NCBI RefSeq assembly: GCF_000317595.1
Contig: NZ_AEJC01000293.1
Coordinates: 1 to 64,000 of the forward strand
Direction of reading: 5' to 3'
DNA: 64,000 nt
Source of the DNA: Streptomyces ipomoeae 91-03
GTDB taxonomy: Bacteria > Actinomycetota > Actinomycetes > Streptomycetales > Streptomycetaceae
The position numbers were made by a program, and so were the translations under genes. Each line of letters begins with the position of its first letter. Within the stretch, counting starts at the first letter, position 1. Below the pieces are notes generated by a model. That model did not search any database and had not been told where the DNA came from. It saw only the letters and a list, made by a program, of their open reading frames with translations. Shown one piece after another: positions 1-64,000 of this stretch.

Positions 1-308
1 CGTTGTGGTCGCGTGCGTACGCTGCCCAGCCGCTGGATCGCCAACTTGGCTGTGGGCAGTCGTGCCGCTGGGGCGATGGGGGAGGGTGGCGCAGCGGCAC
101 CCTGTATGCGCCGGTAAGCGAAACCCTGCGCCCGGCCGGCTCCGGCATTGGGTAGCCCGCGACAACGCTCCACCTTCGCCGGCCCGATACCCCCTCACCT
201 CAGTCCCCGCGCTCGTTGTTCGGCGCTGCGGGCGGGGCGGCGGATGTTGTCAGTGGGGTCGCGCAGAATGGGGGGTGGTGCGGGGGCGTGGGATGGAGGA
301 CGTGGGTC
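1..308. other. Left-edge stretch without a recognisable gene; contains a hairpin
   Basis: No convincing coding region was found. The stretch contains a 9-bp inverted repeat, GTGCCGCTG at 62-70 and CAGCGGCAC at 92-100, which can fold into a hairpin with a 21-base loop. In Streptomyces the gene before delta' is usually thymidylate kinase, but I see no end of such a gene here, so this is probably intergenic DNA. Confidence 0.4.
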
Positions 309-1514
309 ATGGCGGTGTGGGATGACCTGGTGGGGCAGGAGCGGCTGAGCGCGCAGTTGGATGCGGCGGCTCGGGATGCCGATGCCATCGTCACCGCGGC
401 GGAACAGGGGGCGCCGCCCCCTGAGGCGTCGAAGATGACGCATGCGTGGTTGTTCACGGGGCCGCCGGGGTCGGGGCGGACGACGGCGGCGCGGGCGTTC
501 GCGGCGGCGTTGCAGTGTGTGAGTCCGGACCGGGCGCTCGGGGGGAGCCCGGGGTGCGGGTTCTGCGACGGGTGTCATACGGCGTTGGTGGGGACGCACG
601 CCGATGTCACGACGGTGGCGGCCGTGGGTACGCAGATCCTCGCCGAGGACATGCGGGACACCGTACGGAAGTCGTTCACCTCGCCGGCGACGGGGCGCTG
701 GCAGATCATCCTCGTCGAGGACGCCGAGCGGTTGAACGAGAAGTCGGCCAACGCGGTGCTGAAGGCCGTTGAGGAGCCCGCACCGCGGACGGTGTGGTTG
801 CTGTGCGCGCCCTCGCTGGAGGACGTGCTGCCGACGATTCGTTCGCGTTGCCGGCACGTCAGCCTGCTCACGCCCTCGGTGGACGCCGTGGCCGACATGC
901 TCGTACGGCGTGAGGGCATCGAGCCGGAGGCCGCCGCGCGGGCCGCTCGGGCCACGCAGGGGCACATCGAGCGGGCCCGGCGGCTGGCCACCGACCCGCG
1001 GGCGCGGGAGCGGCGGGCCGCGGTGCTGAAGCTGCCGTTGCGGGTTGAGGAGATCGGGGGGTGTCTGAAGGCCGCGCAGGAGCTCGTGGACGCCGCCTCC
1101 GAGGAGTCCAAGCAGCTTGCCGAAGAGGTCGACACCAAGGAGACCGAGGAGCTGAAGGCGGCGCTCGGGGCCGTTCAGGGCGGGCGTATGCCGCGCGGGA
1201 CGGCGGGGGTGATGAAGGACCTGGAGGACAAGCAGAAGCGGCGGCGGACGCGTGCGCAGCGGGACAGTCTGGATCTCGCTCTGACAGAGCTCACGGGGTT
1301 CTATCGGGATGTGCTCGCCCTGCAGCTGGGGTCGCGGGTCGCGCTCGCCAATGTCGAGGTCCAGGACAGCCTGGAGCGCTTGGCGCGGGCCGGGACGCCG
1401 GAAGCGACCCTGCGGCGGATCGACGCGATCGCGGCCTGCCGGGACGCGCTGGACCGGAATGTGGCGCCGTTGCTGGCCGTCGAGGCGATGACGATGGCCC
1501 TGCGGGCCGGGTGA
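309..1514 (+). CDS. holB: DNA polymerase III subunit delta'
   Basis: A 401-aa clamp-loader subunit that helps load the beta sliding clamp on DNA. The protein opens with WDDLVGQERL, typical of actinobacterial delta', followed by a P-loop-like GPPGSGRTT in which the usual Lys is Arg, as expected for a subunit that does not hydrolyse ATP. Next come a Cys-rich zinc-binding segment (CVSP...CGFCDGC), the sensor region LNEKSANAVLKAVEEP, and the SRC-like motif in IRSRCRH. The ATG at 309 is chosen because MAVWDDLVG matches the family N-terminus. The gene stands just before a secreted peptidase gene and tRNA-Thr, a core Streptomyces arrangement. No database comparison was made, but the family is clear. 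Confidence 0.93.
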   Translation: MAVWDDLVGQERLSAQLDAAARDADAIVTAAEQGAPPPEASKMTHAWLFTGPPGSGRTTAARAFAAALQCVSPDRALGGSPGCGFCDGCHTALVGTHADVTTVAAVGTQILAEDMRDTVRKSFTSPATGRWQIILVEDAERLNEKSANAVLKAVEEPAPRTVWLLCAPSLEDVLPTIRSRCRHVSLLTPSVDAVADMLVRREGIEPEAAARAARATQGHIERARRLATDPRARERRAAVLKLPLRVEEIGGCLKAAQELVDAASEESKQLAEEVDTKETEELKAALGAVQGGRMPRGTAGVMKDLEDKQKRRRTRAQRDSLDLALTELTGFYRDVLALQLGSRVALANVEVQDSLERLARAGTPEATLRRIDAIAACRDALDRNVAPLLAVEAMTMALRAG

Positions 1515-1701
1515 CGTCGGTTACGTGGGTGGCTGCGGCGCCGGTGGTCGCGGGTGAGGCGAGGCGGCGTGTTCGGCCGCCGAGGGTGGGCCGAGGGTGG
1601 TGGGTGCGATCGGATGAATCAATGGGTTGACCGTGTCACTCGTACGAGGAGCATGTGTCGCTGATCGTGATCGTCGGGGTGCGTGTGGTTACGCTCGCGA
1701 G

Positions 1702-3288
1702 ATGCACACCAGGCGTACTTTCCGGCCGAATCGGTCCCTGCGTACCGGCGGCGCGTTGTTGGCCGCCGCCGCGCTGCTCGTCTCGGCCTGCTCCTCCGGC
1801 GGTACGAGTACGGCGGCCACGGCGGCGGACAGGGCTCCCGCGCTCGGCGCGCTGCCCCGGTCGACACCGGCCGCGCTGGCCCCGTACTACGAGCAGAAGC
1901 TGAGGTGGCGGGGCTGTGAGATGCCCGGTTTCCAGTGCGCCACGATGAAGGCGCCCCTCGACTACGAGAAGCCGGGCGAGGGGGACATCAAGCTGGCGGT
2001 GTCGCGGAAGAAGGCGACCGGTCCGGGTGAGCGGCTGGGGTCGCTGCTGGTCAATCCGGGTGGACCGGGCGGCTCGGCGGTCGGCTATCTGCAGGGGTAC
2101 GCGGGCATGGGATACCCGGCCGAGGTGCGCGCCCAGTACGACATGGTCGCCGTCGATCCGCGTGGCGTGGCCGGCAGTGAGCCGCTCGAATGTCTCACCG
2201 GCCGCCAGATGGACGCGTACACGCAGACGGACATGACCCCCGACGACGAGGGGGAGAAAGCCGGGCTGGTCGCCTCGTACAAGCGGTTCGCGGAGGGGTG
2301 CGGGGCGCGGGCGCCGAAGCTGCTGAGGCATGTGTCCACCGTGGAGGCGGCCCGTGACATGGACATCTTGCGCGCGGCGCTGGGCGACGAGAAGCTGACG
2401 TACGTCGGCGCCTCGTACGGGACGTTCCTGGGCGCGACGTACGCGGGGCTGTTCCCCCATCGCGTAGGCCGACTGGTCCTGGACGGCGCGCTGGACCCGT
2501 CGCTGCCCGCCGACCGGCTCAACCGGGAGCAGACGGCGGGTTTCGAGACGGCGTTCGAGGCCTTCGCGAAGGACTGCGCACGCCGGAAGGACTGTCCGCT
2601 GGGGCGCACGCCCGCGCAGGTCGGCAAGAATCTGCGCGCCCTGTTCGAACGACTCGACGCGCGGTCCGTTCCGACCCGTGATCCCGGCGGCCGGCAACTC
2701 GGCGAGTCGCTGGCCACGACGGGTGTGATCGCGGCGATGTACGACGAGGGGCACTGGCCCCAGCTGCGCCAGGCGCTCACCGAGACCATCCGGGACAACG
2801 ACGGCGCGAGCCTGCTCGCCCTCTCGGACAGCTACTACGAACGCGACGCCGACGGCAGCTACTCCAACCTGATGTACGCCAACGCGGCCGTGAACTGCCT
2901 TGACCTGCCGCCCGCCTACACCGCCCCCGACCAGGTCGAACAAGCCCTCCCTGCCTTTGAGAAGGCCTCTCCCGTCTTCGGCCGCGCGCTCGCGTGGACC
3001 TCCCTGAACTGTGCCTACTGGCCGGTCGAGCCGACGGGTACGCCCCACCGCATCGAGGCCAAGGGCGCCGACCCGATCGTCGTCGTCGGCACCACCCGGG
3101 ACCCCGCCACCCCCTACCGCTGGGCCCGGGCCCTCGCCTCCCAGCTCTCCTCCGCCCGCCTCCTCACCTACGACGGCGACGGCCACACCGCCTACGGCCG
3201 CGGCAGCGCCTGCGTCGACGCCGCGATCAACGCCTACCTCCTCCGCGGCACACCCCCGGCCGATGGAAAGCGCTGCTCACAACCCTGA
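1702..3288 (+). CDS. Secreted tripeptidyl-aminopeptidase-like lipoprotein (alpha/beta hydrolase)
   Basis: A 528-aa exported serine peptidase of the TAP/SlpD family, which removes short peptides from protein N-termini outside the cell. The start at 1702 gives a signal peptide with Arg residues, a hydrophobic stretch rich in Ala and Leu, and a lipobox LVSAC, so it should be lipid-anchored after cleavage before Cys. The hydrolase fold shows LLVNPGGPGGS (oxyanion region), the nucleophile elbow GASYGT with Ser near residue 238, VGTTRDPATPY (likely Asp) and DGDGHTAYG (His) in the C-terminal TAP-like domain. It lies between delta' and the tRNA gene. The exact substrate cannot be told from sequence. 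Confidence 0.9.
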   Translation: MHTRRTFRPNRSLRTGGALLAAAALLVSACSSGGTSTAATAADRAPALGALPRSTPAALAPYYEQKLRWRGCEMPGFQCATMKAPLDYEKPGEGDIKLAVSRKKATGPGERLGSLLVNPGGPGGSAVGYLQGYAGMGYPAEVRAQYDMVAVDPRGVAGSEPLECLTGRQMDAYTQTDMTPDDEGEKAGLVASYKRFAEGCGARAPKLLRHVSTVEAARDMDILRAALGDEKLTYVGASYGTFLGATYAGLFPHRVGRLVLDGALDPSLPADRLNREQTAGFETAFEAFAKDCARRKDCPLGRTPAQVGKNLRALFERLDARSVPTRDPGGRQLGESLATTGVIAAMYDEGHWPQLRQALTETIRDNDGASLLALSDSYYERDADGSYSNLMYANAAVNCLDLPPAYTAPDQVEQALPAFEKASPVFGRALAWTSLNCAYWPVEPTGTPHRIEAKGADPIVVVGTTRDPATPYRWARALASQLSSARLLTYDGDGHTAYGRGSACVDAAINAYLLRGTPPADGKRCSQP

Positions 3289-3324
3289 TCACCGGCCACG
3301 CCGGCCGCCGGCCCGGCCCGCCTC

Positions 3325-3360
3325 CCGGGGTGCTCTGGCTCTTGGTCAGGAGCACCCCGG
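3325..3360 (+). terminator. Terminator-like hairpin after the peptidase gene
   Basis: An 11-bp perfect stem, CCGGGGTGCTC paired with GAGCACCCCGG, with a 14-base loop, 36 bases after the peptidase stop codon. There is no T-run, which is common for Streptomyces terminators. It should separate the peptidase transcript from the tRNA gene. Confidence 0.7.
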
Positions 3361-3412
3361 AAACTGTGTAGACTTACCGACGTCGCTGATCGCACCATGG
3401 TGTGGACAGCTC

Positions 3413-3486
3413 GCCGCCTTAGCTCAGATGGCCAGAGCAACGCACTCGTAATGCGTAGGTCTCGGGTTCGAATCCCGAAGGCGGCT
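3413..3486 (+). tRNA. tRNA-Thr (anticodon CGT)
   Basis: A 74-base cloverleaf. The acceptor stem pairs GCCGCCT (3413-3419) with AGGCGGC (3479-3485), followed by discriminator T. The D-arm AGCTCAGATGGCCAGAGC, the anticodon stem-loop with CGT at 3447-3449, and the T-loop GGTTCGAATCC are all present. CCA is not encoded. A possible -10 TAGACT lies at 3370-3375. tRNA genes are common sites for integration of mobile elements, and here accessory DNA begins directly downstream. Confidence 0.96.
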
Positions 3487-3491
3487 CTTTG

Positions 3492-3528
3492 AAAGGCCCA
3501 GGTCAGATACCCGCTGACCTGGGCCTTT
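3492..3528 (+). terminator. tRNA-Thr terminator
   Basis: A 15-bp perfect stem (AAAGGCCCAGGTCAG with CTGACCTGGGCCTTT), a 7-base loop ATACCCG, and the T-rich end TTTTG. It lies 5 bases after the tRNA and is a strong intrinsic terminator. The loop and inner stem are duplicated at 9908-9925. Confidence 0.88.
3501..3518. repeat. 18-bp repeat, copy 1 (possible attachment core in the tRNA terminator)
   Basis: GGTCAGATACCCGCTGAC, the central part of the tRNA-Thr terminator. An identical copy is at 9908-9925, beside the 3' end of a tyrosine integrase gene. The match is exact over 18 bases and stops sharply on both sides. By chance such a repeat would rarely occur in 64 kb. The attachment role is inferred. 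Confidence 0.55.
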
Positions 3529-3753
3529 TGCTTGTCCTTGACCTTGTGAGCCGGAAGCTGTGAGCGCTGCTTTCCTCCGGTCACCGTGAGGGGAGGCCAA
3601 GGGGAGGCCATTGGCGCAACGACGGTGCAGCGGTGATCGGGCGACGGTTGGATGACAGCCTCGCGGGGCGGCGAACGGAGCGCGATGGGTTACTGCCCCT
3701 CGCTTGGACGGCTTTGTCGCAATCCAACAAAGCGCCCCTCTACGCTGGTCCTC

Positions 3754-4392
3754 ATGGCGGACATCAAGAGCGGCACGGGCTTCAAGTCCCTGGTGGCCCA
3801 GACCACGGCAGTGCTGCTGACGCGCGGCCTTGAGGTCGAACCGGTAGCGGTTCGAGATGTGGTGGCCTACGTGGTCAACACGGCCGCCGAGAAGGTCAGG
3901 CTGGACCCCGAGGAAGCAGTCCATCTGGTCTCGCCGGAGATGGTCGCGGACGCGATCGCGACTGCGGCGGACGACTCCAACGAGGATGCCTCCGCTGTCC
4001 ACGCTGTGCGCCCGGTACGTCTGGACACGCGCACTGTGGACGTGCCCACCATGGCCCTGGGGCGCCTGGTGATGGCCGGGGCGCAGGCCGGAAAGTACGC
4101 GGCGGCCAACCGCGACGGCCGGGCGGCAGCTCACGCAATGGACCTGGTGACTGAACTTGGTTCTGCCACGGTGTCGGCGAGGGGCAGCGAACTTGTCGAG
4201 GTGCCAGTGGGAGTGCTTGACGAGCTTGCTGACCTTGTCCAGCAGGTCGTCGGACGGGTCGACGCCGGTGAGTGGAGCATCTGCCCGTGCGGGGAGCTTC
4301 ACGAGCAGGAGGAAGTGGACCGCCGGGTCGTGGTCGCCATGGGCCAGGATGCCGCTATCGCGCGAGAACTACGGGCCAAGGCAGGCCAGTAG
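3754..4392 (+). CDS. Hypothetical protein (212 aa)
   Basis: I do not recognise the family. The ATG at 3754 gives a protein without signal peptide or membrane segment. It is largely helical by composition, with many Ala, Val, Asp and Glu. Near the C-terminus is CPCGELHEQEE, a short Cys/His group that could bind a metal, followed by a charged tail. There is no strong ribosome binding site. It is the first gene after the tRNA-Thr and points toward the leftward-transcribed trypsin-NACHT gene, so the two are convergent. Its place between a tRNA and a defence gene suggests accessory origin, but nothing points to a function. Confidence 0.65.
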   Translation: MADIKSGTGFKSLVAQTTAVLLTRGLEVEPVAVRDVVAYVVNTAAEKVRLDPEEAVHLVSPEMVADAIATAADDSNEDASAVHAVRPVRLDTRTVDVPTMALGRLVMAGAQAGKYAAANRDGRAAAHAMDLVTELGSATVSARGSELVEVPVGVLDELADLVQQVVGRVDAGEWSICPCGELHEQEEVDRRVVVAMGQDAAIARELRAKAGQ

Positions 4393-4538
4393 CCGGAAGT
4401 GCGGGGGAGCGGAGCTCAGTCGATGAACGCCGTCTGGCTCATCTCTGCCAGCAACTCGCGGCGCCGGGCATGCATGGTGCGGCTCCAGAGTACGAGGGCG
4501 CTGACCAGGCTTTACGATCCGGGGCCATGCGGCGTGGC

Positions 4539-7500
4539 TCAGCTGCGGAGCCAGGAACCCGGGGGTGGGCCATCCGGTGTGTGGATCCCGCCTCGGGCGC
4601 AGTCCACCGCGTAGGTCGCCCAGTTGCGTGTGTGCTCGCTCAGGGATCGGTCGGTGGTCATGTGGCGGAGGGTCGCCAGGGTGCCCGGACTGCACGTGAG
4701 GTCGACCATGAGGAGGACCGTGGCCGCCTTGTAGCGGAGACTGTCCGGGACCTTGGCGTCGAGGATCAACTCACTCAACACGCGCCGTGCCTCTAGCAAT
4801 CCTCCCGTAGCGGCGAGGTCTCGGGCCGTCTGCAGGGCCAGCGCGGGCGAGATCTGACTCTTACTCACGAGCTGGTGCAGTACCTCCCCCGAGGTACGAG
4901 ACATGCCTGCGCCATGACGCAGCAGGGCATGGGCTGCGGCTACGCGGACGCGTGGCTCTTCGCCCGCTGAGCGTGCGATACGGGTGAGGAGGCGGGACGA
5001 CCGTGATTCGCTGGTCCACCCCCATTTATGCAGCTCGGCCGCCATAGCGACGCGCTCGATACCCGTTCGGCGTTGGGCCAGACGCTCCCAGATGCCCTGA
5101 GCCGCGCGATGGAGATCCGGCCCCCACTCAGAGACGCTTCGCAGGATCGTGAGCCGGTCAGCGTCCGAATCCGTCGGGCGGGCGTGCAACTTCTCAAGGT
5201 CAGCGACCAATTGACGGCGGACGTCGGGCCCCAACACCGCGAGAAGCGCGAGGGCCTGTCGACGGGCCCCGGACGGGAGCGTGACGTCGTCCAGGGTGGA
5301 GGAGATCAGAGTGGTTGCCGATCGACATCCCCGCGGGTCGATGTGCCGTAGCGTCTCAGCCAAGGTGACTCGTTCCGCAGGTGAGGCGTCAGCGGTCAAT
5401 TCCGCCATCACCACGTGTGCCCGATCAGCACACTCCTCATGGCCCTCGCCGCGAGGTAGCAACTCGATAGCCTTGCGCCGCTCCTCTGTCTCTGCAGAGG
5501 CGTCCTGCGCCAGCTCCAGCAGGTACTCGGTGGCCGCGTCCAGGGCGGAGTAATCGATGAGCACCCGGCACAACTCCAGGATCTGCTCCGGATCGTGGGC
5601 TGCCTCGATGACCTCTCGCACCAAGCGGACCACCGGTGAAGTGGCCTGAGGAAGTCGCCTGAGCAACCGGATGGCGGCGCACCACTCCGAGAAGCCGCCA
5701 AGAGGGCCATGCACTTGAGCCGCAAGAAAGCGGATGGCGTCGGGCACGTGGTCGTCGCTCAGCGAGAGCAGGGCCCGGACGGTTCCCCGGGGGTCACTGG
5801 ACCTGTCCGATACCAGACGGGCGGCGAACAGGTCGCTTCCCATAGTCCGCGCGGTCCGCACGAGGGCAGAGGTATGCCGGTACTCGCTTTGCCGGAGTTT
5901 GGCGCAGATGGCGGCGACTACGGGCTCGGCAGTGGCCTGGTTGACGGGCAGCCGTGCACCTTCGGTGGCAATACGAAGGAGTTGTAGCGGGACCTCGATC
6001 GCGGTCTGGCTGAGGATCCGGCGCGCAAGCAGTTCGTACGCGCGCCGAGCCGTGGATTGCGGCCCGTGGATGAGTGCTGCAGCAAGGGCATGTACCCGGC
6101 TGGGCGTAGCCGAAGCGATGACCTCTCTGACATCGAAGGACACTTCGGTCGTGGCTGGCACATGCGCCTCAGGGTGCGCGCACAGCCAACGAGCCACGGC
6201 GTCCCACTGCTCTTCGGACAGGTCGGGCCCTGCCGGGCTCTGCCCGCTGGTGATGTTCACACCCGGATGAAGGATGACGTCCTGGGGCAGCAGGGGATCC
6301 CGGTCAGCCCCGGGAGGTCCGGGGGCCGTGATCGCTGCCCATATCGCGCTGTAGACAGCCGCTGCTGTCGTTGCGGGATCGAGAGTGCCCACCTGTGGCA
6401 AGCCCAAAGCTGCCCGCACCTTGGGGTACAGGACGTGTCCACGGGTACCGGATTCTCTACGGTCTGCAGTGGCGGAAACCGAGCCATTGAGGCCCACTGT
6501 GCCCCTCGGCCCAAGAGGTTCAGTCGCGCCTAGGTCTAGGGCCACCGGCTCGTAGGTCTGGACGATGTTGTTCCACTCGGCGAGAGCGCCGGGCCGGGCT
6601 GCCGGGCGATTTCCCGGGACCAGTGTCGAGTACGCCCAGGCCTCGGAGCTGCCGAGATCCGCGCCGTTCCTCGGAGCCTGGACGCCCTGGGCCTCTCGTG
6701 ACGGTGCTGACGCGTCGATCTCCTCGATGAGCTTCGTGGCGCGCTCGCGGACACCGGAGTTCACCCAGTTGCGCTCGCCGGAGATGCGCAGGAGGCCTGC
6801 CCGGGCCGCGGCACGCGCTTCTGCACCGAGGTCCATGAGCATCTCCGCCGCGCGTACCCGCTGGGCTCCGGTGAGGGGGCGCTCGTCCATGATCGCGACG
6901 AGTGCCCGCACTGCCTCGGACGTGGCGCTTCCCGCGCGCAAGAGGGCACGGATCGCGGCATCGCGCAGCTCCAAGGGGTGACGCGAGCCATCCAGCATGT
7001 CCACAAGGAGGTCAGCCACGGGGTCAGGGGCGATCCGAACCGTGTCGATCACGCGCACCAGCTGATCGAGCCACATGTCCGACCGACGAACTCGCGAGAC
7101 CCAGTAGTTGAGCGTCTCGGTAAGTGCTTCGTGCTGTGCTGGCGTGCTGGGAACGCCTTCGAAGATCAGGCGGGCCCCCAGCTCGCGCGCTTTGTCGTCG
7201 CCGGCAAGTAGCCAGTCCAGCAGATCGCCGGTGTCCGAGAGCAGTGCGCGGTGCAGTACGACTTCGTGGTCTTGAGGACGGCCACCGGTCAGTGCGCCGC
7301 GGAGCGTGTGCCACCACTTGGGATTGTCGGCGTCGAACCGGGCCGGAAGACGCCGTGCTGCTCCTGCCGAGGCCAGGTGTTCAGCGAAGCTGCGGTGCAC
7401 GAAGGTGAGGTTGGTGCCGTCATGGATCACTAGCCCGGTCGAGGTTAGGACGGCGGCGACGACGTCAGGCCAGTCGGTGGGCTGCGGATATGGCTGGGAG

Positions 7501-9290
7501 TTGGCCGTACGCAACCATTCCAGCGCGGCGGGCAGGATCTCCGCGCCGCGTAGCCAGGCCGCCGCACTGTGCTCCAGCAGGTCGATTCGCCCAGTCACCA
7601 GGCGTTCCATGATGTGGTCGGCTTCAGCCCAACCTGCCAGCCGGGCGCGCAGGTTGGTGGTCAATTGTTCCAGGCGTGATTCGTAGAGGTGCGACACGAA
7701 TCGTTGGTAGAGCGCAAAGGCGGTCTGTGGCAGCGGTTGCCCGGCTCGTTCCTCGAAGACGATGGCCGCGACGGTGGCCAGCAGGGGAACGGATACGACC
7801 TCCTCCAGCCGGGCCGTGCTGATCTGGGTGAGGAAGTCATCGGCGAGGCTGGGCTGGTTCCGAAACCATCTCCGGACGAAGTCCCGGCGCTGGCCCCGCT
7901 CGAACGGCTCGATTTCGCATCGGCCGAGATCACGCCTGGCTTGCCACCGCGTGCTCTCGCGTGACGGCAGCTGCCGCGTTGTGATCAGCAGCCGGTGCTT
8001 GGTCTCGATATCCATGAACCGTCGCAGCCGATCGGACAGGTCTGCGCGCGCGGTCGCATCCTCTACCTCGTCCAGGCCATCGATGATGAGCAGCCATGCC
8101 AGCTCCCCGGCCGGACGCACGCACAGGTCCTCGCCGATGTCGATGTGAAGTCGGGCTGAGACGGCAGCACGGGCTGAGGCGGATATCGCGGCGGTGAGCT
8201 CTCCTTCGGGACGGTTTGCCAGGTCCCGAGCTGGCACACGGATCGGGACCAGGTGTGTCGCCTGACCTTGCCGCAGGCCAGGGATGCGTACCAGCTCGGC
8301 AGACAACTGCAGGGTGAGGGTCGACTTTCCCGTTCCGGGGGACCCGACGACCAGCACATGACGGAAGCGAGCGAGGAAGTCCTCGACGGTGCGAGGCGGA
8401 CGCTCATCCTCAGCCTGGGCGGCCTCTTGCGCAGTATGGGACCGGTCTTGGGGCTCGGCGTTGGCAGCGAGCTGCTGGCGTACGTAGACCTGGGTGAGAT
8501 CGTCCCGATGGAGGCCCACGGACCGGTAGGGGAAGGACACGGCCGCCTGCTGTTGCGCCTTCAGGAGCCGCCAGATGCGCGGATCTAGGCGTCCCCGAGG
8601 ATCTTGCTTGCCCAGGAGACGCTCACGCAGAACATCACTGCGGATGCCATAACTCTGCCGGATTGGCACGGCCGTGGTCATGTTGCTGTACGCGACGCGC
8701 TCGTGCGCGCTGACCATGAGCCCGACCACGGCTGCTCGCTTGCGGTCCCACAGTGGGCCCCCGCTGTAACCCGGTTGCACAGCGAACCCGGTCGGCGGAG
8801 CTTCGAGGACCAGCCACTCGCCCGCCGCCCCATTTGCTCGCAGGCGCACGATTGTGCGCGGGTCTCCGTTGCCACGCCAGGCCCACAGCGTGTCGCCCAG
8901 TTCCGGAACTGCTAGAGGTACCGGCTGTAGCTCAGTCGGCAGGGGCATCATCGGCTTGAGTTCAGCAATGTCTGCCGCCCAGCGGCCGTCGCGTCCGCGC
9001 ACGGGTGGTGTGTTCGGGTCGGTCAGCCCGCTGGCCGGCCACCACCGTCCGACTCGGGCTTTGATTCGGACACCGGGGACAGCTGGGAACTCCAGGGTGA
9101 CTTCGGCCTGGCTGGGGGACTCCACGGTGAACTCGTTGCGGCCGAGAGCGAGATTGACGACATGCGCGCACGTCAGGAGCGTTGGGCGTTCCGGGTCCCC
9201 GCAGTGCGCGTAGATTCCGCCGCCGATGATGTGTCCGTCGTTCGCCAGGACCGTGACGAACGCGTTCCACAGCGGCTCGTCTGCCTCCAT
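4539..9290 (-). CDS. Trypsin-NACHT NTPase with HEAT-like repeats (putative defence protein)
   Basis: A protein of about 1583 aa. Residues 1-220 form a trypsin-like protease domain: TCAHVV carries the His (about 43), AADIAEL the Asp (about 107) and PGYSGGPLW the Ser (about 176). A NACHT NTPase follows, with Walker A GSPGTGKS near 317 and Walker B LLIIDGLDEVED near 401. The remaining 1000 residues are Leu/Ala/Arg-rich helical repeats resembling HEAT-type repeats, which may act as sensor. This layout belongs to the actinobacterial NACHT conflict systems in which a protease is the effector. Adjacent in-frame GTG (9293) and ATG (9290) starts exist. The gene follows the Trypco1 gene by 22 bases and is probably co-transcribed. 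The trigger and target of the protease cannot be read from sequence. Confidence 0.85.
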   Translation of the reverse strand: MEADEPLWNAFVTVLANDGHIIGGGIYAHCGDPERPTLLTCAHVVNLALGRNEFTVESPSQAEVTLEFPAVPGVRIKARVGRWWPASGLTDPNTPPVRGRDGRWAADIAELKPMMPLPTELQPVPLAVPELGDTLWAWRGNGDPRTIVRLRANGAAGEWLVLEAPPTGFAVQPGYSGGPLWDRKRAAVVGLMVSAHERVAYSNMTTAVPIRQSYGIRSDVLRERLLGKQDPRGRLDPRIWRLLKAQQQAAVSFPYRSVGLHRDDLTQVYVRQQLAANAEPQDRSHTAQEAAQAEDERPPRTVEDFLARFRHVLVVGSPGTGKSTLTLQLSAELVRIPGLRQGQATHLVPIRVPARDLANRPEGELTAAISASARAAVSARLHIDIGEDLCVRPAGELAWLLIIDGLDEVEDATARADLSDRLRRFMDIETKHRLLITTRQLPSRESTRWQARRDLGRCEIEPFERGQRRDFVRRWFRNQPSLADDFLTQISTARLEEVVSVPLLATVAAIVFEERAGQPLPQTAFALYQRFVSHLYESRLEQLTTNLRARLAGWAEADHIMERLVTGRIDLLEHSAAAWLRGAEILPAALEWLRTANSQPYPQPTDWPDVVAAVLTSTGLVIHDGTNLTFVHRSFAEHLASAGAARRLPARFDADNPKWWHTLRGALTGGRPQDHEVVLHRALLSDTGDLLDWLLAGDDKARELGARLIFEGVPSTPAQHEALTETLNYWVSRVRRSDMWLDQLVRVIDTVRIAPDPVADLLVDMLDGSRHPLELRDAAIRALLRAGSATSEAVRALVAIMDERPLTGAQRVRAAEMLMDLGAEARAAARAGLLRISGERNWVNSGVRERATKLIEEIDASAPSREAQGVQAPRNGADLGSSEAWAYSTLVPGNRPAARPGALAEWNNIVQTYEPVALDLGATEPLGPRGTVGLNGSVSATADRRESGTRGHVLYPKVRAALGLPQVGTLDPATTAAAVYSAIWAAITAPGPPGADRDPLLPQDVILHPGVNITSGQSPAGPDLSEEQWDAVARWLCAHPEAHVPATTEVSFDVREVIASATPSRVHALAAALIHGPQSTARRAYELLARRILSQTAIEVPLQLLRIATEGARLPVNQATAEPVVAAICAKLRQSEYRHTSALVRTARTMGSDLFAARLVSDRSSDPRGTVRALLSLSDDHVPDAIRFLAAQVHGPLGGFSEWCAAIRLLRRLPQATSPVVRLVREVIEAAHDPEQILELCRVLIDYSALDAATEYLLELAQDASAETEERRKAIELLPRGEGHEECADRAHVVMAELTADASPAERVTLAETLRHIDPRGCRSATTLISSTLDDVTLPSGARRQALALLAVLGPDVRRQLVADLEKLHARPTDSDADRLTILRSVSEWGPDLHRAAQGIWERLAQRRTGIERVAMAAELHKWGWTSESRSSRLLTRIARSAGEEPRVRVAAAHALLRHGAGMSRTSGEVLHQLVSKSQISPALALQTARDLAATGGLLEARRVLSELILDAKVPDSLRYKAATVLLMVDLTCSPGTLATLRHMTTDRSLSEHTRNWATYAVDCARGGIHTPDGPPPGSWLRS

Positions 9291-9315
9291 CACGGTCTGT
9301 CTGCCAGGACCTGCA

Positions 9316-9756
9316 TCAGCTCAATGCCTGCCTGCTACCGACAACTGGGGCGGTGGGCTGTGATGCACCCGCAGGGCTGTGGCTCTGCGGCTGCGTTCCG
9401 GACGTGTTCCATGTGGCGGTCACAGTGAAGCTGGCCTCTCCGCCACTCACGACTGCCATCTTCAGCCCGGCAGTGAGCTTCACGCCGAACTCGACGGACA
9501 GTTCATCCGGCGCGTTGCCCATCCCTCGTGCTTGGTCGTGGATGCTCGACAGGATCGGCACCAGCGGCGCGAAGGCGTCGTGCAGCAACTGACCCGATCG
9601 CTGGATCACCCGGGAGCCGGCGCCGACCGGCCCGACGGGCGAGTCGTCTTCCCACTGGCCGTCGCCGCGGGTACCAGAATCGGTCCCGGTCACGGGCGAA
9701 ACCTCCACCAATGCAGAGGTACCGTCCTCGAACTCGAAATCCACAAACTGGGACAC
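9316..9756 (-). CDS. Trypsin-co-occurring domain (Trypco1 / CU044_2847-like) protein
   Basis: A 146-aa protein starting at GTG 9756, preceded by a purine-rich GGGGGA; an upstream in-frame GTG at 9798 would add 14 residues. It begins with beta-rich FVDFEFEDGTSALVEVSPV and later has the conserved-looking ELSVEFGVKLTAGLKMAVVSGGEASFTVTATW split over two strands. This matches my memory of the Trypco1 domain (CU044_2847 family), found beside trypsin-like proteases and NACHT-type NTPases in actinobacterial conflict systems. It lies directly upstream of the trypsin-NACHT gene, so it is probably a partner, regulator or substrate of that protease. The partner role is inferred from family context. Confidence 0.75.
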   Translation of the reverse strand: MSQFVDFEFEDGTSALVEVSPVTGTDSGTRGDGQWEDDSPVGPVGAGSRVIQRSGQLLHDAFAPLVPILSSIHDQARGMGNAPDELSVEFGVKLTAGLKMAVVSGGEASFTVTATWNTSGTQPQSHSPAGASQPTAPVVGSRQALS

Positions 9757-9907
9757 AATTCCCCCGTCACGCCAGTGAATGAACCCCCATGAAGTCACAA
9801 AAGAATAGCGTCCGCCCGCAGTCTCACAGCGAAGAGGCTTACAACCAGGGAGCCGGGCGCGCCGACGCGCCCCGGTCCCTGGAGGCTGCCTCCTGGGACG
9901 GGCTCTC

Positions 9908-9925
9908 GGTCAGATACCCGCTGAC
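9908..9925. repeat. 18-bp repeat, copy 2 (possible attachment core next to the integrase)
   Basis: GGTCAGATACCCGCTGAC, identical to 3501-3518. If the IS insertion is removed, it lies about 25 bases beyond the integrase stop codon, where an attachment site is expected for many actinobacterial tyrosine integrases. It no longer forms the full terminator stem because the flanking sequence differs. Confidence 0.55.
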
Positions 9926-9951
9926 TGAAGGCCCGAAATGAGGCGGTGCTA

Positions 9952-10893
9952 GGGTGCGTTTCATATGTGGATCTTGATGTGTCAAGATCCCACTTCGTGG
10001 GGCGGCATGATCTGACGAATACACAGTGGGCGAAGCTGGAGCCCCTGCTCCCGGTCGGCAAGAAGCCTGGACGGCCACCGGTGCACACCAAGCGGCAACT
10101 GATAGACGGCATACGGTGGCGCACCCGCGCCGGTGCTCCCTGGCGGGACGTGCCCGAGCGCTATGGCCCGTGGGAGACGGTCTACGGCCTGTTCCGCCGC
10201 TGGCAGCGGGACGGCACCTGGCACCGCATCTTCGAACAGCTGCAGGCCCAGGCCGACGCCGAGGGACTGATCACCTGGGACGTCTCGGTGGACTCGACCA
10301 TCGCCCGCGCCCACCAGCATGCGGCCGGCGCCCGCAAAAAGGGGATCTGCAGACCGAGCCGCCAGGCGGTGTGTTCATCGAGCCCGACGACCACGGGCTC
10401 GGACGCTCCCGGGGCGGGCTGACAACCAAGCTCCACCTGGCGGTCGAGCAGGCCCAGAAACCGATGTCGCTGGTCATCACGGCAGGACAGCGCGGTGATT
10501 CCCCGCAGTTCCAGGTGGTCTTGGGCCGCATCCGGGTGCCCCGGCTCGGGTCGGGCCGCCCGCGCACCCGGCCGGACAAGGTGCGTGCCGACAAGGCGTA
10601 CGGCTCCCGCGCGAACCGTGCCTACCTGCGCAAGCGCGGTATCCGCTGCACGATCCCGGAGAAGCGCGACCAGATCGCCAACCGCAAGAACCGCGGCTCC
10701 CACGGCGGCCGGCCACCTAAGTTCGACAAGGCCGACTACAAGGAGCGCCACGCGGTCGAGTGCGGAATCAATCGCCTCAAGCGGCACCGCGCTGTCGCCA
10801 CGAGATACGACAAGTTGGCAGTTCGCTACGAGGCGACCGTGCTGGTCGCAGCCATCAACGAGTGGCTGTGACCAGCACTTTCAAAACGCACCC
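9952..10893 (+). mobile_element. IS5-family (IS427-like) insertion sequence, copy A
   Basis: A 942-bp element bounded by imperfect inverted ends starting GGGTGCGTTT and ending AAACGCACCC. It is flanked by TA on both sides within a CTAG target, the pattern expected for IS427-group elements. It encodes one transposase in two overlapping frames. It inserted exactly at the stop codon of the integrase gene, and because CTAG is regenerated the TAG stop is unchanged. A second copy in the opposite orientation at 31843-32784 differs by one base seen by eye (C/T near 10355), so both insertions are recent. Confidence 0.92.
9967..10871 (+). CDS. IS5-family transposase, copy A (programmed -1 frameshift)
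   Basis: Two overlapping frames form a DDE transposase. The first frame (GTG start near 9967 to 10422) carries the N-terminal helix-turn-helix region [14 protein letters not shown] and the first catalytic Asp in [13 protein letters not shown]. The second frame (to 10871) carries [23 protein letters not shown] with the second Asp, and the C-terminal [14 protein letters not shown]-like segment with the catalytic Glu. The switch probably occurs at A AAG GGG (10338-10344), a standard -1 slippery heptamer. The fused product would be about 300 aa, normal for this group. Copy B has the same layout, so the split is functional rather than a mutation. Confidence 0.88.
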
Positions 10894-12434
10894 TAGGCCG
10901 TACGCTCGTCGGAGGTGCCTTTGCTCCGGCGGCGTCGGGCGCGAGGCACCAGCTTGACGACCGCCTCTGCGGCAGCGCGTGCGAGATCGTCGAGGACGGC
11001 CTGATAGATGTCTCGCGTGATCCGGGTGTCGCTGTGTCCGAGCGTGTCAGACACCACCTTGATATCGATCCCGGCCGCCAGCATGAGCGTGGCTGCGCCG
11101 TGACGGAGATCATGCAGCCGGATCGGCGGCAGGCCAGCGGCGCTGACCAGCCGCTCGAAGAGATCGCTCACCTTGCCGGGGTGGAGCCAAGAACCGTCCT
11201 CTTGAGTGAAGATCCGCCCGGTCAGCTTCCAGGCGGTTCCCCACTCACGCCGCTCCTTGTCCTGCTGGCGTTTGTGATCGCGCAGATACTCGACAGACTC
11301 GCCGTCCAGCGCGATGAGCCGGATGCCGCTGTCGGTCTTCGGAGCGCCCTCGATGATCTCCCAGCCGTCCTGGACGAGCTGGGTGGCGACGGCGAGTGAT
11401 TCGCCTGCGAGGTCGAGGTCCATCCATCGCAGGCCGCAGGCTTCACCGCGCCGCAGTCCCCGGAACGCGATCAGATGCCACAGGCCATATAGCCGGTCCT
11501 CGGCGATGAAGTCCAGGAAGCGCCCAGTCTGCTCCGGCGTCCAGACCATCACCGGAGACGGCTTCTCGCCGGTTGCTTCCCAGTGGGCCACCCGCTCGTC
11601 GGTCCACACAAGCGCCTTGGGTTTCGCCCCGGGCTCCAACTCGACATGCTCCGCCGGGTTGAAGTTGGACATGACCTGCTGAGCGATCGCGACGTTCAGC
11701 GCCGCGCGCAAGGTGGCCTTGATGTGCTGCTGAGTGCTGGCGCCAGTAACGCGCCGGAACGGCGGCATGGCGTCGATCGACTCCTGCACCGCCTTACGGC
11801 GGGCTCGGTTCTCCGCGCCCTTCCACGGGATCGTCTTGAGCAGATCGAGTGCGGCTCGCCGCTGGGCATTCTGCTCAACGATCTCGATGTTGGCCTCGTT
11901 GATCGCGTCGAACATCTTGTCCAGATGATGAACGCGCAGCTTGTCGAGACGGACGTCGCCCAGGTGTGGCTTGAGATGAACGCGGATGTCGCACTCGTAC
12001 CGCTTGAGGCCGGTGACGCGCAGCCGCTTGCGTCCGGCGAGCCAGAGGTCGAGCCATTCACCGACGGTCATCTTGGAGTTGAGGCTCTGGCCGGTCGCGA
12101 ATCGGCGGCGAGTCTCGTCGTAGTCGGGAAGTGGCTCCTTGTTCTTCGCGCAAGCTTCCAGGAGGTCGCTGATGGCCATTTGGCCGATCGGATCATCCTC
12201 ATCGGGCAGCGCCAGCAGCGCGCGGGCTTTGTTCAGCTCCTCCGTGGCCTTCGTGGCGGTCTCCAGCCCGTACCGACGGAACCGGCGGCGGGTGCCGTCC
12301 TGCCGGGGGAGCAGCTCCTGTACTACGACCCACGTGCCGTGGCGCTTGTTGGAGAGTTTCGGGCAAGACTTCCCATAGTTCTTGCCCGTCTGCGGGTCGC
12401 GGCAAGAGCAGCGCCGGGTGATTGTCCCGTTCAC
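10893..12434 (-). CDS. Site-specific tyrosine integrase
   Basis: A 513-aa phage/ICE-type integrase. The N-terminus has CSCRDPQTGKNYGKSCPKL, a small Cys-rich zinc-ribbon-like segment typical of actinobacterial integrases. A core-binding domain follows (TVGEWLDLWLAGRK), then the catalytic domain with Arg in FRGLRRGEACGLR (about 328), HDLRHG (about 438) and LGHSDTRIT...Tyr in RDIYQ (about 476). It starts with GTG at 12434, overlapping the XRE regulator by 4 bases (GTGA), so the two are translationally coupled. The last base of the TAG stop is supplied by the IS end, but the IS target CTAG leaves the codon as it was. It should catalyse integration and excision of the element to its right or left; the 18-bp repeat at 9908 is the candidate site. 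Confidence 0.92.
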   Translation of the reverse strand: MNGTITRRCSCRDPQTGKNYGKSCPKLSNKRHGTWVVVQELLPRQDGTRRRFRRYGLETATKATEELNKARALLALPDEDDPIGQMAISDLLEACAKNKEPLPDYDETRRRFATGQSLNSKMTVGEWLDLWLAGRKRLRVTGLKRYECDIRVHLKPHLGDVRLDKLRVHHLDKMFDAINEANIEIVEQNAQRRAALDLLKTIPWKGAENRARRKAVQESIDAMPPFRRVTGASTQQHIKATLRAALNVAIAQQVMSNFNPAEHVELEPGAKPKALVWTDERVAHWEATGEKPSPVMVWTPEQTGRFLDFIAEDRLYGLWHLIAFRGLRRGEACGLRWMDLDLAGESLAVATQLVQDGWEIIEGAPKTDSGIRLIALDGESVEYLRDHKRQQDKERREWGTAWKLTGRIFTQEDGSWLHPGKVSDLFERLVSAAGLPPIRLHDLRHGAATLMLAAGIDIKVVSDTLGHSDTRITRDIYQAVLDDLARAAAEAVVKLVPRARRRRSKGTSDERTA

Positions 12435-13081
12435 TCACTGTCCTTGGAACTGGCGTTGGGCTGGTCCACGAATGCGAGATCGGCGGGCAGCTTGGGGGGA
12501 ACGAGCCCGCGCTCGCGCATCGAGTCGCGGAAGGCTCCGAGCGCTCTGCAGTCGTCGAAGGCGAACTGCTCGTACCCGGTGGCGGCGTCCAGCAGCTCGG
12601 TCCGGCGGGCCGGGTCGAGTGTGGTGTTGGCCATGCGGCGTCGTTCCTTGGCCAGGGACGTTGAGGCCCGAGCGGCGGCCACCGCGTCGCCGTGAGCCCG
12701 GAAGAGGTCCAGCAGCTCGCGTGGACTGCCTTTGGGAGAGGCCTCTGGGGAGGCAGTCTCACCGGTGAACCATGCGAGGCCGTCCCAGGTCGAGACCGGC
12801 TGGCCCGGGAGCACATCCACCGTGGGCGCGGTGTCGAGAGGAAAGAGCAAGGTGATCGGCGGCACTCCAAGGACGTCGGCCAAGACGAGGAACTCGGCGA
12901 GGTCGACGGAGCTGCGGCGTCCGGTCTCCAGGTTGGTGATCGTCGTCTTCGGTACGGGAAGGCCGCGGGCGGCGCAGGCGTCTGCCGCTTCTGCCACCGT
13001 GAGGCCGGCGGCCTTGCGGTGGCGGCGGATCTGCTCCGCTACGCGGGTGGTGAGCTGGGCACCCCAGTCCTGTGTTGTCAT
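12431..13081 (-). CDS. XRE-family transcriptional regulator upstream of the integrase
   Basis: A 216-aa regulator with an N-terminal helix-turn-helix (about residues 14-75): EQIRRHRKAAGLTVAEAADAC and PKTTITNLETGRR form the two helices, followed by LAEFLVLADVLGVPPITLLFP. The C-terminal half is Ala/Glu/Arg-rich with SLAKERRRMANTTLDPARR and is probably a dimerisation region. It overlaps the integrase gene by 4 bases. The likely job is control of integrase expression and of the divergent HTH gene at 13172. Two copies of TGGCTGCAAC lie at and just upstream of the start codon and may be its operator. Confidence 0.85.
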   Translation of the reverse strand: MTTQDWGAQLTTRVAEQIRRHRKAAGLTVAEAADACAARGLPVPKTTITNLETGRRSSVDLAEFLVLADVLGVPPITLLFPLDTAPTVDVLPGQPVSTWDGLAWFTGETASPEASPKGSPRELLDLFRAHGDAVAAARASTSLAKERRRMANTTLDPARRTELLDAATGYEQFAFDDCRALGAFRDSMRERGLVPPKLPADLAFVDQPNASSKDSE

Positions 13082-13118
13082 GGCTGCAACTTACGACATA
13101 GAAAAATGTGGCTGCAAC
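13081..13118. promoter_or_regulatory. Direct-repeat operator candidate between divergent genes
   Basis: TGGCTGCAAC occurs at 13081-13090 and again at 13109-13118, 28 bases apart, in the 90-base gap between the XRE gene (leftward) and the small HTH gene (rightward). The segment between them is unusually A-rich (GAAAAATG). The position suits an autoregulatory switch, but binding is inferred only. Confidence 0.4.
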
Positions 13119-13171
13119 ATCCGTGGTACACATTCTGCTGTCGGAGGACCCCCGCAGGATCGGAGTACGTC

Positions 13172-13435
13172 ATGGCGACATCTGAAAGCGCCTGTGGAGT
13201 GCAGGGCTTGACCCGGGCAGAGCTGCTGGCTCTGCCCGTAGCGGTCGACCTCGACACCGCCAACCGGGCCCTGTCCATAGGGCGCAGTACCGGTTACGCC
13301 CTGGCCAAACGTGGCCAGTACCCGTGCCGAGTCCTCCGTCTGGGCAACGCCTACCGCGTGGTCACCGCAGAACTGCATCAGCTCCTCGGCATAGACCCGG
13401 CTGAGGCGGCCGAACGCAGTGAGCTCTGCGCGTAG
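13172..13435 (+). CDS. Small HTH DNA-binding protein (excisionase-like)
   Basis: An 87-aa protein. The central part VDLDTANRALSIGRSTGYAL followed by KRGQYPCRVLRLGNAYRVVT fits a winged helix-turn-helix of the MerR/excisionase type, with the short wing carrying the basic residues. The ATG at 13172 is preceded by GGAGTACGTC, an acceptable ribosome site. It is divergent from the integrase operon. Proteins of this kind accompany integrases in actinobacterial elements and assist excision, or act as a small repressor. The direction away from the integrase is slightly unusual. Confidence 0.7.
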   Translation: MATSESACGVQGLTRAELLALPVAVDLDTANRALSIGRSTGYALAKRGQYPCRVLRLGNAYRVVTAELHQLLGIDPAEAAERSELCA

Positions 13436-13753
13436 TCGCCGAGGTGCGAGGGCGGTCGAGGCCATGATCAGTCGGCCCTGCCGAACCTGGACGCCAGCGC
13501 TCTGGTGGAGGGAGGCAGCCCAATGCGACCAGTAGCGAGGCGGGTTCTCTGAGGCGGCCGCCAGGTCGATATGGATCTTCTTGAATGTGCCGCTCAGGCG
13601 TTCGACGTGATCTCGGCCGAAGGCCCTCGGTGGAGTTCCCAACGGGGCACGAACACCAGCCCGCACCGCTGATAACCTCACCTTTGTTGACGTGGGTACT
13701 TCGCGTCCCGTGCGTCTCGTCTCAGCACGCTCGGACGCGGAACGGGGGCGAGG
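13436..13753. other. Intergenic leader before the defence operon
   Basis: A 318-base gap without a supported gene. A TTGACG at 13687 could serve as a -35 box for the operon starting at 13754, but I see no clear -10 at the right distance. The leftward strand is open over about 50 codons with a protein-like composition (around 13450-13600), which might be the worn remnant of an element gene. Confidence 0.35.
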
Positions 13754-14818
13754 GTGTTCGAGCCGCTGAAGGACAGTGACCCCCGTGAGATCGCAGGCTT
13801 CCGCTTGGCGGGGCGGCTCGGTCAGGGGGCCATGGGCGTCGTCTACCTCGGCTACCGCAGTCCCCGGCCTGTGGCAATCAAGGTCGTGAAGCCGGCGTTG
13901 GCCGACGATCCGTACTTCCGCCAACGCTTCGCTCAGGAGCTGGAAGCGATCCAGCGTGTCGGGGGGTTCCACACCGCCGCGCTTGTGGCGGCCGATCCGG
14001 GTGCCGAGCGGCCGTGGATCGCGACCGAGTACATCCATGCGCCGTCTCTCGAAGCGCTGCTGAATCAGCACGGGCCGGTAAGCGAGCTCGGCGCATGGTG
14101 GCTGGCCGCGAGCCTCTCCGAGGCCCTCATCCACATCCACTCCGTCCGCCTGCTGCATCGTGATCTCAAACCGAGCAATGTGCTGGTCACCACGCAGGGC
14201 ACGCGTGTCATCGATTTCGGGGTCAGCCATGTTGGCGGCGCGACTGGACTCACTTCCGGCGACTCGCCGCTCGGCACGCTTGCGTACATGGCTCCGGAGC
14301 AGGCTATGGACTCGCGGAAGGCGAGCGAGGCCGCGGACGTGTTCAGCCTGGCCGCGACTCTGGTGCATGCGGCGACGGGGCACGCTCCGTTTTATGCTCA
14401 CCTGCCGGCTCAGCGGACACTGCAGAATGTCCAACCGGACCTTTCGGGCTTACCCGAGAGTCTGCGGGATCTGGTTGTCAGTGGCCTGGCCTACTCTCCT
14501 GAAGACCGGCCCACGGCCCACACCGTGCTGGAGGCGGCCATGGACCGACTCCTGGAGCAGGCAGTACCGGTGAATGGGGGCATGTATCCGCCGCTGCCCG
14601 ACGCGTTCCTCACGGATGTGTTGCAGGTGGCCAATGGGTCACCACCCGCGCCGCCGCCGGTGGTGGAGCAGGTTCCCGAGGCGGTTGTGGAGGAGCCGGA
14701 AGCTCCGGTGCTGCCCCCAGAGCCGGCTGTTGCAGGGGCGTCCAGCGGTGGTGGCGAGCCGTGGGCTGACCGCTGGCGCGGGAAGATCCGCGACCGCCGG
14801 TCCGACTTCGGTGGGTGA
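13754..14818 (+). CDS. Serine/threonine protein kinase, first gene of the defence operon
   Basis: A 354-aa soluble Hanks-type kinase. The glycine loop GRLGQGAMGVVYLG, catalytic Lys (AIKVVK, residue 43), HRDLKPSN (Asp137), DFG (154-156) and GTLAYMAPEQ are all intact, so it should be active. After about residue 275 the protein has a Pro/Glu/Ala/Val-rich linker and a basic end (WADRWRGKIRDRRSDFGG). It has no membrane segment or PASTA repeats, unlike the common housekeeping kinases of Streptomyces. It starts with GTG and lies 62 bases before the helicase gene in the same direction. Kinases occur in some anti-phage systems, for example PglW in Pgl, which supports a regulatory or sensing role here. 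Confidence 0.88.
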   Translation: MFEPLKDSDPREIAGFRLAGRLGQGAMGVVYLGYRSPRPVAIKVVKPALADDPYFRQRFAQELEAIQRVGGFHTAALVAADPGAERPWIATEYIHAPSLEALLNQHGPVSELGAWWLAASLSEALIHIHSVRLLHRDLKPSNVLVTTQGTRVIDFGVSHVGGATGLTSGDSPLGTLAYMAPEQAMDSRKASEAADVFSLAATLVHAATGHAPFYAHLPAQRTLQNVQPDLSGLPESLRDLVVSGLAYSPEDRPTAHTVLEAAMDRLLEQAVPVNGGMYPPLPDAFLTDVLQVANGSPPAPPPVVEQVPEAVVEEPEAPVLPPEPAVAGASSGGGEPWADRWRGKIRDRRSDFGG

Positions 14819-14880
14819 CGCCGTCGATCCGTACGTGAGCACGATGAGGCAGTTCAGTAGTGAGTGAAGGAGAGAGCCTG

Positions 14881-17820
14881 GTGACCAGTGACGCAGGCAC
14901 CGCCAAGTTCGCCGCGGGTATGCAGGTCCGCGCGCGGGACGAGGACTGGCTGGTCGTCGAGGCGTCCGAGACGACGCAGGACGGTACGCGACTGGATGTC
15001 CGCGGGATTTCTCCGCTCGTGCGCGACCAGCGGGCTGTCTTCTTCGCTCACCCGTCGCTGGACAAGGTCACACCCCTGCGCCCCGAGGACACCGACCTCA
15101 TTGTCGACACCTCTCCGGAGTGCCGGCGCTCTCGTCTGTTCATCGACGCCCTGATCCGCAAGACCCCTCTGCCGCTGTCTGAACAGAGGCTCGCGACCGT
15201 CGGCACTCATCTCGTCGATGACCTCGCCTATCAGAGGGAGCCGGCCCGGGCGGCACTGCGCGGCCTGCAGCCGAGGCTGCTCATCGCCGACGCGGTCGGT
15301 CTGGGCAAGACGCTGGAAGTCGGCTTGCTGCTCTCGGAGCTCATCCGGCGGGGCCGGGGCGAACGCATCCTCGTGGTGACGCCCAAGGCCATCCTGGAGC
15401 AGTTCCAGCACGAGCTGTGGACACGGTTCGCCATCCCTCTTGTACGTCTCGACTCAAGCGGCATCGAACGTATCCGACGGAACATCCCGGCCGGCCGGAA
15501 CCCCTTCTCGTACTACAAGCGCGCGATCATCTCCATCGACACCCTGCGCTCCGACCGCTGGCGCAGCCACCTCATGCAGGTCAACTGGGATGCCGTCGTC
15601 ATCGACGAGTCCCACAAGTTGATCAACAAGGGCACTAAGAACAACCGGCTCGCAGGACTGCTCGCCCCCCGGACCGACGCTCTGATCCTGGCCAGCGCCA
15701 CACCGCACAACGGTGAACGGGAGTCGTTCGGCGAGCTGCTGAGCCTGCTGGACCCGACCGCCATCCCCGACACCAGCGACTACGACGAGACCCAGCTCGA
15801 TCACTTGTACGTCCGGCGGCACAAGATGTCCCCGGACGTGGCCGCGGAGATCGGCCACAAGTGGGCCACCCGCAAGAAGCCCGTGGCCTTCGACTGCCCC
15901 GCGAGCGATGCCGAGCAGAGGATCTTCGAGGAGCTGTACGACGTCTGGATCAGCCCTGGGGAGGGCCGGTCGGCTCCGGTGAGCGGCAAGGGCGCCCGTC
16001 TGTTCCCGTACACGCTTCTGAAAGCGTTTCTGTCCTCGCACGAGGCGCTGGCCGAAACCGTGGAAAACCGGATCAAGGCCATCGACAAGGACGCCGAGGA
16101 CCACCCGGAGAACAAGGAACGACGTCTCCCTGAGAGGGCGGCACTCGTACGGCTCGGCGAACTGGCTGCCGAGGCCACCGTGCAGGAGGCCGCCAAGTTC
16201 CGCCGCCTGGTCGACGAGCTGAAGGCCATGGAGGTCGGCCCGGGGGCCGACACGCGTGTCGTCATCTTCTCCGAGCGCCGGAAAACCTTGAAGATGCTCC
16301 ACGAGGCCCTGCCCGGTGCGCTCGGCTTCGAGGCAAGCACGGACAACCGGAACGGCGCGATCCGTCAGCTTCACGGCGGGCTGCCTGATGACGAACAGCA
16401 GCGCATCGTCAAGGAGTTCAGCCTGGCCGACAGCGAGCTGCGGGTCCTGCTCACAGGAGACATCGCCTCCGAGGGCGTCAACCTGCACCGCCAGTGCCAC
16501 CAGATGATCCACTACGACCTGCCCTGGTCGCTGATCACGATCGAGCAGCGCAACGGTCGTATCGACCGCTACGGCCAGCAAACGCCCCCGGAGATCCGTG
16601 CCCTGCTGCTGGTCCGTCAGGACGAGGACTCGGATGTCCCTTCTGCTGACCGGCTGGTCTCCCGCCGTCTGCTGGAGCGCGAGGACGAGGTCCACCGCAC
16701 TCTGGGCGAGGCCGCCTCCATCCTCGGCCTGCGTGACGAGGACGCGGAGGAGACCGCGATCAAGACCGGGCTCGCGGATGGGAAGGCGTTCGACGCGATC
16801 GTCCCAGCACAGCCCGTCGACCCCTTCAACCTCTTTATGGCCCACCACACGGTCGACGGATCGGGAGAGCACTACCGCGTCCCCCAGCTGTTCGCCTCGA
16901 CCCGTGCCTTCGTGGAGGAGGCACTGGACGAGGTATACGACAACAATCCCCAGGCGAAGGTCGGAAAGCAGTGGGGCGAGGACCATCCGGAGATGCTCTC
17001 GTTCGCCCCCGATCGTGAACTGCAGCGGAGGCTCCTCGTCCTCCCGCAGACCTACCTGGACGAACGCGGGGTGCTCGACGAGTTGCGGGTCACGTTCGAC
17101 CCGGCGTTCGCCCAGCAGCGTCTGGACCGTGCCCGGGAACGGAGTGGTGAACGCCCCAAGGGCGCCATCAACAAGCAGACGCGGCGCGAGACATCTGGGT
17201 GGCCTGATGTCAGCTACGTGACCGACCAGCATCCGCTGGTGGAGTGGCTCACCGACAAGGTCCTGGTCCGGCTCACGCGGAACACCGCACCGGTCATCAC
17301 CGCCAATGTCGACGGACCCAAGTTCCTGATGCAGGGCATGTACTCCAACGCCAAGGGCCACCCGACGGTCCTTGCCTGGTCGTGCGTGAGCGGGCTGGAG
17401 CACGGAGCCCCCGAATTCGACGACGACCTGGTCAAGGTGCTGAACCGAGCCGGAGTGGAGCCGGGCATGCTCAACCGCCCCTTCACCGGGGACCTCGATG
17501 CTCTGAGTGCTCTGGTGCCGGACGCGGTCGAGGCTACCCGCCGGCACCTGGACAAGCTGCGCGCCATCCAGGAAGAACCCCTCATCGAGAGGCTGGTGGA
17601 GTACGAAAAGCGCCTGCAGGCCTGGCGCAAGGCGAGCGAAACGGCCTTTGAACAGCTCACCCTGGGCGTCCGGCGCGAGGACGCAGAACAGCGTGTGGAG
17701 AACACCGCCATAGAGGTGGAGCAACTGCTCATGGAGTTGGCCACGCAGGGCGAGGCCATGGTCCGGGTGATCGGGGTCCTCGTCCCGTCCACCGGCATCG
17801 GCGAGAAGAAGGGCGCGTGA
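14881..17820 (+). CDS. SNF2-family helicase, DISARM DrmD-like
   Basis: A 979-aa superfamily 2 ATPase. Walker A is DAVGLGKT (about residue 136), the DEAH-type motif is DESH (about 242), and the C-terminal helicase lobe has GDIASEGVNLHRQCH and QRNGRIDRYGQ (about 526-565). The GTG at 14881 is chosen because AAGGAG lies 8 bases before it; an upstream GTG at 14860 lacks such a site. The stop overlaps the methyltransferase start (GTGA). SNF2-like DrmD beside a large adenine methyltransferase is the mark of class 1 DISARM, and the same pairing occurs here. It probably translocates along incoming DNA; whether it has its own nuclease activity is not visible. Confidence 0.85.
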   Translation: MTSDAGTAKFAAGMQVRARDEDWLVVEASETTQDGTRLDVRGISPLVRDQRAVFFAHPSLDKVTPLRPEDTDLIVDTSPECRRSRLFIDALIRKTPLPLSEQRLATVGTHLVDDLAYQREPARAALRGLQPRLLIADAVGLGKTLEVGLLLSELIRRGRGERILVVTPKAILEQFQHELWTRFAIPLVRLDSSGIERIRRNIPAGRNPFSYYKRAIISIDTLRSDRWRSHLMQVNWDAVVIDESHKLINKGTKNNRLAGLLAPRTDALILASATPHNGERESFGELLSLLDPTAIPDTSDYDETQLDHLYVRRHKMSPDVAAEIGHKWATRKKPVAFDCPASDAEQRIFEELYDVWISPGEGRSAPVSGKGARLFPYTLLKAFLSSHEALAETVENRIKAIDKDAEDHPENKERRLPERAALVRLGELAAEATVQEAAKFRRLVDELKAMEVGPGADTRVVIFSERRKTLKMLHEALPGALGFEASTDNRNGAIRQLHGGLPDDEQQRIVKEFSLADSELRVLLTGDIASEGVNLHRQCHQMIHYDLPWSLITIEQRNGRIDRYGQQTPPEIRALLLVRQDEDSDVPSADRLVSRRLLEREDEVHRTLGEAASILGLRDEDAEETAIKTGLADGKAFDAIVPAQPVDPFNLFMAHHTVDGSGEHYRVPQLFASTRAFVEEALDEVYDNNPQAKVGKQWGEDHPEMLSFAPDRELQRRLLVLPQTYLDERGVLDELRVTFDPAFAQQRLDRARERSGERPKGAINKQTRRETSGWPDVSYVTDQHPLVEWLTDKVLVRLTRNTAPVITANVDGPKFLMQGMYSNAKGHPTVLAWSCVSGLEHGAPEFDDDLVKVLNRAGVEPGMLNRPFTGDLDALSALVPDAVEATRRHLDKLRAIQEEPLIERLVEYEKRLQAWRKASETAFEQLTLGVRREDAEQRVENTAIEVEQLLMELATQGEAMVRVIGVLVPSTGIGEKKGA

Positions 17821-20800
17821 CTGTCGTGGCATTCGAAGCGATCGTCAACCGCAATGAGTACATCTCCGCCCACTACCTTGCCGAGGTCTTCTCCAAGGAC
17901 CTCGTCGACCTGCGCAAGCGCTGGACGGCGGCTGACCGGGCAGGACAACCAACCTCACGCTCGGGCATGAGGAACCTGGGCCGCGACTACTTCAAGGCCA
18001 AGGTCCGCATCACCGAGAAGGGCGACTTCGACGGTTCCGACCTGCGCAGGCTCAACGACGCCCTGCTCGCCGCCCTCGCCTACACCCACCCCGACGGTGA
18101 GCAGCCCCAGCGCGACGACGACACCCATATCAGGATCCAGCGCGGCGTCTTCGAGGTCATGCACGCCGATAAGGTCCGCGAAGTGCCGGTCGCCCTCGCC
18201 GTGAAGGGGCCTGGTGGCGTTGAACTCGTCGCCCTGGACGTCACGTGGAACACCAATGCCGACCTTGTCGTCTCAGATGTAGAGGACGACGGATCCGAAC
18301 TCCTCACCCCTATCGGGCTGGATGGCAAACACCGGATTACCAGCGCTGCGGATGCCGTCACCTTCCTCTTCGGCTGTGACGACGCCTACACGCCGCGGTT
18401 CGTACTGCTCCTCGCCGGCGGTGCCGTGCTGCTCGCCGACCGCACTGCATGGCACGAGGGCCGGTTCCTCGGCGTCAGCGTCGACGCTGCCCTCGACCGA
18501 AACCTGGCTGGCGACGGTGGCGAACTCGAAGCTGTGTCCGCCCTGTTCGGAGCCGAGTCCCTACTGACACAGAGCGGTGCCGCCGGGTACCTCGACGAAC
18601 TGGTCGACAAGGGCCGCAAGCACGCGGTCGGCGTGTCCAAGGAACTGCGAGAGGGCCTGCGCGAGTCCGTCGAGCTGATCGCCAAGGAAATCCTGAGCCG
18701 GATCCACGCCCATCCTGCTGACCCCGCCGAACTCGGCGACAGCACCGAACTGGCCACCCGCCTCACGCGCGAATCGCTGCGCTACCTCTACCGGATCCTG
18801 TTCCTCCTCTATGCCGAAGCCCGTCCGGAACTGGGCATCCTGCCCACCAAGGACGAGGCCTATCAGGAGGGCTACGGCCTCGCCCGGCTCGGTGAGCTGG
18901 TCTCCTACGACCTCCCCGAGGAATCCCAGGACGGGTTCCACTTCTACGAGTCGCTGGACCTGCTCTTCCTCCTCGTCGACCAAGGTCACCGCACTCTGGA
19001 GGACCGCGAGAAGGGCGACCGCGAAAAGCTCGACGCCGACGGCATCCGCTTCGAGTCGCTGCGCAGCGACCTGTTCAAGACCGACGCCACCCCGCTGATC
19101 GGCACAGTGCGCATCGACGGGGAAAAGGTCGACACCCGGCTGCGCAACAAGGTGCTCTGGCAGGTGCTGAACCTGCTCATGCTCAGCCGCGGCAAGAACG
19201 GCAAGGGCTTCATCTCCTACGCCCAGCTCGGCATCAACCAGCTGGGCGCGGTATATGAGGGGCTCATGTCGTACACCGGTTTCTTCGCGGCCGAGGACCT
19301 GTACGAGGTAGCCAAACCCGACGCGGACGCACTGGCCGGAACCTGGGTTGTTCCCCAGAGTGAAGCTGACAACTACGACGACGAGGTATTTGTTAAGCGC
19401 CGCGACCACATCACTGGCGCGTGGAGGCGCGTCGAGCACAAGAAGGGCTCGTTCGTCTACCGCCTCTCAGGCCGCGAGCGCCAGCGCTCCGCCTCGTACT
19501 ACACCCCCGAGGTGCTCACCCGCAGCACGGTCAAGCACGCCCTGGACGAACTCCTCGACCAGGACGGGGAGACGACCGCAGCCAGGGACATCCTCGACCT
19601 GACAGTGTGCGAGCCGGCCCTCGGTTCGGGGGCCTTCCTCAACGAAGCCATCAACCAACTCGCGGCCGAGTACCTCAAGCGCCGCATGACTGAGCTGTCC
19701 GCTGAGCGTGGGCAGGAGGTGCAGCTGCCGCCGGACCAGTACGAGGCTGAGTTGCAGAAGGCCAAGGCGTATCTGGCCCTCCACAATTCCTATGGCGTGG
19801 ACCTCAACCAGACCGCCGTCGAGCTGGCCGAGGTGTCGCTGTGGCTCAACGCCATGCACGAGGGCCTGAAGGCCCCGTGGTTCGGCCTGCACTTGCGGCG
19901 AGGCAACTCCCTCATCGGCGCCCGACGGGCGGTGTACGAGAAGGAGGCGCTAAAGCGGAAAGCATGGCTAACCACGGTGCCGACCGACCGGCCTCTCCGG
20001 GAAGGCGCCGAAGACGGCACATTCCGTGCCGACAAGGAAATCCACCACTTCCTGCTGCCGGCCAAGGGTTGGGGTGCGGTCGCGGATGCCAAGCAGGCCA
20101 AGGAGCTTGTGAGGGAGGAGCGCGATCGGCTCGCGGAGTGGCGCAAGAAGGTCGCCATGACTCCGTCGGTGACTCAGACAAGGCGGCTGCTGGCGCTCGC
20201 CACACGCGTTGAGAGGCTGTGGGAACTGACCAAACGACGCCTTGTCGTGTCGGAGTCTGAGGTCCGCCGGGACATCGACGTTTGGGAGGTCGACGAGCAG
20301 CGGCCTCTGCCAAGGTCTTCGGGGGCCGTCTCACGTGAGCAGGTCGAGCAGGCGCTTCAGCAGCCGGGCGCACCGCGCGGGCGGCTGAAGCTCGTGATGG
20401 ACGCGTGGTGCGCGCTTTGGTTCTGGCCCGTGGGGCAGCGAAACACTCCAGAACCGCCGACGTTCGACGAGTGGCTGGACTTCTGCGAGGCCGTGCTCGG
20501 TGTGCCTCCGGCTCGGGTGAAGGCCGAGGACATGAAACGTGGTGCCAATAGGGCGGGACTCGACGACAGGCTCGGGTTGTTCGGCGACACAGGAGCCTTT
20601 GAACAGCTTGCGATCGATGACGAACTGGACCGCACCATGAGCCGGTGCGCGGCCATGCCAGCGGTGACGCTTCGCTTCCCGTGGCTCAGTGAGGTGGATG
20701 CGATCGCCCGGCGGGAAGGGTTCTTCCACTGGGAGCTGGAGTTCGCCCACGTCTTCGAGCGGGGTGGATTCCATCTGCAGGTTGGGAATCCTCCGTGGCT

Positions 20801-22733
20801 CAAGTTCGAGTGGGACGATGACCTGGCCTTGGCTGAACATGACGCCTGGTTTGGCCTTGAGAAGCAAGCACCGGAAGATGAGAAGGCTGAGCGGCGAGGC
20901 AGTGTCGTCTCAAGGAGTGCAGTCCGAACGGCCTATCTCGCAGATGTCGCCTCGTGGGCAGGTGTCAATGATCAGCTGGGTTCGCCAACTGAACATCCTG
21001 TTCTCTCTGGACTGCAAACGAACCTCTATGCGAACTTCATGGAGCGTGCGTGGCGGAACCTACACCCGCGAGGATCTGCTGCCTTGATCCATGAGGAGAA
21101 CCACTTCTCTGTGCCAAAGGGTGGGAAATTCCGCGCTGCTACCTATGCTCGCTTGCGTCGCCACTTCCAGTACGGGAACAACATCCTCCTGTTCGAGGAC
21201 GTTGACAACAATAAGAACTTTGGAGTCAGTGTTTACGGGGCGCCGCGCAAAGTGGAGTTTCTGCAAATTGCGCGAGCGGTTCATCCGTCTACTGTGGACG
21301 GCTCTTTTGCTCACAATGGTGAAGGACCCATACCCGGTATTCAATTCCCTGAGGGGGGCTGGGACATGCGCCCCCACCAGCGGCGGATTGTCCAGGTTGA
21401 CAGTCAGGTTCTTGCCAGTTGGGCGGCCGTCATTGATGAGCCAGGCACGCCGGCTGAGCAGGCTCGTGTATTGCGTGCGGTGACAGTAGACGATAATGAG
21501 GCGTTGCGCATACTCTCTGCCTTTCCAGAGCGGCTCCATGACCATCATTATTGGTGGTCGCGGGATCTGGATGAGAAGGGGGCTAAGGAAAGGGGCGTCA
21601 TTGAGCGGCGCACCACTGTGCCGGAGACCTGGGGTGAGGTTGTAATCCAAGGCCCGCACTTTTCAGTCGCTATCCCCTTCGCTAAACAGCCGAACCCTGG
21701 CTGTAAATCCAACAAGGACTACACAGACTGGGATTTGGAACGACTCCCCGAATTCGTAATTCCGCGAACCAATTATGTGAGAGCATGCTCGAAACAAGAT
21801 TTTGAGGCGGCTCGACGGTCATGGGATGGGGCCCCTTCAGGTAATTTCTGGAGGGTCATGTGGCGTCGCATGATCACGTCGAATACGGAGCGCTCTCTGC
21901 AGGCGGCTTTGATGGTTCCGGGGCCGACGCATGTCGATTCGGTTCCCACGCTTGCGCTTTCGTCGAACAGGAATACGGCAATCGTGGCTGGCCTGTGGGC
22001 CTCGCTTGACTTTGACTATCTGGTCAAGGTCTCTGGAGCGTCCAAGGTTAATATCGAGCTTGCGCGGAGTTTCCCCAGCCCTCTCAGTCATCCCCTTACT
22101 ACCCCTCTTCTCCTGCGTACCCTTCGTCTCAACTGCCTGACCCGGGATTACGCGCCCTTGTGGGAAGAACTCTTCGAACACACCTGGCTCTCGGACCGCT
22201 GGACAGACCCCGAGTCACCTCGCCCCAACCTCCAGGACGTCGAGCCGACCTGGTCCATGACGACGCCGCTGCGCACGGAGTACGACCGGCGCATGGCGCT
22301 AGTCGAAATCGATGCGATCGTCGCTGTGATGCTTGGCCTGACCGCCGAGCAGCTCTGTGCCATGTACCGCTCTCAGTTCGCGGTACTGCGCAAGTACGAG
22401 TGGGAGATGTTCTTCGCCGCGGACGGACACAAAATCGGTGCTGCGACCCATAACGTGGGTATCCGGCAGACCCCCGAGGAGACCGCCTTCGTCAAGGGGT
22501 GGGCGAAGGCCGCCCGCGCTGGCGATCTGACCCCTGAGATGCCCGAGGGCTGGGTGAAGCCCGACCGCGAGGCTGAGATGACCCGGGCCCACGCAGACTT
22601 CACGGCCCGGCTGCTGGCTGGCGAATACGGCGACTACGCCGCGTACGCCGCCGAGCACGGGGACCACGGAAACCTCCTCGGCAGGGCAGAAGTCGAGCAG
22701 GCTCCGTCCGACGTTCCGGTAGAAAGCAGGTAA
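17817..22733 (+). CDS. Large Eco57I/PglX/DrmMI-type adenine DNA methyltransferase
   Basis: A 1638-aa predicted N6-adenine methyltransferase. The N-terminal 550 residues hold a helical segment including LYRILFLLYAEARPELGILP, common in PglX and type IIG enzymes. YYTPEVLTRSTVKHALDELL leads to motif I EPALGSGAFL (about 598), and motif IV NPPW is near 990; the target-recognition region should follow. The codon usage changes sharply from about 20.8 to 22.1 kb: over 41 codons near 21.25-21.37 kb I count only 19 ending in G or C, whereas the flanks are almost all G/C-ending. This suggests a swapped specificity domain. The start GTG overlaps the helicase gene by 4 bases. It would mark self DNA, as DrmMI and PglX do. 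Confidence 0.87.
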   Translation: MTVVAFEAIVNRNEYISAHYLAEVFSKDLVDLRKRWTAADRAGQPTSRSGMRNLGRDYFKAKVRITEKGDFDGSDLRRLNDALLAALAYTHPDGEQPQRDDDTHIRIQRGVFEVMHADKVREVPVALAVKGPGGVELVALDVTWNTNADLVVSDVEDDGSELLTPIGLDGKHRITSAADAVTFLFGCDDAYTPRFVLLLAGGAVLLADRTAWHEGRFLGVSVDAALDRNLAGDGGELEAVSALFGAESLLTQSGAAGYLDELVDKGRKHAVGVSKELREGLRESVELIAKEILSRIHAHPADPAELGDSTELATRLTRESLRYLYRILFLLYAEARPELGILPTKDEAYQEGYGLARLGELVSYDLPEESQDGFHFYESLDLLFLLVDQGHRTLEDREKGDREKLDADGIRFESLRSDLFKTDATPLIGTVRIDGEKVDTRLRNKVLWQVLNLLMLSRGKNGKGFISYAQLGINQLGAVYEGLMSYTGFFAAEDLYEVAKPDADALAGTWVVPQSEADNYDDEVFVKRRDHITGAWRRVEHKKGSFVYRLSGRERQRSASYYTPEVLTRSTVKHALDELLDQDGETTAARDILDLTVCEPALGSGAFLNEAINQLAAEYLKRRMTELSAERGQEVQLPPDQYEAELQKAKAYLALHNSYGVDLNQTAVELAEVSLWLNAMHEGLKAPWFGLHLRRGNSLIGARRAVYEKEALKRKAWLTTVPTDRPLREGAEDGTFRADKEIHHFLLPAKGWGAVADAKQAKELVREERDRLAEWRKKVAMTPSVTQTRRLLALATRVERLWELTKRRLVVSESEVRRDIDVWEVDEQRPLPRSSGAVSREQVEQALQQPGAPRGRLKLVMDAWCALWFWPVGQRNTPEPPTFDEWLDFCEAVLGVPPARVKAEDMKRGANRAGLDDRLGLFGDTGAFEQLAIDDELDRTMSRCAAMPAVTLRFPWLSEVDAIARREGFFHWELEFAHVFERGGFHLQVGNPPWLKFEWDDDLALAEHDAWFGLEKQAPEDEKAERRGSVVSRSAVRTAYLADVASWAGVNDQLGSPTEHPVLSGLQTNLYANFMERAWRNLHPRGSAALIHEENHFSVPKGGKFRAATYARLRRHFQYGNNILLFEDVDNNKNFGVSVYGAPRKVEFLQIARAVHPSTVDGSFAHNGEGPIPGIQFPEGGWDMRPHQRRIVQVDSQVLASWAAVIDEPGTPAEQARVLRAVTVDDNEALRILSAFPERLHDHHYWWSRDLDEKGAKERGVIERRTTVPETWGEVVIQGPHFSVAIPFAKQPNPGCKSNKDYTDWDLERLPEFVIPRTNYVRACSKQDFEAARRSWDGAPSGNFWRVMWRRMITSNTERSLQAALMVPGPTHVDSVPTLALSSNRNTAIVAGLWASLDFDYLVKVSGASKVNIELARSFPSPLSHPLTTPLLLRTLRLNCLTRDYAPLWEELFEHTWLSDRWTDPESPRPNLQDVEPTWSMTTPLRTEYDRRMALVEIDAIVAVMLGLTAEQLCAMYRSQFAVLRKYEWEMFFAADGHKIGAATHNVGIRQTPEETAFVKGWAKAARAGDLTPEMPEGWVKPDREAEMTRAHADFTARLLAGEYGDYAAYAAEHGDHGNLLGRAEVEQAPSDVPVESR

Positions 22734-22742
22734 GTCGCCGTC

Positions 22743-25700
22743 ATGCTGCCCTCTCTGGTTGCCGAGGACCTGCGTCGAGCCCTGGCCACCTACCTGACGA
22801 CGAGCTTCGCGCTCGCCGACGATGACGTGCGCGAGGAACTTGACGCATTCTTGGAGCGCCCCGAGAGCCGACTGTTCCGTGGCCCGTACCTACGTGTCCG
22901 GACGCCCTTCCGCGAGGCCAAGAAGGGATGGGAGGCAGCACTCGACTGGCACCCGGACGAGTTCACGCCCTACACCCACCAGGCTGCCGCCTGGCAACGG
23001 CTGTCGTCGAAGGGAGGGCGGCAGCCGGAGCCCACCATCGTCACGACGGGTACCGGCTCGGGTAAGACCGAGTCGTTCCTGGTGCCGATCCTGGACCACT
23101 GCGCGCGGGCGCGGGCCGCAGGACAGCGGGGTGTGAAGGCCCTGCTGCTGTACCCGATGAACGCCCTGGCCGACGATCAGGCGCGTCGTATCGACGATTT
23201 CCTCGCCACCGAGGAGGCGCTGAAGGACGTCACGGCCGGCATCTACATCGGTGGTGCCTCCGGGCCCCGATCGGCCTCGGACGAGGATGAGAACGAGCCT
23301 GGCCCGTACGGCCGTGACACCGGATCGACGTCCCTCGCCGGCGACCCGACGGTCAAGAAGCTGATCACCGATCGGGACGCGATCCGGGCCGACCCACCGG
23401 ACCTCCTGCTCACGAACTACAAGATGCTTGACCTGCTGCTGCAGCGGATTCCGGATGTTCCGCTGTGGCAGTCCGATTCCTTGGCGTACGTCGTCCTCGA
23501 TGAGTTCCACACTTACGACGGCGCCCAGGGAACCGACGTAGCCATGCTGCTGCGCCGCCTCGGGGCGGCGACCGGGGCTGCACGTGGCGGGCGTCCGCTC
23601 GGTGACATCACGCCGGTGGCGACGTCGGCGACGCTGGGCGGGAGCGTGCCCGACGGGCCGGTCGCGGAGGGGCCCGAGCGGTCGGACCGTGAACTGCTAC
23701 TGGAGTTCGCGGAGAAGGTCTTCGGCACACCGTTCCCGGATGCAGCGCTCGTCGGTGAGGACCGGCTGCTGCCCAAGGAAGTGGTGGATGAACCGGACTT
23801 CCTGCTTCCCAGCCCGGCTCCCGCTGCCTTGGCCGCGTTGCCTGATCCGCTGGACGACGAGTCAGCCCTTGTAGAGCTGGCGCGGCTCATGCTCGGCCAG
23901 CCGATAACCGATCCGCTGCAGGTCGGGGCCAAACTGAAGCAGCACATCCTGGTCAAGGCGATCCTTGACGTCGCCGGCAGTACACCGGTGACCGTCCCGG
24001 AGATCGCTAGGGAGTTCGCGCAGCGCGGTGGCGGTCCGGCGTGGGACGAAGCGGCCCGAAGCGACCCGGGCGTGCTGGAACTCGCCTTCGCGCGGATCCT
24101 TGCGCTGATTTCACACGCTCGCACTCCGCATCCCGTCACGGGAAAGCCCGTTCCGTTCCTGCGTGTTGAGGCGCAGCTGTGGGTGCGAGAGGTCCGGCGC
24201 GTCATCCGGGCAGCGACCGCCGAGCCGCACTTCCGCTGGTACGACGACGACGGCCCCACGGGTGACTCACGCCCGAACCCAGCCAACCTCGCCATCTACC
24301 AGCCGACGGAGGTCGACAGCGCCGGCGAGATCGGCGATCGGGAGGACGCGTCGCGTCGCCCCGTGGGGCCGCCGTACCGGCGCCACCTTCCGGCGGTCTA
24401 CTGCCGTCACTGCGGGCGGTCGGGCTGGGCCGCGCTGTCCACGGAACTGGAGTGGCAGCAGCTCAAGACGAACACGCTGGAGATCTACAAGGCCGCCGCG
24501 CAGAAGAAGCGGCCGGTGCGCTGGATGCTGCGGGCCCGGCCGGACGAGTACCCGGTGCTGCACTTGCACGCGGAGAACGAACGGTTGTCGACCAACCCGG
24601 CGCAGGACACCGTCGCGGTCGTCACCTTGCTGGGGCCGCTGCCCGCCGACAACGATGACGAGTGCCCCTCATGCGGGTTGGGCGATGGCATGCGCTTCCT
24701 CGGCGCCGGCACGGCGACCCTCGCATCGGTGGCCACCACGCAGATGTTCTCCGAACGGGGGCTGGCGAAGAGCGAGCGGAAGCTGCTGGTGTTCACTGAC
24801 GCGGTGCAGGACGCGACCCACAGGGCTGCGTTCATCGCCAACCGCAGCTTCGGCTTCACTCTTCGAGGTCTCCTTGCCAAGCACCTCACTCCTGGACAGC
24901 CGATCGCGGTGCACCATCTCGCGGCCGATGCCGCCGAGGCCGTTGTCATGGCCGCCGGTGGCGGAAAGCGCGAGGAACTCGCCTCGATCGTTCCCCCAGA
25001 CCTACGAGAGAACCCCGACATCCAGACCCTGCTGGACGAGTCGAACAGCTTCAGCGACGCCGGCGCGGAGATGCTCCACAGCCGCCTGGTGTTCCAGACC
25101 CTGCTGGAGTTCGGCCTGCGTTCCCGCCTGGGCCGCACCTTGGAGCTGACCCGTACGGCGGCTGTCGAGGTCGACCTCAAGGGAGTTCCGCAGCTGTGCG
25201 CGGAGCTGAGGGATCGGCATCAGCGTCTCCCTGGGCAGATCTCCTTGCCGACCGATGACACGGCGTACGAGGTCTTCCTGCGGGGCCTGGCCGAACGGCT
25301 GCGATTGCGCGGAGCGCTGTTCCACCCCTGGCTGCAGGAATACATCCGCCAGGCCGGAGCACGGCGCTGGCCGATCTGGGGAGGTCGGCCCACTGGCATG
25401 CCGGCCTTCCCGCGCGGCCTCGCCGCGCCCGCGTTCCCGGTGTCCGGCGGCATCCGCACCACCGGCTTCGACTCCCTCACCCGCGACAACACCTGGTTCG
25501 CGGACTGGGGCCACCGCACACTCGGCTGCGACCGGCGCGAGGCGCGCGCGGTGACCGAGCTGGCCATGAAGCTGCTCGCTCAGCACGACGTACTGGCCAC
25601 CTACCACGCCGAGGGCGGGGCCGTCGTCTACGCTCTCAAGCCTCGCAACGTCCTTGTACACCGTATCGACGACGCCGTCTCACCCGACGAGGACGGTGTC

Positions 25701-28700
25701 AACGCGTGCGGTGTGCGCTGCAACACGTGCACTTGGCGGCAGACCGTGCCGCCGGGACGGCGTGAGCAGTGGATGGGCACCCCGTGCCTGCGGTTCCGCT
25801 GCTCGGGCCAGTTCATCGAGGACGACCGCGACTACAAGGCCGACTACTACCGGCGCTTGTACACCGTTGACCGGCCAGGCGATGTGCTGACCGCCGAACA
25901 CACGGGTGCGCTGAGCCGGGAGCGGCGTGAGCAGGTCGAGGCCGCCTTCAAGAACCGGGCCTCGGCGTTCGACCCGAACGTGCTCACCTGCACGCCCACT
26001 CTCGAACTAGGCATCGACATCGGCGACCTGTCGGCCGTGGTGCTGGCCTCCATGCCGCCCGGACCTGCCAACTACGCCCAGCGGATCGGTCGAGCAGGGC
26101 GCAGCACCGGCAACTCCCTGGCCGTCACCTTCGTCCCACGAGGCAACCGCAACCACTACTACCTTCACACCCCGGAGCACATGCTGGCCGGCCGGATCAT
26201 CCCGCCAGACTGCTACCTGGACGCCTCCGAGATCCTGCGCCGCCAGTACCTGGCGTTTCTCTTCGACCGCGCCGCCGACCGCACCCTGTGGGAAGGCACG
26301 GCGATCCCCGAGCGCCCCATGCCGCCGCGTATCGGTGAGCTCTTCGGGCCGGGGCTGGCCGCGGACGGGTGGTTCCGTCGCTTCCTCGACGTCGCGACCG
26401 CCCGACATTCCCAGTTGTCCGCCGCATTCATCAAACTCTTCCCCGCGATGAGCGAGGAGGCCCGCCAGGGGGTCCAGGCCTTCGCGGCACAGGAACTGGA
26501 AGAGACCGTCGGGGCCGCTGCGAGCGCATGGAACAAGCGAGTGGCGGCGCTACGCGCGAGGATGCGGCAGATCGGCCGGGCCTTCGACGCCCTGGCGTCC
26601 GTCTCCGGAGACCCGGAACGTGACAAGCAGCGGCGTCAGCTCTTCGCCGAACAGCGCACCGTACGCAAACGCCGGGACGACCTCGTTTCGGAGAACTCGA
26701 TCAATGCCCTGGTCCGGCTGGGCCTTTTGCCCAACTACACCCTCCACGACGACGCAACCGTGCTGGACGCCACCTTGTGGTGGCGGAACAGCGACGGCGA
26801 GTTCGACGAGAGCGCTACCGACTACGGGCGCGGCTCACGCCTCGCGCTGACCGAACTGGCGCCCGGCAACATCTTCCACACCGACGGCTACAAGTTCATC
26901 GTCAACGGCGTGGACCTTGGCACCGGCGTCGGCGGCGGCGAGGACCCGTACGCCCTGTGGCGGTTCTGCCCCGAGTGCGGATTTGTGGCCACGGAGGAGA
27001 CCGGCCTCGACATCACTGCCTGCCCACGCTGCAAAGCCCCGCAGATCGCCGATCCGGGAGCCGTCCACAAGGTGCTGGTGCCCGAGCGGGTGGTGGCACG
27101 TGAGCGCCGCGAGGACGCACGCCTCACCGACGAGAGGGACGAGCGGGAGCGCAGGCAGTTCGATGTGATCGCCCTGGTCGACATCGACAAGGACCAGCCC
27201 CAGGGGCTGAGGGCCTGGCGCCGCATCAGCAAGAAGAAGGAGGAGAAAGTCCCTCCCTTCGGGGTCGAGTTCGCCCGGGTGGCCACGATTCGCACCATCA
27301 ACCTGGGGCCGTCGGCCGCCCCGGGCTCGACCCATGTGATCCGCGGCGACGAGAACCAGGTGTCCGGCTTCGAGACCTGCCTGGAGTGCGGGGCGGTCCG
27401 CGGCGTGCACCCGCAGGCATGGGACCCTTCGGCTCAGCGCGTCGGCACCCGCCATGCGTACTGGTGCACGCACCGCGACGACGGCGTGAACCACGAGCCG
27501 ACGGAGAAGCTGCTCCTGGCTCATGAGCTGACCACGCAGGCCCTGCGCATCCTGCTGCCCGTATCCACGATGGACCTCGCCGAGCGCCTCGTCTCCTTCA
27601 AGGCGGCCCTGCTCCTGGGCATCACCAAACACTTCGGCGGAGCCCCCGACCACATCCGCGTGGTCACCGACAGCATGCCCGGCGACAGTCGGGAACTACG
27701 CAGGCGCTTCCTTGTCCTGCACGACTCCATGCCCGGGGGCACCGGCTACCTCGAACACCTCGCGGACGCCCAGGTGCTGCACCGCGTCCTGAGCCTCGCC
27801 CAGACGGCTCTTCGGGAGTGCCCCTGCCAGAAGGAGGACCAGCGCACGCCCTGCCACCGCTGCCTGCTGCCCCACGTCACCAGCAGCGAGCTTCCGCACG
27901 TCTCGCTGCGCATCGCCAAGGAGCTCCTGGACGAGATCCTCAAGGACTGGGACGTCGAGAAGGTCGACACGCTCTCCGGCGTCCGCATTGACCAGCTCGT
28001 CGAGAGCGAACTGGAGGACCGGTTCGTTCGCACACTGGTCACCTGGGGCCGCCGCGAAGAGGAGGACGGATCGGTCACCGCCAAGGCCGGCCAGCGCGGC
28101 ATCGAGCATGAACTGCGCTTCACCTGCGGTGGTACCACCACGCGCTGGCGCATGCAGGACCACGTGCGGATGAACACCGCCGTGCCCAGTGAACCCGACT
28201 TCCTCCTGGAACGCACCGACGGCCCCACCGAGCGCGTCGCCGTCTTCCTCGACGGTTTCGCCTTCCACGCCAGCGAACGTGTCAACCGCATCGCCGACGA
28301 CGCGGCCAAGCGGGCGGCCTTGCGAGCCGAAGGCATCCTCGTCTGGCAGCTGACCTGGGATGACGTCATGGCATGGGCGACGGCGGTCAGCGGTGCGGTT
28401 CAGGGGCAGAAGGTCCGCACGTCCGCGCCACCCCTGCACACAGAGGCGGCATTGGGGCTCGCCCGGCAGATACACCAGAGCTTGGTCGGCGAAGCCCGGC
28501 CCGATGACACCCTCGACCCGGCTCTGCGTAATCCTGTGGAGACTCTGCTGGAGTTCCTCGCCGACCCCGACCGGGCCAAATGGGCGCGGCGAGCAGCCGG
28601 ACTGCTGGGCGGCTTCGGAGCGGTGGCACGCCCCCAGCCGGTGGATCGCGAGGAGGTCGGACGAGCCCTCCCCGACATTCTGCGCGGCGCAGCCCTGCCC

Positions 28701-29351
28701 ACCGTGCCCCAGGCCACCGAGGCGGTCGCCTTCGACGCCCGAACCCCCGGTCAGGCGCGGATCACCGGCCTCCTGGACCGCCGACCCGAGCCGCGAACCG
28801 GGCAGCCAGCCATGCGGGCCTGGTCAGCTCTGGCCGTACTCGACGACCGGCCGGACGCCGTCGCCGACGAGGACCACAAGAACCGCTGGGTGGACTGGCT
28901 GCGCTGGTCCAACCTCCTGCAGTTCCTCCAGTCCACCGCCAGCGACGAACTGCCCTGCTCCTTCCACCAGGTCGCGGTATCCACCAGCGATCAGGTGGAC
29001 CCGCACGCGGTGGCCCTGCTGACCAGCGCGCTGCCCACGGAAGGAGGAGCCCCGCCGCCTCTACCGCCCAGGTGGGCCGAGGCTGTCGAATGGGCCTCGA
29101 GCAAGGTCGAAGACGTACTGCTCGCGCTCGTCGAGGAAGCCCGCGGGGGCCGCATCGACGTGCCAGAGGTCGGCTTCGAGTACGGCGACCAGGCGCTGCT
29201 GGCCGAACTGGCCTGGGAAGACGAGAAGGTCGCGATCTTCATCGACGCGGACGAGGAACGAGACGCCACATTCGAGCGCGAGGGCTGGTACGTGGCACAG
29301 GCCGACGCCGTGAACGTGCCTGAACTCATCAAGAAGTTGGAGGGGAACTGA
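22743..29351 (+). CDS. Giant DEAD-box helicase with DUF1998 and a nuclease-like segment (DrmA-DrmB-like fusion)
   Basis: A 2202-aa protein. Walker A TGTGSGKT is near residues 102-109 and the DEAH-type box VVLDEFHTYDGAQGTD is near 255. Several Cys pairs (YCRHCG, CPSCG, VRCNTC, FCPECG with CPRC) suggest zinc ribbons. Lobe 2 has TLELGIDIGDL and QRIGRAGR. A DUF1998-type region follows, with LLPVSTMDLAERL, MPGGTGYLEHL and the Cys cluster CPCQ...CHRC. Residues about 1760-1885 contain EPDFLLER, VAVFLDGFAFHAS and ILVWQLTWDDV, resembling Vsr/PD-(D/E)XK nucleases. In DISARM the helicase DrmA and the DUF1998 protein DrmB are separate; here both features are in one chain. The gene starts 9 bases after the methyltransferase and overlaps the next gene by one base. 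Confidence 0.83.
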   Translation: MLPSLVAEDLRRALATYLTTSFALADDDVREELDAFLERPESRLFRGPYLRVRTPFREAKKGWEAALDWHPDEFTPYTHQAAAWQRLSSKGGRQPEPTIVTTGTGSGKTESFLVPILDHCARARAAGQRGVKALLLYPMNALADDQARRIDDFLATEEALKDVTAGIYIGGASGPRSASDEDENEPGPYGRDTGSTSLAGDPTVKKLITDRDAIRADPPDLLLTNYKMLDLLLQRIPDVPLWQSDSLAYVVLDEFHTYDGAQGTDVAMLLRRLGAATGAARGGRPLGDITPVATSATLGGSVPDGPVAEGPERSDRELLLEFAEKVFGTPFPDAALVGEDRLLPKEVVDEPDFLLPSPAPAALAALPDPLDDESALVELARLMLGQPITDPLQVGAKLKQHILVKAILDVAGSTPVTVPEIAREFAQRGGGPAWDEAARSDPGVLELAFARILALISHARTPHPVTGKPVPFLRVEAQLWVREVRRVIRAATAEPHFRWYDDDGPTGDSRPNPANLAIYQPTEVDSAGEIGDREDASRRPVGPPYRRHLPAVYCRHCGRSGWAALSTELEWQQLKTNTLEIYKAAAQKKRPVRWMLRARPDEYPVLHLHAENERLSTNPAQDTVAVVTLLGPLPADNDDECPSCGLGDGMRFLGAGTATLASVATTQMFSERGLAKSERKLLVFTDAVQDATHRAAFIANRSFGFTLRGLLAKHLTPGQPIAVHHLAADAAEAVVMAAGGGKREELASIVPPDLRENPDIQTLLDESNSFSDAGAEMLHSRLVFQTLLEFGLRSRLGRTLELTRTAAVEVDLKGVPQLCAELRDRHQRLPGQISLPTDDTAYEVFLRGLAERLRLRGALFHPWLQEYIRQAGARRWPIWGGRPTGMPAFPRGLAAPAFPVSGGIRTTGFDSLTRDNTWFADWGHRTLGCDRREARAVTELAMKLLAQHDVLATYHAEGGAVVYALKPRNVLVHRIDDAVSPDEDGVNACGVRCNTCTWRQTVPPGRREQWMGTPCLRFRCSGQFIEDDRDYKADYYRRLYTVDRPGDVLTAEHTGALSRERREQVEAAFKNRASAFDPNVLTCTPTLELGIDIGDLSAVVLASMPPGPANYAQRIGRAGRSTGNSLAVTFVPRGNRNHYYLHTPEHMLAGRIIPPDCYLDASEILRRQYLAFLFDRAADRTLWEGTAIPERPMPPRIGELFGPGLAADGWFRRFLDVATARHSQLSAAFIKLFPAMSEEARQGVQAFAAQELEETVGAAASAWNKRVAALRARMRQIGRAFDALASVSGDPERDKQRRQLFAEQRTVRKRRDDLVSENSINALVRLGLLPNYTLHDDATVLDATLWWRNSDGEFDESATDYGRGSRLALTELAPGNIFHTDGYKFIVNGVDLGTGVGGGEDPYALWRFCPECGFVATEETGLDITACPRCKAPQIADPGAVHKVLVPERVVARERREDARLTDERDERERRQFDVIALVDIDKDQPQGLRAWRRISKKKEEKVPPFGVEFARVATIRTINLGPSAAPGSTHVIRGDENQVSGFETCLECGAVRGVHPQAWDPSAQRVGTRHAYWCTHRDDGVNHEPTEKLLLAHELTTQALRILLPVSTMDLAERLVSFKAALLLGITKHFGGAPDHIRVVTDSMPGDSRELRRRFLVLHDSMPGGTGYLEHLADAQVLHRVLSLAQTALRECPCQKEDQRTPCHRCLLPHVTSSELPHVSLRIAKELLDEILKDWDVEKVDTLSGVRIDQLVESELEDRFVRTLVTWGRREEEDGSVTAKAGQRGIEHELRFTCGGTTTRWRMQDHVRMNTAVPSEPDFLLERTDGPTERVAVFLDGFAFHASERVNRIADDAAKRAALRAEGILVWQLTWDDVMAWATAVSGAVQGQKVRTSAPPLHTEAALGLARQIHQSLVGEARPDDTLDPALRNPVETLLEFLADPDRAKWARRAAGLLGGFGAVARPQPVDREEVGRALPDILRGAALPTVPQATEAVAFDARTPGQARITGLLDRRPEPRTGQPAMRAWSALAVLDDRPDAVADEDHKNRWVDWLRWSNLLQFLQSTASDELPCSFHQVAVSTSDQVDPHAVALLTSALPTEGGAPPPLPPRWAEAVEWASSKVEDVLLALVEEARGGRIDVPEVGFEYGDQALLAELAWEDEKVAIFIDADEERDATFEREGWYVAQADAVNVPELIKKLEGN

Positions 29352-31504
29352 TGTCCGGCGCCAAGGTGATCATGGCGGACGTCTTCGGGAAGTCCTATGA
29401 CGCGCTGGACGGCTCCGTCCAACCGCTGGTGCTGCAGTTCATCATGAAGATGCAGCGCGACCCGGACTCCAACGGCCTCAATCTCAAGCCCCCGAAGGGC
29501 GCCAAGGACAAAAGAGTCCGCACCGCTCGCGTCACCGACAACTACCGCGCCGTGCTCATGCACTATGCAGACCGCATCTACTACCTGGTTGCCGTTCTGC
29601 CGCACGACGACGCGTACGACTTCGCCGCGAACATCCTCTTCGACATCAACAAGGTCACCGGCGGCATCGAGCTGATCAACCTGGGCAGCCTGTACGGCAC
29701 CCTGAGCGGGCAGCCGAAGAGCGCGGACGGCACGACGGACACGAAGGCACCGTCGCTCTTCGCCGGCGTCTCGGACGCCGACTTCGAACGCCTCGGCGTC
29801 CACTCGTCCATCGTCCCGGCGCTCCGCGAGATCCACAGTGAGGACGCCGTCCTGGGGATCGTCGAGACACTTCCGAAGCTGGCCCGCGACGTCATCCTGT
29901 GCCTGGCCGACGGCATGTCCGTCGAGGAGGTCTGGGAGCAGGTCAGCTCCGTCGCGGCCACCGAGGACGAGATCGACACCGAGGATTACGAGGCTGCCAT
30001 CGAGCGCCCAGCCACCAAGGAAGCCTTCGTGGTCACGGGCGACATCGCGGAGTTCGGACGCATCCTGACCGAACCGCTCTCCGCTTGGCGGATCTTCCTC
30101 CACCCCGCTCAGCGGGCCCTGGCCGAACGGAAGACCCCGTACAGAGGCCCCGCACGCGTCACCGGAGGCCCCGGCACCGGCAAGACCGTGGTGGCGCTGC
30201 ACCGCGTCAAGGCCCTCGCCGATCGCCTGCCGCCCGGCCAGGCCATCTTGCTGACCACCTTCACCACCAACCTCGCCAACCTGCTCAAGTCCCAGCTCAA
30301 GGACCTAGGCGGCGCCCAGCTACTGGCTAAGGTCGACGTCCGCAACATCGACAAGGTCGCCTACGGCACGGTGAAGGAGACCTTCGGGCCCGAGGCACCG
30401 AGCAGGCTCAAGGACAGCGAGATACTCAACCGCTGGATCGAACTCGCTCAGGAACAGCCCGGGCACCGCTTCGACGGCCGCTTCCTCGACGCCGAGTGGA
30501 AGCAGGTCGTCCTCGCCCAGGACATCCGCAGCCGCGACGAGTACTTCGTCGCCAAGCGCGCGGGACGTGGCCGACGGCTCAACCGCCCGGAGCGCGCCCA
30601 GGTCTGGTCACTTATCGAGGAGTTTGAGCGCCGTCTGGACCGGGAGAAGACCGCGGGAGTCATCCAGCTCGCCGCCCAGGCGGCCCGGATCGCCTCCGGC
30701 TGGTCCGACGAGGAGCGGCCATACCGGCACATCGTCGTGGATGAGGCACAGGACCTGCACGCAGCCCACTGGAAGCTGCTGCGCGCCCTGGTCCCCGAAG
30801 GAGGCGACGACCTGTTCATCGTCGGCGACGCCCATCAGAGGATCTACGACAACCGGACATCCCTCAGCGCTCAGGGCATCAACATCCGCGGTCGTTCCAA
30901 GCGGCTGACCCTTAACTACCGGACCACCCGGCAGATCCTGGTGGCCTCCCTGAACCTGCTCGGGAAGGTCGAGTTCGACGACCTCGACGGGAACAGGGAG
31001 AATCTGCGCGGCTACCGTTCCGTCCTCTCGGGGGCTAGCCCCGAGACGCAGGGCTACCGCACCTCCGCCGAAGAGATGACCGCGTTGGCGCAGCGCGTCG
31101 AAGGGTGGCAGAAGGAAGGCATCAAGCCCCATGAGATCGCGGTGGTGGCCCGGACCCACGCACTGGCCGACGCGGCCCTCCAGGCCCTGCGCGACGCCAA
31201 ACTCGACACCGTGAAGGTCGAGGACTCCCGGGTCCCCGATCCCGACGAGGGCGTGCAGGTCATGACCATGCACCGCATCAAGGGACTCGAATACCGCGCG
31301 GTCGCCATCGTTGGAGCCGGAGCCCAGCACATGCCGTTGCCCACCGCCCTCACGCCGGAGGCCGAAGACCGACTTCAGTACGCCGCCGACCTGCGCCGCG
31401 AGCAGTCATTGCTCTTCGTCTCCGCAACGCGAGCACGTGAGCAGCTGTCGATCACTTGGTCGGGGCGGCCCAGCCAGTTCCTGGAGCCTCCCAAGGCCGA
31501 GTAG
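29351..31504 (+). CDS. RelE/ParE-like domain fused to a UvrD/Rep helicase
   Basis: A 717-aa protein and the last gene of the operon. Residues 1-110 resemble a RelE/ParE toxin fold: LKPPKGAKDKRVRTARVTDNYRA split around basic residues, then YYLVAVLPHDDAYDFA, a pattern typical of type II toxins. A superfamily 1 helicase follows: Walker A GGPGTGKT (about 273), the Walker B VVDEAQDL (about 463), GDAHQRIY, LNYRTT, MTMHRIKGLEYRAV and SATRAREQL. The start codon overlaps the previous stop (TGATG). I infer that the helicase was recruited into the defence operon and that the RelE-like part acts as an RNA- or ribosome-targeting effector or as a docking domain. Its catalytic residues cannot be judged by eye. 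Confidence 0.84.
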   Translation: MSGAKVIMADVFGKSYDALDGSVQPLVLQFIMKMQRDPDSNGLNLKPPKGAKDKRVRTARVTDNYRAVLMHYADRIYYLVAVLPHDDAYDFAANILFDINKVTGGIELINLGSLYGTLSGQPKSADGTTDTKAPSLFAGVSDADFERLGVHSSIVPALREIHSEDAVLGIVETLPKLARDVILCLADGMSVEEVWEQVSSVAATEDEIDTEDYEAAIERPATKEAFVVTGDIAEFGRILTEPLSAWRIFLHPAQRALAERKTPYRGPARVTGGPGTGKTVVALHRVKALADRLPPGQAILLTTFTTNLANLLKSQLKDLGGAQLLAKVDVRNIDKVAYGTVKETFGPEAPSRLKDSEILNRWIELAQEQPGHRFDGRFLDAEWKQVVLAQDIRSRDEYFVAKRAGRGRRLNRPERAQVWSLIEEFERRLDREKTAGVIQLAAQAARIASGWSDEERPYRHIVVDEAQDLHAAHWKLLRALVPEGGDDLFIVGDAHQRIYDNRTSLSAQGINIRGRSKRLTLNYRTTRQILVASLNLLGKVEFDDLDGNRENLRGYRSVLSGASPETQGYRTSAEEMTALAQRVEGWQKEGIKPHEIAVVARTHALADAALQALRDAKLDTVKVEDSRVPDPDEGVQVMTMHRIKGLEYRAVAIVGAGAQHMPLPTALTPEAEDRLQYAADLRREQSLLFVSATRAREQLSITWSGRPSQFLEPPKAE

Positions 31505-31540
31505 CGGACACCAAGCCGGTACCACATCAGACGGCGGGAC

Positions 31541-31578
31541 AGCCCTCCGTAGGGGGATCCCCGGAAGCGCGGAGGGCT
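31541..31578 (+). terminator. Terminator hairpin after the defence operon
   Basis: A 9-bp stem AGCCCTCCG/CGGAGGGCT with a 20-base loop that itself contains GGGGATCCCC, located 37 bases after the helicase stop. It likely ends the 18-kb operon transcript. Confidence 0.65.
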
Positions 31579-31842
31579 TGCGCTGTTAATGCTCCAGAGC
31601 AGGCAGGCCAGCCAGTCCGGTATCGCACATGACTCGGTCGACGGTCCTCGACCTCGGCCCTCCGGGGGGCTCCATTGCATCGGTGATATCACCGCAGCGA
31701 TAGGAGCCAGGCCACCTGTGGTCCATGGTGGTCGTCCGCCGACCGCCGAGTTGCTGCCCCGTTTCGATGGGGCACCTGTGGACGCGCCCGGCGGATTCGG
31801 CGGGCGATCCTTTTATTTATGGGAGATCGCACTGCCGCCCTA
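31579..31842. other. Short unassigned stretch before IS copy B
   Basis: No gene is supported. The last part (CTTTTATTTATGGGAG near 31810) is unusually AT rich for this chromosome. An open frame runs into the IS but has no family signature, so it is probably chance. Confidence 0.35.
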
Positions 31843-32784
31843 GGGTGCGTTTTGAAAGTGCTGGTCACAGCCACTCGTTGATGGCTGCGACCAGCACGGT
31901 CGCCTCGTAGCGAACTGCCAACTTGTCGTATCTCGTGGCGACAGCGCGGTGCCGCTTGAGGCGATTGATTCCGCACTCGACCGCGTGGCGCTCCTTGTAG
32001 TCGGCCTTGTCGAACTTAGGTGGCCGGCCGCCGTGGGAGCCGCGGTTCTTGCGGTTGGCGATCTGGTCGCGCTTCTCCGGGATCGTGCAGCGGATACCGC
32101 GCTTGCGCAGGTAGGCACGGTTCGCGCGGGAGCCGTACGCCTTGTCGGCACGCACCTTGTCCGGCCGGGTGCGCGGGCGGCCCGACCCGAGCCGGGGCAC
32201 CCGGATGCGGCCCAAGACCACCTGGAACTGCGGGGAATCACCGCGCTGTCCTGCCGTGATGACCAGCGACATCGGTTTCTGGGCCTGCTCGACCGCCAGG
32301 TGGAGCTTGGTTGTCAGCCCGCCCCGGGAGCGTCCGAGCCCGTGGTCGTCGGGCTCGATGAACACACCGCCTGGCGGCTCGATCTGCAGATCCCCTTTTT
32401 GCGGGCGCCGGCCGCATGCTGGTGGGCGCGGGCGATGGTCGAGTCCACCGAGACGTCCCAGGTGATCAGTCCCTCGGCGTCGGCCTGGGCCTGCAGCTGT
32501 TCGAAGATGCGGTGCCAGGTGCCGTCCCGCTGCCAGCGGCGGAACAGGCCGTAGACCGTCTCCCACGGGCCATAGCGCTCGGGCACGTCCCGCCAGGGAG
32601 CACCGGCGCGGGTGCGCCACCGTATGCCGTCTATCAGTTGCCGCTTGGTGTGCACCGGTGGCCGTCCAGGCTTCTTGCCGACCGGGAGCAGGGGCTCCAG
32701 CTTCGCCCACTGTGTATTCGTCAGATCATGCCGCCCCACGAAGTGGGATCTTGACACATCAAGATCCACATATGAAACGCACCC
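31843..32784 (-). mobile_element. IS5-family (IS427-like) insertion sequence, copy B
   Basis: A 942-bp element identical to copy A (9952-10893) except for one base seen in the frameshift region, in reverse orientation. The flanks are TA on both sides within CTAG. Together the copies bracket the integrase and the defence operon as an inverted pair about 21 kb apart. Its right end lies only 28 bases before the start codon of the HATPase gene at 32813, so that gene has lost its natural promoter. Confidence 0.92.
31865..32769 (-). CDS. IS5-family transposase, copy B (programmed -1 frameshift)
   Basis: Same organisation as copy A: a first frame with the HTH and the catalytic Asp in [13 protein letters not shown], and a second frame with [13 protein letters not shown] and the C-terminal Glu region, joined by the slippery A AAG GGG. 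The one visible base change alters a Pro to Ser in frame one (KKGICRS) and a Thr to Ile in frame two (DLQIEPP). Only the second change would affect the fused protein, and it lies outside the recognisable catalytic motifs. Confidence 0.87.
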
Positions 32785-32812
32785 TAGCTCCCGCCCGCGA
32801 GAGGTCACAGCT

Positions 32813-33292
32813 ATGCCCCGCCCGCTCGGAGATTCGCCCTATTCATTCACCGTCCCACCTTTGGTTGCGGCCGTACCAGCCGCGCGAGAGCGCGTTGTCC
32901 ACCGGGCGCAGCGGCTCGGGCTGGCCTTGGGGGAGGAACTGACCAACGACTTGCGCTTGCTCACCGCAGAAGTAGTCGCGAACTCGGTCACGCACACGCG
33001 GGCCCCGTGTGTGGTCGTTGTGCGATGGACCGGAGAGCGGCTGCGTGTGGAAGTCACCGACGTCGATCCCACCTTGGTGCATCCGTCCCAGGCTGGGGCG
33101 CTGGACGAGAGCGGGCGCGGTCTCTTCCTCGTGGACGCATTGGCAACCAGGTGGGGCTCACAGCCGTGCGCGGCCGGGAAGATCACATGGTTCGAACTGG
33201 CAGTCGCTGCTTCCGAGGAGGGCACTGCCGATACGGAGGAAACCGTGCCAATAGGCAGTGCACAAGAACGAATCGAGCCTCAAGCAGCCTGA
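32813..33292 (+). CDS. ATP-binding HATPase protein (RsbW/anti-sigma-like)
   Basis: A 159-aa GHKL-fold ATPase. The N-box is AEVVANSVTH, the G1 box VEVTDVDP and the G2 box ESGRGLFLVDALATRWG, all intact. The start ATG at 32813 has GAGAGG 9 bases before it. Such stand-alone HATPase proteins are abundant in Streptomyces and are thought to bind sigma factors or regulators, often paired with XRE and DUF397 proteins, none of which is adjacent. A paralogue with the same layout is at 35833-36399. IS copy B ends 28 bases upstream, so expression now probably depends on the IS or is lost. Confidence 0.85.
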   Translation: MPRPLGDSPYSFTVPPLVAAVPAARERVVHRAQRLGLALGEELTNDLRLLTAEVVANSVTHTRAPCVVVVRWTGERLRVEVTDVDPTLVHPSQAGALDESGRGLFLVDALATRWGSQPCAAGKITWFELAVAASEEGTADTEETVPIGSAQERIEPQAA

Positions 33293-33412
33293 GCTACTGC
33301 TTCTATCAGGACCCGATCGGTACCTAGTCTTGGGAGCGCGTCCTGGCAGCACCGTTGCCCGTCCTGAAGCTGAGTGGGCTGTCTGTCGAGTAGTGAACCT
33401 GATGTCCGCAAG

Positions 33413-33628
33413 TCAGAAGATCCAGCCACGCCTGTCGGCCAGCCAGCGCAGCGTGACCTCCCCACACCACGTCTGGTGCTGGCGAATGTGCGGTGACCAG
33501 TCCGCTGGGGGCTGTCCGCCGGTGGTCAGGAAGAAACCCGAGAGCGCGACCAGCGCTGCATCGAGTTGTTCGTCGGCGACTCCGCGGGCGGTGGGGTGCT
33601 GCATGAACAGGGACGTGGCATCGTGGCC
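33413..33628 (-). pseudogene. 3' stump of an unidentified gene cut by IS3
   Basis: About 70 codons of protein-like sequence (QHPTARGVADEQLDAAL, then TGGQPPADWSPHIRQHQTWC and ending RWLADRRGWIF) run leftward out of the left end of the IS3 element to a stop. The N-terminal part is missing. I do not recognise the family. The frame continues into the IS for a few codons from a chance start. Confidence 0.5.
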
Positions 33629-33671
33629 TGAGGGGCCTCGCGTTTTCCGGACAGGCTTCTGACCGTTTATT

Positions 33672-34535
33672 TCACGCGGCGATTCGCAACTTCTCATACT
33701 CGGCGTGGACTTCGCGCGGATGGCGGTAACCCACCGCCGAGTGGAGGCGTTTGCGATTGTACCAGAATTCGATGTAGCGAGTGATGTCCTGCCGGGCGGC
33801 CTCGCGGGTCAGGTAAGTCACCCTTGATACGCGCTCGTTCTTCAGGGCACCGAAGAATGATTCGGCCATGGCGTTGTCGAAACAGATCCCGGTGCGGCCG
33901 GCAGATCTGCGGAGCCCGAACCGGTCCAGCGTCCTCCCGAACTCGGCTGACATGTAGTTACTTCCGCGATCCGAGTGAAATATCGCGTCGGCCGAGAGGT
34001 TCCTGTTCCGTGCCGCGTTACGGATCGCCCTGGATATCAGTGAGGTTTGGTAGTGGTCGTCCATGGCGTAACCGATGACTTCCTTCGTGCAGCAGTCGAT
34101 GACCGTTGCGAGGTACAGCCAGCCTTCCCCGGTCGCGATATAGGTAATGTCACCGACGAGCTTCTCGCCGGGCGCATCCGCGGTGAAGTCGCGGCCGACG
34201 AGGTCCAGCACCTGGCCGGCCGCAGCCTGAGTGAGGTTGAACCTCTTCGGTCGTGGCAGGCAGGGCATCAGGCCCAGTTCGCGCATGAGGCGGCGGACCA
34301 GCTCCACGCCCGCGGCGACGTCCCAGCGGTGCAGCTGGGCCTGGATGCGCCTGTGCCCGTAGGTGCTGTCGGACATGTCGAAGGCTTTCTCGATGAGCAA
34401 CTTCAGTTCTTCGCGCCGCTGGGCGGTCGCGGATTTTGGGCGGGATCGCCAGTCGTAGTAGCCGGATCTGGAGACGCCGAGTCGGCCGCACATGAACTCG
34501 ACGCTGTATGCGTACTTCTCGGTGTCGAGCCGCAT
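33672..34535 (-). CDS. IS3-family transposase OrfB (DDE integrase)
   Basis: A 287-aa catalytic part of the IS3 transposase. It has the HTH_21-type segment VEFMCGRLGVSRSGYYDWRS, and the rve core with Asp in VGDITYIATGEGWLYLA, Asp in FHSDRGSNYMS and Glu in DNAMAESFFGALKNE. The frame is open upstream of the listed ATG through the end of OrfA, so the active product is probably an OrfAB fusion made by -1 frameshifting at the A-run CTGAAAAAAG near 34593-34602. All catalytic residues are intact. Confidence 0.9.
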   Translation of the reverse strand: MRLDTEKYAYSVEFMCGRLGVSRSGYYDWRSRPKSATAQRREELKLLIEKAFDMSDSTYGHRRIQAQLHRWDVAAGVELVRRLMRELGLMPCLPRPKRFNLTQAAAGQVLDLVGRDFTADAPGEKLVGDITYIATGEGWLYLATVIDCCTKEVIGYAMDDHYQTSLISRAIRNAARNRNLSADAIFHSDRGSNYMSAEFGRTLDRFGLRRSAGRTGICFDNAMAESFFGALKNERVSRVTYLTREAARQDITRYIEFWYNRKRLHSAVGYRHPREVHAEYEKLRIAA

Positions 34536-34561
34536 CTCGTCGATGAACTCGTACTTGCTTG

Positions 34562-34852
34562 CTACCGGGGATCCTTCGCGAAGTACGCTGCGGCTTTTTT
34601 CAGGAAGGTAACTTCCATCTCCAGCTCGCGGTTGCGTCGTTCGAGTTCCTTCAGGCGTGCTCGCTCGTTCACCGTCAGTTCCGCCTCGGGGGCCGGTTCC
34701 TGCTGCTTCTGGTACTTCTTCACCCAGCCGCGTAGCGTCTCCGAGTTCAGCTCAAGCTCCCGGGCGACTTCGGAGATCGTCTTGCTTGACCTCAACGCGA
34801 TCTGGACGGCTTCCTCGCGGAACTCCGGCGAGTACTTACTGGGTGGCGCCAC
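34562..34852 (-). CDS. IS3-family OrfA
   Basis: A 96-aa DNA-binding part of the IS3 transposase. SPEFREEAVQIALRSSKTISE and LELNSETLRGWVKKYQ form the helix-turn-helix, followed by a leucine-zipper-like segment ELTVNERARLKELERRNREL. The conserved end EVTFLKKAAAYFAK contains the probable slippage site leading to OrfB. The stop is 26 bases before the nominal OrfB start. Confidence 0.9.
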   Translation of the reverse strand: MAPPSKYSPEFREEAVQIALRSSKTISEVARELELNSETLRGWVKKYQKQQEPAPEAELTVNERARLKELERRNRELEMEVTFLKKAAAYFAKDPR

Positions 34853-34919
34853 TTCTTCCTCGTTTCCTTGTTCAGGACAACCCTATTGGGTGCCTGTCCG
34901 GAAACTTCGTGGCCCCTCA

Positions 34920-34988
34920 CAGCGAGCCGCAGCCGGGGACTGGGGCGCCTACGCGGCCGAGGCCAGCCGCCGCCTGATAAGGGAGTAG
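34920..34988 (+). pseudogene. 3' stump of an unidentified gene right of IS3
   Basis: Twenty-two codons ending in GDWGAYAAEASRRLIRE and TAG run out of the right end of the IS3. The composition is that of a normal helical C-terminus, and the stop lies 3 bases before the GNAT start, as in an operon. The rest of the gene is lost. Family unknown. Confidence 0.45.
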
Positions 34989-34991
34989 CTC

Positions 34992-35627
34992 ATGGACATT
35001 CGACAGTGCCGGGAAGAAGATCTCGATCTACTGGAGAGGCACATGCCCTCGCCCGGGCGGACGCAACGCCACGCGATGCGGTTCGAGAAGCAACAGCAAG
35101 GCTTGAGCACTTTCCTGGTCGCCTGGTCCGACGGAATCCCCGTCGGGACGGCGCAGATTCTGTGGCAAGGATGCGAAGCGCCCGAAGTGCGCGAGCGTTT
35201 CCCCGAGTGCCCTGAGTTGAACGGTCTGGGAGTCTGGCCACCGCAGCTGCGGTCCCAGGGCATTGGGACGGCCATCATCCGCGCAGCGGAAACCCAGGCC
35301 CACCGCTGCGGTCACCACCGGATAGGTTTGGGCGTGGACGACCGGAATTACCGCGCAGCCTCGCTCTACCTCCGGCTCGGCTACCAGGAAACCGACTGCC
35401 ACTACCTCGACCGTTACCACTACCTCGATGAAAACGGCTTGCGACACGAGGTTGCCGACGCCTGCCGGTTCCTGGTCAAGCAGCTCACTGGCCAACCAAG
35501 CTGGCCTCAACCAGGCAGGCACCCGCATCAGGAGCGCGAGTGCCTGCAAGAACATCTCGAGGCTACCCAAGTGCGTCCTTGGGCACATCGGATACCGCGA
35601 GGGAAGTCGTGCAGCGGGGAGGTCTGA
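34992..35627 (+). CDS. GNAT-family N-acetyltransferase
   Basis: A 211-aa protein with an N-terminal GNAT fold of about 150 residues: start MDIRQCREEDLDLLE, strand VGTAQILWQG, the acetyl-CoA segment LGVWPPQLRSQGIGTAIIRAAE (motif A, R/Q-x-x-G-x-G/A form QGIGTA) and the end VDDRNYRAASLYLRLGYQE. The C-terminal 50 residues are polar and of unknown use. GGGAG lies 7 bases before the ATG. It follows the stump of a gene cut by IS3 and may be the second gene of an interrupted operon. The substrate is unknown. Confidence 0.87.
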   Translation: MDIRQCREEDLDLLERHMPSPGRTQRHAMRFEKQQQGLSTFLVAWSDGIPVGTAQILWQGCEAPEVRERFPECPELNGLGVWPPQLRSQGIGTAIIRAAETQAHRCGHHRIGLGVDDRNYRAASLYLRLGYQETDCHYLDRYHYLDENGLRHEVADACRFLVKQLTGQPSWPQPGRHPHQERECLQEHLEATQVRPWAHRIPRGKSCSGEV

Positions 35628-35724
35628 TGTGAGATGTGAAGGGGTACGGTTTATCGCGAAGTGCATCTCCCGGTGATTTCGACGTCAACAGAAGTCGACC
35701 CGCGTACCACAACTCACCGACGGT

Positions 35725-35765
35725 TCAAGGCGTCTTGCCCGGAGTGCCTACGGACAGACTGTCCT
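35725..35765 (+). promoter_or_regulatory. Regulatory element, copy 1 (TCAAG-N21-CGGACAGACTGTCC)
   Basis: TCAAG at 35725-35729, 21 bases, then CGGACAGACTGTCC starting at 35751. It ends 68 bases before the HATPase start at 35833. Three further copies with the same order and spacing occur in the window (53853-53892, 58388-58428, 59909-59949). The palindrome has 6-7 base arms and one central base. Confidence 0.7.
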
Positions 35766-35832
35766 CGCACAGCTCTTTTCGGGTGGAAGGCTTCTTCTTC
35801 ACTGAGGCCACTACCGAGGTGAGGTTGTCGTC

Positions 35833-36399
35833 ATGGCGCGTCGCAGTCCCGAATGTCCGACGTACGGATTCACGGTTGCGGCTGCCGTTGGCGCTGTCCC
35901 GGCCGCGCGCCGCCGCGTTGTCTCGCTGGCCAAGGACTTGGGCCTTTCCATGTCGGATCAGACGCTGGAGACCGTCGAGTTGCTGGCTGGCGAGGTGATC
36001 GCCAACGCTGTCCTGTACACGGACGCTCCGTGCCACGTCTCTGTGACGCGGGCGGATGAACGGCTTCGTGTTGAAGTCACGGACATGGACGCATCGTTGC
36101 CGAGCGCTGTTGAGGCCGGGCCGAACGACGAGAGCGGTCGGGGCCTCCTACTCGTGGACGCCTTGGCGGATGCCTGGGGGACGCGACCGGAACCCTCGGG
36201 TAAGACGACATGGTTCGAGATCACGCCGGAGCCGTCGATCGACGGCTTGGGCAACAACACTGCGGATGCACGGCCCTCACCCCATAAGGGTGAGGCTGTC
36301 GTGCCGCGAACTGAGTGTCAGGCCCGCATAGCGTCGTCGGCCAACTCGCGGTCGTCGTTCCTCCCAGCAACTGCTGGGAAGCAGCATCAAGCTGCCTGA
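35833..36399 (+). CDS. ATP-binding HATPase protein (RsbW/anti-sigma-like), second paralogue
   Basis: A 188-aa GHKL ATPase with N-box AGEVIANAVLYTD, G1 box VEVTDMDA and G2 box ESGRGLLLVDALADAWG. It resembles the protein at 32813 along the whole domain (YGFTVAAAVGAVPAARRRVV and YSFTVPPLVAAVPAARERVV). The ATG has GAGGTGAGG upstream. The C-terminal 55 residues after WFEI are low-complexity and overlap, antisense, the end of the integrase gene. Its leader carries the regulatory palindrome at 35751, so it belongs to the proposed regulon. Confidence 0.85.
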   Translation: MARRSPECPTYGFTVAAAVGAVPAARRRVVSLAKDLGLSMSDQTLETVELLAGEVIANAVLYTDAPCHVSVTRADERLRVEVTDMDASLPSAVEAGPNDESGRGLLLVDALADAWGTRPEPSGKTTWFEITPEPSIDGLGNNTADARPSPHKGEAVVPRTECQARIASSANSRSSFLPATAGKQHQAA

Positions 36400-37960
36400 G
36401 GCTGCGATCCGAAACGACCGAGCCCCGCGGCCCGCTCAGATGTCGCCATAGGCTGGGCGCGTCTCGCCGCAAAAGATCGTTAAGCATGCGCACCGGAGAC
36501 GTCGGACACAGGGCCAGTCGGGCGTCGAGCGCCGTCTCCCACTGCTCGGTCAGGCCGAGTATGAGGCGTTTGCGCATGCCGGGGGTGACGTGGGCGTAGC
36601 GCGCCGAGGCCGAGCCGTCGATGTGTCCCATGCGTTGGTCCATAAGGACCTTCTCGGTGCCGAGGTCCTCCATCATCGTCCGGTGGGTGTGGCGCAGGCC
36701 GTGGGGTGTGAGGCCCTTGGCGATTGGGAGCCAGCAGGCGTCGGCCCGGTCGCTGGCGCCGCGTCCTCGGGCCGGGACTCCGGGCCATGGCTCGCCGAGC
36801 AGGGGCACGGGGCGGGCCTCCTGGGGTGCCTTCTTCGGGTACCAGCCGGAGACCGCCGGGGTGAACAGCCAGGTCGCGAAGCCGTTTCGGCGCCAGTGGG
36901 CAGCGTGTTCCGACACCGCGCCGCGCCGCACGAAGCCCAGGTCCGCGATGGCCTGCTCCACCCTCACCCGCTTGGCTTCGGTGACGCGGTCGGGGTGGTT
37001 GAGGACGTTGGACACCGTGCCCGTGGAGACTTCGGCACGGCGGGCGACGTCGACGAGCTTCGCGCCCTGGTGGCCTCCGTTGCGAGCGGCGCCCTGCCCC
37101 CGGAAGACGTAGGTCCTGCCGTGACACGGGCAGGGTGTCGGCCTCGTGCGGGCGACGTGGTTGGCGATCAGGGCCGACAGCCAGTCCATCGCGTCGATGG
37201 CGCGGTAGCTGTCGTCCTTGGGCGGACAGCGCACGAGCTCACCCGTGTCGAGTTCGTACAGCTGCCACTCGACGCGGATCGAGCCGGGACGGGCGTACTC
37301 CGTCTCCAGGCCGACGATTTCGCCCCAGCGCATGCCGGTGTAGCCCTTGAGGACCACGGCGACGAACTCGTCGTCGCGACCCGAGAGTAGGGCGGCCCGT
37401 TCAGCCGTCAGCAGGATGCCGAGCGCGTCGGTGACCACCTTCTCCGGGCCGCGGTCGCGGGAACGGCCGGCGCGCTTGCCGCGTCCGCGCCGCCTGGCGG
37501 CCGGGTTGGACGTGATCAAGCCCTCGTCGATCGCGTCCTCAAAGATCAGGTGGAGCGTCGAGCGCCAGGTCTTGACGCTGGAGGCCGCGTACACGGCCTT
37601 CTCCTTCTTCTCCCACAGGTCGACGTCCGTGCGCAGAATGCCGGCGAGCGCCTTGTCCTCGAACTCGGGGAGCAGGTGCTCCTCGATGTGGCGCCGGTAG
37701 TTCTGCATCGTCGAGACAGCCAGGTCCTGGGCCTCGTACCAGCGGTTCGCGTACTCGCCGAAGGTCTCCTGGCCGAGTGCCGGGTCGCGCCACTCGCCGC
37801 GCCGGTACTTGTTCTCGGCCTCGCTCGCGGCGCGCTGGGCCTCGCCCTTGGTGGCGAACCGGATCGCCTTGCCGTTCTCGTCGACGACCGTGAGGTGCTT
37901 GCCAGACGCGATCTTGTATCGGCCGCGCCAGTAGTTTCCGCGCTTCTCCGCGAAACCCAA
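36221..37960 (-). CDS. Tyrosine integrase with an embedded LacI-type HTH domain
   Basis: A protein of about 579 aa. The N-terminal part has GYWRGRYKI-like AP2/arm-type sequence (NYWRGRYKIASGKHLTV), then a core-binding domain (TFGEYANRWYEAQDLAV). The catalytic Arg is in GMRWGEIVGLE (about 210), HGLRHTHRTMM is near 416, and MGHIDGSASARYAHV gives His/Tyr near 440-453. Between Arg and HxxR sits KLVDVARRAEVSTGTVSNVL plus NHPDRVTEAKRVRVEQAIADLGF, a complete LacI-type helix-turn-helix. The start is uncertain: a TTG at 37960 follows a purine-rich GGAAGACGGAAG. The C-terminus runs past the usual end and overlaps the HATPase gene antisense by 179 bases, perhaps because an attachment-site junction altered it. 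Confidence 0.85.
   Translation of the reverse strand: MGFAEKRGNYWRGRYKIASGKHLTVVDENGKAIRFATKGEAQRAASEAENKYRRGEWRDPALGQETFGEYANRWYEAQDLAVSTMQNYRRHIEEHLLPEFEDKALAGILRTDVDLWEKKEKAVYAASSVKTWRSTLHLIFEDAIDEGLITSNPAARRRGRGKRAGRSRDRGPEKVVTDALGILLTAERAALLSGRDDEFVAVVLKGYTGMRWGEIVGLETEYARPGSIRVEWQLYELDTGELVRCPPKDDSYRAIDAMDWLSALIANHVARTRPTPCPCHGRTYVFRGQGAARNGGHQGAKLVDVARRAEVSTGTVSNVLNHPDRVTEAKRVRVEQAIADLGFVRRGAVSEHAAHWRRNGFATWLFTPAVSGWYPKKAPQEARPVPLLGEPWPGVPARGRGASDRADACWLPIAKGLTPHGLRHTHRTMMEDLGTEKVLMDQRMGHIDGSASARYAHVTPGMRKRLILGLTEQWETALDARLALCPTSPVRMLNDLLRRDAPSLWRHLSGPRGSVVSDRSLRQLDAASQQLLGGTTTASWPTTLCGPDTQFAARQPHPYGVRAVHPQCCCPSRRSTAPA
36362..36379. repeat. Tight inverted repeat at the integrase/HATPase junction
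   Basis: TCCCAGCA-AC-TGCTGGGA, 8-bp perfect arms around two bases, in the last codons of the HATPase gene and the antisense end of the integrase gene. It could be a terminator for either gene or part of an attachment site. Confidence 0.4.
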
Positions 37961-38007
37961 CTTCCGTCTTCCTCTCCCTGTCCTTGGCTTATGGCTGGCG
38001 TGGCGCG

Positions 38008-38388
38008 CTATGCGACGGACTTGTACTGGGTGCGGCGCGGTGGCCGGGCACGCAGACGCCCCGGCGTCGTGGCCTTGGCCGGTCGGGGAGGCTGCGAGGC
38101 ACGAGCTCGTACGCGGTGAGGCGTTGTAGGTTCGGGACCGGCCACCGGGTTGTCGGCGGATCGGACCGGGCGCTCTTCGTGGAGGCGGATGATCTCGGCG
38201 AGGTGTGCGGCGGTGAAGCGGTAGGCGCGGCCGACGCGGGTGTGCGGAATGAGGCCGCGTCGGGCGCGGTCCTTCACCCACCAGGTGGAACAGCCGAGGG
38301 CTTTGGCGATCTCCTCGGGGCGATGTAGACGGGGCAAGGAGGCTTCGCCCTCGGTGCTGGGGGGGTGGTGTACGAGGGCAGGGGGCAT
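38008..38388 (-). CDS. Excisionase-like HTH protein
   Basis: A protein of about 126 aa with an HTH_17-type domain: LPRLHRPEEIAKALGCSTWW and VKDRARRGLIPHTRVGRAYRFT, followed by AHLAEIIRLHEE. This is the common Xis-type layout of actinobacterial elements. The C-terminal 50 residues are basic and Pro/Arg rich. The ATG at 38388 is used; a TTG at 38403 would add five residues, and neither has a strong ribosome site. The stop lies 47 bases before the integrase start in the same direction, so it is probably co-expressed with the integrase to drive excision. Confidence 0.78.
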   Translation of the reverse strand: MPPALVHHPPSTEGEASLPRLHRPEEIAKALGCSTWWVKDRARRGLIPHTRVGRAYRFTAAHLAEIIRLHEERPVRSADNPVAGPEPTTPHRVRARASQPPRPAKATTPGRLRARPPRRTQYKSVA

Positions 38389-38539
38389 CGCGGAGTGTTG
38401 CAAGAGGAGTCCTAACTCGGTTGGAGGCGTTCTCGGTCAGCGGCGCTGGGCGGGGCCTCGTCACGCGGCTCTCGGCCCCTGCAGAACGAGGGGCGAGACG
38501 CGTGGGACTTCGGTGATGGCGATTCTTGGTGTCGACCGC

Positions 38540-38684
38540 AGATGCTCTTCGCCTCACTGCGCTCACCGTTCAGATCGGCACCGGCCGTCTTGCAGTTCCG
38601 GCCCAAATGCCGCGCAATCGCAGAGATCGTCCATACCTGGCGATGCAGGGCGTGAGCATCCACGTCTTCCTCCCGCGTGAGCAT
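38540..38684 (-). pseudogene. IS21-family IstA transposase, N-terminal remnant
   Basis: The first 42 codons (MLTREEDVDAHALHRQ, then WTISAIARHLGRNCKT and DLNGER) match my memory of the N-terminus of IS21-type IstA transposases, which begins with this helix-turn-helix. After that the sequence has no transposase features, and neither the catalytic domain nor IstB is present. It is an inactive scrap of a former insertion next to the excisionase gene. Confidence 0.72.
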
Positions 38685-38871
38685 TCAGGCCCCGACCAGG
38701 CCGAACTCATGGCTCACACAGGCTCTCCACGACACTCCCGGGCCGACTCGACACGCCGGAGAAGATCACGCGAAGAGACCGGACAAGGTCACACGAAGGG
38801 TGGGGAGATCAACAGAGCAGGTTTGGCCCATGCCTCAGCAGGGACGGCCGACCTTCGCGGCTGGCCGGTCC
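38685..38871. other. Unassigned stretch between IS21 scrap and the peptidase gene
   Basis: About 190 bases with no supported gene or strong hairpin. It marks the boundary between the mobile-element mosaic and the leftward biosynthetic block. Confidence 0.3.
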
Positions 38872-39915
38872 TCAGTATGTTACGAAGACCCTGCGCTCCG
38901 GCCCGTCTACGCGGATAGTCCCGCCGCAGGGGATTACGAGCTGCGGGTCCGTGTGCCCAAGGTCAACGTCGAACACCGCCACCACGTGAGGTGCGTACTC
39001 TGTCAGGGCTCGCAGCACTGCCTCTCGCTGTGCCTTGCGAAACTGTGCCTTCTGGTCAGCGTCCAGTGTGCGATGACGGGACCACGTCTTCGGACGGCCC
39101 ATCAACAAGGCGGAAAACTGTTCGAGCAGACCTCGCTCTCCCATGCTGCGCATGATCACATACACTTCCTCGGCGCTTGGCATGGAATCGCCGGTTTCCA
39201 GGAACAGCACGCCACCGGAGTACACCTCGACTGGTTGCACTGCCAGGTCCGCCATCAGTAGCCAAGACACGATCTCCAGGTCGCCTCCCCAGCTGGCGCC
39301 TTCCACTACTCGATTTGCGTTGTGCCAGATCCAGCCATCGGCGGGTTCCATCTGTGGTTCGACCTCGAAGGTCCTCGGATCCTGCCAGGAGCCGAGGACC
39401 TCGCCGAACTGGGGTGTCTGCCGGAGTTCGAACTCGCCGGAAGTGAAGAGTGCCGCTTGCAGGGATTCTGCTGTCATCGGGTGCAATGCGCCGGGTCGGC
39501 CGTACTGAGTCATGACCATCCCGCCGTGAAAGCTGACGATGCCCAGGCTCCGCAGGAAGAGCACCAGGTTGGTGTTGTCGCTGTAGCCGAAGAACGGCTT
39601 CGGGTTGGCGCGGATCAGATCTCGGTCGAGGTGGCGCAGCACTGTGATCTGGTCGGAGCCGCCGACGCTGGCGATGACTGCCTTGATCTGGGGATCAGCG
39701 AAGGCCGCGTTGATGTCGGACGCGCGAGCCTGCGGGGACGCTCCCATTGTGCGGGTGGTGGGGTATTCGACGGCCCTGAGTTGGAAGTCTTCCTGAAGCC
39801 TTCGCAGTCCCAACTCGTAGGGCAATGGCACCTCTCCGGGCAGGCCACGAGAAGGCGACACGACCGCGACGCAGTCGCCGGGCTTGGGTTTGGGGGGATA
39901 GATCGGCACGGCCAC
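38872..39915 (-). CDS. S66-family peptidase (LD-carboxypeptidase / MccF-like)
   Basis: A protein of about 347 aa. The start GTG at 39915 gives VAVPIYPPKPKPGDCVAVVSPS, the usual S66 N-terminus. The nucleophile Ser is in FFGYSDNTNLV, the Glu in GVLFLETGD and the His in DLGHTDPQLVIPCGG, giving the S66 Ser-Glu-His triad. The family includes LdcA, which trims murein peptides, and MccF, which inactivates microcin C by cutting an acyl-sulfamide or acyl-phosphoramidate adenylate bond. It lies next to a spare histidyl-tRNA synthetase gene, which fits an immunity role against an aminoacyl-adenylate mimic better than a role in murein recycling. The choice rests on context only. Confidence 0.82.
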   Translation of the reverse strand: MAVPIYPPKPKPGDCVAVVSPSRGLPGEVPLPYELGLRRLQEDFQLRAVEYPTTRTMGASPQARASDINAAFADPQIKAVIASVGGSDQITVLRHLDRDLIRANPKPFFGYSDNTNLVLFLRSLGIVSFHGGMVMTQYGRPGALHPMTAESLQAALFTSGEFELRQTPQFGEVLGSWQDPRTFEVEPQMEPADGWIWHNANRVVEGASWGGDLEIVSWLLMADLAVQPVEVYSGGVLFLETGDSMPSAEEVYVIMRSMGERGLLEQFSALLMGRPKTWSRHRTLDADQKAQFRKAQREAVLRALTEYAPHVVAVFDVDLGHTDPQLVIPCGGTIRVDGPERRVFVTY

Positions 39916-40078
39916 GTCGTCATGGTAGTTAGCCAGTTGCCAGATCCCTGCGAGGTCGTTGCAGGGCACGCCGTCACGGGCAGTTCCTGCGTCGTTGGCG
40001 GACCGCTGGACAGCGAAGGAGACCACGGCGGGCGACTGGCCGTCAGTCCGACAGTCGCCCGCGCGTCCAGGTCCTCGG

Positions 40079-41371
40079 TCAGCGTCCGAGGAGCTTGTTC
40101 ACCTGTCCAACGACCTCGCTGAGGGTCACCTCGATCTGCTCGCGGGTGGCCAGGTTCCGAACCGCTACGAGTCCGCGCTCCCACTCACTTGGAGCGATGA
40201 CGACGGCGACCTGGGCCCCGACCTGGTCGGCGCGCACCAGCTCCTTGCTCAGCTTTCGAGGCTCCAACGGCGTAGACGTGCGGATGCCGGCCAGCCGCAA
40301 GTCCCGGGCGACGGTCCGACAATCAGGCAGCAAGTCCGCACCGACAGGGATCACCACGGCGTCCACCTCGGCGCGGGGCTCCGGCAGCAGCCCGTGTCCC
40401 TCCATGAAGTCGTGGAGTGTCACGTCGCCCATGCCGAACCCAATGCCCGGAATCCTCTGGGTCGTGAAGAGCCCGGCCAGGTCCTCGTACCGGCCGCCGC
40501 CGAAGAGCGAGCGGCTGTTCTGGGGGTGTTGGTCGAAGACCTCGAACACGGTTCCGGTGTAGTACTGCAGGCCACGCACGATGAAGGGGTCGAAGGTGAC
40601 CAGGTCCCGGGAGTCACCCGCCAGGATCTGCGCCAGCATGGACCGGCTGCGGGCCTCCTCGGAGACATAGTCCAAGACGCCGGCACCGCTGCTCAGGACC
40701 TCTTCGAGAAGGTCGAACCGCTTCTCGTCGATCCCAAGGCCCTCGGCGTCGGCGACGAGCTGCTCGCGGGGGTATTTCGCCCATCGGTCGATCAGTGACG
40801 ATGTCTCCTGCAGCTTGTCGGCCGGGACTTTGACCACGTCGAGGAGGATGCTCTCCAGGAGGACGCGGTCGCCAGCCCGTAGCACCCACATATCCCTGGT
40901 TGCACCGATTGCGGCCATCATGTCGTGGATCAGTTCGAAGATCTCGATCTCGCAGCTCACGCTGTCGGAACCGAAGATGTCCACGTTGATCTGCAGGTGC
41001 TCTCGCATACGGCCGCGCTGTGGGCGTTCATAGCGGTGGCAGATGACGTGGCTGTACCAGCGAACTGGCAACTGAAGTTGTCCGGCGTTGCCAGCGATCA
41101 TGCGGGCGACCGACGGCGTCATCTCCGGGCGCAGCGCGAGCCGGCGACCGCCTCGGTCGGTGAGGGAGTAGAGCTGCTGGTTGGCGATCTCCTGGCCGGA
41201 CTTCGCCTCGTAGATCTCCGCCGACTCCAGAATGGGGCCGTCATAGCGGACGAAGCCGTAGCGCTCGATCGCTTCGTAGAGCTGATGGAAGACCTGCTGC
41301 CGAACGGACATCTCCGAGGGGAGGAAGTCCCTCGTGCCGCGATACGGGGTTGTCGGCAACAAACGTCCCAC
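40079..41371 (-). CDS. hisS: Histidyl-tRNA synthetase (accessory copy)
   Basis: A 430-aa class II aminoacyl-tRNA synthetase. It starts TPYRGTRDFLP and has LALRPEMTPSVARMIAGN, the motif 2 region ICHRYERPQRGRMREHLQINVDIFG, the histidine motif RGLQYYTGTVFE (usually GLDYY), and motif 3 GFGMGDVTL with the GGGRYEDL loop. The C-terminal anticodon-binding domain (VDAVVIPVGADLLPD...) is present, so it looks active. The RPEMTPS and YRGTRDF forms differ from those I expect for the housekeeping actinobacterial enzyme (RPEGTA, KGTYD), suggesting transfer. The GTG start has AAAGG before it. Placed at the end of a biosynthetic block, it may be an inhibitor-resistant copy; a biosynthetic use cannot be excluded. 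Confidence 0.9.
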   Translation of the reverse strand: MGRLLPTTPYRGTRDFLPSEMSVRQQVFHQLYEAIERYGFVRYDGPILESAEIYEAKSGQEIANQQLYSLTDRGGRRLALRPEMTPSVARMIAGNAGQLQLPVRWYSHVICHRYERPQRGRMREHLQINVDIFGSDSVSCEIEIFELIHDMMAAIGATRDMWVLRAGDRVLLESILLDVVKVPADKLQETSSLIDRWAKYPREQLVADAEGLGIDEKRFDLLEEVLSSGAGVLDYVSEEARSRSMLAQILAGDSRDLVTFDPFIVRGLQYYTGTVFEVFDQHPQNSRSLFGGGRYEDLAGLFTTQRIPGIGFGMGDVTLHDFMEGHGLLPEPRAEVDAVVIPVGADLLPDCRTVARDLRLAGIRTSTPLEPRKLSKELVRADQVGAQVAVVIAPSEWERGLVAVRNLATREQIEVTLSEVVGQVNKLLGR

Positions 41372-41551
41372 CAGGGGTGCCTTTCTACGAGAAGCGAAGC
41401 GAAGTCCGCCACGGAAACAGACGAATCGTCAGCCTAGCAGCGGCGCGGTTACGGTGTGTCGATCTTGCATGTGTCAAGAGGGCCTCCGCTCGTGGCTTGC
41501 CGGATCCGGGTTCAGCTCCGGCAGGCCACGAGCGAGCGCGGCTCGGACGTA

Positions 41552-42619
41552 CTACTCAGTGCCCTCGAGCCTGCGCGGCACCAGGTCGTAGAACGCGAAG
41601 CGCGGGCCGGCGTTGCGTCGCGAGTAGACCGCGCGGCACGCGAGGTCAGAGCGCGGGAAGAGGTCGAGCCAACCGTTGTGCCTGCGCGGGAAGCCCTGGA
41701 GCGTCAGGATGTGCACCAGGTCCAGGTCGGAGTCGTTGTCCTGCCTGTCGTAGTACAGCTCGGGCTCCCCGAGAATGATCGATTTGAGCCCCCCGTCCCA
41801 AGCTGCGGCGAAACGGTTCAAGATCTCAATGACCGCCTCCTCCCCTTGCCGAAAGTGCTCGTGCAGGACGCCGGCTGCGAAGAGCGCGTCGGCCCGCGTG
41901 CATGCCTCCGGCCAGGTAGCCGCGTCGAAGGCGTCGGCGACGTGAAAGGACACACGCTCGGCCACGCCCGCCTCGACGGCCCGCTTGGAAGCTTCCGCGA
42001 TCGCCCCTTCGGAGATGTCCAGTCCGATGCCGCGGAACTGTTGGTCACGCCGGGCGGCCTCGATGAGGAAACCGCCAGCCCCGCACCCCAGGTCCAGGGC
42101 ACAGGTCGCACTGCGCCGGGCGAAAGCTTCGAGCACCACATCGATGTGATAGAGGTCGAACAGGGTGTTGCAGCTGCGTCCCAGCGCCGCGCCATCGCGC
42201 TGGATGTCGTGGCCGTAGCGCGCGGTTCCCCTCAGAAGGTCCTCGATGCGCTGCGTCACCGGACCGTACGCCTCGATGTAGAAGCTGAGTTGCGCGAGAG
42301 CGGTGTCACTCAACAGTGCGGCGCCAGCCTCGGTGGGGGCGTATCCGCCGTCGACACGCTGGGTGTATCCGGCGGTGGAGAGCCAGCCGAGCAACTTCTC
42401 ACCAAAGTAGGGATCAAGAGTGCCGAGGAGGTCGCCGAGGTCCGTGCGGCCCTCTCGCAGCCGCTGGAGCACTCCGGTGCGCATGAGTGCCGCCAGGACG
42501 ACGGCCTTGTGGTAGCCATCCAGGATCTGCGGCATGTCGGACAGCCGGTAGGCGCTCCATGCCTGTTCGGTGTGCTCGTCCTGGAGCTCGACACTGCGGT
42601 GGTCGTAGCGGGTGATCAC
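41552..42619 (-). CDS. SAM-dependent methyltransferase (class I)
   Basis: A 355-aa protein. The N-terminal 130 residues are a helical winged-helix-like region (DGYHKAVVLAALMRTGVLQRL, FGEKLLGWLSTAGYTQRVDGGYAPTE), as in natural-product O-methyltransferases. The Rossmann domain has motif I CALDLGCGAGGFLIEAA, an acidic IGLDISEGAI, and VADAFDAATWP. The end ISRRNAGPRFAFYDLVPRRL-like region is typical of small-molecule enzymes. GTG start, with AGGAGGAGC before it and a 4-base overlap with the aminotransferase gene. Last gene of the tightly overlapping operon; a 180-base gap separates it from the HisRS gene. Substrate unknown. Confidence 0.84.
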   Translation of the reverse strand: MITRYDHRSVELQDEHTEQAWSAYRLSDMPQILDGYHKAVVLAALMRTGVLQRLREGRTDLGDLLGTLDPYFGEKLLGWLSTAGYTQRVDGGYAPTEAGAALLSDTALAQLSFYIEAYGPVTQRIEDLLRGTARYGHDIQRDGAALGRSCNTLFDLYHIDVVLEAFARRSATCALDLGCGAGGFLIEAARRDQQFRGIGLDISEGAIAEASKRAVEAGVAERVSFHVADAFDAATWPEACTRADALFAAGVLHEHFRQGEEAVIEILNRFAAAWDGGLKSIILGEPELYYDRQDNDSDLDLVHILTLQGFPRRHNGWLDLFPRSDLACRAVYSRRNAGPRFAFYDLVPRRLEGTE

Positions 42620-43563
42620 GATGCTGCTCCTCCTGTGCTGAGTGATGAGGGATTGCAGGGGGTGAGCCAGTCGCCACAGGTGGGGTCAAGGCCCCGGACG
42701 ACCTTTTGATAGCGACTGGCAAGCTCGTCGGCGGCCGGGCTGGTGCCGTTCCCGATGGTCTTGTGCTCGACGGAGCGCACGGCGCGGATCTCCGCACCTG
42801 TCCCCGTGAGGAACAGCTCGTCGGCGCCAAGGACCTCGTCCAGTCGGAGCGACCGCTCGGTCACCTGGAGGCCGGCCGCGGGGGCCAGGGCGAAGACGCT
42901 CGATCGCGTGATTCCCGGCAGAGCGCCCTGCGGCAGTCCCGGGCTGATCAGTTCGTCTCCGATGCGGATGAAGAGATTGGCTCCGGTTGACTCCACGACG
43001 TGGCCGGCCTCGTCGAGGAGCAGCGCATCGTCATAGCCCCGTCGGACCGCGTCGGCCTTCGCGAGCATGAGTGGGCCGTAGCTTCCGTTGGCTTTCGCGC
43101 CGGGCGGAAGGATCGCCGGGCCGGGCCTGCGCCACGGACTGATCGTCAGCTGAAGATCGCCTGCTTGCAGGAGGCCACCCCAGGCGGTGACCAGGACTAT
43201 CGCCCGCGCGGTGCCGACCGTCGGGTCGTTACCAACGCCGCCTGTGTGTAGATGGATGACCGGGCGTACGTAGCAGGCGTCATGTCCGCTGGCGCCTACG
43301 GTCTCCACGACCGCGCGACGAAGGTCCTCCTCGGTCCAGGGGATCACGTCCAGCGGAGGATAGAGGCGGGCCGACGCGAACAGGCGGCTGATGTGCTCGG
43401 CGAGCCGGAAGGCGCTTGGGCCGCGGGGAGTTGGGTAGACCCGGATGCCTTCGAACACGCCGTAGCCGTAGTGAAAGCTGGGCGACCAGGCTTCAGGGCG
43501 AGCCGCAGCCTCGTCCAGAAGTGCTCCGTCGACCCAGGCAACGGCGCCTGCTCCGCCGGTCAT
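42616..43563 (-). CDS. Branched-chain-type class IV aminotransferase
   Basis: A 315-aa PLP enzyme of the IlvE/DAAT fold. Recognisable segments are VAWVDGALLDEA, FHYGYGVFEGIRVYPTPRG, YVRPVIHLHTGGVGND, GAKANGSYGPLMLAKADAVRRGYDDALLLDEAG, VVESTGANLFI and LPGITRSSVFAL. It would exchange an amino group between glutamate and a 2-keto acid. Its start ATG overlaps the ligase stop (ATGA). In this block it probably supplies an unusual amino acid for the AMP-forming ligase or removes an amino group from a precursor, rather than serving primary metabolism. Confidence 0.88.
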   Translation of the reverse strand: MTGGAGAVAWVDGALLDEAAARPEAWSPSFHYGYGVFEGIRVYPTPRGPSAFRLAEHISRLFASARLYPPLDVIPWTEEDLRRAVVETVGASGHDACYVRPVIHLHTGGVGNDPTVGTARAIVLVTAWGGLLQAGDLQLTISPWRRPGPAILPPGAKANGSYGPLMLAKADAVRRGYDDALLLDEAGHVVESTGANLFIRIGDELISPGLPQGALPGITRSSVFALAPAAGLQVTERSLRLDEVLGADELFLTGTGAEIRAVRSVEHKTIGNGTSPAADELASRYQKVVRGLDPTCGDWLTPCNPSSLSTGGAAS

Positions 43564-45086
43564 GAGGCCGTCCGGGTTTGCTGCAGGACCCAGCTTCTGA
43601 GCTCCGCGCGGTCGATCTTTCCCGTGGATCCAGTGGGCAGGCTCTCCCGGACGTACAGCACATCGGGCACCTTGTACCGCTCGACCCGTTCGAACATCCA
43701 CCGAATCAGTTCCTCCGGCGTGGGCTCGTCCCCTGGCGTCGGGGCGACGACGGCGCAGAGCCGCTCCCCCAGCAACGGGTCCGGGACCCCGCAGGAAAAG
43801 GCGTCGACCACTTGGGGGTGCTGCTCCAGGACGGCCTCCACCTCGGCGGGAGCGATCTTGTTCGCCCCCTTGACGACCACGGCAGTGCCGCGGCCCAGGA
43901 CTGAGATGCGGCCTCCCTTTCGAACTTCCACCTGATCCCCTGTACGGAAGAAGCCGTCCTCGACCGCGGCGCGGGTCAGCTCTGGTTGCCCGAGGTAGCC
44001 GCGCAGGACGCCGGCGCTGGACACCGCGAGAACGCCGCTGTCGCCGACTGCGGCGGCCCGATCCGGAGCACCCACGTACCAGCGCACCCCGCTCAGGGCC
44101 CGGCCCACGGTGTCTGGATGCGCGTCGTAGTCGGCGGCGGGCAGGATGAAGTCGGGGGCGCTGGTCTCGGTCAGCCCGTAGATGATGGAGATCCAGCTGT
44201 GGGGCAGAAGTGTTCGGTAGCGGTCGCCGGTCTGCGGGGGAAGCAGTTCGCCGCCCACGACCACCTGCTGGGGCGAGCGTGTCCGCACCAGCGGATCGCG
44301 TACTGATGGGTCTTCCAGTAGCGGCAGGACCTGCCTGAGCATGGTGGGGACCACCGCGACGCGCGAGACCCGTTCGTCCGCCAGCGCTTCGCAGAGTCGG
44401 CTGGGGGTGAACTTGTCCAGCAGCCGGACCGAGCCACCCGTACCGAGAGTCAGCAGGATGTCCCACTGGCAGAAGAGGAAGCTGGTCCGGAGTACTGCGA
44501 GAGCCCGGTCGCCAGGTTGATAGGCCAACGCCTCCTGAACCATGGCCAGTTTGGCCAGGATGCCGGTGTGGCCGAGGACCACGCCCTTGGGGATCCCGGT
44601 CGAACCAGAGGTGAAGATGACCAGTGCGGCCCCGGCAAGCAGCGGGTCACGTTCTCCATCCTGCGCGGACAACACCCGGAGCCCACCGGGCACGGCCTCC
44701 CCCAGTTCCCTCAGATCGTCGCGGGAGTGGTCGATCTCGCCCAGACTCACCGCTGCGGCACCGGTACGGTCCACCGCGCTGATGACCACCGGAGCCGGCA
44801 CCGAGGCATCGAGAGGGACGGCACAGCGTCCGGACCTCCAGACGGCGAAGAGGCGCACCAGGCTGTCGACGCTGTTGTCCATGAGGACGAGCACCGGTCC
44901 ATCGCTGACTGTGGCGCTGTCGTGGATCAGCTGGGCCGCCTCTTCGACAGCGGCGTGGAGCTGGCTGTACGTCATACGCGCCCGGCTGTCCGAGAGCGCG
45001 AGTCGGTCCATGTGCTTGGCGCAACTGAGCGCCAGATAGTTGCTCAGGTCCTGTGTGTCGGTCGGCGGCGCTGTCTGGGACGTCAT
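43560..45086 (-). CDS. AMP-forming acyl/aminoacyl ligase
   Basis: A 508-aa ANL-superfamily enzyme that activates a carboxylic acid as its adenylate. The phosphate loop is VIFTSGSTGIPKGVVLGH, followed by YGLTETSAPDF (A5), GVLRGYLGQPE, FFRTGDQVEV, and the catalytic Lys in PTGSTGKIDRAEL. It is a stand-alone domain with no carrier protein fused or nearby. GGAGGGAAGGT precedes the ATG, and it overlaps both neighbours by 4 bases. It may transfer its acyl group to an amine on a sugar or amino acid, or to CoA. Its adenylate product is interesting given the MccF-like and HisRS genes downstream. Confidence 0.88.
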   Translation of the reverse strand: MTSQTAPPTDTQDLSNYLALSCAKHMDRLALSDSRARMTYSQLHAAVEEAAQLIHDSATVSDGPVLVLMDNSVDSLVRLFAVWRSGRCAVPLDASVPAPVVISAVDRTGAAAVSLGEIDHSRDDLRELGEAVPGGLRVLSAQDGERDPLLAGAALVIFTSGSTGIPKGVVLGHTGILAKLAMVQEALAYQPGDRALAVLRTSFLFCQWDILLTLGTGGSVRLLDKFTPSRLCEALADERVSRVAVVPTMLRQVLPLLEDPSVRDPLVRTRSPQQVVVGGELLPPQTGDRYRTLLPHSWISIIYGLTETSAPDFILPAADYDAHPDTVGRALSGVRWYVGAPDRAAAVGDSGVLAVSSAGVLRGYLGQPELTRAAVEDGFFRTGDQVEVRKGGRISVLGRGTAVVVKGANKIAPAEVEAVLEQHPQVVDAFSCGVPDPLLGERLCAVVAPTPGDEPTPEELIRWMFERVERYKVPDVLYVRESLPTGSTGKIDRAELRSWVLQQTRTAS

Positions 45087-46255
45087 ACCTTCCCTCCGTC
45101 GGTCGTGGGCGTGATGGCCTGCTGGAGCCGCTGGAAGGGCAGCGGCGTGATGCTGTTGAAGGTCCGGGTGTCCCCGCAGGGCATCGTCCGGCGGCGCAGG
45201 TGGTCCCTCAGGTCTTCGACCAGATCGTCCGTCGGGCCCAGGAGCAGCCCGCGCCTCAGTACGAAGACCGTCGGGCCGTCAACGGAGGTCTGCGGTTCCC
45301 CGTCGAGGGCCACCACGATGCGGCCTTCGGTAGAGCTGTCGAGGACCGTGGCCTGTGCCGCGTCCTGCCACAGCTCGACCACCCTGGTGCACCCACGAAG
45401 GTGCACGCTCCAGCGGTCGCCTGACGAATCGGATTTCATGCCCTTCCAGCCGAGCTCCCGCTGCCAGGCGTCCAGGGCTTGGCGTACCTCGTACATGGCC
45501 TGGTCATCCGTGAGCGGTTGCTGCTCGAACAGTGCCTTTTCGCGGGCCGGTACGCCTGCCAGGAGTCGGCGGGGCGGGAAACTCTTGGCGACGACGGCTC
45601 CAGCGGCGACGATGCAGCTGTCGCCGATGTCCGCGCCGGGCATGATGGAGCAGTGGTAGCCGAGCCACACCTTGTTCCCGATGCGCACGCCCTCGAAGGC
45701 GGTGCTGTAACCGTCGAGGACGCTGTGGGCGAAGTGGTAGCCGTGGGTCCAGATGCTGACGTACTGGCCCGAACCGACGTCCGAGCCGATGTCGATCAGA
45801 CAGTTGGCGTTGAGGATGTTGTGGGGGCCGACGGTGACGCGGTCTCCGATGCGCACGGTGGCCGTGGACTCGAGGGTCCCCCCGCCGCCAACTGTGCTGT
45901 GCGGGCCCACGTAGAGGAGTCGGCCCGCGTCGAAGGCTCGGGCGACGATATCGACGCCGGTACAGATGCGAGCGGCTGGCCCGGTGCTGAAGCTGTCGGC
46001 GCAGAGGACCCGCACGCCAGCGGCGATCTCACTGTTGTCTCCGATGCTGAGGTGGCCGCCGCGCAGGTCGGCTCCCGCGCCGAGGTGGACTTCGCGGCCC
46101 AGGTGGATGCGGTCGCCCACAAGCCGGACGCCGTCGTCGAGTCGTACGCCAGGCTCGATCACCAGCTCGTGGGCGTGGATGACCACGTCCCGTCCCGCTA
46201 CGCAGTCTGCGGGCAGGTGCGCGCGGGGGATGGCGGAATCGATGAGCAGGGGCAT
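45083..46255 (-). CDS. Hexapeptide-repeat acyltransferase with C-terminal extension
   Basis: A 390-aa protein. Residues about 15-245 are left-handed beta-helix repeats (GRDVVIHAHELVIEPGVRLDD, VGGGGTLESTATVRIGDRV, WLGYHCSIMPGADIGDSCIV and AGAVVAKSFPPRRLLAGVPA). This is the LpxA/WbbJ-type fold used for O- or N-acetylation of sugars. A further 140 residues without clear motif follow, including a region resembling an acceptor-binding cap. The ATG at 46255 is chosen because GGAGG lies 6 bases upstream; an in-frame ATG at 46267 overlaps that site. It likely acylates the amino sugar made by the neighbouring aminotransferase. Confidence 0.82.
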   Translation of the reverse strand: MPLLIDSAIPRAHLPADCVAGRDVVIHAHELVIEPGVRLDDGVRLVGDRIHLGREVHLGAGADLRGGHLSIGDNSEIAAGVRVLCADSFSTGPAARICTGVDIVARAFDAGRLLYVGPHSTVGGGGTLESTATVRIGDRVTVGPHNILNANCLIDIGSDVGSGQYVSIWTHGYHFAHSVLDGYSTAFEGVRIGNKVWLGYHCSIMPGADIGDSCIVAAGAVVAKSFPPRRLLAGVPAREKALFEQQPLTDDQAMYEVRQALDAWQRELGWKGMKSDSSGDRWSVHLRGCTRVVELWQDAAQATVLDSSTEGRIVVALDGEPQTSVDGPTVFVLRRGLLLGPTDDLVEDLRDHLRRRTMPCGDTRTFNSITPLPFQRLQQAITPTTDGGKV

Positions 46256-46275
46256 GCGGACCTCCATGGAGTCAG

Positions 46276-47340
46276 TCAGCAGGGCAGCTTTGTCAGCAGG
46301 TCGCAGACGCGCTGAACGTCCGAGTCGGACATGGCCGGGTACAACGGCAGGGAGAGGGTTCGGCCCACAGTGGCCTCAGCCACAGGGAAGTAGCCGGGGG
46401 CGGCCCCGAGTTCTCGATGCAGCAGTTCATGACGTTGTGTCAATCGACTCGCGTCGACCTCGTGCTTGTGGAAGAACCCGAGGAGGCGTTCGCGTTCCTC
46501 TTCGTCGGCGCACCGAAGAACGAACCGATAAACGAGCCGTCCTGGATCGGGCAAGCCCGCCGGTGCGAGCGCATCGGGGCAGGCCGCGAGGTACTGGTTG
46601 GTGATCCACTCCCTGCGTTCCCGGACTTGGGCGAGGCGCGAGAGCTGCGAGCGGGCCAGCGCCGCGTGCACGTCGGACAGGGTGAGGGGCATCCGGGGCC
46701 AGCGGCTGCTGCGAAAGCTCGCCTCGGTGTAGGAGGTGATCCGTTCGGAGATCTCGGTGTCTGCGCTCCAGCACAGTCCCCCGGTGGCCCCCGTGAAGAC
46801 CTTCGTGGCGTAGAGCGAGGACACCGCGACCCGCCCGAAGGTTCCGTGTTCACCGTGCGGACCCCTGCTCCCGAACGAATGGCAGCAGTCCTCGACGAGG
46901 TTGGGGCAGATCTCAGCCAGGTCAGGCAGAGCTGCGGTCGCACCGTAGGTGTGCACCACGAAGGCGGCGTACGGCCTCCCTGTCCGGTCGGAGGCGTCCC
47001 GCAGCGACTGCGGAGACATGGTCAGTCCGTCAGGCTCGACATCGACGACGAGCGGGCGGCAGCCGGCCAGGCGAACGGCGTCGAGCAAGGCCACACAGGA
47101 ATAGGTGGGTACGGCGATGAGAGCGTCGGCTGGTGCCTCCAGGCCAACGAGTGCGAGGAACAAGGCGAGCGTGCCCGAGGTCGTGGCGACAGCACGGCCC
47201 GCGCCGAAGTACGCGACCACGTCCTCCTCCAGGCGCCGGCGCTCGGGCCCGGGGGCAATCCAGCCGGACTGGAGGACTCGGTCTACGGCGGCTCGGTCAG
47301 CCATGGTGACCAAGGGCGCATTGTGATCGATCCAGGTCAC
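46276..47340 (-). CDS. DegT/DnrJ/EryC1/StrS-family aminotransferase
   Basis: A 354-aa PLP-dependent sugar aminotransferase. It has FGAGRAVATTSGTLALFLAL (PLP phosphate region), AFVVHTYGATAALPDL, VEDCCHSFGSRG and the Lys in SSLYATKVFTGATGG (about 180), followed by a C-terminal domain ending YPAMSDSDVQRVCDLL. Enzymes of this family convert a keto sugar nucleotide to an amino sugar, or form an amino-cyclitol. GTG start overlapping the isomerase gene by 4 bases. The dehydrogenase, deacetylase and acyltransferase nearby suggest an amino-sugar or uronic-acid building block. Confidence 0.88.
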   Translation of the reverse strand: MTWIDHNAPLVTMADRAAVDRVLQSGWIAPGPERRRLEEDVVAYFGAGRAVATTSGTLALFLALVGLEAPADALIAVPTYSCVALLDAVRLAGCRPLVVDVEPDGLTMSPQSLRDASDRTGRPYAAFVVHTYGATAALPDLAEICPNLVEDCCHSFGSRGPHGEHGTFGRVAVSSLYATKVFTGATGGLCWSADTEISERITSYTEASFRSSRWPRMPLTLSDVHAALARSQLSRLAQVRERREWITNQYLAACPDALAPAGLPDPGRLVYRFVLRCADEEERERLLGFFHKHEVDASRLTQRHELLHRELGAAPGYFPVAEATVGRTLSLPLYPAMSDSDVQRVCDLLTKLPC

Positions 47341-48152
47341 TGCTTATCCCTTCTCGGGGACAGGCACTCAGCCAGCTCGCGCAGCCACTCAAGGAGGCGC
47401 CGGTCAGGGTGGCCGTGCCCTTCGTCGTGTTCCAGGGCGACTGCTGCCGGACGACAGGTCCGCAGAACATGGGCTACTACGCCGTACGGGACCTGCGGGT
47501 GCGTGCCACTGCCCGGGGCCGGGTACGGCCGGTGCCCAGACCTTGAGCGATCGTTGTCGTAGAGGTGCACGGACTTGATGCGGGGGCCGAGTACGTCCGC
47601 GAAGGATCGCACCGCCTCAGGGCCGCCTAGCTGGTGTGCGTGGCCGATGTCCAGGCACAGACCCAGGTTGGGCCACTCTTCGAGAAACCGCAGGTACTGC
47701 TCGGCGCTCGCACAGTGAGGGTTGTCGGTCATGTTCTCGATCAGGACCGGGACCTGGAAGAGCTGGGTGAGCCGGTCAGCCTCCGCGAGGAACGCCGTGG
47801 CAAAGTCTTCAAACCCCTCGACGGGAAAGGGCGGATATGGCGTCGGGAAGTGTGCGACGACGTGCTGCGCTCCAAGATCTGCTGAACACCTGACCGTGGT
47901 TTCAAGGGCAGCGATCGCCGCAGCGGCTTCCTGTGGGTCAGGCCCCGTAGGGCAGTAGCGAGGCATCAGCTGCGGGTGGGGAGTCGGGGTGTGCAGCGCC
48001 GGCCTGATGTCGTGGTCGGCGCAGAACTTCCGGATCCGGGGCAGCGCCTCAACGGGGTAGGTGTAGAACTCCACGAGGTCCGGCTGATAGTCCAGCAGCG
48101 CCTCCAGGTCCGACTTGACCTGCAACACGCTGGTCGAGACGCCGAGCATCAT
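47337..48152 (-). CDS. Xylose-isomerase-like TIM-barrel enzyme (sugar isomerase/epimerase)
   Basis: A 271-aa AP-endonuclease-2-type TIM barrel. The N-terminus MMLGVSTSVLQVKSDLEALL, QPDLVEFYTYP, AQHVVAHFPTPYPPF, VLIENMTDNPH (metal Glu), LGLCLDIGHAHQLGG (Asp/His) and SVHLYDND (His) give the metal-binding set of this superfamily. GGAGGGGGGAC directly precedes the ATG. The members include sugar isomerases, epimerases, inosose dehydratases and, more distantly, the iron enzymes that modify Cys in RiPP peptides. Here an isomerase of a sugar or keto sugar is most likely; the specific reaction is unknown. Confidence 0.8.
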   Translation of the reverse strand: MMLGVSTSVLQVKSDLEALLDYQPDLVEFYTYPVEALPRIRKFCADHDIRPALHTPTPHPQLMPRYCPTGPDPQEAAAAIAALETTVRCSADLGAQHVVAHFPTPYPPFPVEGFEDFATAFLAEADRLTQLFQVPVLIENMTDNPHCASAEQYLRFLEEWPNLGLCLDIGHAHQLGGPEAVRSFADVLGPRIKSVHLYDNDRSRSGHRPYPAPGSGTHPQVPYGVVAHVLRTCRPAAVALEHDEGHGHPDRRLLEWLRELAECLSPRRDKQ

Positions 48153-48895
48153 GTCCCCCCTCCAGGTGCGCACCGGGCGATCTCAAGGACGGCGTGTTGA
48201 TGGATGAGTTGGCTTCCGTTGATCAGCCGCTGCTGTCCATCGACCTCGGTGGACCAGGAGTGCAGCGGGTCCTCAGACCAGCGCGACACCGTTCGGGACG
48301 GCGCCAACGCCGTCCAGCGCCACCACAGTCCCCGCTCTCGCAGGCCTGCTTCGACGGTCCGCCGCGACCACAAGGTCCAGCCGCTCTGCCATTCCCCGGG
48401 CGTGCCGGGGCCCGAGCGGCGTACCCGCACCAGGGTGTCCACGTCCTCAGGGTTGAACAGCCCGAAGACCACCAGCCGGACCTGTGGTGTGCCCGCGCTG
48501 AGCGCACCGTCCAGCCAGATCAGCGGTTCGTCGAAGATCGAGTGGACGCCGAGCAAGGTGACGATGTCCTGGTTTCGCGGCAGCGTCGTCGGATCGAGAA
48601 CATTTCCAACGCGCAGGTCCATCTCCGGCTGAAGCTCGCGGGCGTACTCCACCACCTGCGGCAATACGTCGATGCCCGTGCACCGCAGCTGCGGCCAGCG
48701 TGCGCGGAGTTGCTGAAGGAATCCGCCCAGCGAGCAGCCGATGTCCAGCAGGGACGCGGAAGGATTCGCATCCAGGAAGGGGCCGAGCAGATCGATGACC
48801 GCCGTGAAGTGCGGCTTGTCGAGGGCCCGGTCGGGCTCACCGAGGCAGTTCAGGTCGATACTGCGGGAGCCGAGGGGCAGCTCAGGTCGAGCCAT
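48149..48895 (-). CDS. SAM-dependent methyltransferase (class I), second
   Basis: A 248-aa protein with motif I SLLDIGCSLGGFLQQL, acidic GIDVLPQVVEYAREL and LRVGNVLDPTTLPR, then VTLLGVHSIFDEP (motif IV position). The C-terminal part holds FGLFNPEDVDTLVRVRRSG and SGWTLWSRRTVEAGL, likely forming the acceptor pocket. The ATG at 48895 has GAGGTGA before it and lies 14 bases inside the pentapeptide gene. With the methyltransferase at 41552 it makes two methylations possible in the pathway. Target (O, N or C) unknown. Confidence 0.82.
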   Translation of the reverse strand: MARPELPLGSRSIDLNCLGEPDRALDKPHFTAVIDLLGPFLDANPSASLLDIGCSLGGFLQQLRARWPQLRCTGIDVLPQVVEYARELQPEMDLRVGNVLDPTTLPRNQDIVTLLGVHSIFDEPLIWLDGALSAGTPQVRLVVFGLFNPEDVDTLVRVRRSGPGTPGEWQSGWTLWSRRTVEAGLRERGLWWRWTALAPSRTVSRWSEDPLHSWSTEVDGQQRLINGSQLIHQHAVLEIARCAPGGGT

Positions 48896-50303
48896 GCTGC
48901 TCACCTCGCAGGACGCCTTCGAAGGCGGTCAGGTAGGTACTCAGGGCCGCCGTGTCCGGCGATTCCGTGGCGTTGAGTGCCTCCTTGAGTCCGGTGCACC
49001 GGTCGGCGAAGAACGGCGGCTTGATGCCCGCGAGCTTGGTGCGGCGGCACGTCACCTTCACCCAGGTGGACTGGAAGAGCGCGGCTCCGGTCAGGTCCGC
49101 GTCCGTCAGGTCCGACTGGCTGAACCGGCTGTACGCTGCGTTGACCTCGCGCAGGTTCGCGTTGCTGAGGTCGGCCGCGATGTATGCCTGGACGAGGATC
49201 GCGCCGGCGAGTGAGGAATCGGCCAGACACATGCCGCGCGGCGGGTCTCCGGTGATCATCGCTCGGTAGAGGTTGCTCTGCGCGAGATCGGCACCCCGCA
49301 TGTCCACGTCCCGGAAAACGGCGCAGCGGCCGGTGAATCCACCCATCCGGGCCCGCTGGAGCTGCGATTCGACCACGTGCAGGTTCTCGGCCTGGGCGTT
49401 TCCCAAGTCGGCCTCGGTCAGGCAGGTCCTGTGCACGGAGGCGGCCACGAAGCTGGCCGAGGAGAGCTTGGCACGTGTCAGGTCGCTGTCGCGCAGCCTG
49501 AGCCCGGGAAGGGCGGCTGTGCTCAGGTCGATGCCGGGCAGGCTGCAGTGCCCGATGTCTGCGTCGGGCGCATGGAGGTCACGCGCGACCACGGTGTCGC
49601 CGCGAAGACCGTCGAGGCGCAGGCGCGGCAGTCTCGCTCCGCTGAGGTCGAGGCCGTCGCAGTTCGTGGCTCGCTGGATGACGACACCGGCCCCGCTCAT
49701 TCCGTTGAGTCGGGTTCCGGCCATGTCGCTCTTGGTCATGGTCAGTTGATCGGCGACGGCGTTGTCGAAGACGGTCTTGCGCAGGACGGATTCGTTGATG
49801 CTCGCGCCCTGCAGGTTCGCGGCCTTGAGGTCGGATCCTTCCAGGTCGCACTGGTAGAAGGTGGTGCCGGCCAGGTGGCCGTTCGGCAAGGAAGTGCCTC
49901 GCATGGAGCAGCCGTGGAAGAGGCTGCCGGTGGCGTCTCGCAGATTGCTGAGGTCGGCGTTGTCGAAGACGGAGGTCTGTGCGGCGAGGGCGTGGACGTA
50001 GGCGTCGCGCATTCTGGCGCCGGTCAGATCAGTGCGTTCCATTCCCGGGCAGATCATGGTGACCCGGTCCAGGAGCGCCCTGCGCAGCGAGGTGCCGTGC
50101 AGAGTGGCGCGGTTGAGGACGGCACCGGTCAGGTCGGCGTCCGTGAGGTTCAGGTTGGCGAGGTCCGCCTCGGCGAGCTGGAGTCCGCGTCCGGTGCTGT
50201 GCAGGAGATCTGCGGTAAGAGCTGCGATCTTCTTGAGGACGGGTTCGCGGTCTTCGGCGGCGTCCAGAGCGGTCAGGAGGCTCACATGCGTGGCGTTGGC
50301 CAT
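48882..50303 (-). CDS. Pentapeptide-repeat protein
   Basis: A 473-aa protein built almost wholly of A(D/N)LxX repeats from about residue 40 to 440 (LAEADLANLNLTDADLTGAVL, then ADLSNANLREVNAAYS and SQSDLTDADLTGAALF as examples). The fold is a right-handed quadrilateral beta helix. Pentapeptide proteins in antibiotic producers can protect gyrase by mimicking DNA (McbG, AlbG, Qnr), while others are scaffolds. There is no signal peptide or kinase/SMC partner. In this operon it may be a self-protection factor or a carrier for the pathway enzymes; sequence does not decide. Confidence 0.85.
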   Translation of the reverse strand: MANATHVSLLTALDAAEDREPVLKKIAALTADLLHSTGRGLQLAEADLANLNLTDADLTGAVLNRATLHGTSLRRALLDRVTMICPGMERTDLTGARMRDAYVHALAAQTSVFDNADLSNLRDATGSLFHGCSMRGTSLPNGHLAGTTFYQCDLEGSDLKAANLQGASINESVLRKTVFDNAVADQLTMTKSDMAGTRLNGMSGAGVVIQRATNCDGLDLSGARLPRLRLDGLRGDTVVARDLHAPDADIGHCSLPGIDLSTAALPGLRLRDSDLTRAKLSSASFVAASVHRTCLTEADLGNAQAENLHVVESQLQRARMGGFTGRCAVFRDVDMRGADLAQSNLYRAMITGDPPRGMCLADSSLAGAILVQAYIAADLSNANLREVNAAYSRFSQSDLTDADLTGAALFQSTWVKVTCRRTKLAGIKPPFFADRCTGLKEALNATESPDTAALSTYLTAFEGVLRGEQHGST

Positions 50304-50353
50304 CGGAATTCCCCTCTGTCGGTACGTGCGGGTCGAGTTGGTCCGCTGCCTGC

Positions 50354-51058
50354 TCAGCCCTGGGGCAGCGCTGCTCCCAGTCCGTGTTGGCGTTCCAAGG
50401 CGAAGGCTTCGGCGTACTCGGTGCCACTGAGCTGGCCGTGAAAGCGGTCGGCGAGTTGGACGGCGGCACCGTCCACGGGCCGGAAGCCCGGGCGAGCACG
50501 GGTGAATGGTTCGAGGGCTTCGGCCTTGCGCTTGAACTGGTCGCTGATGTCGACGAACACGGTGGGGCAGAACTGCGAGGTGGCGATCGTTCGAGGCTCG
50601 GCGGGGCGAAGAGAGAACAGATCCGCCCGGTGGTTGCGCAGAGCTGCGGCGACGGCTCGTCCAGTCAGGGCATGGTCGACATGCCCGTCACCGCGCCAGT
50701 GGGTGAGCACCGTCTGCGGAGCTATCTCCGTCATCAGCCGGTCGAGAGTGGCGACGAGGGCCACCTCCCCGTAGTCGGAGACCTGGAGCGCAGGCTCCCC
50801 GTGGGGCCAGCGAAGCTCGTAGCCGAGGAGTCCGGCGGCTCGTTCGGTGTCCGCGATTCGCTGTTCCGCGCTGGGGCCGGTCTCCGCGAGAGAGAGCACC
50901 GCTGTGACGACCCGCACGCCCGCATCACTGAGGCGAGCGATCGTCCCCCCGGCAGCGATCTCTGCGTCGTCCGCGTGAGCGACGACAACCATGACGGTAC
51001 GAGGCGGTGTGTCCATCTCGGCCCGCGTACCGATGGGCAGGCCCTCGTCTGCACTCAT
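50354..51058 (-). CDS. PIG-L/LmbE-family deacetylase
   Basis: A 234-aa zinc-dependent N-deacetylase. It has MVVVAHADDAEIAAGGTIA with the His-x-Asp-Asp metal motif (AHADDAE), SLAETG, RIADTERAAGLLGYELRW, and HWRGDGHVDHALTGRAV with the third metal His. The family removes N-acetyl from GlcNAc-containing substrates, as in GPI, mycothiol and teicoplanin biosynthesis. It overlaps the dehydrogenase gene by 4 bases. It probably frees an amino group on a GlcNAc-derived unit, which the hexapeptide acyltransferase or ligase then modifies. Confidence 0.88.
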   Translation of the reverse strand: MSADEGLPIGTRAEMDTPPRTVMVVVAHADDAEIAAGGTIARLSDAGVRVVTAVLSLAETGPSAEQRIADTERAAGLLGYELRWPHGEPALQVSDYGEVALVATLDRLMTEIAPQTVLTHWRGDGHVDHALTGRAVAAALRNHRADLFSLRPAEPRTIATSQFCPTVFVDISDQFKRKAEALEPFTRARPGFRPVDGAAVQLADRFHGQLSGTEYAEAFALERQHGLGAALPQG

Positions 51059-52410
51059 CGGGCCGATCCCGAAGCTGAAGATCCGCCGACCGGGGTCGGA
51101 GTGCCCATTTCCACGTAGCGGACCCGGGTGCCGGCAAATGCTCTGCGAAGCCGGCCGAGGCTGTCGATCACAGTCGGCGGGTCAGCAAGAGCCGACAGAC
51201 GCTCGGGTAGATCCGAGTACGCCGCATGCGGGGTGGCGATGACGAGTGTCCGTACCGATGCCAGGTCTTCCGGCCAGCTCAGCGCACTCGCGCCCTCCCC
51301 GCGGGCAAGGACTTCTTCCGCTGAGAGAAAGGGGTCGTGAAGTCGGACGTCCGCCCCGCGGGCAGACAGTGCTGCCGCGAGGGCGAGAGCCGGCGAACCT
51401 TGGGGCAGGTGAACGTCCGGCGCGTAGCTGATGCCGAGAATGCCAATGGGACCGTCGAACTCGCTGGTCAGCCACTGGGCAACCCTGCCGGGGTGAGTGG
51501 CGTCCCATTCGAGCGCGCTGTCCACGAGGGGCAACTGTCCCTCGCCGAGGAGTCCATCGCCGGCGTAGTGCGGGCTGAGCGGTATGCAGTAGCCGCCGAT
51601 CCCGATCGAGGGATGGAGGGTAGGGACGTTCCACTTGGTCCCGGCCAGCCGGAACACCTCGGCCATGTCCAGATCTGGATAGGCCGTTGCGAGCTGGTTG
51701 GTCAACACCAGGTCCACATAGCGATAGAGGTTCTCAACCGACTTGGACAGGGCCGCGCGGGTCCAGTCGCCAGCCACGTGAACCACGTCGCTGACGGTCC
51801 CATACAGATCGGTCACCAAGGCCCGGGATGCCGCACTCTGGGTGCCGATCACCCGGGGCAGACTGCGCAGGTTCATCTCCGGGTCCAGCAGCCAGTCTCT
51901 GCGCGGGGCCGTTGCGAGATGGATCCCAGCTTCCATCACCCCAGTCGCACCCGTGAGCAGTGGAAGCACCAGGTCCAACCAGCGCACGCTCACCGTGCTC
52001 TCGATGCTGACCAGCAGCTCCTTGTCCGTCCGGTACGCGGAGCCGATGGCCTTGAGTACGACTTCGAGGGGATCCCGGAACGCCTTCCCGCCGCGCTCAG
52101 TGTTGACGCAGATGAGGTGGATCTGGGCCTCGAGCGCCTCCGCGTCGTCCGGCGCAGCCGCGCGGAGCCGGCCGTCCCGGAGTATTCCCGGGTCCAGGTG
52201 GATCTTGTCTTCGAAGCCGGGTAGCGGCACCGTACCAGCGTTTATGCAGCGGACCCGGTAGGCGTCCACGTCCACGATCGTGCAGCGGAAGCCTTCTTGG
52301 GCGAAGGCAGCGGCTGCCGAGAGCCCGATGAATCCGGCTCCCCAGACAGTGATCCGAGCCGACCTGTCACTGATGCTTTGATGGAGAGGAGAGGGGTTGG
52401 TGGCCATCAT
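51055..52410 (-). CDS. Nucleotide-sugar 6-dehydrogenase (UDP-GlcNAc/ManNAc or glucose type)
   Basis: A 451-aa protein of the UDP-glucose/GDP-mannose dehydrogenase family. The N-terminal Rossmann fold has ITVWGAGFIGLSAAAAFA and VDVDAYRVRCINAG, then LLVSIESTVSV, LAGTKWNVPTLHPSIGIGGYCIPL with the catalytic Cys, and a C-terminal substrate domain starting GPIGILGISYAPDVHLPQGS. It should oxidise C6 of a nucleotide sugar to a carboxylate in two NAD+-dependent steps. Start ATG (or the next ATG) overlaps the HisRS-like gene by 4 bases. With the deacetylase it points to an amino-uronic acid unit. Confidence 0.87.
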   Translation of the reverse strand: MMATNPSPLHQSISDRSARITVWGAGFIGLSAAAAFAQEGFRCTIVDVDAYRVRCINAGTVPLPGFEDKIHLDPGILRDGRLRAAAPDDAEALEAQIHLICVNTERGGKAFRDPLEVVLKAIGSAYRTDKELLVSIESTVSVRWLDLVLPLLTGATGVMEAGIHLATAPRRDWLLDPEMNLRSLPRVIGTQSAASRALVTDLYGTVSDVVHVAGDWTRAALSKSVENLYRYVDLVLTNQLATAYPDLDMAEVFRLAGTKWNVPTLHPSIGIGGYCIPLSPHYAGDGLLGEGQLPLVDSALEWDATHPGRVAQWLTSEFDGPIGILGISYAPDVHLPQGSPALALAAALSARGADVRLHDPFLSAEEVLARGEGASALSWPEDLASVRTLVIATPHAAYSDLPERLSALADPPTVIDSLGRLRRAFAGTRVRYVEMGTPTPVGGSSASGSAR

Positions 52411-53678
52411 GCCTGCTTCCTTTCGGGACGTCGGGGAGCCACCACATGGCCTGTCAGCCGATCGCCGAGGGATGTCCTGACCGGGACTTGCCGCGTGCGG
52501 CCGACGACGGCCGTGTTCTGTAGGGTCAGTGAGCCACTGGCTTGCTCGCGTTCGCCGACGAGGGCGAACCAGACCAGCTCGTCACGGGGCATGCGCTTGA
52601 GCTCGCGGCCGAGACGTCCGGGACGCCAGTGTTCGATCACCTGCATGCCGCCGGCGCGGAGCTCACTTGCTGCCGCGAGGAAAAAATCAAGATCAGCTGC
52701 GCCGTGGACCTTCAGCAGATGGACCTGCTGCGTAGGACGCTCAGGCACCAGCTCGGCGAGTAACTCGACCGAGACGGCGGTGCTCCAACAGGTCTGTATG
52801 TCTTCCCGCAGGGCCCGGACGACGTGGTGGTAACCGCCACCATCCCCGAGCATTCGACCGTCCTGGTCGTGCACGGTGAAGCTCAGCCCAGCGCCATATT
52901 CGGTTGCGCGTGACCATTTCAAGGAGAAGGCGGTGGCAGCGCCCAGCCCTCTTGCCGTGCTGAGCACTTGGCGTACATGGCTGGTCCGGGATCGCAGCAG
53001 TGGTTCGGCACGGTCGATCGCCGATAAGGACTGCTCCGCGTCAGAGTCCTCACAAAGCGCCACAAGCTCCTGGTACCGCTGTAGGAAGCCCATCGCGCGC
53101 TGGTCAGCGACTGGTTGATCCTTACGGACTTGGTGCAGGACAGTCCGCGCCTGCGTCAGCGAGAGCCCTTCGTCCTCCGCCAGAGTGTCGATCATCTCGA
53201 AGTCGCAGTAGCGGAAGCCTGCGCCCGGAGCACGGCCACCCAGGAGAGCGGTCCAGAGGCGAAGGAGGGTCAGGTCCGCGCCGACTTCGTCCTGTTCGTT
53301 GCACAGGACAGCAACAGCCTGTGTCCAGCCTCGGCGGCGCTTGTGTCGATATCGTGCCACGGGGACGCAGGCGGCGGCCCGAACAGGCTGACCGTGCCGT
53401 AACTCCCCGGACCCTGCGATCGCCCGCAGCACTGCGACCAGGGAGTCCGCCGTCAGGGCGAGTTCCCTTCCGCCCAGGTCTGCGAAGCTGAAGATCCGGC
53501 CCGTTGCCGCCGTACCGAACTGTTCGAACGTCGCCGCATAGCCAACCGGCGACACTTGCACCGGGAGGAATCCGAAGCTGCTGGCCGCCGAACGGAACTC
53601 CGCCTCCGCCCGGAAGATCCCTGCTGCCATCGGCCCCACGTCGTCGGCGAATCCTCTCGGGGTTGCCCATGCGTCCAC
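52407..53678 (-). CDS. HisRS/HisZ-like class II synthetase paralogue, first gene of the biosynthetic operon
   Basis: A 423-aa protein that aligns by eye with the class II catalytic core of histidyl-tRNA synthetase, but degenerate. RIFSFADLGGRELALTADSL matches the LTDRGGRRLALRPEMTPS region; VARYRHKRRRGWTQAVAVLC matches motif 2; FTVHDQDGRMLGDGGGYHHV matches TVFEVFD...LFGGGRYEDL. The RPE motif is lost (TAD), while the motif 2 Arg and the Gly-rich loop remain. No clear anticodon domain is seen, though the C-terminal 90 residues may be a relic. The GTG start has AAGGAGGTG upstream. HisZ proteins regulate histidine biosynthesis and related paralogues act as ligases; here a ligase role using an activated amino acid is plausible but unproven. 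Confidence 0.7.
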   Translation of the reverse strand: MDAWATPRGFADDVGPMAAGIFRAEAEFRSAASSFGFLPVQVSPVGYAATFEQFGTAATGRIFSFADLGGRELALTADSLVAVLRAIAGSGELRHGQPVRAAACVPVARYRHKRRRGWTQAVAVLCNEQDEVGADLTLLRLWTALLGGRAPGAGFRYCDFEMIDTLAEDEGLSLTQARTVLHQVRKDQPVADQRAMGFLQRYQELVALCEDSDAEQSLSAIDRAEPLLRSRTSHVRQVLSTARGLGAATAFSLKWSRATEYGAGLSFTVHDQDGRMLGDGGGYHHVVRALREDIQTCWSTAVSVELLAELVPERPTQQVHLLKVHGAADLDFFLAAASELRAGGMQVIEHWRPGRLGRELKRMPRDELVWFALVGEREQASGSLTLQNTAVVGRTRQVPVRTSLGDRLTGHVVAPRRPERKQA

Positions 53679-53715
53679 GTTGGTAGCACCTCCTTGGGAG
53701 TCGTTGGTCTTGGTC

Positions 53716-53735
53716 CGGGGCGTCGCGCCGCCCCG
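53716..53735 (-). promoter_or_regulatory. GC hairpin between the short Cys-containing reading frame and the operon
   Basis: CGGGGCG and CGCCCCG form a 7-bp stem around a 6-base loop, directly after the 22-codon frame and before the ribosome site of the HisRS-like gene. It could work as an attenuator that responds to translation of the short frame. There is no T-run. Confidence 0.45.
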
Positions 53736-53741
53736 TGGCTC

Positions 53742-53810
53742 TCAACATCCGCAGGCTTCACAAGCCGTACTCCGGTAGTCCGGCTCCATGGCGGGGGTTT
53801 GGCCGGTCAT
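53742..53810 (-). CDS. Short Cys-containing peptide (22 aa), leader or precursor
   Basis: A reading frame of 22 codons starting at ATG 53810 and ending ...YRSTACEACGC-stop; a second in-frame ATG at 53789 would give 15 residues. GGGAG touches the first ATG, so the spacing is short, and a 13-base palindrome GGTCTCTGAGACC (53816-53828) lies just before it. It is preceded by the regulatory element at 53853 and followed by a hairpin and the first operon gene. It may be a leader peptide whose three Cys codons sense charged tRNA-Cys, or a small precursor peptide modified by the pathway. It may also be a chance frame; support is positional. Confidence 0.4.
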   Translation of the reverse strand: MTGQTPAMEPDYRSTACEACGC

Positions 53811-53852
53811 CTCCCGGTCTCTGAGACCATTCCACTGTCGGGCTCGCGTGAG

Positions 53853-53892
53853 CGGACAGGCTGTCCGTAGGGTTTCTGCGCAAGGGACTTGA
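53853..53892 (-). promoter_or_regulatory. Regulatory element, copy 2 (before the biosynthetic operon)
   Basis: Read on the minus strand: TCAAG (53892-53888), 20 bases, then CGGACAGCCTGTCCG (53867-53853), a palindrome with perfect 7-base arms. It lies 43 bases before the short Cys frame and 175 before the HisRS-like gene. The sequence after it, TGGAATGGTCTC, also follows copy 4 at 59.97 kb. Confidence 0.72.
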
Positions 53893-54198
53893 CGAGACGT
53901 CAGTGAGATGCAAGGCCCAGTGGGAGAGATGGCTTCCGCGTTCAGGTAGGGCGCAAATCTCCGAGGCAACGGGAGGGGCGACCATCAACGCACTGCGGCT
54001 GGGTGACCATTCGGGAGGCTCCGTCCCCTCGTGGGCTCTTGTTCAGTGACTTCGGCTGGGCCTCACAGAGGATGTTGGCCCCCGCTCTGTCGGGAACCAT
54101 GAGACCGGCAGTGGCGTGCCCGGAGTATCACGCACAGTTATCGAAGCTGCTCATCACGCAGCCGCACGGTTTTTCAACATCCGCTTACACATGCGTTC
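53893..54198. other. Divergent intergenic region
   Basis: About 300 bases between the regulatory element and the XRE-kinase gene. No further gene or strong hairpin was found. It must hold the promoter of the rightward gene at 54199; the A/T-richer segment near 54160-54195 (TTTTTCAACATCC) is the likeliest place. Confidence 0.3.
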
Positions 54199-55263
54199 AT
54201 GAGGGGCAGACTTAGCCTCCCGAACATGGCGAACATGGAAGAGGCGGTAGGGGACGTGGGTAAGGTCCGCGCGGGGTGGCGGCCGGAGAAACTACGGCAG
54301 CAGCGCGAAGCGCATGGGCTGACGCTGGAAGGTGCTGGAGAGAGGCTGCGAGAGGTTGCGGGAGCCGCCGGACTGACGGTTCCCGCCGCGAACTTCCAGA
54401 CCCTGTGGCAACACGAACAAGGCGAGGTCTACCCCGGCCCGCACTACCGGCGCGCGTACTGCCTGCTCTATCGGGCCACCGAGCCTGAGCTCGGATTCCG
54501 GCGCGAGCTACCGGGCGAAGAGACCCGGATGCAGCTCACCCCGTCCAGCGAACCGCACAACGGTGCTCACGTCCTGGCCGTTGAGCGCGCCTTGCTGCAG
54601 ATCGCACCGGCCGGCGGAGACGCTGACGGCCCCAAGCTGCAGCAGCGCATCCTCGACGCGTGGAAACGCCGGCATACCGGTGGCGATCCGAACCGGCCCA
54701 CGCTGGTCATGGTGGGCGGCTACGCGGGCAGCGGGAAGTCGGAGTTCGCGCGGTTCCTATCCCAGCTCACAGGCTGGCCCGTGCTCGACAAGGACCCGAT
54801 CACCCGGCCGCTGGTGGAACGCCTGCTCGTCGCCCTGGGCAGTGATCCGAACGATCGGCACACCGCGCTCTACCGCGAGCAGGTACGGCCGCTGGAGTAC
54901 CAGTGCCTGTTGGAAGCCGCGTATGCCAATGTGGACTGCTCGATCAGCACCGTCCTCACCGCACCCTTCATCACCGAATTCGCCGACGTGCGCTGGATGC
55001 AGCGCTTCGTCAACCGGTGCGAAGCGCGAAATGTCTCGGTTTCGCCGATCTGGATTCAATGCGACATCGACACCATGCACGAGTACATCAGCTTCCGTTC
55101 GGCTGCCCGGGATTCCTGGAAGCTCCAGCACTGGGACGACTACGTCGCCACCATCGATCCCGACATGCGACCCGCCATACCGCACCTCACGGTCGACAAC
55201 CGACTCGGCGCGGCCATATCGCTCACTGACCAGGTCCGTCAGGTCGCTGGGACGGTGTTCTGA
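54199..55263 (+). CDS. XRE HTH domain fused to a P-loop kinase
   Basis: A protein of up to 354 aa. Residues about 25-100 form an XRE-type helix-turn-helix (RPEKLRQQREAHGLTLEGAGE, then VPAANFQTLWQHEQGEVYPG). Residues about 165-350 are a P-loop kinase: TLVMVGGYAGSGKSEFARFL (Walker A GYAGSGKS), WPVLDKDPITRPLVERLL and a lid-type segment RFVNRCEARNVSVSPIWIQC. It resembles small-molecule or nucleotide kinases of the zeta/APH type. ATG codons at 54199, 54226 and 54235 are all possible, and none has a good ribosome site. Its stop overlaps the next gene by one base (TGATG). The substrate is unknown. Confidence 0.75.
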   Translation: MRGRLSLPNMANMEEAVGDVGKVRAGWRPEKLRQQREAHGLTLEGAGERLREVAGAAGLTVPAANFQTLWQHEQGEVYPGPHYRRAYCLLYRATEPELGFRRELPGEETRMQLTPSSEPHNGAHVLAVERALLQIAPAGGDADGPKLQQRILDAWKRRHTGGDPNRPTLVMVGGYAGSGKSEFARFLSQLTGWPVLDKDPITRPLVERLLVALGSDPNDRHTALYREQVRPLEYQCLLEAAYANVDCSISTVLTAPFITEFADVRWMQRFVNRCEARNVSVSPIWIQCDIDTMHEYISFRSAARDSWKLQHWDDYVATIDPDMRPAIPHLTVDNRLGAAISLTDQVRQVAGTVF

Positions 55264-55817
55264 TGGGCCGCCAAGGCGTCCTCTTGTACGGACCGCCAGC
55301 TGCGGGCAAGGACACCGTCACGGCTGCGCTCGCAGCCCTGGATCCGCGTTACGTCCCCTTCGCCCGGCTCAAGATCGGAAGCGGGCGAACCCGGGGATAC
55401 CGGATGGGCACGGCGGAGCAGTTGAAGGAGATGGAAGCGCGTGGCCAGGTCCTCTACCGCAACGACCGGTACGGCAACACATACGTGGTCGACCAGTCCG
55501 GTCTGCGTGATGCCACCGCGGACGGACAGATCCCTTTGATCCACCTCGGACAGATCGCTGGGCTCCAGGCCGTCGCCGACGGATTCCCGGCCCGCTGGCG
55601 GCGGGTGCTGTTGTGGTGTCCGCGAGAGATCACCGAGCAGCGGTCATCGGCACGAGGAGACGGCGATACCCCAGCCCGGCTTGAGGCGTGGGACGCCACG
55701 GAGCGCGACCTGGCAGAGCATCCCGGTGTTGTCTGGGACCTGGCCGTACACACGGAACTGGTGTCTCCGCAGGAGGCCGCCACCCAGATCCACGAGCTGG
55801 TCAACTCTCAGGGCTGA
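55263..55817 (+). CDS. Guanylate-kinase-like P-loop protein
   Basis: A 184-aa P-loop protein with Walker A LLYGPPAAGKDTVTAAL. The segment IGSGRTRGYRMGTAEQL and YRNDRYGNTYVVDQSGL corresponds to the TTR-P-R and GNxYG regions of guanylate kinase, and IPLIHLGQIAGLQAV to the following strand. It is coupled to the HTH-kinase gene (TGATG). It may phosphorylate a nucleotide or a modified base, or work on the product of its partner. Its 3' end overlaps the converging dehydrogenase gene by 17 bases. Confidence 0.75.
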   Translation: MGRQGVLLYGPPAAGKDTVTAALAALDPRYVPFARLKIGSGRTRGYRMGTAEQLKEMEARGQVLYRNDRYGNTYVVDQSGLRDATADGQIPLIHLGQIAGLQAVADGFPARWRRVLLWCPREITEQRSSARGDGDTPARLEAWDATERDLAEHPGVVWDLAVHTELVSPQEAATQIHELVNSQG

Positions 55818-56670
55818 CCGGTGGGGCAGTGTCACCACGCAATTGATCGAGGGCGTCGCTGATGCTCAGATCGGCATCCCGTGCACGGTCCCAGCGAGAC
55901 AGGATGGCGGCGGAAGCGCGCATGAGGTCGTCCGGCAGGCCCGCCTCGGCGAGCAATTCGGCAGCCTCTTCCATCTCCGGACCCCAGCGCCATGCGCGGG
56001 CGGCGGTCTTCGGGATGTACTCGGTCTCGGCGAGGTAGCTTCCGGTGCGCAGACGGGCGATGTCGAGCAGCTCGTCGGCGACTCCGTTGGCATCCGCCAG
56101 GCCGTATGCCACAGCGGCCAGGACCCGGGATGCCTTCTGGTAGCTCGTGTAGGCGAGCTTGAGCGACGACGCCTTGCCGATCTCCTCCCCGAGGGGGCAG
56201 AACTGTACATCCGTTGTGGCGAAGAGGTCGTCGAGACGGTCGAGGGCAGCGGAAGGGCCGGAGGCGTAGAGCTTCGGCCGTTTGCCACCGACCGGCGGCG
56301 AGCCGATCACCGCGGCATCGACGACGGTCACCTTCGGCAGCATTTGCGCGATGCGACGCACGCGTTGTGGGGCGATGGCGTTCGCCTCGATGAAGATCTT
56401 CCTGGCGAAACCGTGATCTGCGATCTTCCGGGCAACGTCTTCAGCCGCAGTAGGAGGACACAGGGAGAGCACGATGTCGGCGCGTGCGAGCAGCACAGAG
56501 AGATCGTCCACAGGTTCCAGCGCGGCTGCCGCCGCCCGCGCGGCGGTGGCGTGACTCCGGCCGTGGGGACTCCACAGCACCGTCGTCCCGCAACGGCGGA
56601 GCTGGCCGGCGACCGCTGCCCCCATGCGGCCGGGATGCAGCATTCCCACAGTGATTCCGGCTTGGCTCAT
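55801..56670 (-). CDS. NAD(P)-dependent 6-phosphogluconate/3-hydroxyacid-dehydrogenase-like protein
   Basis: A 289-aa protein. The N-terminal Rossmann fold ITVGMLHPGRMGAAVAGQL replaces the usual GxGxMG with HPGRMG, then VLSLCPPTAAEDVA and KIFIEANAIAPQRV follow. VVDAAVIGSPPVGGKRPKLYASG fits the beta-hydroxyacid dehydrogenase signature, and the C-terminal helical domain has GKASSLKLAYTSYQKA with the catalytic Lys region. It resembles imine-reductase-like and DUF1932 members of the group. Its start ATG overlaps the HAD gene stop by 4 bases, so they form one leftward unit. Substrate unknown. Confidence 0.8.
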   Translation of the reverse strand: MSQAGITVGMLHPGRMGAAVAGQLRRCGTTVLWSPHGRSHATAARAAAAALEPVDDLSVLLARADIVLSLCPPTAAEDVARKIADHGFARKIFIEANAIAPQRVRRIAQMLPKVTVVDAAVIGSPPVGGKRPKLYASGPSAALDRLDDLFATTDVQFCPLGEEIGKASSLKLAYTSYQKASRVLAAVAYGLADANGVADELLDIARLRTGSYLAETEYIPKTAARAWRWGPEMEEAAELLAEAGLPDDLMRASAAILSRWDRARDADLSISDALDQLRGDTAPPVSPES

Positions 56671-57335
56671 GCGGGTTTCCCTACTGGGCCGATCGCGACC
56701 AGCAGATCGATCGCGGCACGGGCATCCCGTACCTGATGGTCGGGCGGGGGCAGCTCCTCCGGCCAGGATCGGCCGCGGTCGATCCATACGGTCTGGAATC
56801 CGGCTTCCCGGGCTCCGGCCATGTCGTTTACCGGGTCGTCTCCGACCATCCACATGCCGACATCGTCGTGCGCGCCGCCGCAGCGGCGTACGGCTTCCTG
56901 GAACATGGCAAGGTCGGGCTTGGGGGAGCCGGTTTCTTCGGAGGTGCATACGGCGTCCACACGGTCGAAGATTCCCGTGGCACGCAGTTTGGCCTGCTGA
57001 ATGTCTGTGGCTCCATTCGTCGCGACGCCGATCCGCCAGCCGTCGGTACGCAGTTCCTCCAGCCCGGTCAGCACCTCGGGTGGGCAGACGACTGTGCTTG
57101 CGATGTCGGTGCAGTAGCCATTCCATAGCGTGTCGACGGGCTCGGCGATACCGAAGCGGTCGCGTACCTCAGCGAAGTGCGCCGGGGTGGCACGATCTGC
57201 GAGCAGTTCATAGAGCCAGGACTCGAACGCGCCAGGGAGACCATGGCGAACGAGGAAGACAGCGACCCAGCTGGCGAGCGTGGATTGCCGGTCGACCAGC
57301 GTGTTGTCGAGATCGAAAAGCGCCAGCGGTTGCAC
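56667..57335 (-). CDS. HAD-family phosphatase
   Basis: A 222-aa haloacid-dehalogenase-type hydrolase. Motif I LALFDLDNTLVDR (nucleophile Asp), motif II GVATNGATDIQQAKL, motif III Lys in GSPKPDLAMF and motif IV WMVGDDPVNDMAGAREAGF are all intact, with a helical cap after motif I. It should remove phosphate from a small molecule. It overlaps the dehydrogenase gene and lies 34 bases after the HAD gene at 57370, reading the same way, so three genes form a leftward operon. Confidence 0.88.
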   Translation of the reverse strand: MQPLALFDLDNTLVDRQSTLASWVAVFLVRHGLPGAFESWLYELLADRATPAHFAEVRDRFGIAEPVDTLWNGYCTDIASTVVCPPEVLTGLEELRTDGWRIGVATNGATDIQQAKLRATGIFDRVDAVCTSEETGSPKPDLAMFQEAVRRCGGAHDDVGMWMVGDDPVNDMAGAREAGFQTVWIDRGRSWPEELPPPDHQVRDARAAIDLLVAIGPVGKPA

Positions 57336-57369
57336 GGGACATGACTCTATCCCCGTATCCCGAGGATGA

Positions 57370-58164
57370 TCACCATCCGGGATCTAGCCGTGCGCGGGTG
57401 GGTCCCCCCGACGGATGCGTCGAGCTGGTGACCGCCACCCGTGAGGAGAGGAGCTCCGTGATCGCGGTCTCCAGTCTCTCCACGTCTTCCAGTGTCCGGA
57501 GAACGACGTTCGCGCCGGCTCGTTCGAGTTCCGCCGCTGATGTCGTACCGGATGCGATGCCGATGACCGGGACGCCGCCTCCGTCCCTGCCGGTACGTAC
57601 GTCTTCCAGTGAGTCCCCGATGATCACCGAGTTGGAGTGGTCGAAGAAGTGGCCGTACTTGGCCTGTGCTCGCTTCTGGGCGATGCCGACGAGCGCGGGG
57701 CGGTGGTGGTCATCGGACGCGTACCCGCCGATCTCGGAGTCCACGAATGACTCGAGGTCGAAGGCCGCGAGCTTCAACATGGCGTTCGCTTTGAGATTGC
57801 CGGTGACGACGGTCGGTATGAGATCCGCTTTAGCCTGTAGCGCCCTCAGTGCCGCGACAGCTCCTGGCATCAGCTTTCCGTGCTGCCGGAGGTCCGCGTG
57901 GTGCGCGGCCAGCCGCTTCGGCAGAAGCTCGATCATGAGCGGCAGCAGCTCCGGCACCCGGCCCTCGGGAACGCCGTTCTCCATGAGCATTGCACGGATC
58001 GCCAGGGGCATCGTGACGCCCGTGCCTCGGGCCGGCAGACGTTCGACGGGGTAGCCGACGATCTCCGCGAAGGTCTCGCGATAGACCTGCCGATCGATCT
58101 CGCCGACGTACAGCAAAGTGCGGTCGATGTCCCACAACACGAGGGACCGTTCGGCCTCAGCCAC
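57370..58164 (-). CDS. HAD-family hydrolase, second
   Basis: A protein of about 264 aa. Motif I is SLVLWDIDRTLLYVG, motif II IPTVVTGNLKANAML, motif III region AKYGHFFDH and motif IV SVIIGDSLEDVRTGRDGG; it has the phosphoglycolate-phosphatase-like cap. The GTG at 58164 is chosen because AAGGAG lies 8 bases before it; an upstream in-frame ATG exists at 58242. The regulatory element copy 3 lies 224 bases upstream in the same orientation and the palindrome GCCAATTGGC about 110 bases upstream. Function in the neighbourhood is unknown. Confidence 0.84.
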   Translation of the reverse strand: MAEAERSLVLWDIDRTLLYVGEIDRQVYRETFAEIVGYPVERLPARGTGVTMPLAIRAMLMENGVPEGRVPELLPLMIELLPKRLAAHHADLRQHGKLMPGAVAALRALQAKADLIPTVVTGNLKANAMLKLAAFDLESFVDSEIGGYASDDHHRPALVGIAQKRAQAKYGHFFDHSNSVIIGDSLEDVRTGRDGGGVPVIGIASGTTSAAELERAGANVVLRTLEDVERLETAITELLSSRVAVTSSTHPSGGPTRARLDPGW

Positions 58165-58272
58165 TCCCGGCTCCTTGCCTTCGACCAGGGCGGGCACCGC
58201 CCTGTGGCTTTGAGCGTACGTGGGGCCGCACCCATCCATCATGCCGACGTAAGGGCCTCGCTACTGGCTGCG

Positions 58273-58282
58273 GCCAATTGGC
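58273..58282. repeat. GCCAATTGGC palindrome, copy 1
   Basis: A perfect 10-base palindrome in the leader of the HAD gene at 58164. The same ten bases occur at 61883-61892 before the permease gene. It may be a small operator, or chance. Confidence 0.25.
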
Positions 58283-58387
58283 GAACGTAGCTTTCCGGCA
58301 CGTGCAGGTATCGCCGACGGCCGAACCGTGACCCTCTGCCCGCCAAAGTGGGTCAGAGTTCAGCCGCCGCCGACAGCAGGATTCGCG

Positions 58388-58428
58388 CGGACAATCTGTC
58401 CGTAGGTAGTTCGACGCCTACCTCTTGA
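58388..58428 (-). promoter_or_regulatory. Regulatory element, copy 3 (before the HAD gene)
   Basis: On the minus strand: TCAAG (58428-58424), 21 bases, then CGGACAGATTGTCCG (58402-58388), with 6-base arms. It faces the HAD gene at 58164. It also lies about 230 bases before the divergent XRE gene at 58663. Confidence 0.65.
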
Positions 58429-58662
58429 CTGGAAGGCAACAACCCAACTCACCCTGCACCCGCTTCATCGCGATATGCCCTGCTTCGACCATGTGGTCGG
58501 AGAACCAAGGAGGAACCGCAAGGTGGCTCGGGCCCGTTCCGCCGATCCACGTTATGGGCGCGGGGCCATCGGCTCTGTTAACAGTTGGCGACCAAGGGCG
58601 CAGGCTTGGACATTATCCGTACTCTGATGCAAGTGCTTCGTCGCGAAGGGACAGGTCCACCG
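58429..58662. other. Upstream region of the XRE gene
   Basis: Together with the element to its left this is a 500-base divergent intergenic region. No further gene is supported. GTTAACAG near 58577 is a short AT-rich spot that might be part of the XRE promoter. Confidence 0.3.
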
Positions 58663-59901
58663 ATGAGTGAAAACCTGACGCTGGGAGACCGTCTCCGTAT
58701 CGCTCGCAGGACACGGAAACTGTCGGCTGCTCAACTGGCGCAGAAGGTCGCAGTCTCCCCGAGCTACGTGCAGAAGTTGGAATCCGGTGCGCGGAAGGCT
58801 TCACCGTCGCTGGTGCTGGCGCTCGCCAGGGCGCTGCGCTTCGGTCCCGAGGTTCTGACCGGCCAGCCGTACTACGGTGAGCCGGAGGCGGAGGACGGCG
58901 TCCACGCGGTCATCCCTGAGCTCCGCCGCCTCCTGCTCTGCTATGACAGCCCCGACGACCTGGAGATCGCTCCCCGGGCACTTCCCGTGCTCGCCTCGGA
59001 GGTTGACCAGGTGGCGGCCCTGCGCCGCGACGCCCGGTACGCCCCGATGGGCCCCCTGCTACCGCCGATCATCACCGAACTGACGCATGTGGCCCTCGGC
59101 GGCGGCAACGGTGACCGGGGCAAGGCGTTCTGGCACCTGGCGCGCGCCTACCGCGCCGTGAACTCTCTGGCTCACAAGATGGGCCACCACGACCTGTCGA
59201 ACACGGCTCTGGAGCGTGTCCGCTGGGCGGCCGACCGCTCCGGCGACCCTCTGATGCAGTTCACAGCCGGCTACCTCGTCGCGGGGGCGATGCTCCGCCA
59301 GGGGGCGTACTCGCCGGCTCGCCGCAAGCTCCTTGCGCTGCGGACCGAGCTGGAGCGGCTCCAGCCGGAACGCTCCTTCACGGAGGACGCGCTCGCCGTC
59401 GACGGCGCGCTGCTGCTGAAGCTGGCCGTTCTCGAAGCCCGCGAGAACAACGCCGATCGCGCCGACGACTACCTGCGGGAGGCGGAGCAGGTCGCGGCCA
59501 TGGCAGGCAACCGCGACTCCCTGGCGTACGAGATGTCGTTCGGCCCGACGAACATCCGCATCCATGAGGTGCACGCGATGATCGACACGGGCGACACCGA
59601 GCAGGCTCTCGCCCGCCTCACCGAATGGTCTCCGGTTCCCGGCGGCGAGTGGGCGCCGCCCAGTACCACCGTCGGCGAGCGGTCGAGCCACCACTTCATC
59701 GACGTGGCCTCCGCGAAGCTCGCTTCGGGTGATCGTGATGGCGCCTTCGCGGACCTCAAGCGCGCACGAAAGGTTGCGCCCAACCACACGCGGTTCCACC
59801 CGTCCGTCCGCGAGACCACCGCAGCGCTGCTCAGGATGGACGCGCACCCCTCTAACGAGCTGTCTGCGTTTGGGAGTTGGACGGGTATTAGCACAACCTG
59901 A
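58663..59901 (+). CDS. XRE-family regulator with TPR-like helical C-terminus
   Basis: A 412-aa protein. Residues about 5-65 are an XRE helix-turn-helix (LGDRLRIARRTRKLSAAQLA and VSPSYVQKLESGARKAS). The rest is helical with repeated Ala/Leu/Arg-rich pairs (FWHLARAYRAVNSLAHKMG, ALERVRWAADRSGDPLMQFT, AVLEARENNADRADDYLREA), typical of the TPR-like sensor region of Streptomyces XRE regulators. The ATG at 58663 is the best start. It stands next to three of the four regulatory elements, so it is the best local candidate for the protein that binds them, though this is only positional. Confidence 0.85.
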   Translation: MSENLTLGDRLRIARRTRKLSAAQLAQKVAVSPSYVQKLESGARKASPSLVLALARALRFGPEVLTGQPYYGEPEAEDGVHAVIPELRRLLLCYDSPDDLEIAPRALPVLASEVDQVAALRRDARYAPMGPLLPPIITELTHVALGGGNGDRGKAFWHLARAYRAVNSLAHKMGHHDLSNTALERVRWAADRSGDPLMQFTAGYLVAGAMLRQGAYSPARRKLLALRTELERLQPERSFTEDALAVDGALLLKLAVLEARENNADRADDYLREAEQVAAMAGNRDSLAYEMSFGPTNIRIHEVHAMIDTGDTEQALARLTEWSPVPGGEWAPPSTTVGERSSHHFIDVASAKLASGDRDGAFADLKRARKVAPNHTRFHPSVRETTAALLRMDAHPSNELSAFGSWTGISTT

Positions 59902-59908
59902 GGATGTG

Positions 59909-59949
59909 TCAAGGGCTTTGGCGAGTGAACCCCACGGACAGACTGTCCG
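59909..59949 (+). promoter_or_regulatory. Regulatory element, copy 4 (before the small hypothetical gene)
   Basis: TCAAG at 59909-59913, 21 bases, then CGGACAGACTGTCCG at 59935-59949 with perfect 7-base arms. It begins 8 bases after the XRE stop codon and ends 61 bases before the gene at 60011. The following TGGAATGGTCTC is shared with copy 2. Confidence 0.72.
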
Positions 59950-59974
59950 CGCAGGGTAGCTTGCTGAATGGAAT

Positions 59975-60004
59975 GGTCTCCTCACACGTAGTGGTGAGGA
60001 GGCC
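59975..60004 (+). promoter_or_regulatory. Hairpin that covers the ribosome binding site of the next gene
   Basis: GGTCTCCTCAC pairs with GTGAGGAGGCC (11 bp, one G-T pair, 8-base loop). The 3' arm contains GAGGAGG, the ribosome binding site of the gene at 60011, and is followed by TTTT. It can therefore block translation or act as an intrinsic terminator in the leader. Confidence 0.6.
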
Positions 60005-60010
60005 TTTTCC

Positions 60011-60451
60011 ATGTCCGACGACAATCCCGCAGCTCGCGCGATCCCGCCGCGCTGGATGCCCATCGGCGAGGAGCCTGAGCTGTGCTCGGCGGGGGAGTGG
60101 TGGGATGCTGTACGCGCCGTGGAGGCCGTGGGCCGACGCGCGATCGAGATCCTCAACGAGGGTGACGAACCGGTCGGCCCGGTGATCTTGGACCACGGGG
60201 GTCCCGAGCCCCGGCTGTACTTCCTGGTTCCCGTGGGTACCGCGGTCCGTTGGGAGGAGCCGGGGACCGTTGCGCTGGGACAGAAGTGCCACGTCGTTGT
60301 TCCGTCCGCGGAGAGCACGACGCCTCCGGGGATGCACTGGCACGTCTTCCCCCAAGGCCCGCGATCGCTGACGCGGCCCGATGCTCTGCGCCGCGCGCTG
60401 AGCCAGGCTCGCCGGGAGCGGCGGGGGCCCGCGGAGGAAGCGGCCTCCTGA
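60011..60451 (+). CDS. Hypothetical protein (146 aa)
   Basis: I do not recognise the family. The protein has no signal peptide or membrane segment. It contains EEPELCSAGEWWDAVRAVEA, a beta-rich middle with RLYFLVPVGTAVRWEEPGTV, and the end PPGMHWHVFPQGPRSLTRPD followed by an Arg-rich tail. The composition suggests a small alpha/beta protein, similar in feel to bifunctional primase/polymerase-associated hypotheticals often found beside XRE regulators in Streptomyces. Expression is likely controlled by the element at 59909 and by the hairpin over its ribosome site. It overlaps the next gene by one base. Confidence 0.7.
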   Translation: MSDDNPAARAIPPRWMPIGEEPELCSAGEWWDAVRAVEAVGRRAIEILNEGDEPVGPVILDHGGPEPRLYFLVPVGTAVRWEEPGTVALGQKCHVVVPSAESTTPPGMHWHVFPQGPRSLTRPDALRRALSQARRERRGPAEEAAS

Positions 60452-60645
60452 TGGCTCTGAGCATCTCATTCGTGCTGTTGCTCGGCATCGTCGTGGTCGT
60501 TCTCATCCGCAGCAAAGCCGTGAAGCCCGGACCCGCGATCGTCTGCGTGCTCTTCGGGTTCTTCCTGTCGAGCACGTCCATGGCCCCGAGTATCAACCGG
60601 TTCATGACCGGCATCGCGGACATGATCGGTCAGATTCGCTTCTAG
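60451..60645 (+). CDS. Small membrane protein (64 aa)
   Basis: Two hydrophobic segments, about residues 3-19 (ISFVLLLGIVVVVLI) and 28-42 (AIVCVLFGFFLSS), joined by a basic turn RSKAVKPGP, then a short amphipathic end. It is translationally coupled to the gene before it (TGATG). Such two-helix proteins with no further domain are frequent in Streptomyces beside XRE genes and plasmid-like regions. Function unknown. Confidence 0.7.
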   Translation: MALSISFVLLLGIVVVVLIRSKAVKPGPAIVCVLFGFFLSSTSMAPSINRFMTGIADMIGQIRF

Positions 60646-60856
60646 GGAGCCCGACTCGCCATCCGAGTCCCTATTCCCTGCTCGGCCGGCGGTTCGCCCC
60701 AACCACTCGCGGCCCCTTCCCCCCAACCTGCCTGAGGCCCCCGATGACATTCACGTCCAGCTCGGAGCGCACGTCACCTCGCACAGCCCGCACGCATCGG
60801 ACGAACGGCCCCGATCCCGCTCGTCAGTGGCGCCTCGTCCGCGCCGAGGGGCTCTG

Positions 60857-61861
60857 ATGGGTCTCGTCTATCACCCGGCCGGCCATGACGACGACCTGCG
60901 CGTGGCCCTCGTCGAACTGCAGGCGGGGCGTTGGAAGCCGGCTCGGGAGCTGCTGCGGAAGACGAGCACGCACTGGGCACTGCGAACATCACGCACTCAG
61001 CTGCTGGCCGTGGCAGCTGCCAGATCGGACGTGGTCGACGTCTGGCTCGCCGAGGAGCCGGGCAGCTACGACGCGCAGCTCATGGGTGCTCGTGTCGCCG
61101 TCGAGAGGGCGCTGCGCGGTCACCGTCAACAACACCCTCGGACCTTGGAGTTCGAGGCGAGGGCGCGACGTGCGGTGCTGCTGGCAGCTCGCCGAGCGCC
61201 ACACGATCCCGTGCCATGGGTGTGTCTCGTGGCGCTGGCGCAGATCGACACGCGCCAGCTGCGTCAGGAACACCGAGTGAGGCCCGAGGAGCCCATGCTG
61301 CCCAGTGGTCCATGGGGGTTGCTGTACGAGGTCAACAGGCGTGATCCGTACAACCGCGAGGCTTACCATCGCGTGCTGCAGTTCATGCTCGCCCTTGAGG
61401 GGCCGCGGGGCGCATCCTTGGCCGCGGTCTTCGACTTCGGCCGATCCGTGGCCTCACAGAGGCCCGTCGGATCGCCGCTGCTGCTTCTGCCCGCGTACGC
61501 GCAGATCGAGCAGCGCCGGCAATCTCGCGCCGATCCACTGTGGCGGCGGCAGTGGGCGCAGGAGTCGACGCTCGACTACACACTGACCGCCTTTCACGAC
61601 TGGTTTCGCAAGGCGCCCGCCGTGCAGCTCTCGGTCGCCGATCTGAACCTCCTGGCTTACGCGTTGTGGGCAGGCCACCAGTACCTGGAGGCCGCCGAGG
61701 TGTTCGAGGCGATGGGCCCTTACGCCGCCCGCGAGCCGTGGGCGTCCGTGCACGACGGAGCCGCAGGGCCTGACCCCGGCGAGGCACTGCTCCTGCGAGC
61801 GCGCGCCGAGTCCCTCTCGTACGCCCGTACCCGTAGGCCGCGCGCCGGGCCGCACCCTTGA
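60857..61861 (+). CDS. Hypothetical protein (334 aa), helical-repeat type
   Basis: A soluble protein that begins MGLVYHPAGHDDDLRVALVELQAGRW and continues with helix pairs such as ARELLRKTSTHWALRTSRTQ and YNREAYHRVLQFMLALEGPRG, and ends in a basic tail. The pattern is that of TPR-like helical repeats with no catalytic motif. I do not recognise the family beyond that. The ATG at 60857 is preceded by GAGGGG. It lies 210 bases after the small membrane protein and 72 bases before the permease, and need not belong with either. Confidence 0.75.
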   Translation: MGLVYHPAGHDDDLRVALVELQAGRWKPARELLRKTSTHWALRTSRTQLLAVAAARSDVVDVWLAEEPGSYDAQLMGARVAVERALRGHRQQHPRTLEFEARARRAVLLAARRAPHDPVPWVCLVALAQIDTRQLRQEHRVRPEEPMLPSGPWGLLYEVNRRDPYNREAYHRVLQFMLALEGPRGASLAAVFDFGRSVASQRPVGSPLLLLPAYAQIEQRRQSRADPLWRRQWAQESTLDYTLTAFHDWFRKAPAVQLSVADLNLLAYALWAGHQYLEAAEVFEAMGPYAAREPWASVHDGAAGPDPGEALLLRARAESLSYARTRRPRAGPHP

Positions 61862-61882
61862 TCGGCATCCGCTCCCAACCAA

Positions 61883-61892
61883 GCCAATTGGC
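61883..61892. repeat. GCCAATTGGC palindrome, copy 2
   Basis: Identical to 58273-58282. It lies 42 bases before the permease start, a position that would suit an operator. Confidence 0.25.
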
Positions 61893-61933
61893 ATGAGCCT
61901 GCCCATATATCCCTGAGTTTTGGAGGCTGACCC

Positions 61934-63466
61934 GTGTCTCGCTTAAGTCCAAACCACCGTGCCACGTCCCGGAAGTCCGACGACGCTTACCTGCGGGAGC
62001 TGGGCTACGAACCCGTGCTGGCCCGGCGCATGGGGCCATTCGGGAACTTCGCGATCTCCTTCAGCGTCATCAGCGTCCTGTCCGGCTGCATGACCCTGTA
62101 TGGCTTCGGCCTGAACACCGGCGGGCCGTCGGTGATGCTGTGGGGCTGGCTGGTCGTCGGCGCCATGGTGATGTTCATCGGCGCCGCACTCGCCGAGGTG
62201 ACCTCCGCCTATCCGACCTCCGGGGCCCTGTACTACCAGGCAGAGCAACTCGGCGGACGGAAATGGGGCTGGTACACAGGCTGGCTGAACCTTTTGGGTC
62301 TGCTCGGCGCGATCGCCGGCATCGACTATGGGGCCGCGCTGTTCACGGGCGCCTTCCTCAACCTGCAGTGGGGCTTCGAGCCGACACCCGGCAAGATCAT
62401 GGTGATCTTCCTGTGCATCCTCGCCCTGCACCTCGCCCTGAACCTGTTCGGGGTCCGGCTGGTGAGCATCCTCAACAGCATCAGCGTCTGGTGGCACCTC
62501 GGCGGCGTCCTGGTGATCGTCGGAGCACTGGCGATCGTGCCGTCCCACCACCAGTCCACCGACTTCGTATTCGGCGAGTTCGTCAACAACACCGGCTGGT
62601 CCAGCCCTCTATATGTTGCCGTGCTCGGTCTGCTGCTGGCCCAGTACACGTTCTGCGGCTACGACGCCTCCGCGCACCTGTCGGAGGAGACCACCGACGC
62701 CCAGGTGTCCGCGTCACGCGGGATCATCCACGCGATCGGCTGGTCATGGCTGGCCGGCTTTGTGCTGTTGGCCGGGCTCACGTTTGCGATCCAGGACTAC
62801 GCGGGCACCCTGGGCACCGCAACAGGCGTCCCGCCGGCGCAAATCTTCCTCGACGCCCTGGGCATGGCGGGTGCGAAGGCGCTGCTCCTGGTCGTGATCG
62901 TCGCTCAGTTGTGCTGCGGCAACGCCGAGACCGCCGCAGCCAGCCGGATGGTCTTCGCGTTCTCGCGTGACGGGGCGCTGCCAGGCTCGCGCCTGTGGCG
63001 GCAGGTGGATCGCCGCACTGGCACACCGCGCAAGGCCGTGCTGCTGTCCGTCGTGTGCGCCGCGGTGCTGGCTCTTCCGAGCCTGTACAGCCCGGTCGCG
63101 TACGCGGCGATCACCAGCATCAACGTCATCGGCATCACCCCGGCGTACGCGATCCCGATCTTCCTGCGGGTCAAGAACCGGCACCGGTTCCGGCCCGGCC
63201 CTTGGAACCTGGGCAGTTGGGGCGTGACCGTGGGCACGATCGCGGTCATCTGGGTGATGTTCGTGACCGTCCTGTTCCTTCTGCCGCAGACGCGCCCCGC
63301 CGACGGCGGCCTGGTGTCCGCGGAGACCTTCAACTACGCGCCGATCGCTCTGCTCGTCGTCCTGGCCCTGGCCTGGGGGTGGTGGCGGAAACAGGGCAGC
63401 TCGTACGAGGTGCCGGCCCAGAACTTCGACCGCTCGGCGGCTACGTACGAAGACGAGGTCGTCTGA
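61934..63466 (+). CDS. APC-family amino-acid/polyamine permease
   Basis: A 510-aa integral membrane protein with about 12 hydrophobic segments. The first carries FAISFSVISVLSGCMTLYGFG and the helix-1 break typical of the APC superfamily; WGWLVVGAMVMFIGAALAEV, YPTSGALYYQAEQL and CGYDASAHLSEET (helix 6 region) match GABA/choline-type permeases. It ends in a charged cytoplasmic tail. The GTG start has GGAGG 7 bases upstream. It overlaps the glutamine-synthetase-family gene by one base, so it probably imports the amine or amino acid that enzyme glutamylates. Confidence 0.9.
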   Translation: MSRLSPNHRATSRKSDDAYLRELGYEPVLARRMGPFGNFAISFSVISVLSGCMTLYGFGLNTGGPSVMLWGWLVVGAMVMFIGAALAEVTSAYPTSGALYYQAEQLGGRKWGWYTGWLNLLGLLGAIAGIDYGAALFTGAFLNLQWGFEPTPGKIMVIFLCILALHLALNLFGVRLVSILNSISVWWHLGGVLVIVGALAIVPSHHQSTDFVFGEFVNNTGWSSPLYVAVLGLLLAQYTFCGYDASAHLSEETTDAQVSASRGIIHAIGWSWLAGFVLLAGLTFAIQDYAGTLGTATGVPPAQIFLDALGMAGAKALLLVVIVAQLCCGNAETAAASRMVFAFSRDGALPGSRLWRQVDRRTGTPRKAVLLSVVCAAVLALPSLYSPVAYAAITSINVIGITPAYAIPIFLRVKNRHRFRPGPWNLGSWGVTVGTIAVIWVMFVTVLFLLPQTRPADGGLVSAETFNYAPIALLVVLALAWGWWRKQGSSYEVPAQNFDRSAATYEDEVV

Positions 63467-64000
63467 TGACGAGAACCACGATCAGTAACGTCCCCATGGC
63501 ACGTCTGGCTGCCGCGCCCGCCCCCGAGCGGGGTGGGCGCTCCGAGAAGTCGGTCTCGCTGTCTGACCTGCGGAACCTCGTCAAGGCGGGGGCGATCGAC
63601 ACGGTGCTTCTCGCCCTGTCCGATCTGCAGGGACGGCTGAAGGGGAAGCGGTACGACGCGGGTCACTTCCTCAAGCGCGTGGCGCACGACGGTGCGGAGG
63701 TGTGCGCTTACACGCTGGCGACCGATGTCGAGATGAGTCCGGCGGACGGCTTCGCGCTGACCTCGTGGGAGACCGGCTATCAGGACCTGACGGTGCAGCC
63801 GGATCTGGCCACAGTATGCGTGGTGCCGTGGATGCCGCGGACCGCCGTGGTGCTCGGCCACGCCGTGGACGGGGGCGGCGCGCCCATCGGGGTCGCGCCC
63901 CGTCACATCCTGCATCGGCAGTTGACCCGGCTGGCCAGGCACGGGTTGCACCCCCAAGCGGGGATCGAGACCGAGTTCGTCCTCTACGAGGGCACCTATG
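63466..64000 (+). CDS. Glutamine-synthetase-family enzyme, N-terminal part (runs off the window)
   Basis: The first 178 residues of a GlnA-type protein. After a 30-residue polar start it has LLALSDLQGRLKGKRYDAGHFL, VCAYTLATDVEMSPADGF, LTVQPDLATVCVVPWMPRTAVVLG and GLHPQAGIETEFVLYEG, the beta-grasp domain and the first metal-binding Glu pair (ETEF) of the catalytic domain. These are features of the GlnA3/GlnA4-type gamma-glutamyl-amine ligases of Streptomyces rather than of GlnA1. It is coupled to the permease (TGATG), which suggests use of a polyamine or ethanolamine-type compound. The C-terminus is outside the window. Confidence 0.86.
   Translation, partial: MTRTTISNVPMARLAAAPAPERGGRSEKSVSLSDLRNLVKAGAIDTVLLALSDLQGRLKGKRYDAGHFLKRVAHDGAEVCAYTLATDVEMSPADGFALTSWETGYQDLTVQPDLATVCVVPWMPRTAVVLGHAVDGGGAPIGVAPRHILHRQLTRLARHGLHPQAGIETEFVLYEGTY

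Follow-up and report, generated by a model that had tools for sequence, protein, structure and literature searches.

A putative non-NRPS gene cluster of Streptomyces ipomoeae 91-03 with two histidyl-tRNA synthetase homologues and a possible link to HisRS inhibition

Overview

A gene block in a 64,000-nucleotide stretch of Streptomyces ipomoeae 91-03 DNA (the window) encodes, together with amino-sugar enzymes, a second histidyl-tRNA synthetase (HisRS) and a HisRS-like protein. The best explanation of the whole is a cluster for a non-NRPS, histidyl-bearing antimetabolite that inhibits HisRS, equipped with a transferase and a resistant HisRS, and we consider the chances for and against this explanation to be evenly balanced.

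Gene content and organization

The block consists of an 11-gene minus-strand operon (41552-53678), followed by hisS and an S66 peptidase gene. Identities in the list refer to the corresponding proteins of related clusters described below.

52407-53678, minus strand: HisRS-like protein, 423 aa, degenerate HisRS paralogue with an anticodon-binding domain (Pfam tRNA-synt_His)
51055-52410, minus strand: nucleotide-sugar 6-dehydrogenase, UDP-N-acetyl-type (Cys275 and Lys223 motifs; 56-59% in other clusters)
50354-51058, minus strand: PIG-L/BshB1-like N-deacetylase (AHADD and HxDH motifs; 64-66% in other clusters)
48882-50303, minus strand: pentapeptide-repeat protein, 473 aa (profile match; 51% in L025-L027)
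48149-48904, minus strand: SAM methyltransferase of the core set (profile match; 34-35% in L025-L027)
47337-48173, minus strand: sugar isomerase-like TIM barrel protein, AP_endonuc_2 (profile match; 46-54% in other clusters)
46276-47340, minus strand: DegT sugar aminotransferase, ArnB/PseC-like (PLP-lysine motif; 41% in L025-L027)
45083-46267, minus strand: hexapeptide acyltransferase with an unassigned C-terminal region (profile match; 40% in L025-L027)
43560-45086, minus strand: AMP-forming (ANL) ligase (profile match; 34-37% in other clusters)
42616-43563, minus strand: class IV (IlvE-like) aminotransferase, window-specific (profile match; ATG at 43563)
41552-42619, minus strand: MppJ/2-ketoarginine-type 2-oxo-acid C-methyltransferase, window-specific (profile match)
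41487-41534, minus strand: hairpin with 18-nt arms, 3' of the methyltransferase stop (inverted repeat; -42.8 kcal/mol, z -4.5)
40079-41371, minus strand: second, divergent HisRS, proposed to provide self-resistance and His-tRNA (hisS model above cut-off)
38872-40026, minus strand: S66 peptidase, MccF/MccC group (Ser149/Glu277/His358 motifs)

The reading frames of all 13 genes are open at these coordinates and each named family is backed by Pfam/NCBIfam, confirming the gene block and enzymes named in an earlier sequence-only reading. A third-position-GC script independently picked 12 of the 13 genes; the class IV aminotransferase was missed because its frame extends upstream into a longer ORF overlapping the ligase gene. 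The corrected start of this gene is the ATG at 43563, which gives a 4-bp overlap with the ligase stop. With this start and the listed starts of the other genes, eight of the ten junctions in the 11-gene block are overlaps and two are gaps (8 and 50 bp). The hisS gene is separated from the block by 180 bp containing the strong hairpin, a probable terminator isolating hisS, so hisS is probably transcribed apart from the 11 genes.

Among the scaffold enzymes, Cys275 and Lys223 of the dehydrogenase are presumably catalytic, the AHADD and HxDH motifs of the PIG-L protein are taken to be its functional motifs, and the lysine of the DegT motif is assumed to bind PLP. The substrate of the ANL ligase is probably not an alpha-amino acid, since the Asp of the A-domain FD motif, which we take to function in alpha-amino acid recognition, is Leu here. 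No PDB sequence match was found for the AP_endonuc_2 TIM barrel protein.

No carrier protein, condensation or ketosynthase domain was detected among the 13 genes and those neighbours that were scanned, the scan of small ORFs for carrier proteins covering those of 60-130 aa at 36-60 kb. The sole small ORF combining a DS[LIVM]-type motif with high GC3 is positioned antisense to the pentapeptide gene; it is not a credible carrier protein candidate. The absence of PKS and NRPS noted previously thus holds for the ORFs scanned.

Relatives of the cluster

Clusters on plasmids of the Streptomyces goshikiensis type (loci L025-L027) contain counterparts of ten of the 13 genes, at 34-75% protein identity. 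The co-occurrence of these ten genes in this second, diverged cluster family indicates that the gene grouping is not due to chance. In all seven plasmid records, the HisRS-like gene is accompanied by hisS. As far as checked, the recurring genes are also found in S. cellostaticus and CB00455; in both, cluster-type hisS and the dehydrogenase gene lie about 20 kb apart on one contig, a partial DegT match (37%) lies beside hisS, and the HisRS-like gene is also present. In the sequence-only reading the combination of genes was not recognised from known clusters; no published description of this cluster was found in the literature searched, but relatives do exist outside the window. The HisRS-like marker was present in one of 392 sampled genomes of the genus, namely the cluster's own. 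Named strains with relatives include S. cellostaticus DSM 40189 and S. goshikiensis JCM 4640, which makes a direct test feasible.

The class IV aminotransferase, C-methyltransferase and S66 genes have no match in the compared stretches of the other clusters. Elsewhere on Streptomyces plasmids, the C-methyltransferase shows only partial matches near 30%. For the epimerase of the relatives, neither the window nor the remainder of its contig gave a match, and for their ABC genes the only match is to an ATPase (30%) lying some 5 kb outside the window.

The cluster HisRS

The cluster HisRS shares 28% identity with the host's own HisRS, about 70% with the hisS products of the other clusters and 71-72% with the sole HisRS detected in each of three further draft genomes of the genus (G271, G037, G156). 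Since no HisRS of another type was found in these three genomes, the family can probably serve translation. Catalytic residues are kept in the alignment, and the enzyme is probably functional. An ordinary housekeeping HisRS is also present in three of three cluster hosts (G000, G777, G778), and the cluster enzyme is likely a resistance and tRNA-charging copy.

The best PDB relatives of the cluster HisRS are 3hri/3hrk, which we take to be trypanosomal HisRS, and Thermoplasma HisRS. E. coli HisRS positions 125 and 311, presumed to sandwich the adenine, are F and R in housekeeping HisRS and H and T in the cluster HisRS. H125/T311 is not a cluster-specific change, because it is common to stand-alone enzymes of the same type. 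In the tree, the HisRS of the window is placed with the stand-alone enzymes, with a support of 89/89 that falls short of the starred level, apart from the goshikiensis-type cluster HisRS, so one shared history of the cluster copies is unsupported. A second HisRS of the cluster type also occurs in genome G898, on an 8.3-kb contig with no cluster gene and one weak epimerase-like match; no dehydrogenase match was found in the G898 genome.

The HisRS-like protein

The HisRS-like protein is an aaRS paralogue encoded within the biosynthetic operon. It scores 58.1 bits with the hisS model (cut-off 286.75) and 40.6 bits with the hisZ model (cut-off 271.65), far below both. Relatives in other clusters share 51-54% identity over 93% of its length. 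Statements on its pocket depend on a low-identity alignment (about 21-26%), because the AF2 prediction for the catalytic half is of poor quality, with a mean pLDDT of 49. In this alignment, R113, R121, Q127, Y288 and GGG are retained, including parts of the histidine pocket. A three-residue deletion in motif 2 removes E115, R311 is replaced by V or A, and Y264 by G or Q in all six HisRS-like sequences, which represent two lineages only, the window and five near-identical relatives. The position of E. coli R259 is R in the window protein and H in the other five. We take E115, R311 and Y264 to be ATP/adenylation residues, and by this alignment the protein has lost them, a parallel to the loss of ATP-binding/activation residues in AcmF of the ascamycin cluster. 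In the model, the C-terminal part folds like an anticodon domain (84 residues aligned with Nostoc HisRS at Z 9.0, with ThrRS/ProRS domains scoring alike), and it is also matched by the HisRS profile. By these features, the protein resembles an AcmF-type transferase that would take histidine from tRNA.

The S66 peptidase

The S66 protein is nearest to MccF/MccC-family structures (E 1.6e-41), with muramoyltetrapeptide carboxypeptidase entries at E 9.1e-13. It carries the Ser-Glu-His motifs, presumably its catalytic triad (Ser149/Glu277/His358), and being nearer to MccF than to LD-carboxypeptidase it falls in the MccF family. Its relatives on plasmids occur without hisS in all five inspected settings. 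The gene does follow hisS, as originally described, but lies outside the conserved gene set, and its product is possibly a detoxifier or a passenger.

Proposed product and alternative explanations

From these genes we infer a product, its acceptor, a transfer reaction, inhibition and resistance. The product would be a small non-NRPS antimetabolite with a histidyl group, inhibiting histidyl-tRNA synthetase. Its amino-uronic scaffold would be built by the dehydrogenase, PIG-L, DegT, isomerase, acyltransferase, ligase and methyltransferase proteins. The HisRS-like protein would transfer His from His-tRNA(His) to a scaffold amine, as AcmF does with Ala and SbzA with Ile, and the cluster HisRS would charge tRNA(His) and remain active despite the product, conferring self-resistance. 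In the variant of the window, the MppJ-like methyltransferase and IlvE-like aminotransferase would add a beta-methylated amino acid. The MccF-like S66 peptidase may cleave the aminoacyl bond. An amino-sugar/uronic product linked to an amino acid through a non-NRPS route, as proposed from the sequence alone, fits this scheme and is partly supported; that proposal had left the roles of the two HisRS homologues open.

The function of the HisRS-like protein could be different even if the product inhibits HisRS and the cluster HisRS is resistant. HisZ is a HisRS-derived protein that still binds its ligand but no longer catalyses, the proteins of the related clusters carry the annotation 'ATP phosphoribosyltransferase regulatory subunit', and there is the weak hisZ model match; the protein might thus be a HisZ-like sensor, chaperone or sequestering immunity protein binding histidine or the product. 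We regard this as unlikely, though it deserves some weight: the hisS model outscores hisZ, the anticodon-type domain is kept, and the gene adjoins the dehydrogenase and PIG-L genes in seven loci looked at, overlapping the former by 4 bp in the window, as expected of a biosynthetic enzyme. The presence of the C-methyltransferase and aminotransferase in the operon would also be compatible with a scheme in which these enzymes and the cluster HisRS make and charge beta-methylated histidine (or another imidazole amino acid) as antimetabolite or product unit, with no resistance to a HisRS inhibitor involved. This is improbable, as the other clusters keep hisS while having no match to either enzyme.

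Two further explanations leave HisRS inhibition aside. Pentapeptide proteins protect gyrase in some producers, and the pentapeptide gene is conserved at 51% in the relatives, so this protein might be the resistance factor and the product a poison of DNA gyrase, with HisRS incidental or only biosynthetic. However, the 473-aa protein is more than twice as long as the Qnr/MfpA models (183-221 aa), which it matches only partially, and a 40% relative over 96% of its length is encoded on a plasmid of Bradyrhizobium in a setting other than a cluster of this kind, and we find this explanation very unlikely. That the block supplies a nucleotide-activated amino-uronic acid destined for a glycoconjugate or surface polysaccharide, an origin that the sequence-only reading itself named as contrary to its proposal, is most improbable. 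Such pathways typically include a dehydrogenase, a DegT aminotransferase and a hexapeptide acyltransferase, as here, but no glycosyltransferase, polymerase or flippase was found in the block or in the part of the flank ORFs scanned; such a pathway has no use for the HisRS pair, the ligase and the pentapeptide protein, all of them conserved, and the cluster is rare and plasmid-borne in seven records.

The histidyl-bearing HisRS inhibitor, if true, would add a natural product to this target class and supply a resistant target for testing; histidine would join the amino acids known to be installed by aa-tRNA-dependent transferases, and the presence of archaeal/trypanosome-like HisRS in some Streptomyces could be explained. 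Excerpts of aaRS-inhibitor reviews name histidinol and low-affinity synthetic fragments as HisRS inhibitors (PMC4695845, PMC9978631), and no natural-product HisRS inhibitor was found in these excerpts or in a literature search on HisRS/hisS/histidyl. It is conceivable, though on balance doubtful, that the cluster yields the first known natural product directed at HisRS by means of the first His-tRNA-dependent transferase in secondary metabolism, itself a degenerate HisRS descendant of aaRS class II, and that the archaeal/trypanosome-like HisRS of Streptomyces spread as resistance to compounds of this kind, replacing the housekeeping enzyme in some species.

Comparison with known systems

Like HisZ, whose name the relatives' proteins bear, the HisRS-like protein has a HisRS-derived fold with lost catalysis, but it keeps the anticodon-type domain, scores better as hisS and does not reach the hisZ cut-off. 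The S66 peptidase of the window is nearest to structures of the MccF/MccC family, to which the microcin C immunity protein MccF belongs, and its activity is predicted; as a difference, Streptomyces plasmids that lack a cluster of this kind also carry related S66 genes. The indolmycin system likewise has an auxiliary TrpRS for self-resistance, and an aminotransferase and a 2-oxo-acid C-methyltransferase in the pathway, whereas the amino acid is Trp rather than His and the excerpt consulted mentions no degenerate aaRS paralogue; no resistance-related gene was detected in the cloned indolmycin cluster (PMC6804068).

The SB-203208 cluster (sbz) of Streptomyces sp. NCIMB 40513 includes SbzA, SbzD and SbzB/L. 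SbzA is an aaRS-like enzyme that uses aa-tRNA as amino acid donor for a metabolite belonging to an aaRS-inhibitor family, and the cluster shares with ours an aaRS-like protein, in our case a putative transferase, an MppJ homologue and adenylate-forming enzymes (PMC6331615). It differs in using Ile and the class I IleRS, with SbzA itself being the extra IleRS with slightly modified HIGH/KMSKS (PMC6331615), and in its carrier proteins and GNAT transferases, none of which were found in the scanned genes of our cluster.

In the ascamycin cluster (acm) of Streptomyces sp. 80H647, AcmD is an extra, more resistant aaRS that charges tRNA, AcmF a degenerate aaRS paralogue without most ATP-binding/activation residues that transfers the amino acid, and AcmE a hydrolase for the aminoacyl bond (PMC12945691). 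This set is comparable to the cluster HisRS, HisRS-like protein and S66 peptidase. The differences are that ascamycin uses Ala, AlaRS and a nucleoside sulfamate scaffold, whereas our cluster has HisRS and would use His; that AcmF is a truncated AlaRS, whereas the HisRS-like protein keeps an anticodon-type C-terminal domain; and that AcmE is an alpha/beta hydrolase, whereas the S66 peptidase is MccF-like and not conserved. By analogy, the pairing of cluster HisRS and HisRS-like protein appears to match that of AcmD and AcmF and resembles the arrangement represented by SbzA.

Organization of the cluster

The source contig is 82,725 nt long, with the window as its first 64,000 nt, and belongs to a 10.4-Mb genome in 686 contigs. 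The cluster comprises 13 open frames on the minus strand, running from 53678 down to 38872:

52407-53678, minus strand: HisRS-like gene (degenerate HisRS paralogue), first gene of the block
41552-53678, minus strand: eleven-gene block, from the HisRS-like gene to the second methyltransferase gene
41487-41534: hairpin in the spacer between the block and hisS
40079-41371, minus strand: hisS, encoding a second, divergent HisRS (cluster HisRS)
38872-40026, minus strand: S66 peptidase gene

The gene families named in the sequence-only reading were confirmed by family-profile matches. That reading also described eleven overlapping leftward genes. The block does contain eleven tightly packed minus-strand genes, but with the listed starts only eight of the ten junctions are overlaps (4 bp in six of them), the other two being gaps of 8 and 50 bp. 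The start of the class IV aminotransferase gene was set to the ATG at 43563. The block is separated by 180 bp from hisS, and the hairpin in this spacer has 18-nt arms and a stability of -42.8 kcal/mol (z -4.5; 0 of 200 shuffles as stable). The S66 gene lies 52 bp past hisS. The Rfam scan gave nothing credible, its single mir-920 match being far below the cut-off, and therefore no T-box or attenuator is claimed. No promoter-like sites were found in the sigma-70 scan. Divergent from the HisRS-like gene, 54199-55817 encodes an HTH/AAA_33 kinase-like protein and a CPT-like phosphotransferase-like protein.

Related clusters and their distribution

The gene grouping is a real cluster. The neighbourhood search from the HisRS-like protein, proposed earlier as a check, retrieved related clusters from S. 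goshikiensis-type plasmids and from three members of the genome collection, S. goshikiensis JCM 4640, Streptomyces sp. CB00455 and S. cellostaticus DSM 40189. The latter were found with an alignment query, whereas a scan of the genome contigs with the single-sequence pattern of the protein detected no relatives. Among 72,556 plasmid records, seven carry a relative, all from Streptomyces and 0.51-0.63 Mb in size (five from S. goshikiensis, plus ADI95-16 and Mg1); the three that were opened are all linear. No match to the HisRS-like protein was found in phages. The HisRS-like protein and the dehydrogenase (E <= 1e-70) were each found in only 1 of 392 sampled genus genomes, the window's own, counts that are approximate because, in the genus, class and phylum searches, only a few initial candidates from each genome (for example 4 of 16) went on to scoring. 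Phylum-wide, 65 of 396 genomes, the window's own included, matched the HisRS-like protein; the non-self matches are weak (best 9.1e-8) and are taken for probable ordinary HisRS or HisZ.

Homologues of 10 of the 13 window genes were identified by tblastn in the clusters at L025-L027 (S. goshikiensis-type plasmid loci) and L032.

Identity of window proteins to those of relatives (tblastn against L025-L027 and L032)
Cluster HisRS: 70-75% (higher values come from loci in which the gene is truncated at the end of the stretch)
PIG-L deacetylase: 66%
Dehydrogenase: 57%
HisRS-like protein: 51-54%
Pentapeptide protein: 51%
Isomerase: 46%
DegT aminotransferase: 41%
Acyltransferase: 40%
AMP ligase: 35-37%
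Methyltransferase: 34-35%

The JCM 4640, CB00455 and S. cellostaticus loci cover 10 kb on each side of the HisRS-like gene, leaving 5 of the 13 genes visible, and all five match as well (tblastn); a separate comparison also showed hisS in two of these three strains. The HisRS-like, dehydrogenase and PIG-L genes keep the same order in the relatives, with an epimerase gene inserted, and the remaining genes are rearranged. Against the relatives' clusters (tblastn), the S66 peptidase, class IV aminotransferase and MppJ-like methyltransferase are found only in the window. Genes found only in the relatives encode YggS, a class I aminotransferase, an NDK-like protein, the epimerase and a regulator, together with a set preceding the HisRS-like gene (L025, 12015-17956): an M16 peptidase, an unknown protein, an NTP_transf_5-like protein and three ABC transporter genes. 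No member of this preceding set has a match in the window; the sole match of the first ABC gene on the window's contig is a 30% ATPase beyond the window. The best match to the epimerase in the window's genome (38% identity) lies on a different contig. At 10-11 kb past the window end (L033, 9844-11007), a P450 shares 46% identity with a P450 located beyond the S. goshikiensis cluster regulators. On a Bradyrhizobium sp. 187 plasmid (L028, 17878-20447), a near full-length relative of the pentapeptide protein (40%) adjoins an annotated pantoate--beta-alanine ligase.

Predicted scaffold enzymes

The scaffold genes suggest a pathway in which a nucleotide-activated amino sugar is oxidized at C6, N-deacetylated, transaminated and acylated. 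The AMP ligase aligns Leu with the Asp of NRPS A-domains that binds the alpha-amine (Ser, by eye, in the S. cellostaticus ligase). Since this Asp is replaced, the ligase probably activates an acid of another kind than an alpha-amino acid. A search for carrier proteins gave no credible candidate. The MppJ-like methyltransferase and the IlvE-like aminotransferase suggest a beta-methylated amino acid specific to the window variant. The isomerase has no match among PDB sequences. In the hexapeptide acyltransferase, about 150 C-terminal residues (45083-45545) have no Pfam match, yet are covered in the alignment to the relatives' proteins. A surface polysaccharide and a gyrase-targeting product were considered and set aside.

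The HisRS-like protein

The HisRS-like protein matches the HisRS family weakly. It scores 58.1 bits with hisS and 40.6 bits with hisZ, each far below the cut-off. A HisZ identity was considered and set aside. A HisRS profile match was found in the C-terminal domain (about residues 313-401). The AF2 model is poor outside this domain and its catalytic half is unreliable, and the fold search used the C-terminal part only. Over 84 residues, the domain model matches Nostoc HisRS at Z 9.0, tied with ThrRS and ProRS domains; the highest-Z rows are ThrRS chains with large rmsd. By profile match and model, it is a class IIa anticodon-binding domain. The alignment with HisRS contains six sequences at about 21-26% identity; the window protein forms one lineage, and the other five, nearly identical to one another, form the second. 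Across all six, counterparts of R113, R121, Q127, Y288 and the GGG loop are retained and E83 is replaced by D. E115 falls within a 3-residue deletion in the motif-2 loop, and Y264 is changed to G/Q, F125 to W and R311 to V/A; R259 is R in the window and H in the other five. We read this pattern as a histidine pocket partly kept, the ATP/adenylation machinery lost and the tRNA-type domain kept.

The second, divergent HisRS

The cluster HisRS scores above the hisS family cut-off and, by alignment, retains E83, R113, E115, R121, Q127, R259, Y264 and Y288 (E. coli numbering), which we take as functional HisRS residues. It shares only 28% identity with the host housekeeping HisRS. Its closest PDB entries are 3hri (2e-80) and 3hrk (5e-79), presumably trypanosomal HisRS, and Thermoplasma HisRS 1wu7 (1e-75); 1adj (1e-41) and 1kmm (1e-34), presumably the Thermus and E. 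coli enzymes, are more distant.

At E <= 1e-50, cluster-type HisRS was found in only three other genomes of the 392 (71-72% identical), again an approximate count. When all candidates were scored in each genome, it was the only HisRS found in G271, G037 and G156 (stand-alone loci L037, L038 and L041), drafts of 100% estimated completeness, and therefore this type can very probably run translation. The archaeal/trypanosome-like enzyme in these three is an apparent housekeeping replacement. No other cluster genes were found by tblastn around their hisS, and neither the HisRS-like protein nor the dehydrogenase was found in these or any other sampled genus genomes besides the window's. The window's genome holds both HisRS types, as do those of S. 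cellostaticus and CB00455. In class-level sampling, cluster-type HisRS was found in 2 of 296 genomes, own included, likewise an approximate count. G898, from another actinobacterial family, encodes it at L051 4875-6164 along with a second HisRS; there is no dehydrogenase match genome-wide, and the 8.3-kb contig lacks cluster genes save a weak epimerase match.

At positions 125 and 311, whose residues sandwich the ATP adenine in the E. coli enzyme, the alignment shows F and R for the housekeeping HisRS and H and T for the cluster HisRS. The stand-alone enzymes of G271 and G898 share H125/T311, which are thus a property of this HisRS type rather than a cluster-specific change. In the HisRS tree, built without the G778 housekeeping row, the window enzyme groups with stand-alone enzymes (89/89, below the starred level), apart from the goshikiensis-type cluster HisRS, so recruitment into clusters may have occurred more than once.

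The S66 peptidase and neighbouring DNA

The S66 peptidase groups with MccF/MccC proteins, which would be in keeping with a role in cleaving an aminoacyl bond. No match to it was found in the other clusters (tblastn). Relatives of 64-71% identity are present on eight Streptomyces plasmids, and the five contexts opened (4-6 kb each side) contain neither hisS nor cluster genes. A core role for S66 was set aside on these contexts, and it is possibly accessory. Directly downstream of the S66 gene, 36221-38566 encodes a tyrosine integrase whose integrase parts are separated by a LacI-type helix-turn-helix; an S66 relative on plasmid NZ_CP108389.1 also adjoins a tyrosine recombinase.

Elsewhere in the window, a tRNA-Thr gene (3413-3487) and a tyrosine integrase (10893-12434), perhaps marking an integrated element, precede a run of anti-phage-defence-like genes.

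Genes in the defence-like region (13754-31504, plus strand)
PD-T4-6-like kinase
DrmD/BrxH-like SNF2 helicase
UvrD/GajB-like helicase
1638-aa type IIG restriction-modification protein (E 5e-302)
2202-aa DruE-like helicase with MrfA zinc domain

Proposed function and comparison with known systems

Both target duplication and aaRS-like transferases have known examples. According to PMC12945691, the ascamycin cluster encodes AcmD, an additional and more resistant AlaRS for tRNA charging; AcmF, an AlaRS-like protein without most ATP-binding and alanine-activation residues, which transfers Ala from Ala-tRNA to the nucleoside; and AcmE, a hydrolase reversing this transfer. For SB-203208, an IleRS-inhibitor pathway, PMC6331615 and PMC12945691 describe IleRS-like SbzA, which moves Ile from Ile-tRNA to altemicidin; an MppJ homologue and adenylating enzymes are encoded in the same cluster.

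Because the same arrangement recurs here with HisRS, pairing an intact divergent HisRS with a degenerate paralogue, we propose that the HisRS-like protein would transfer histidine from His-tRNA to an amine on the amino-uronic scaffold, and that the product would block HisRS. Interest is high because the prediction (a histidylated product, HisRS as target and a resistant HisRS) is directly testable in named strains. No HisRS-derived example of target duplication or of an aaRS-like transferase was found in the HisRS literature searched, which takes in few subscription papers, and no description of the present cluster was found in the literature covered. The cluster HisRS would thereby resemble a target that differs by nature and is retained for self-resistance, as described for indolmycin and TrpRS in PMC6804068.
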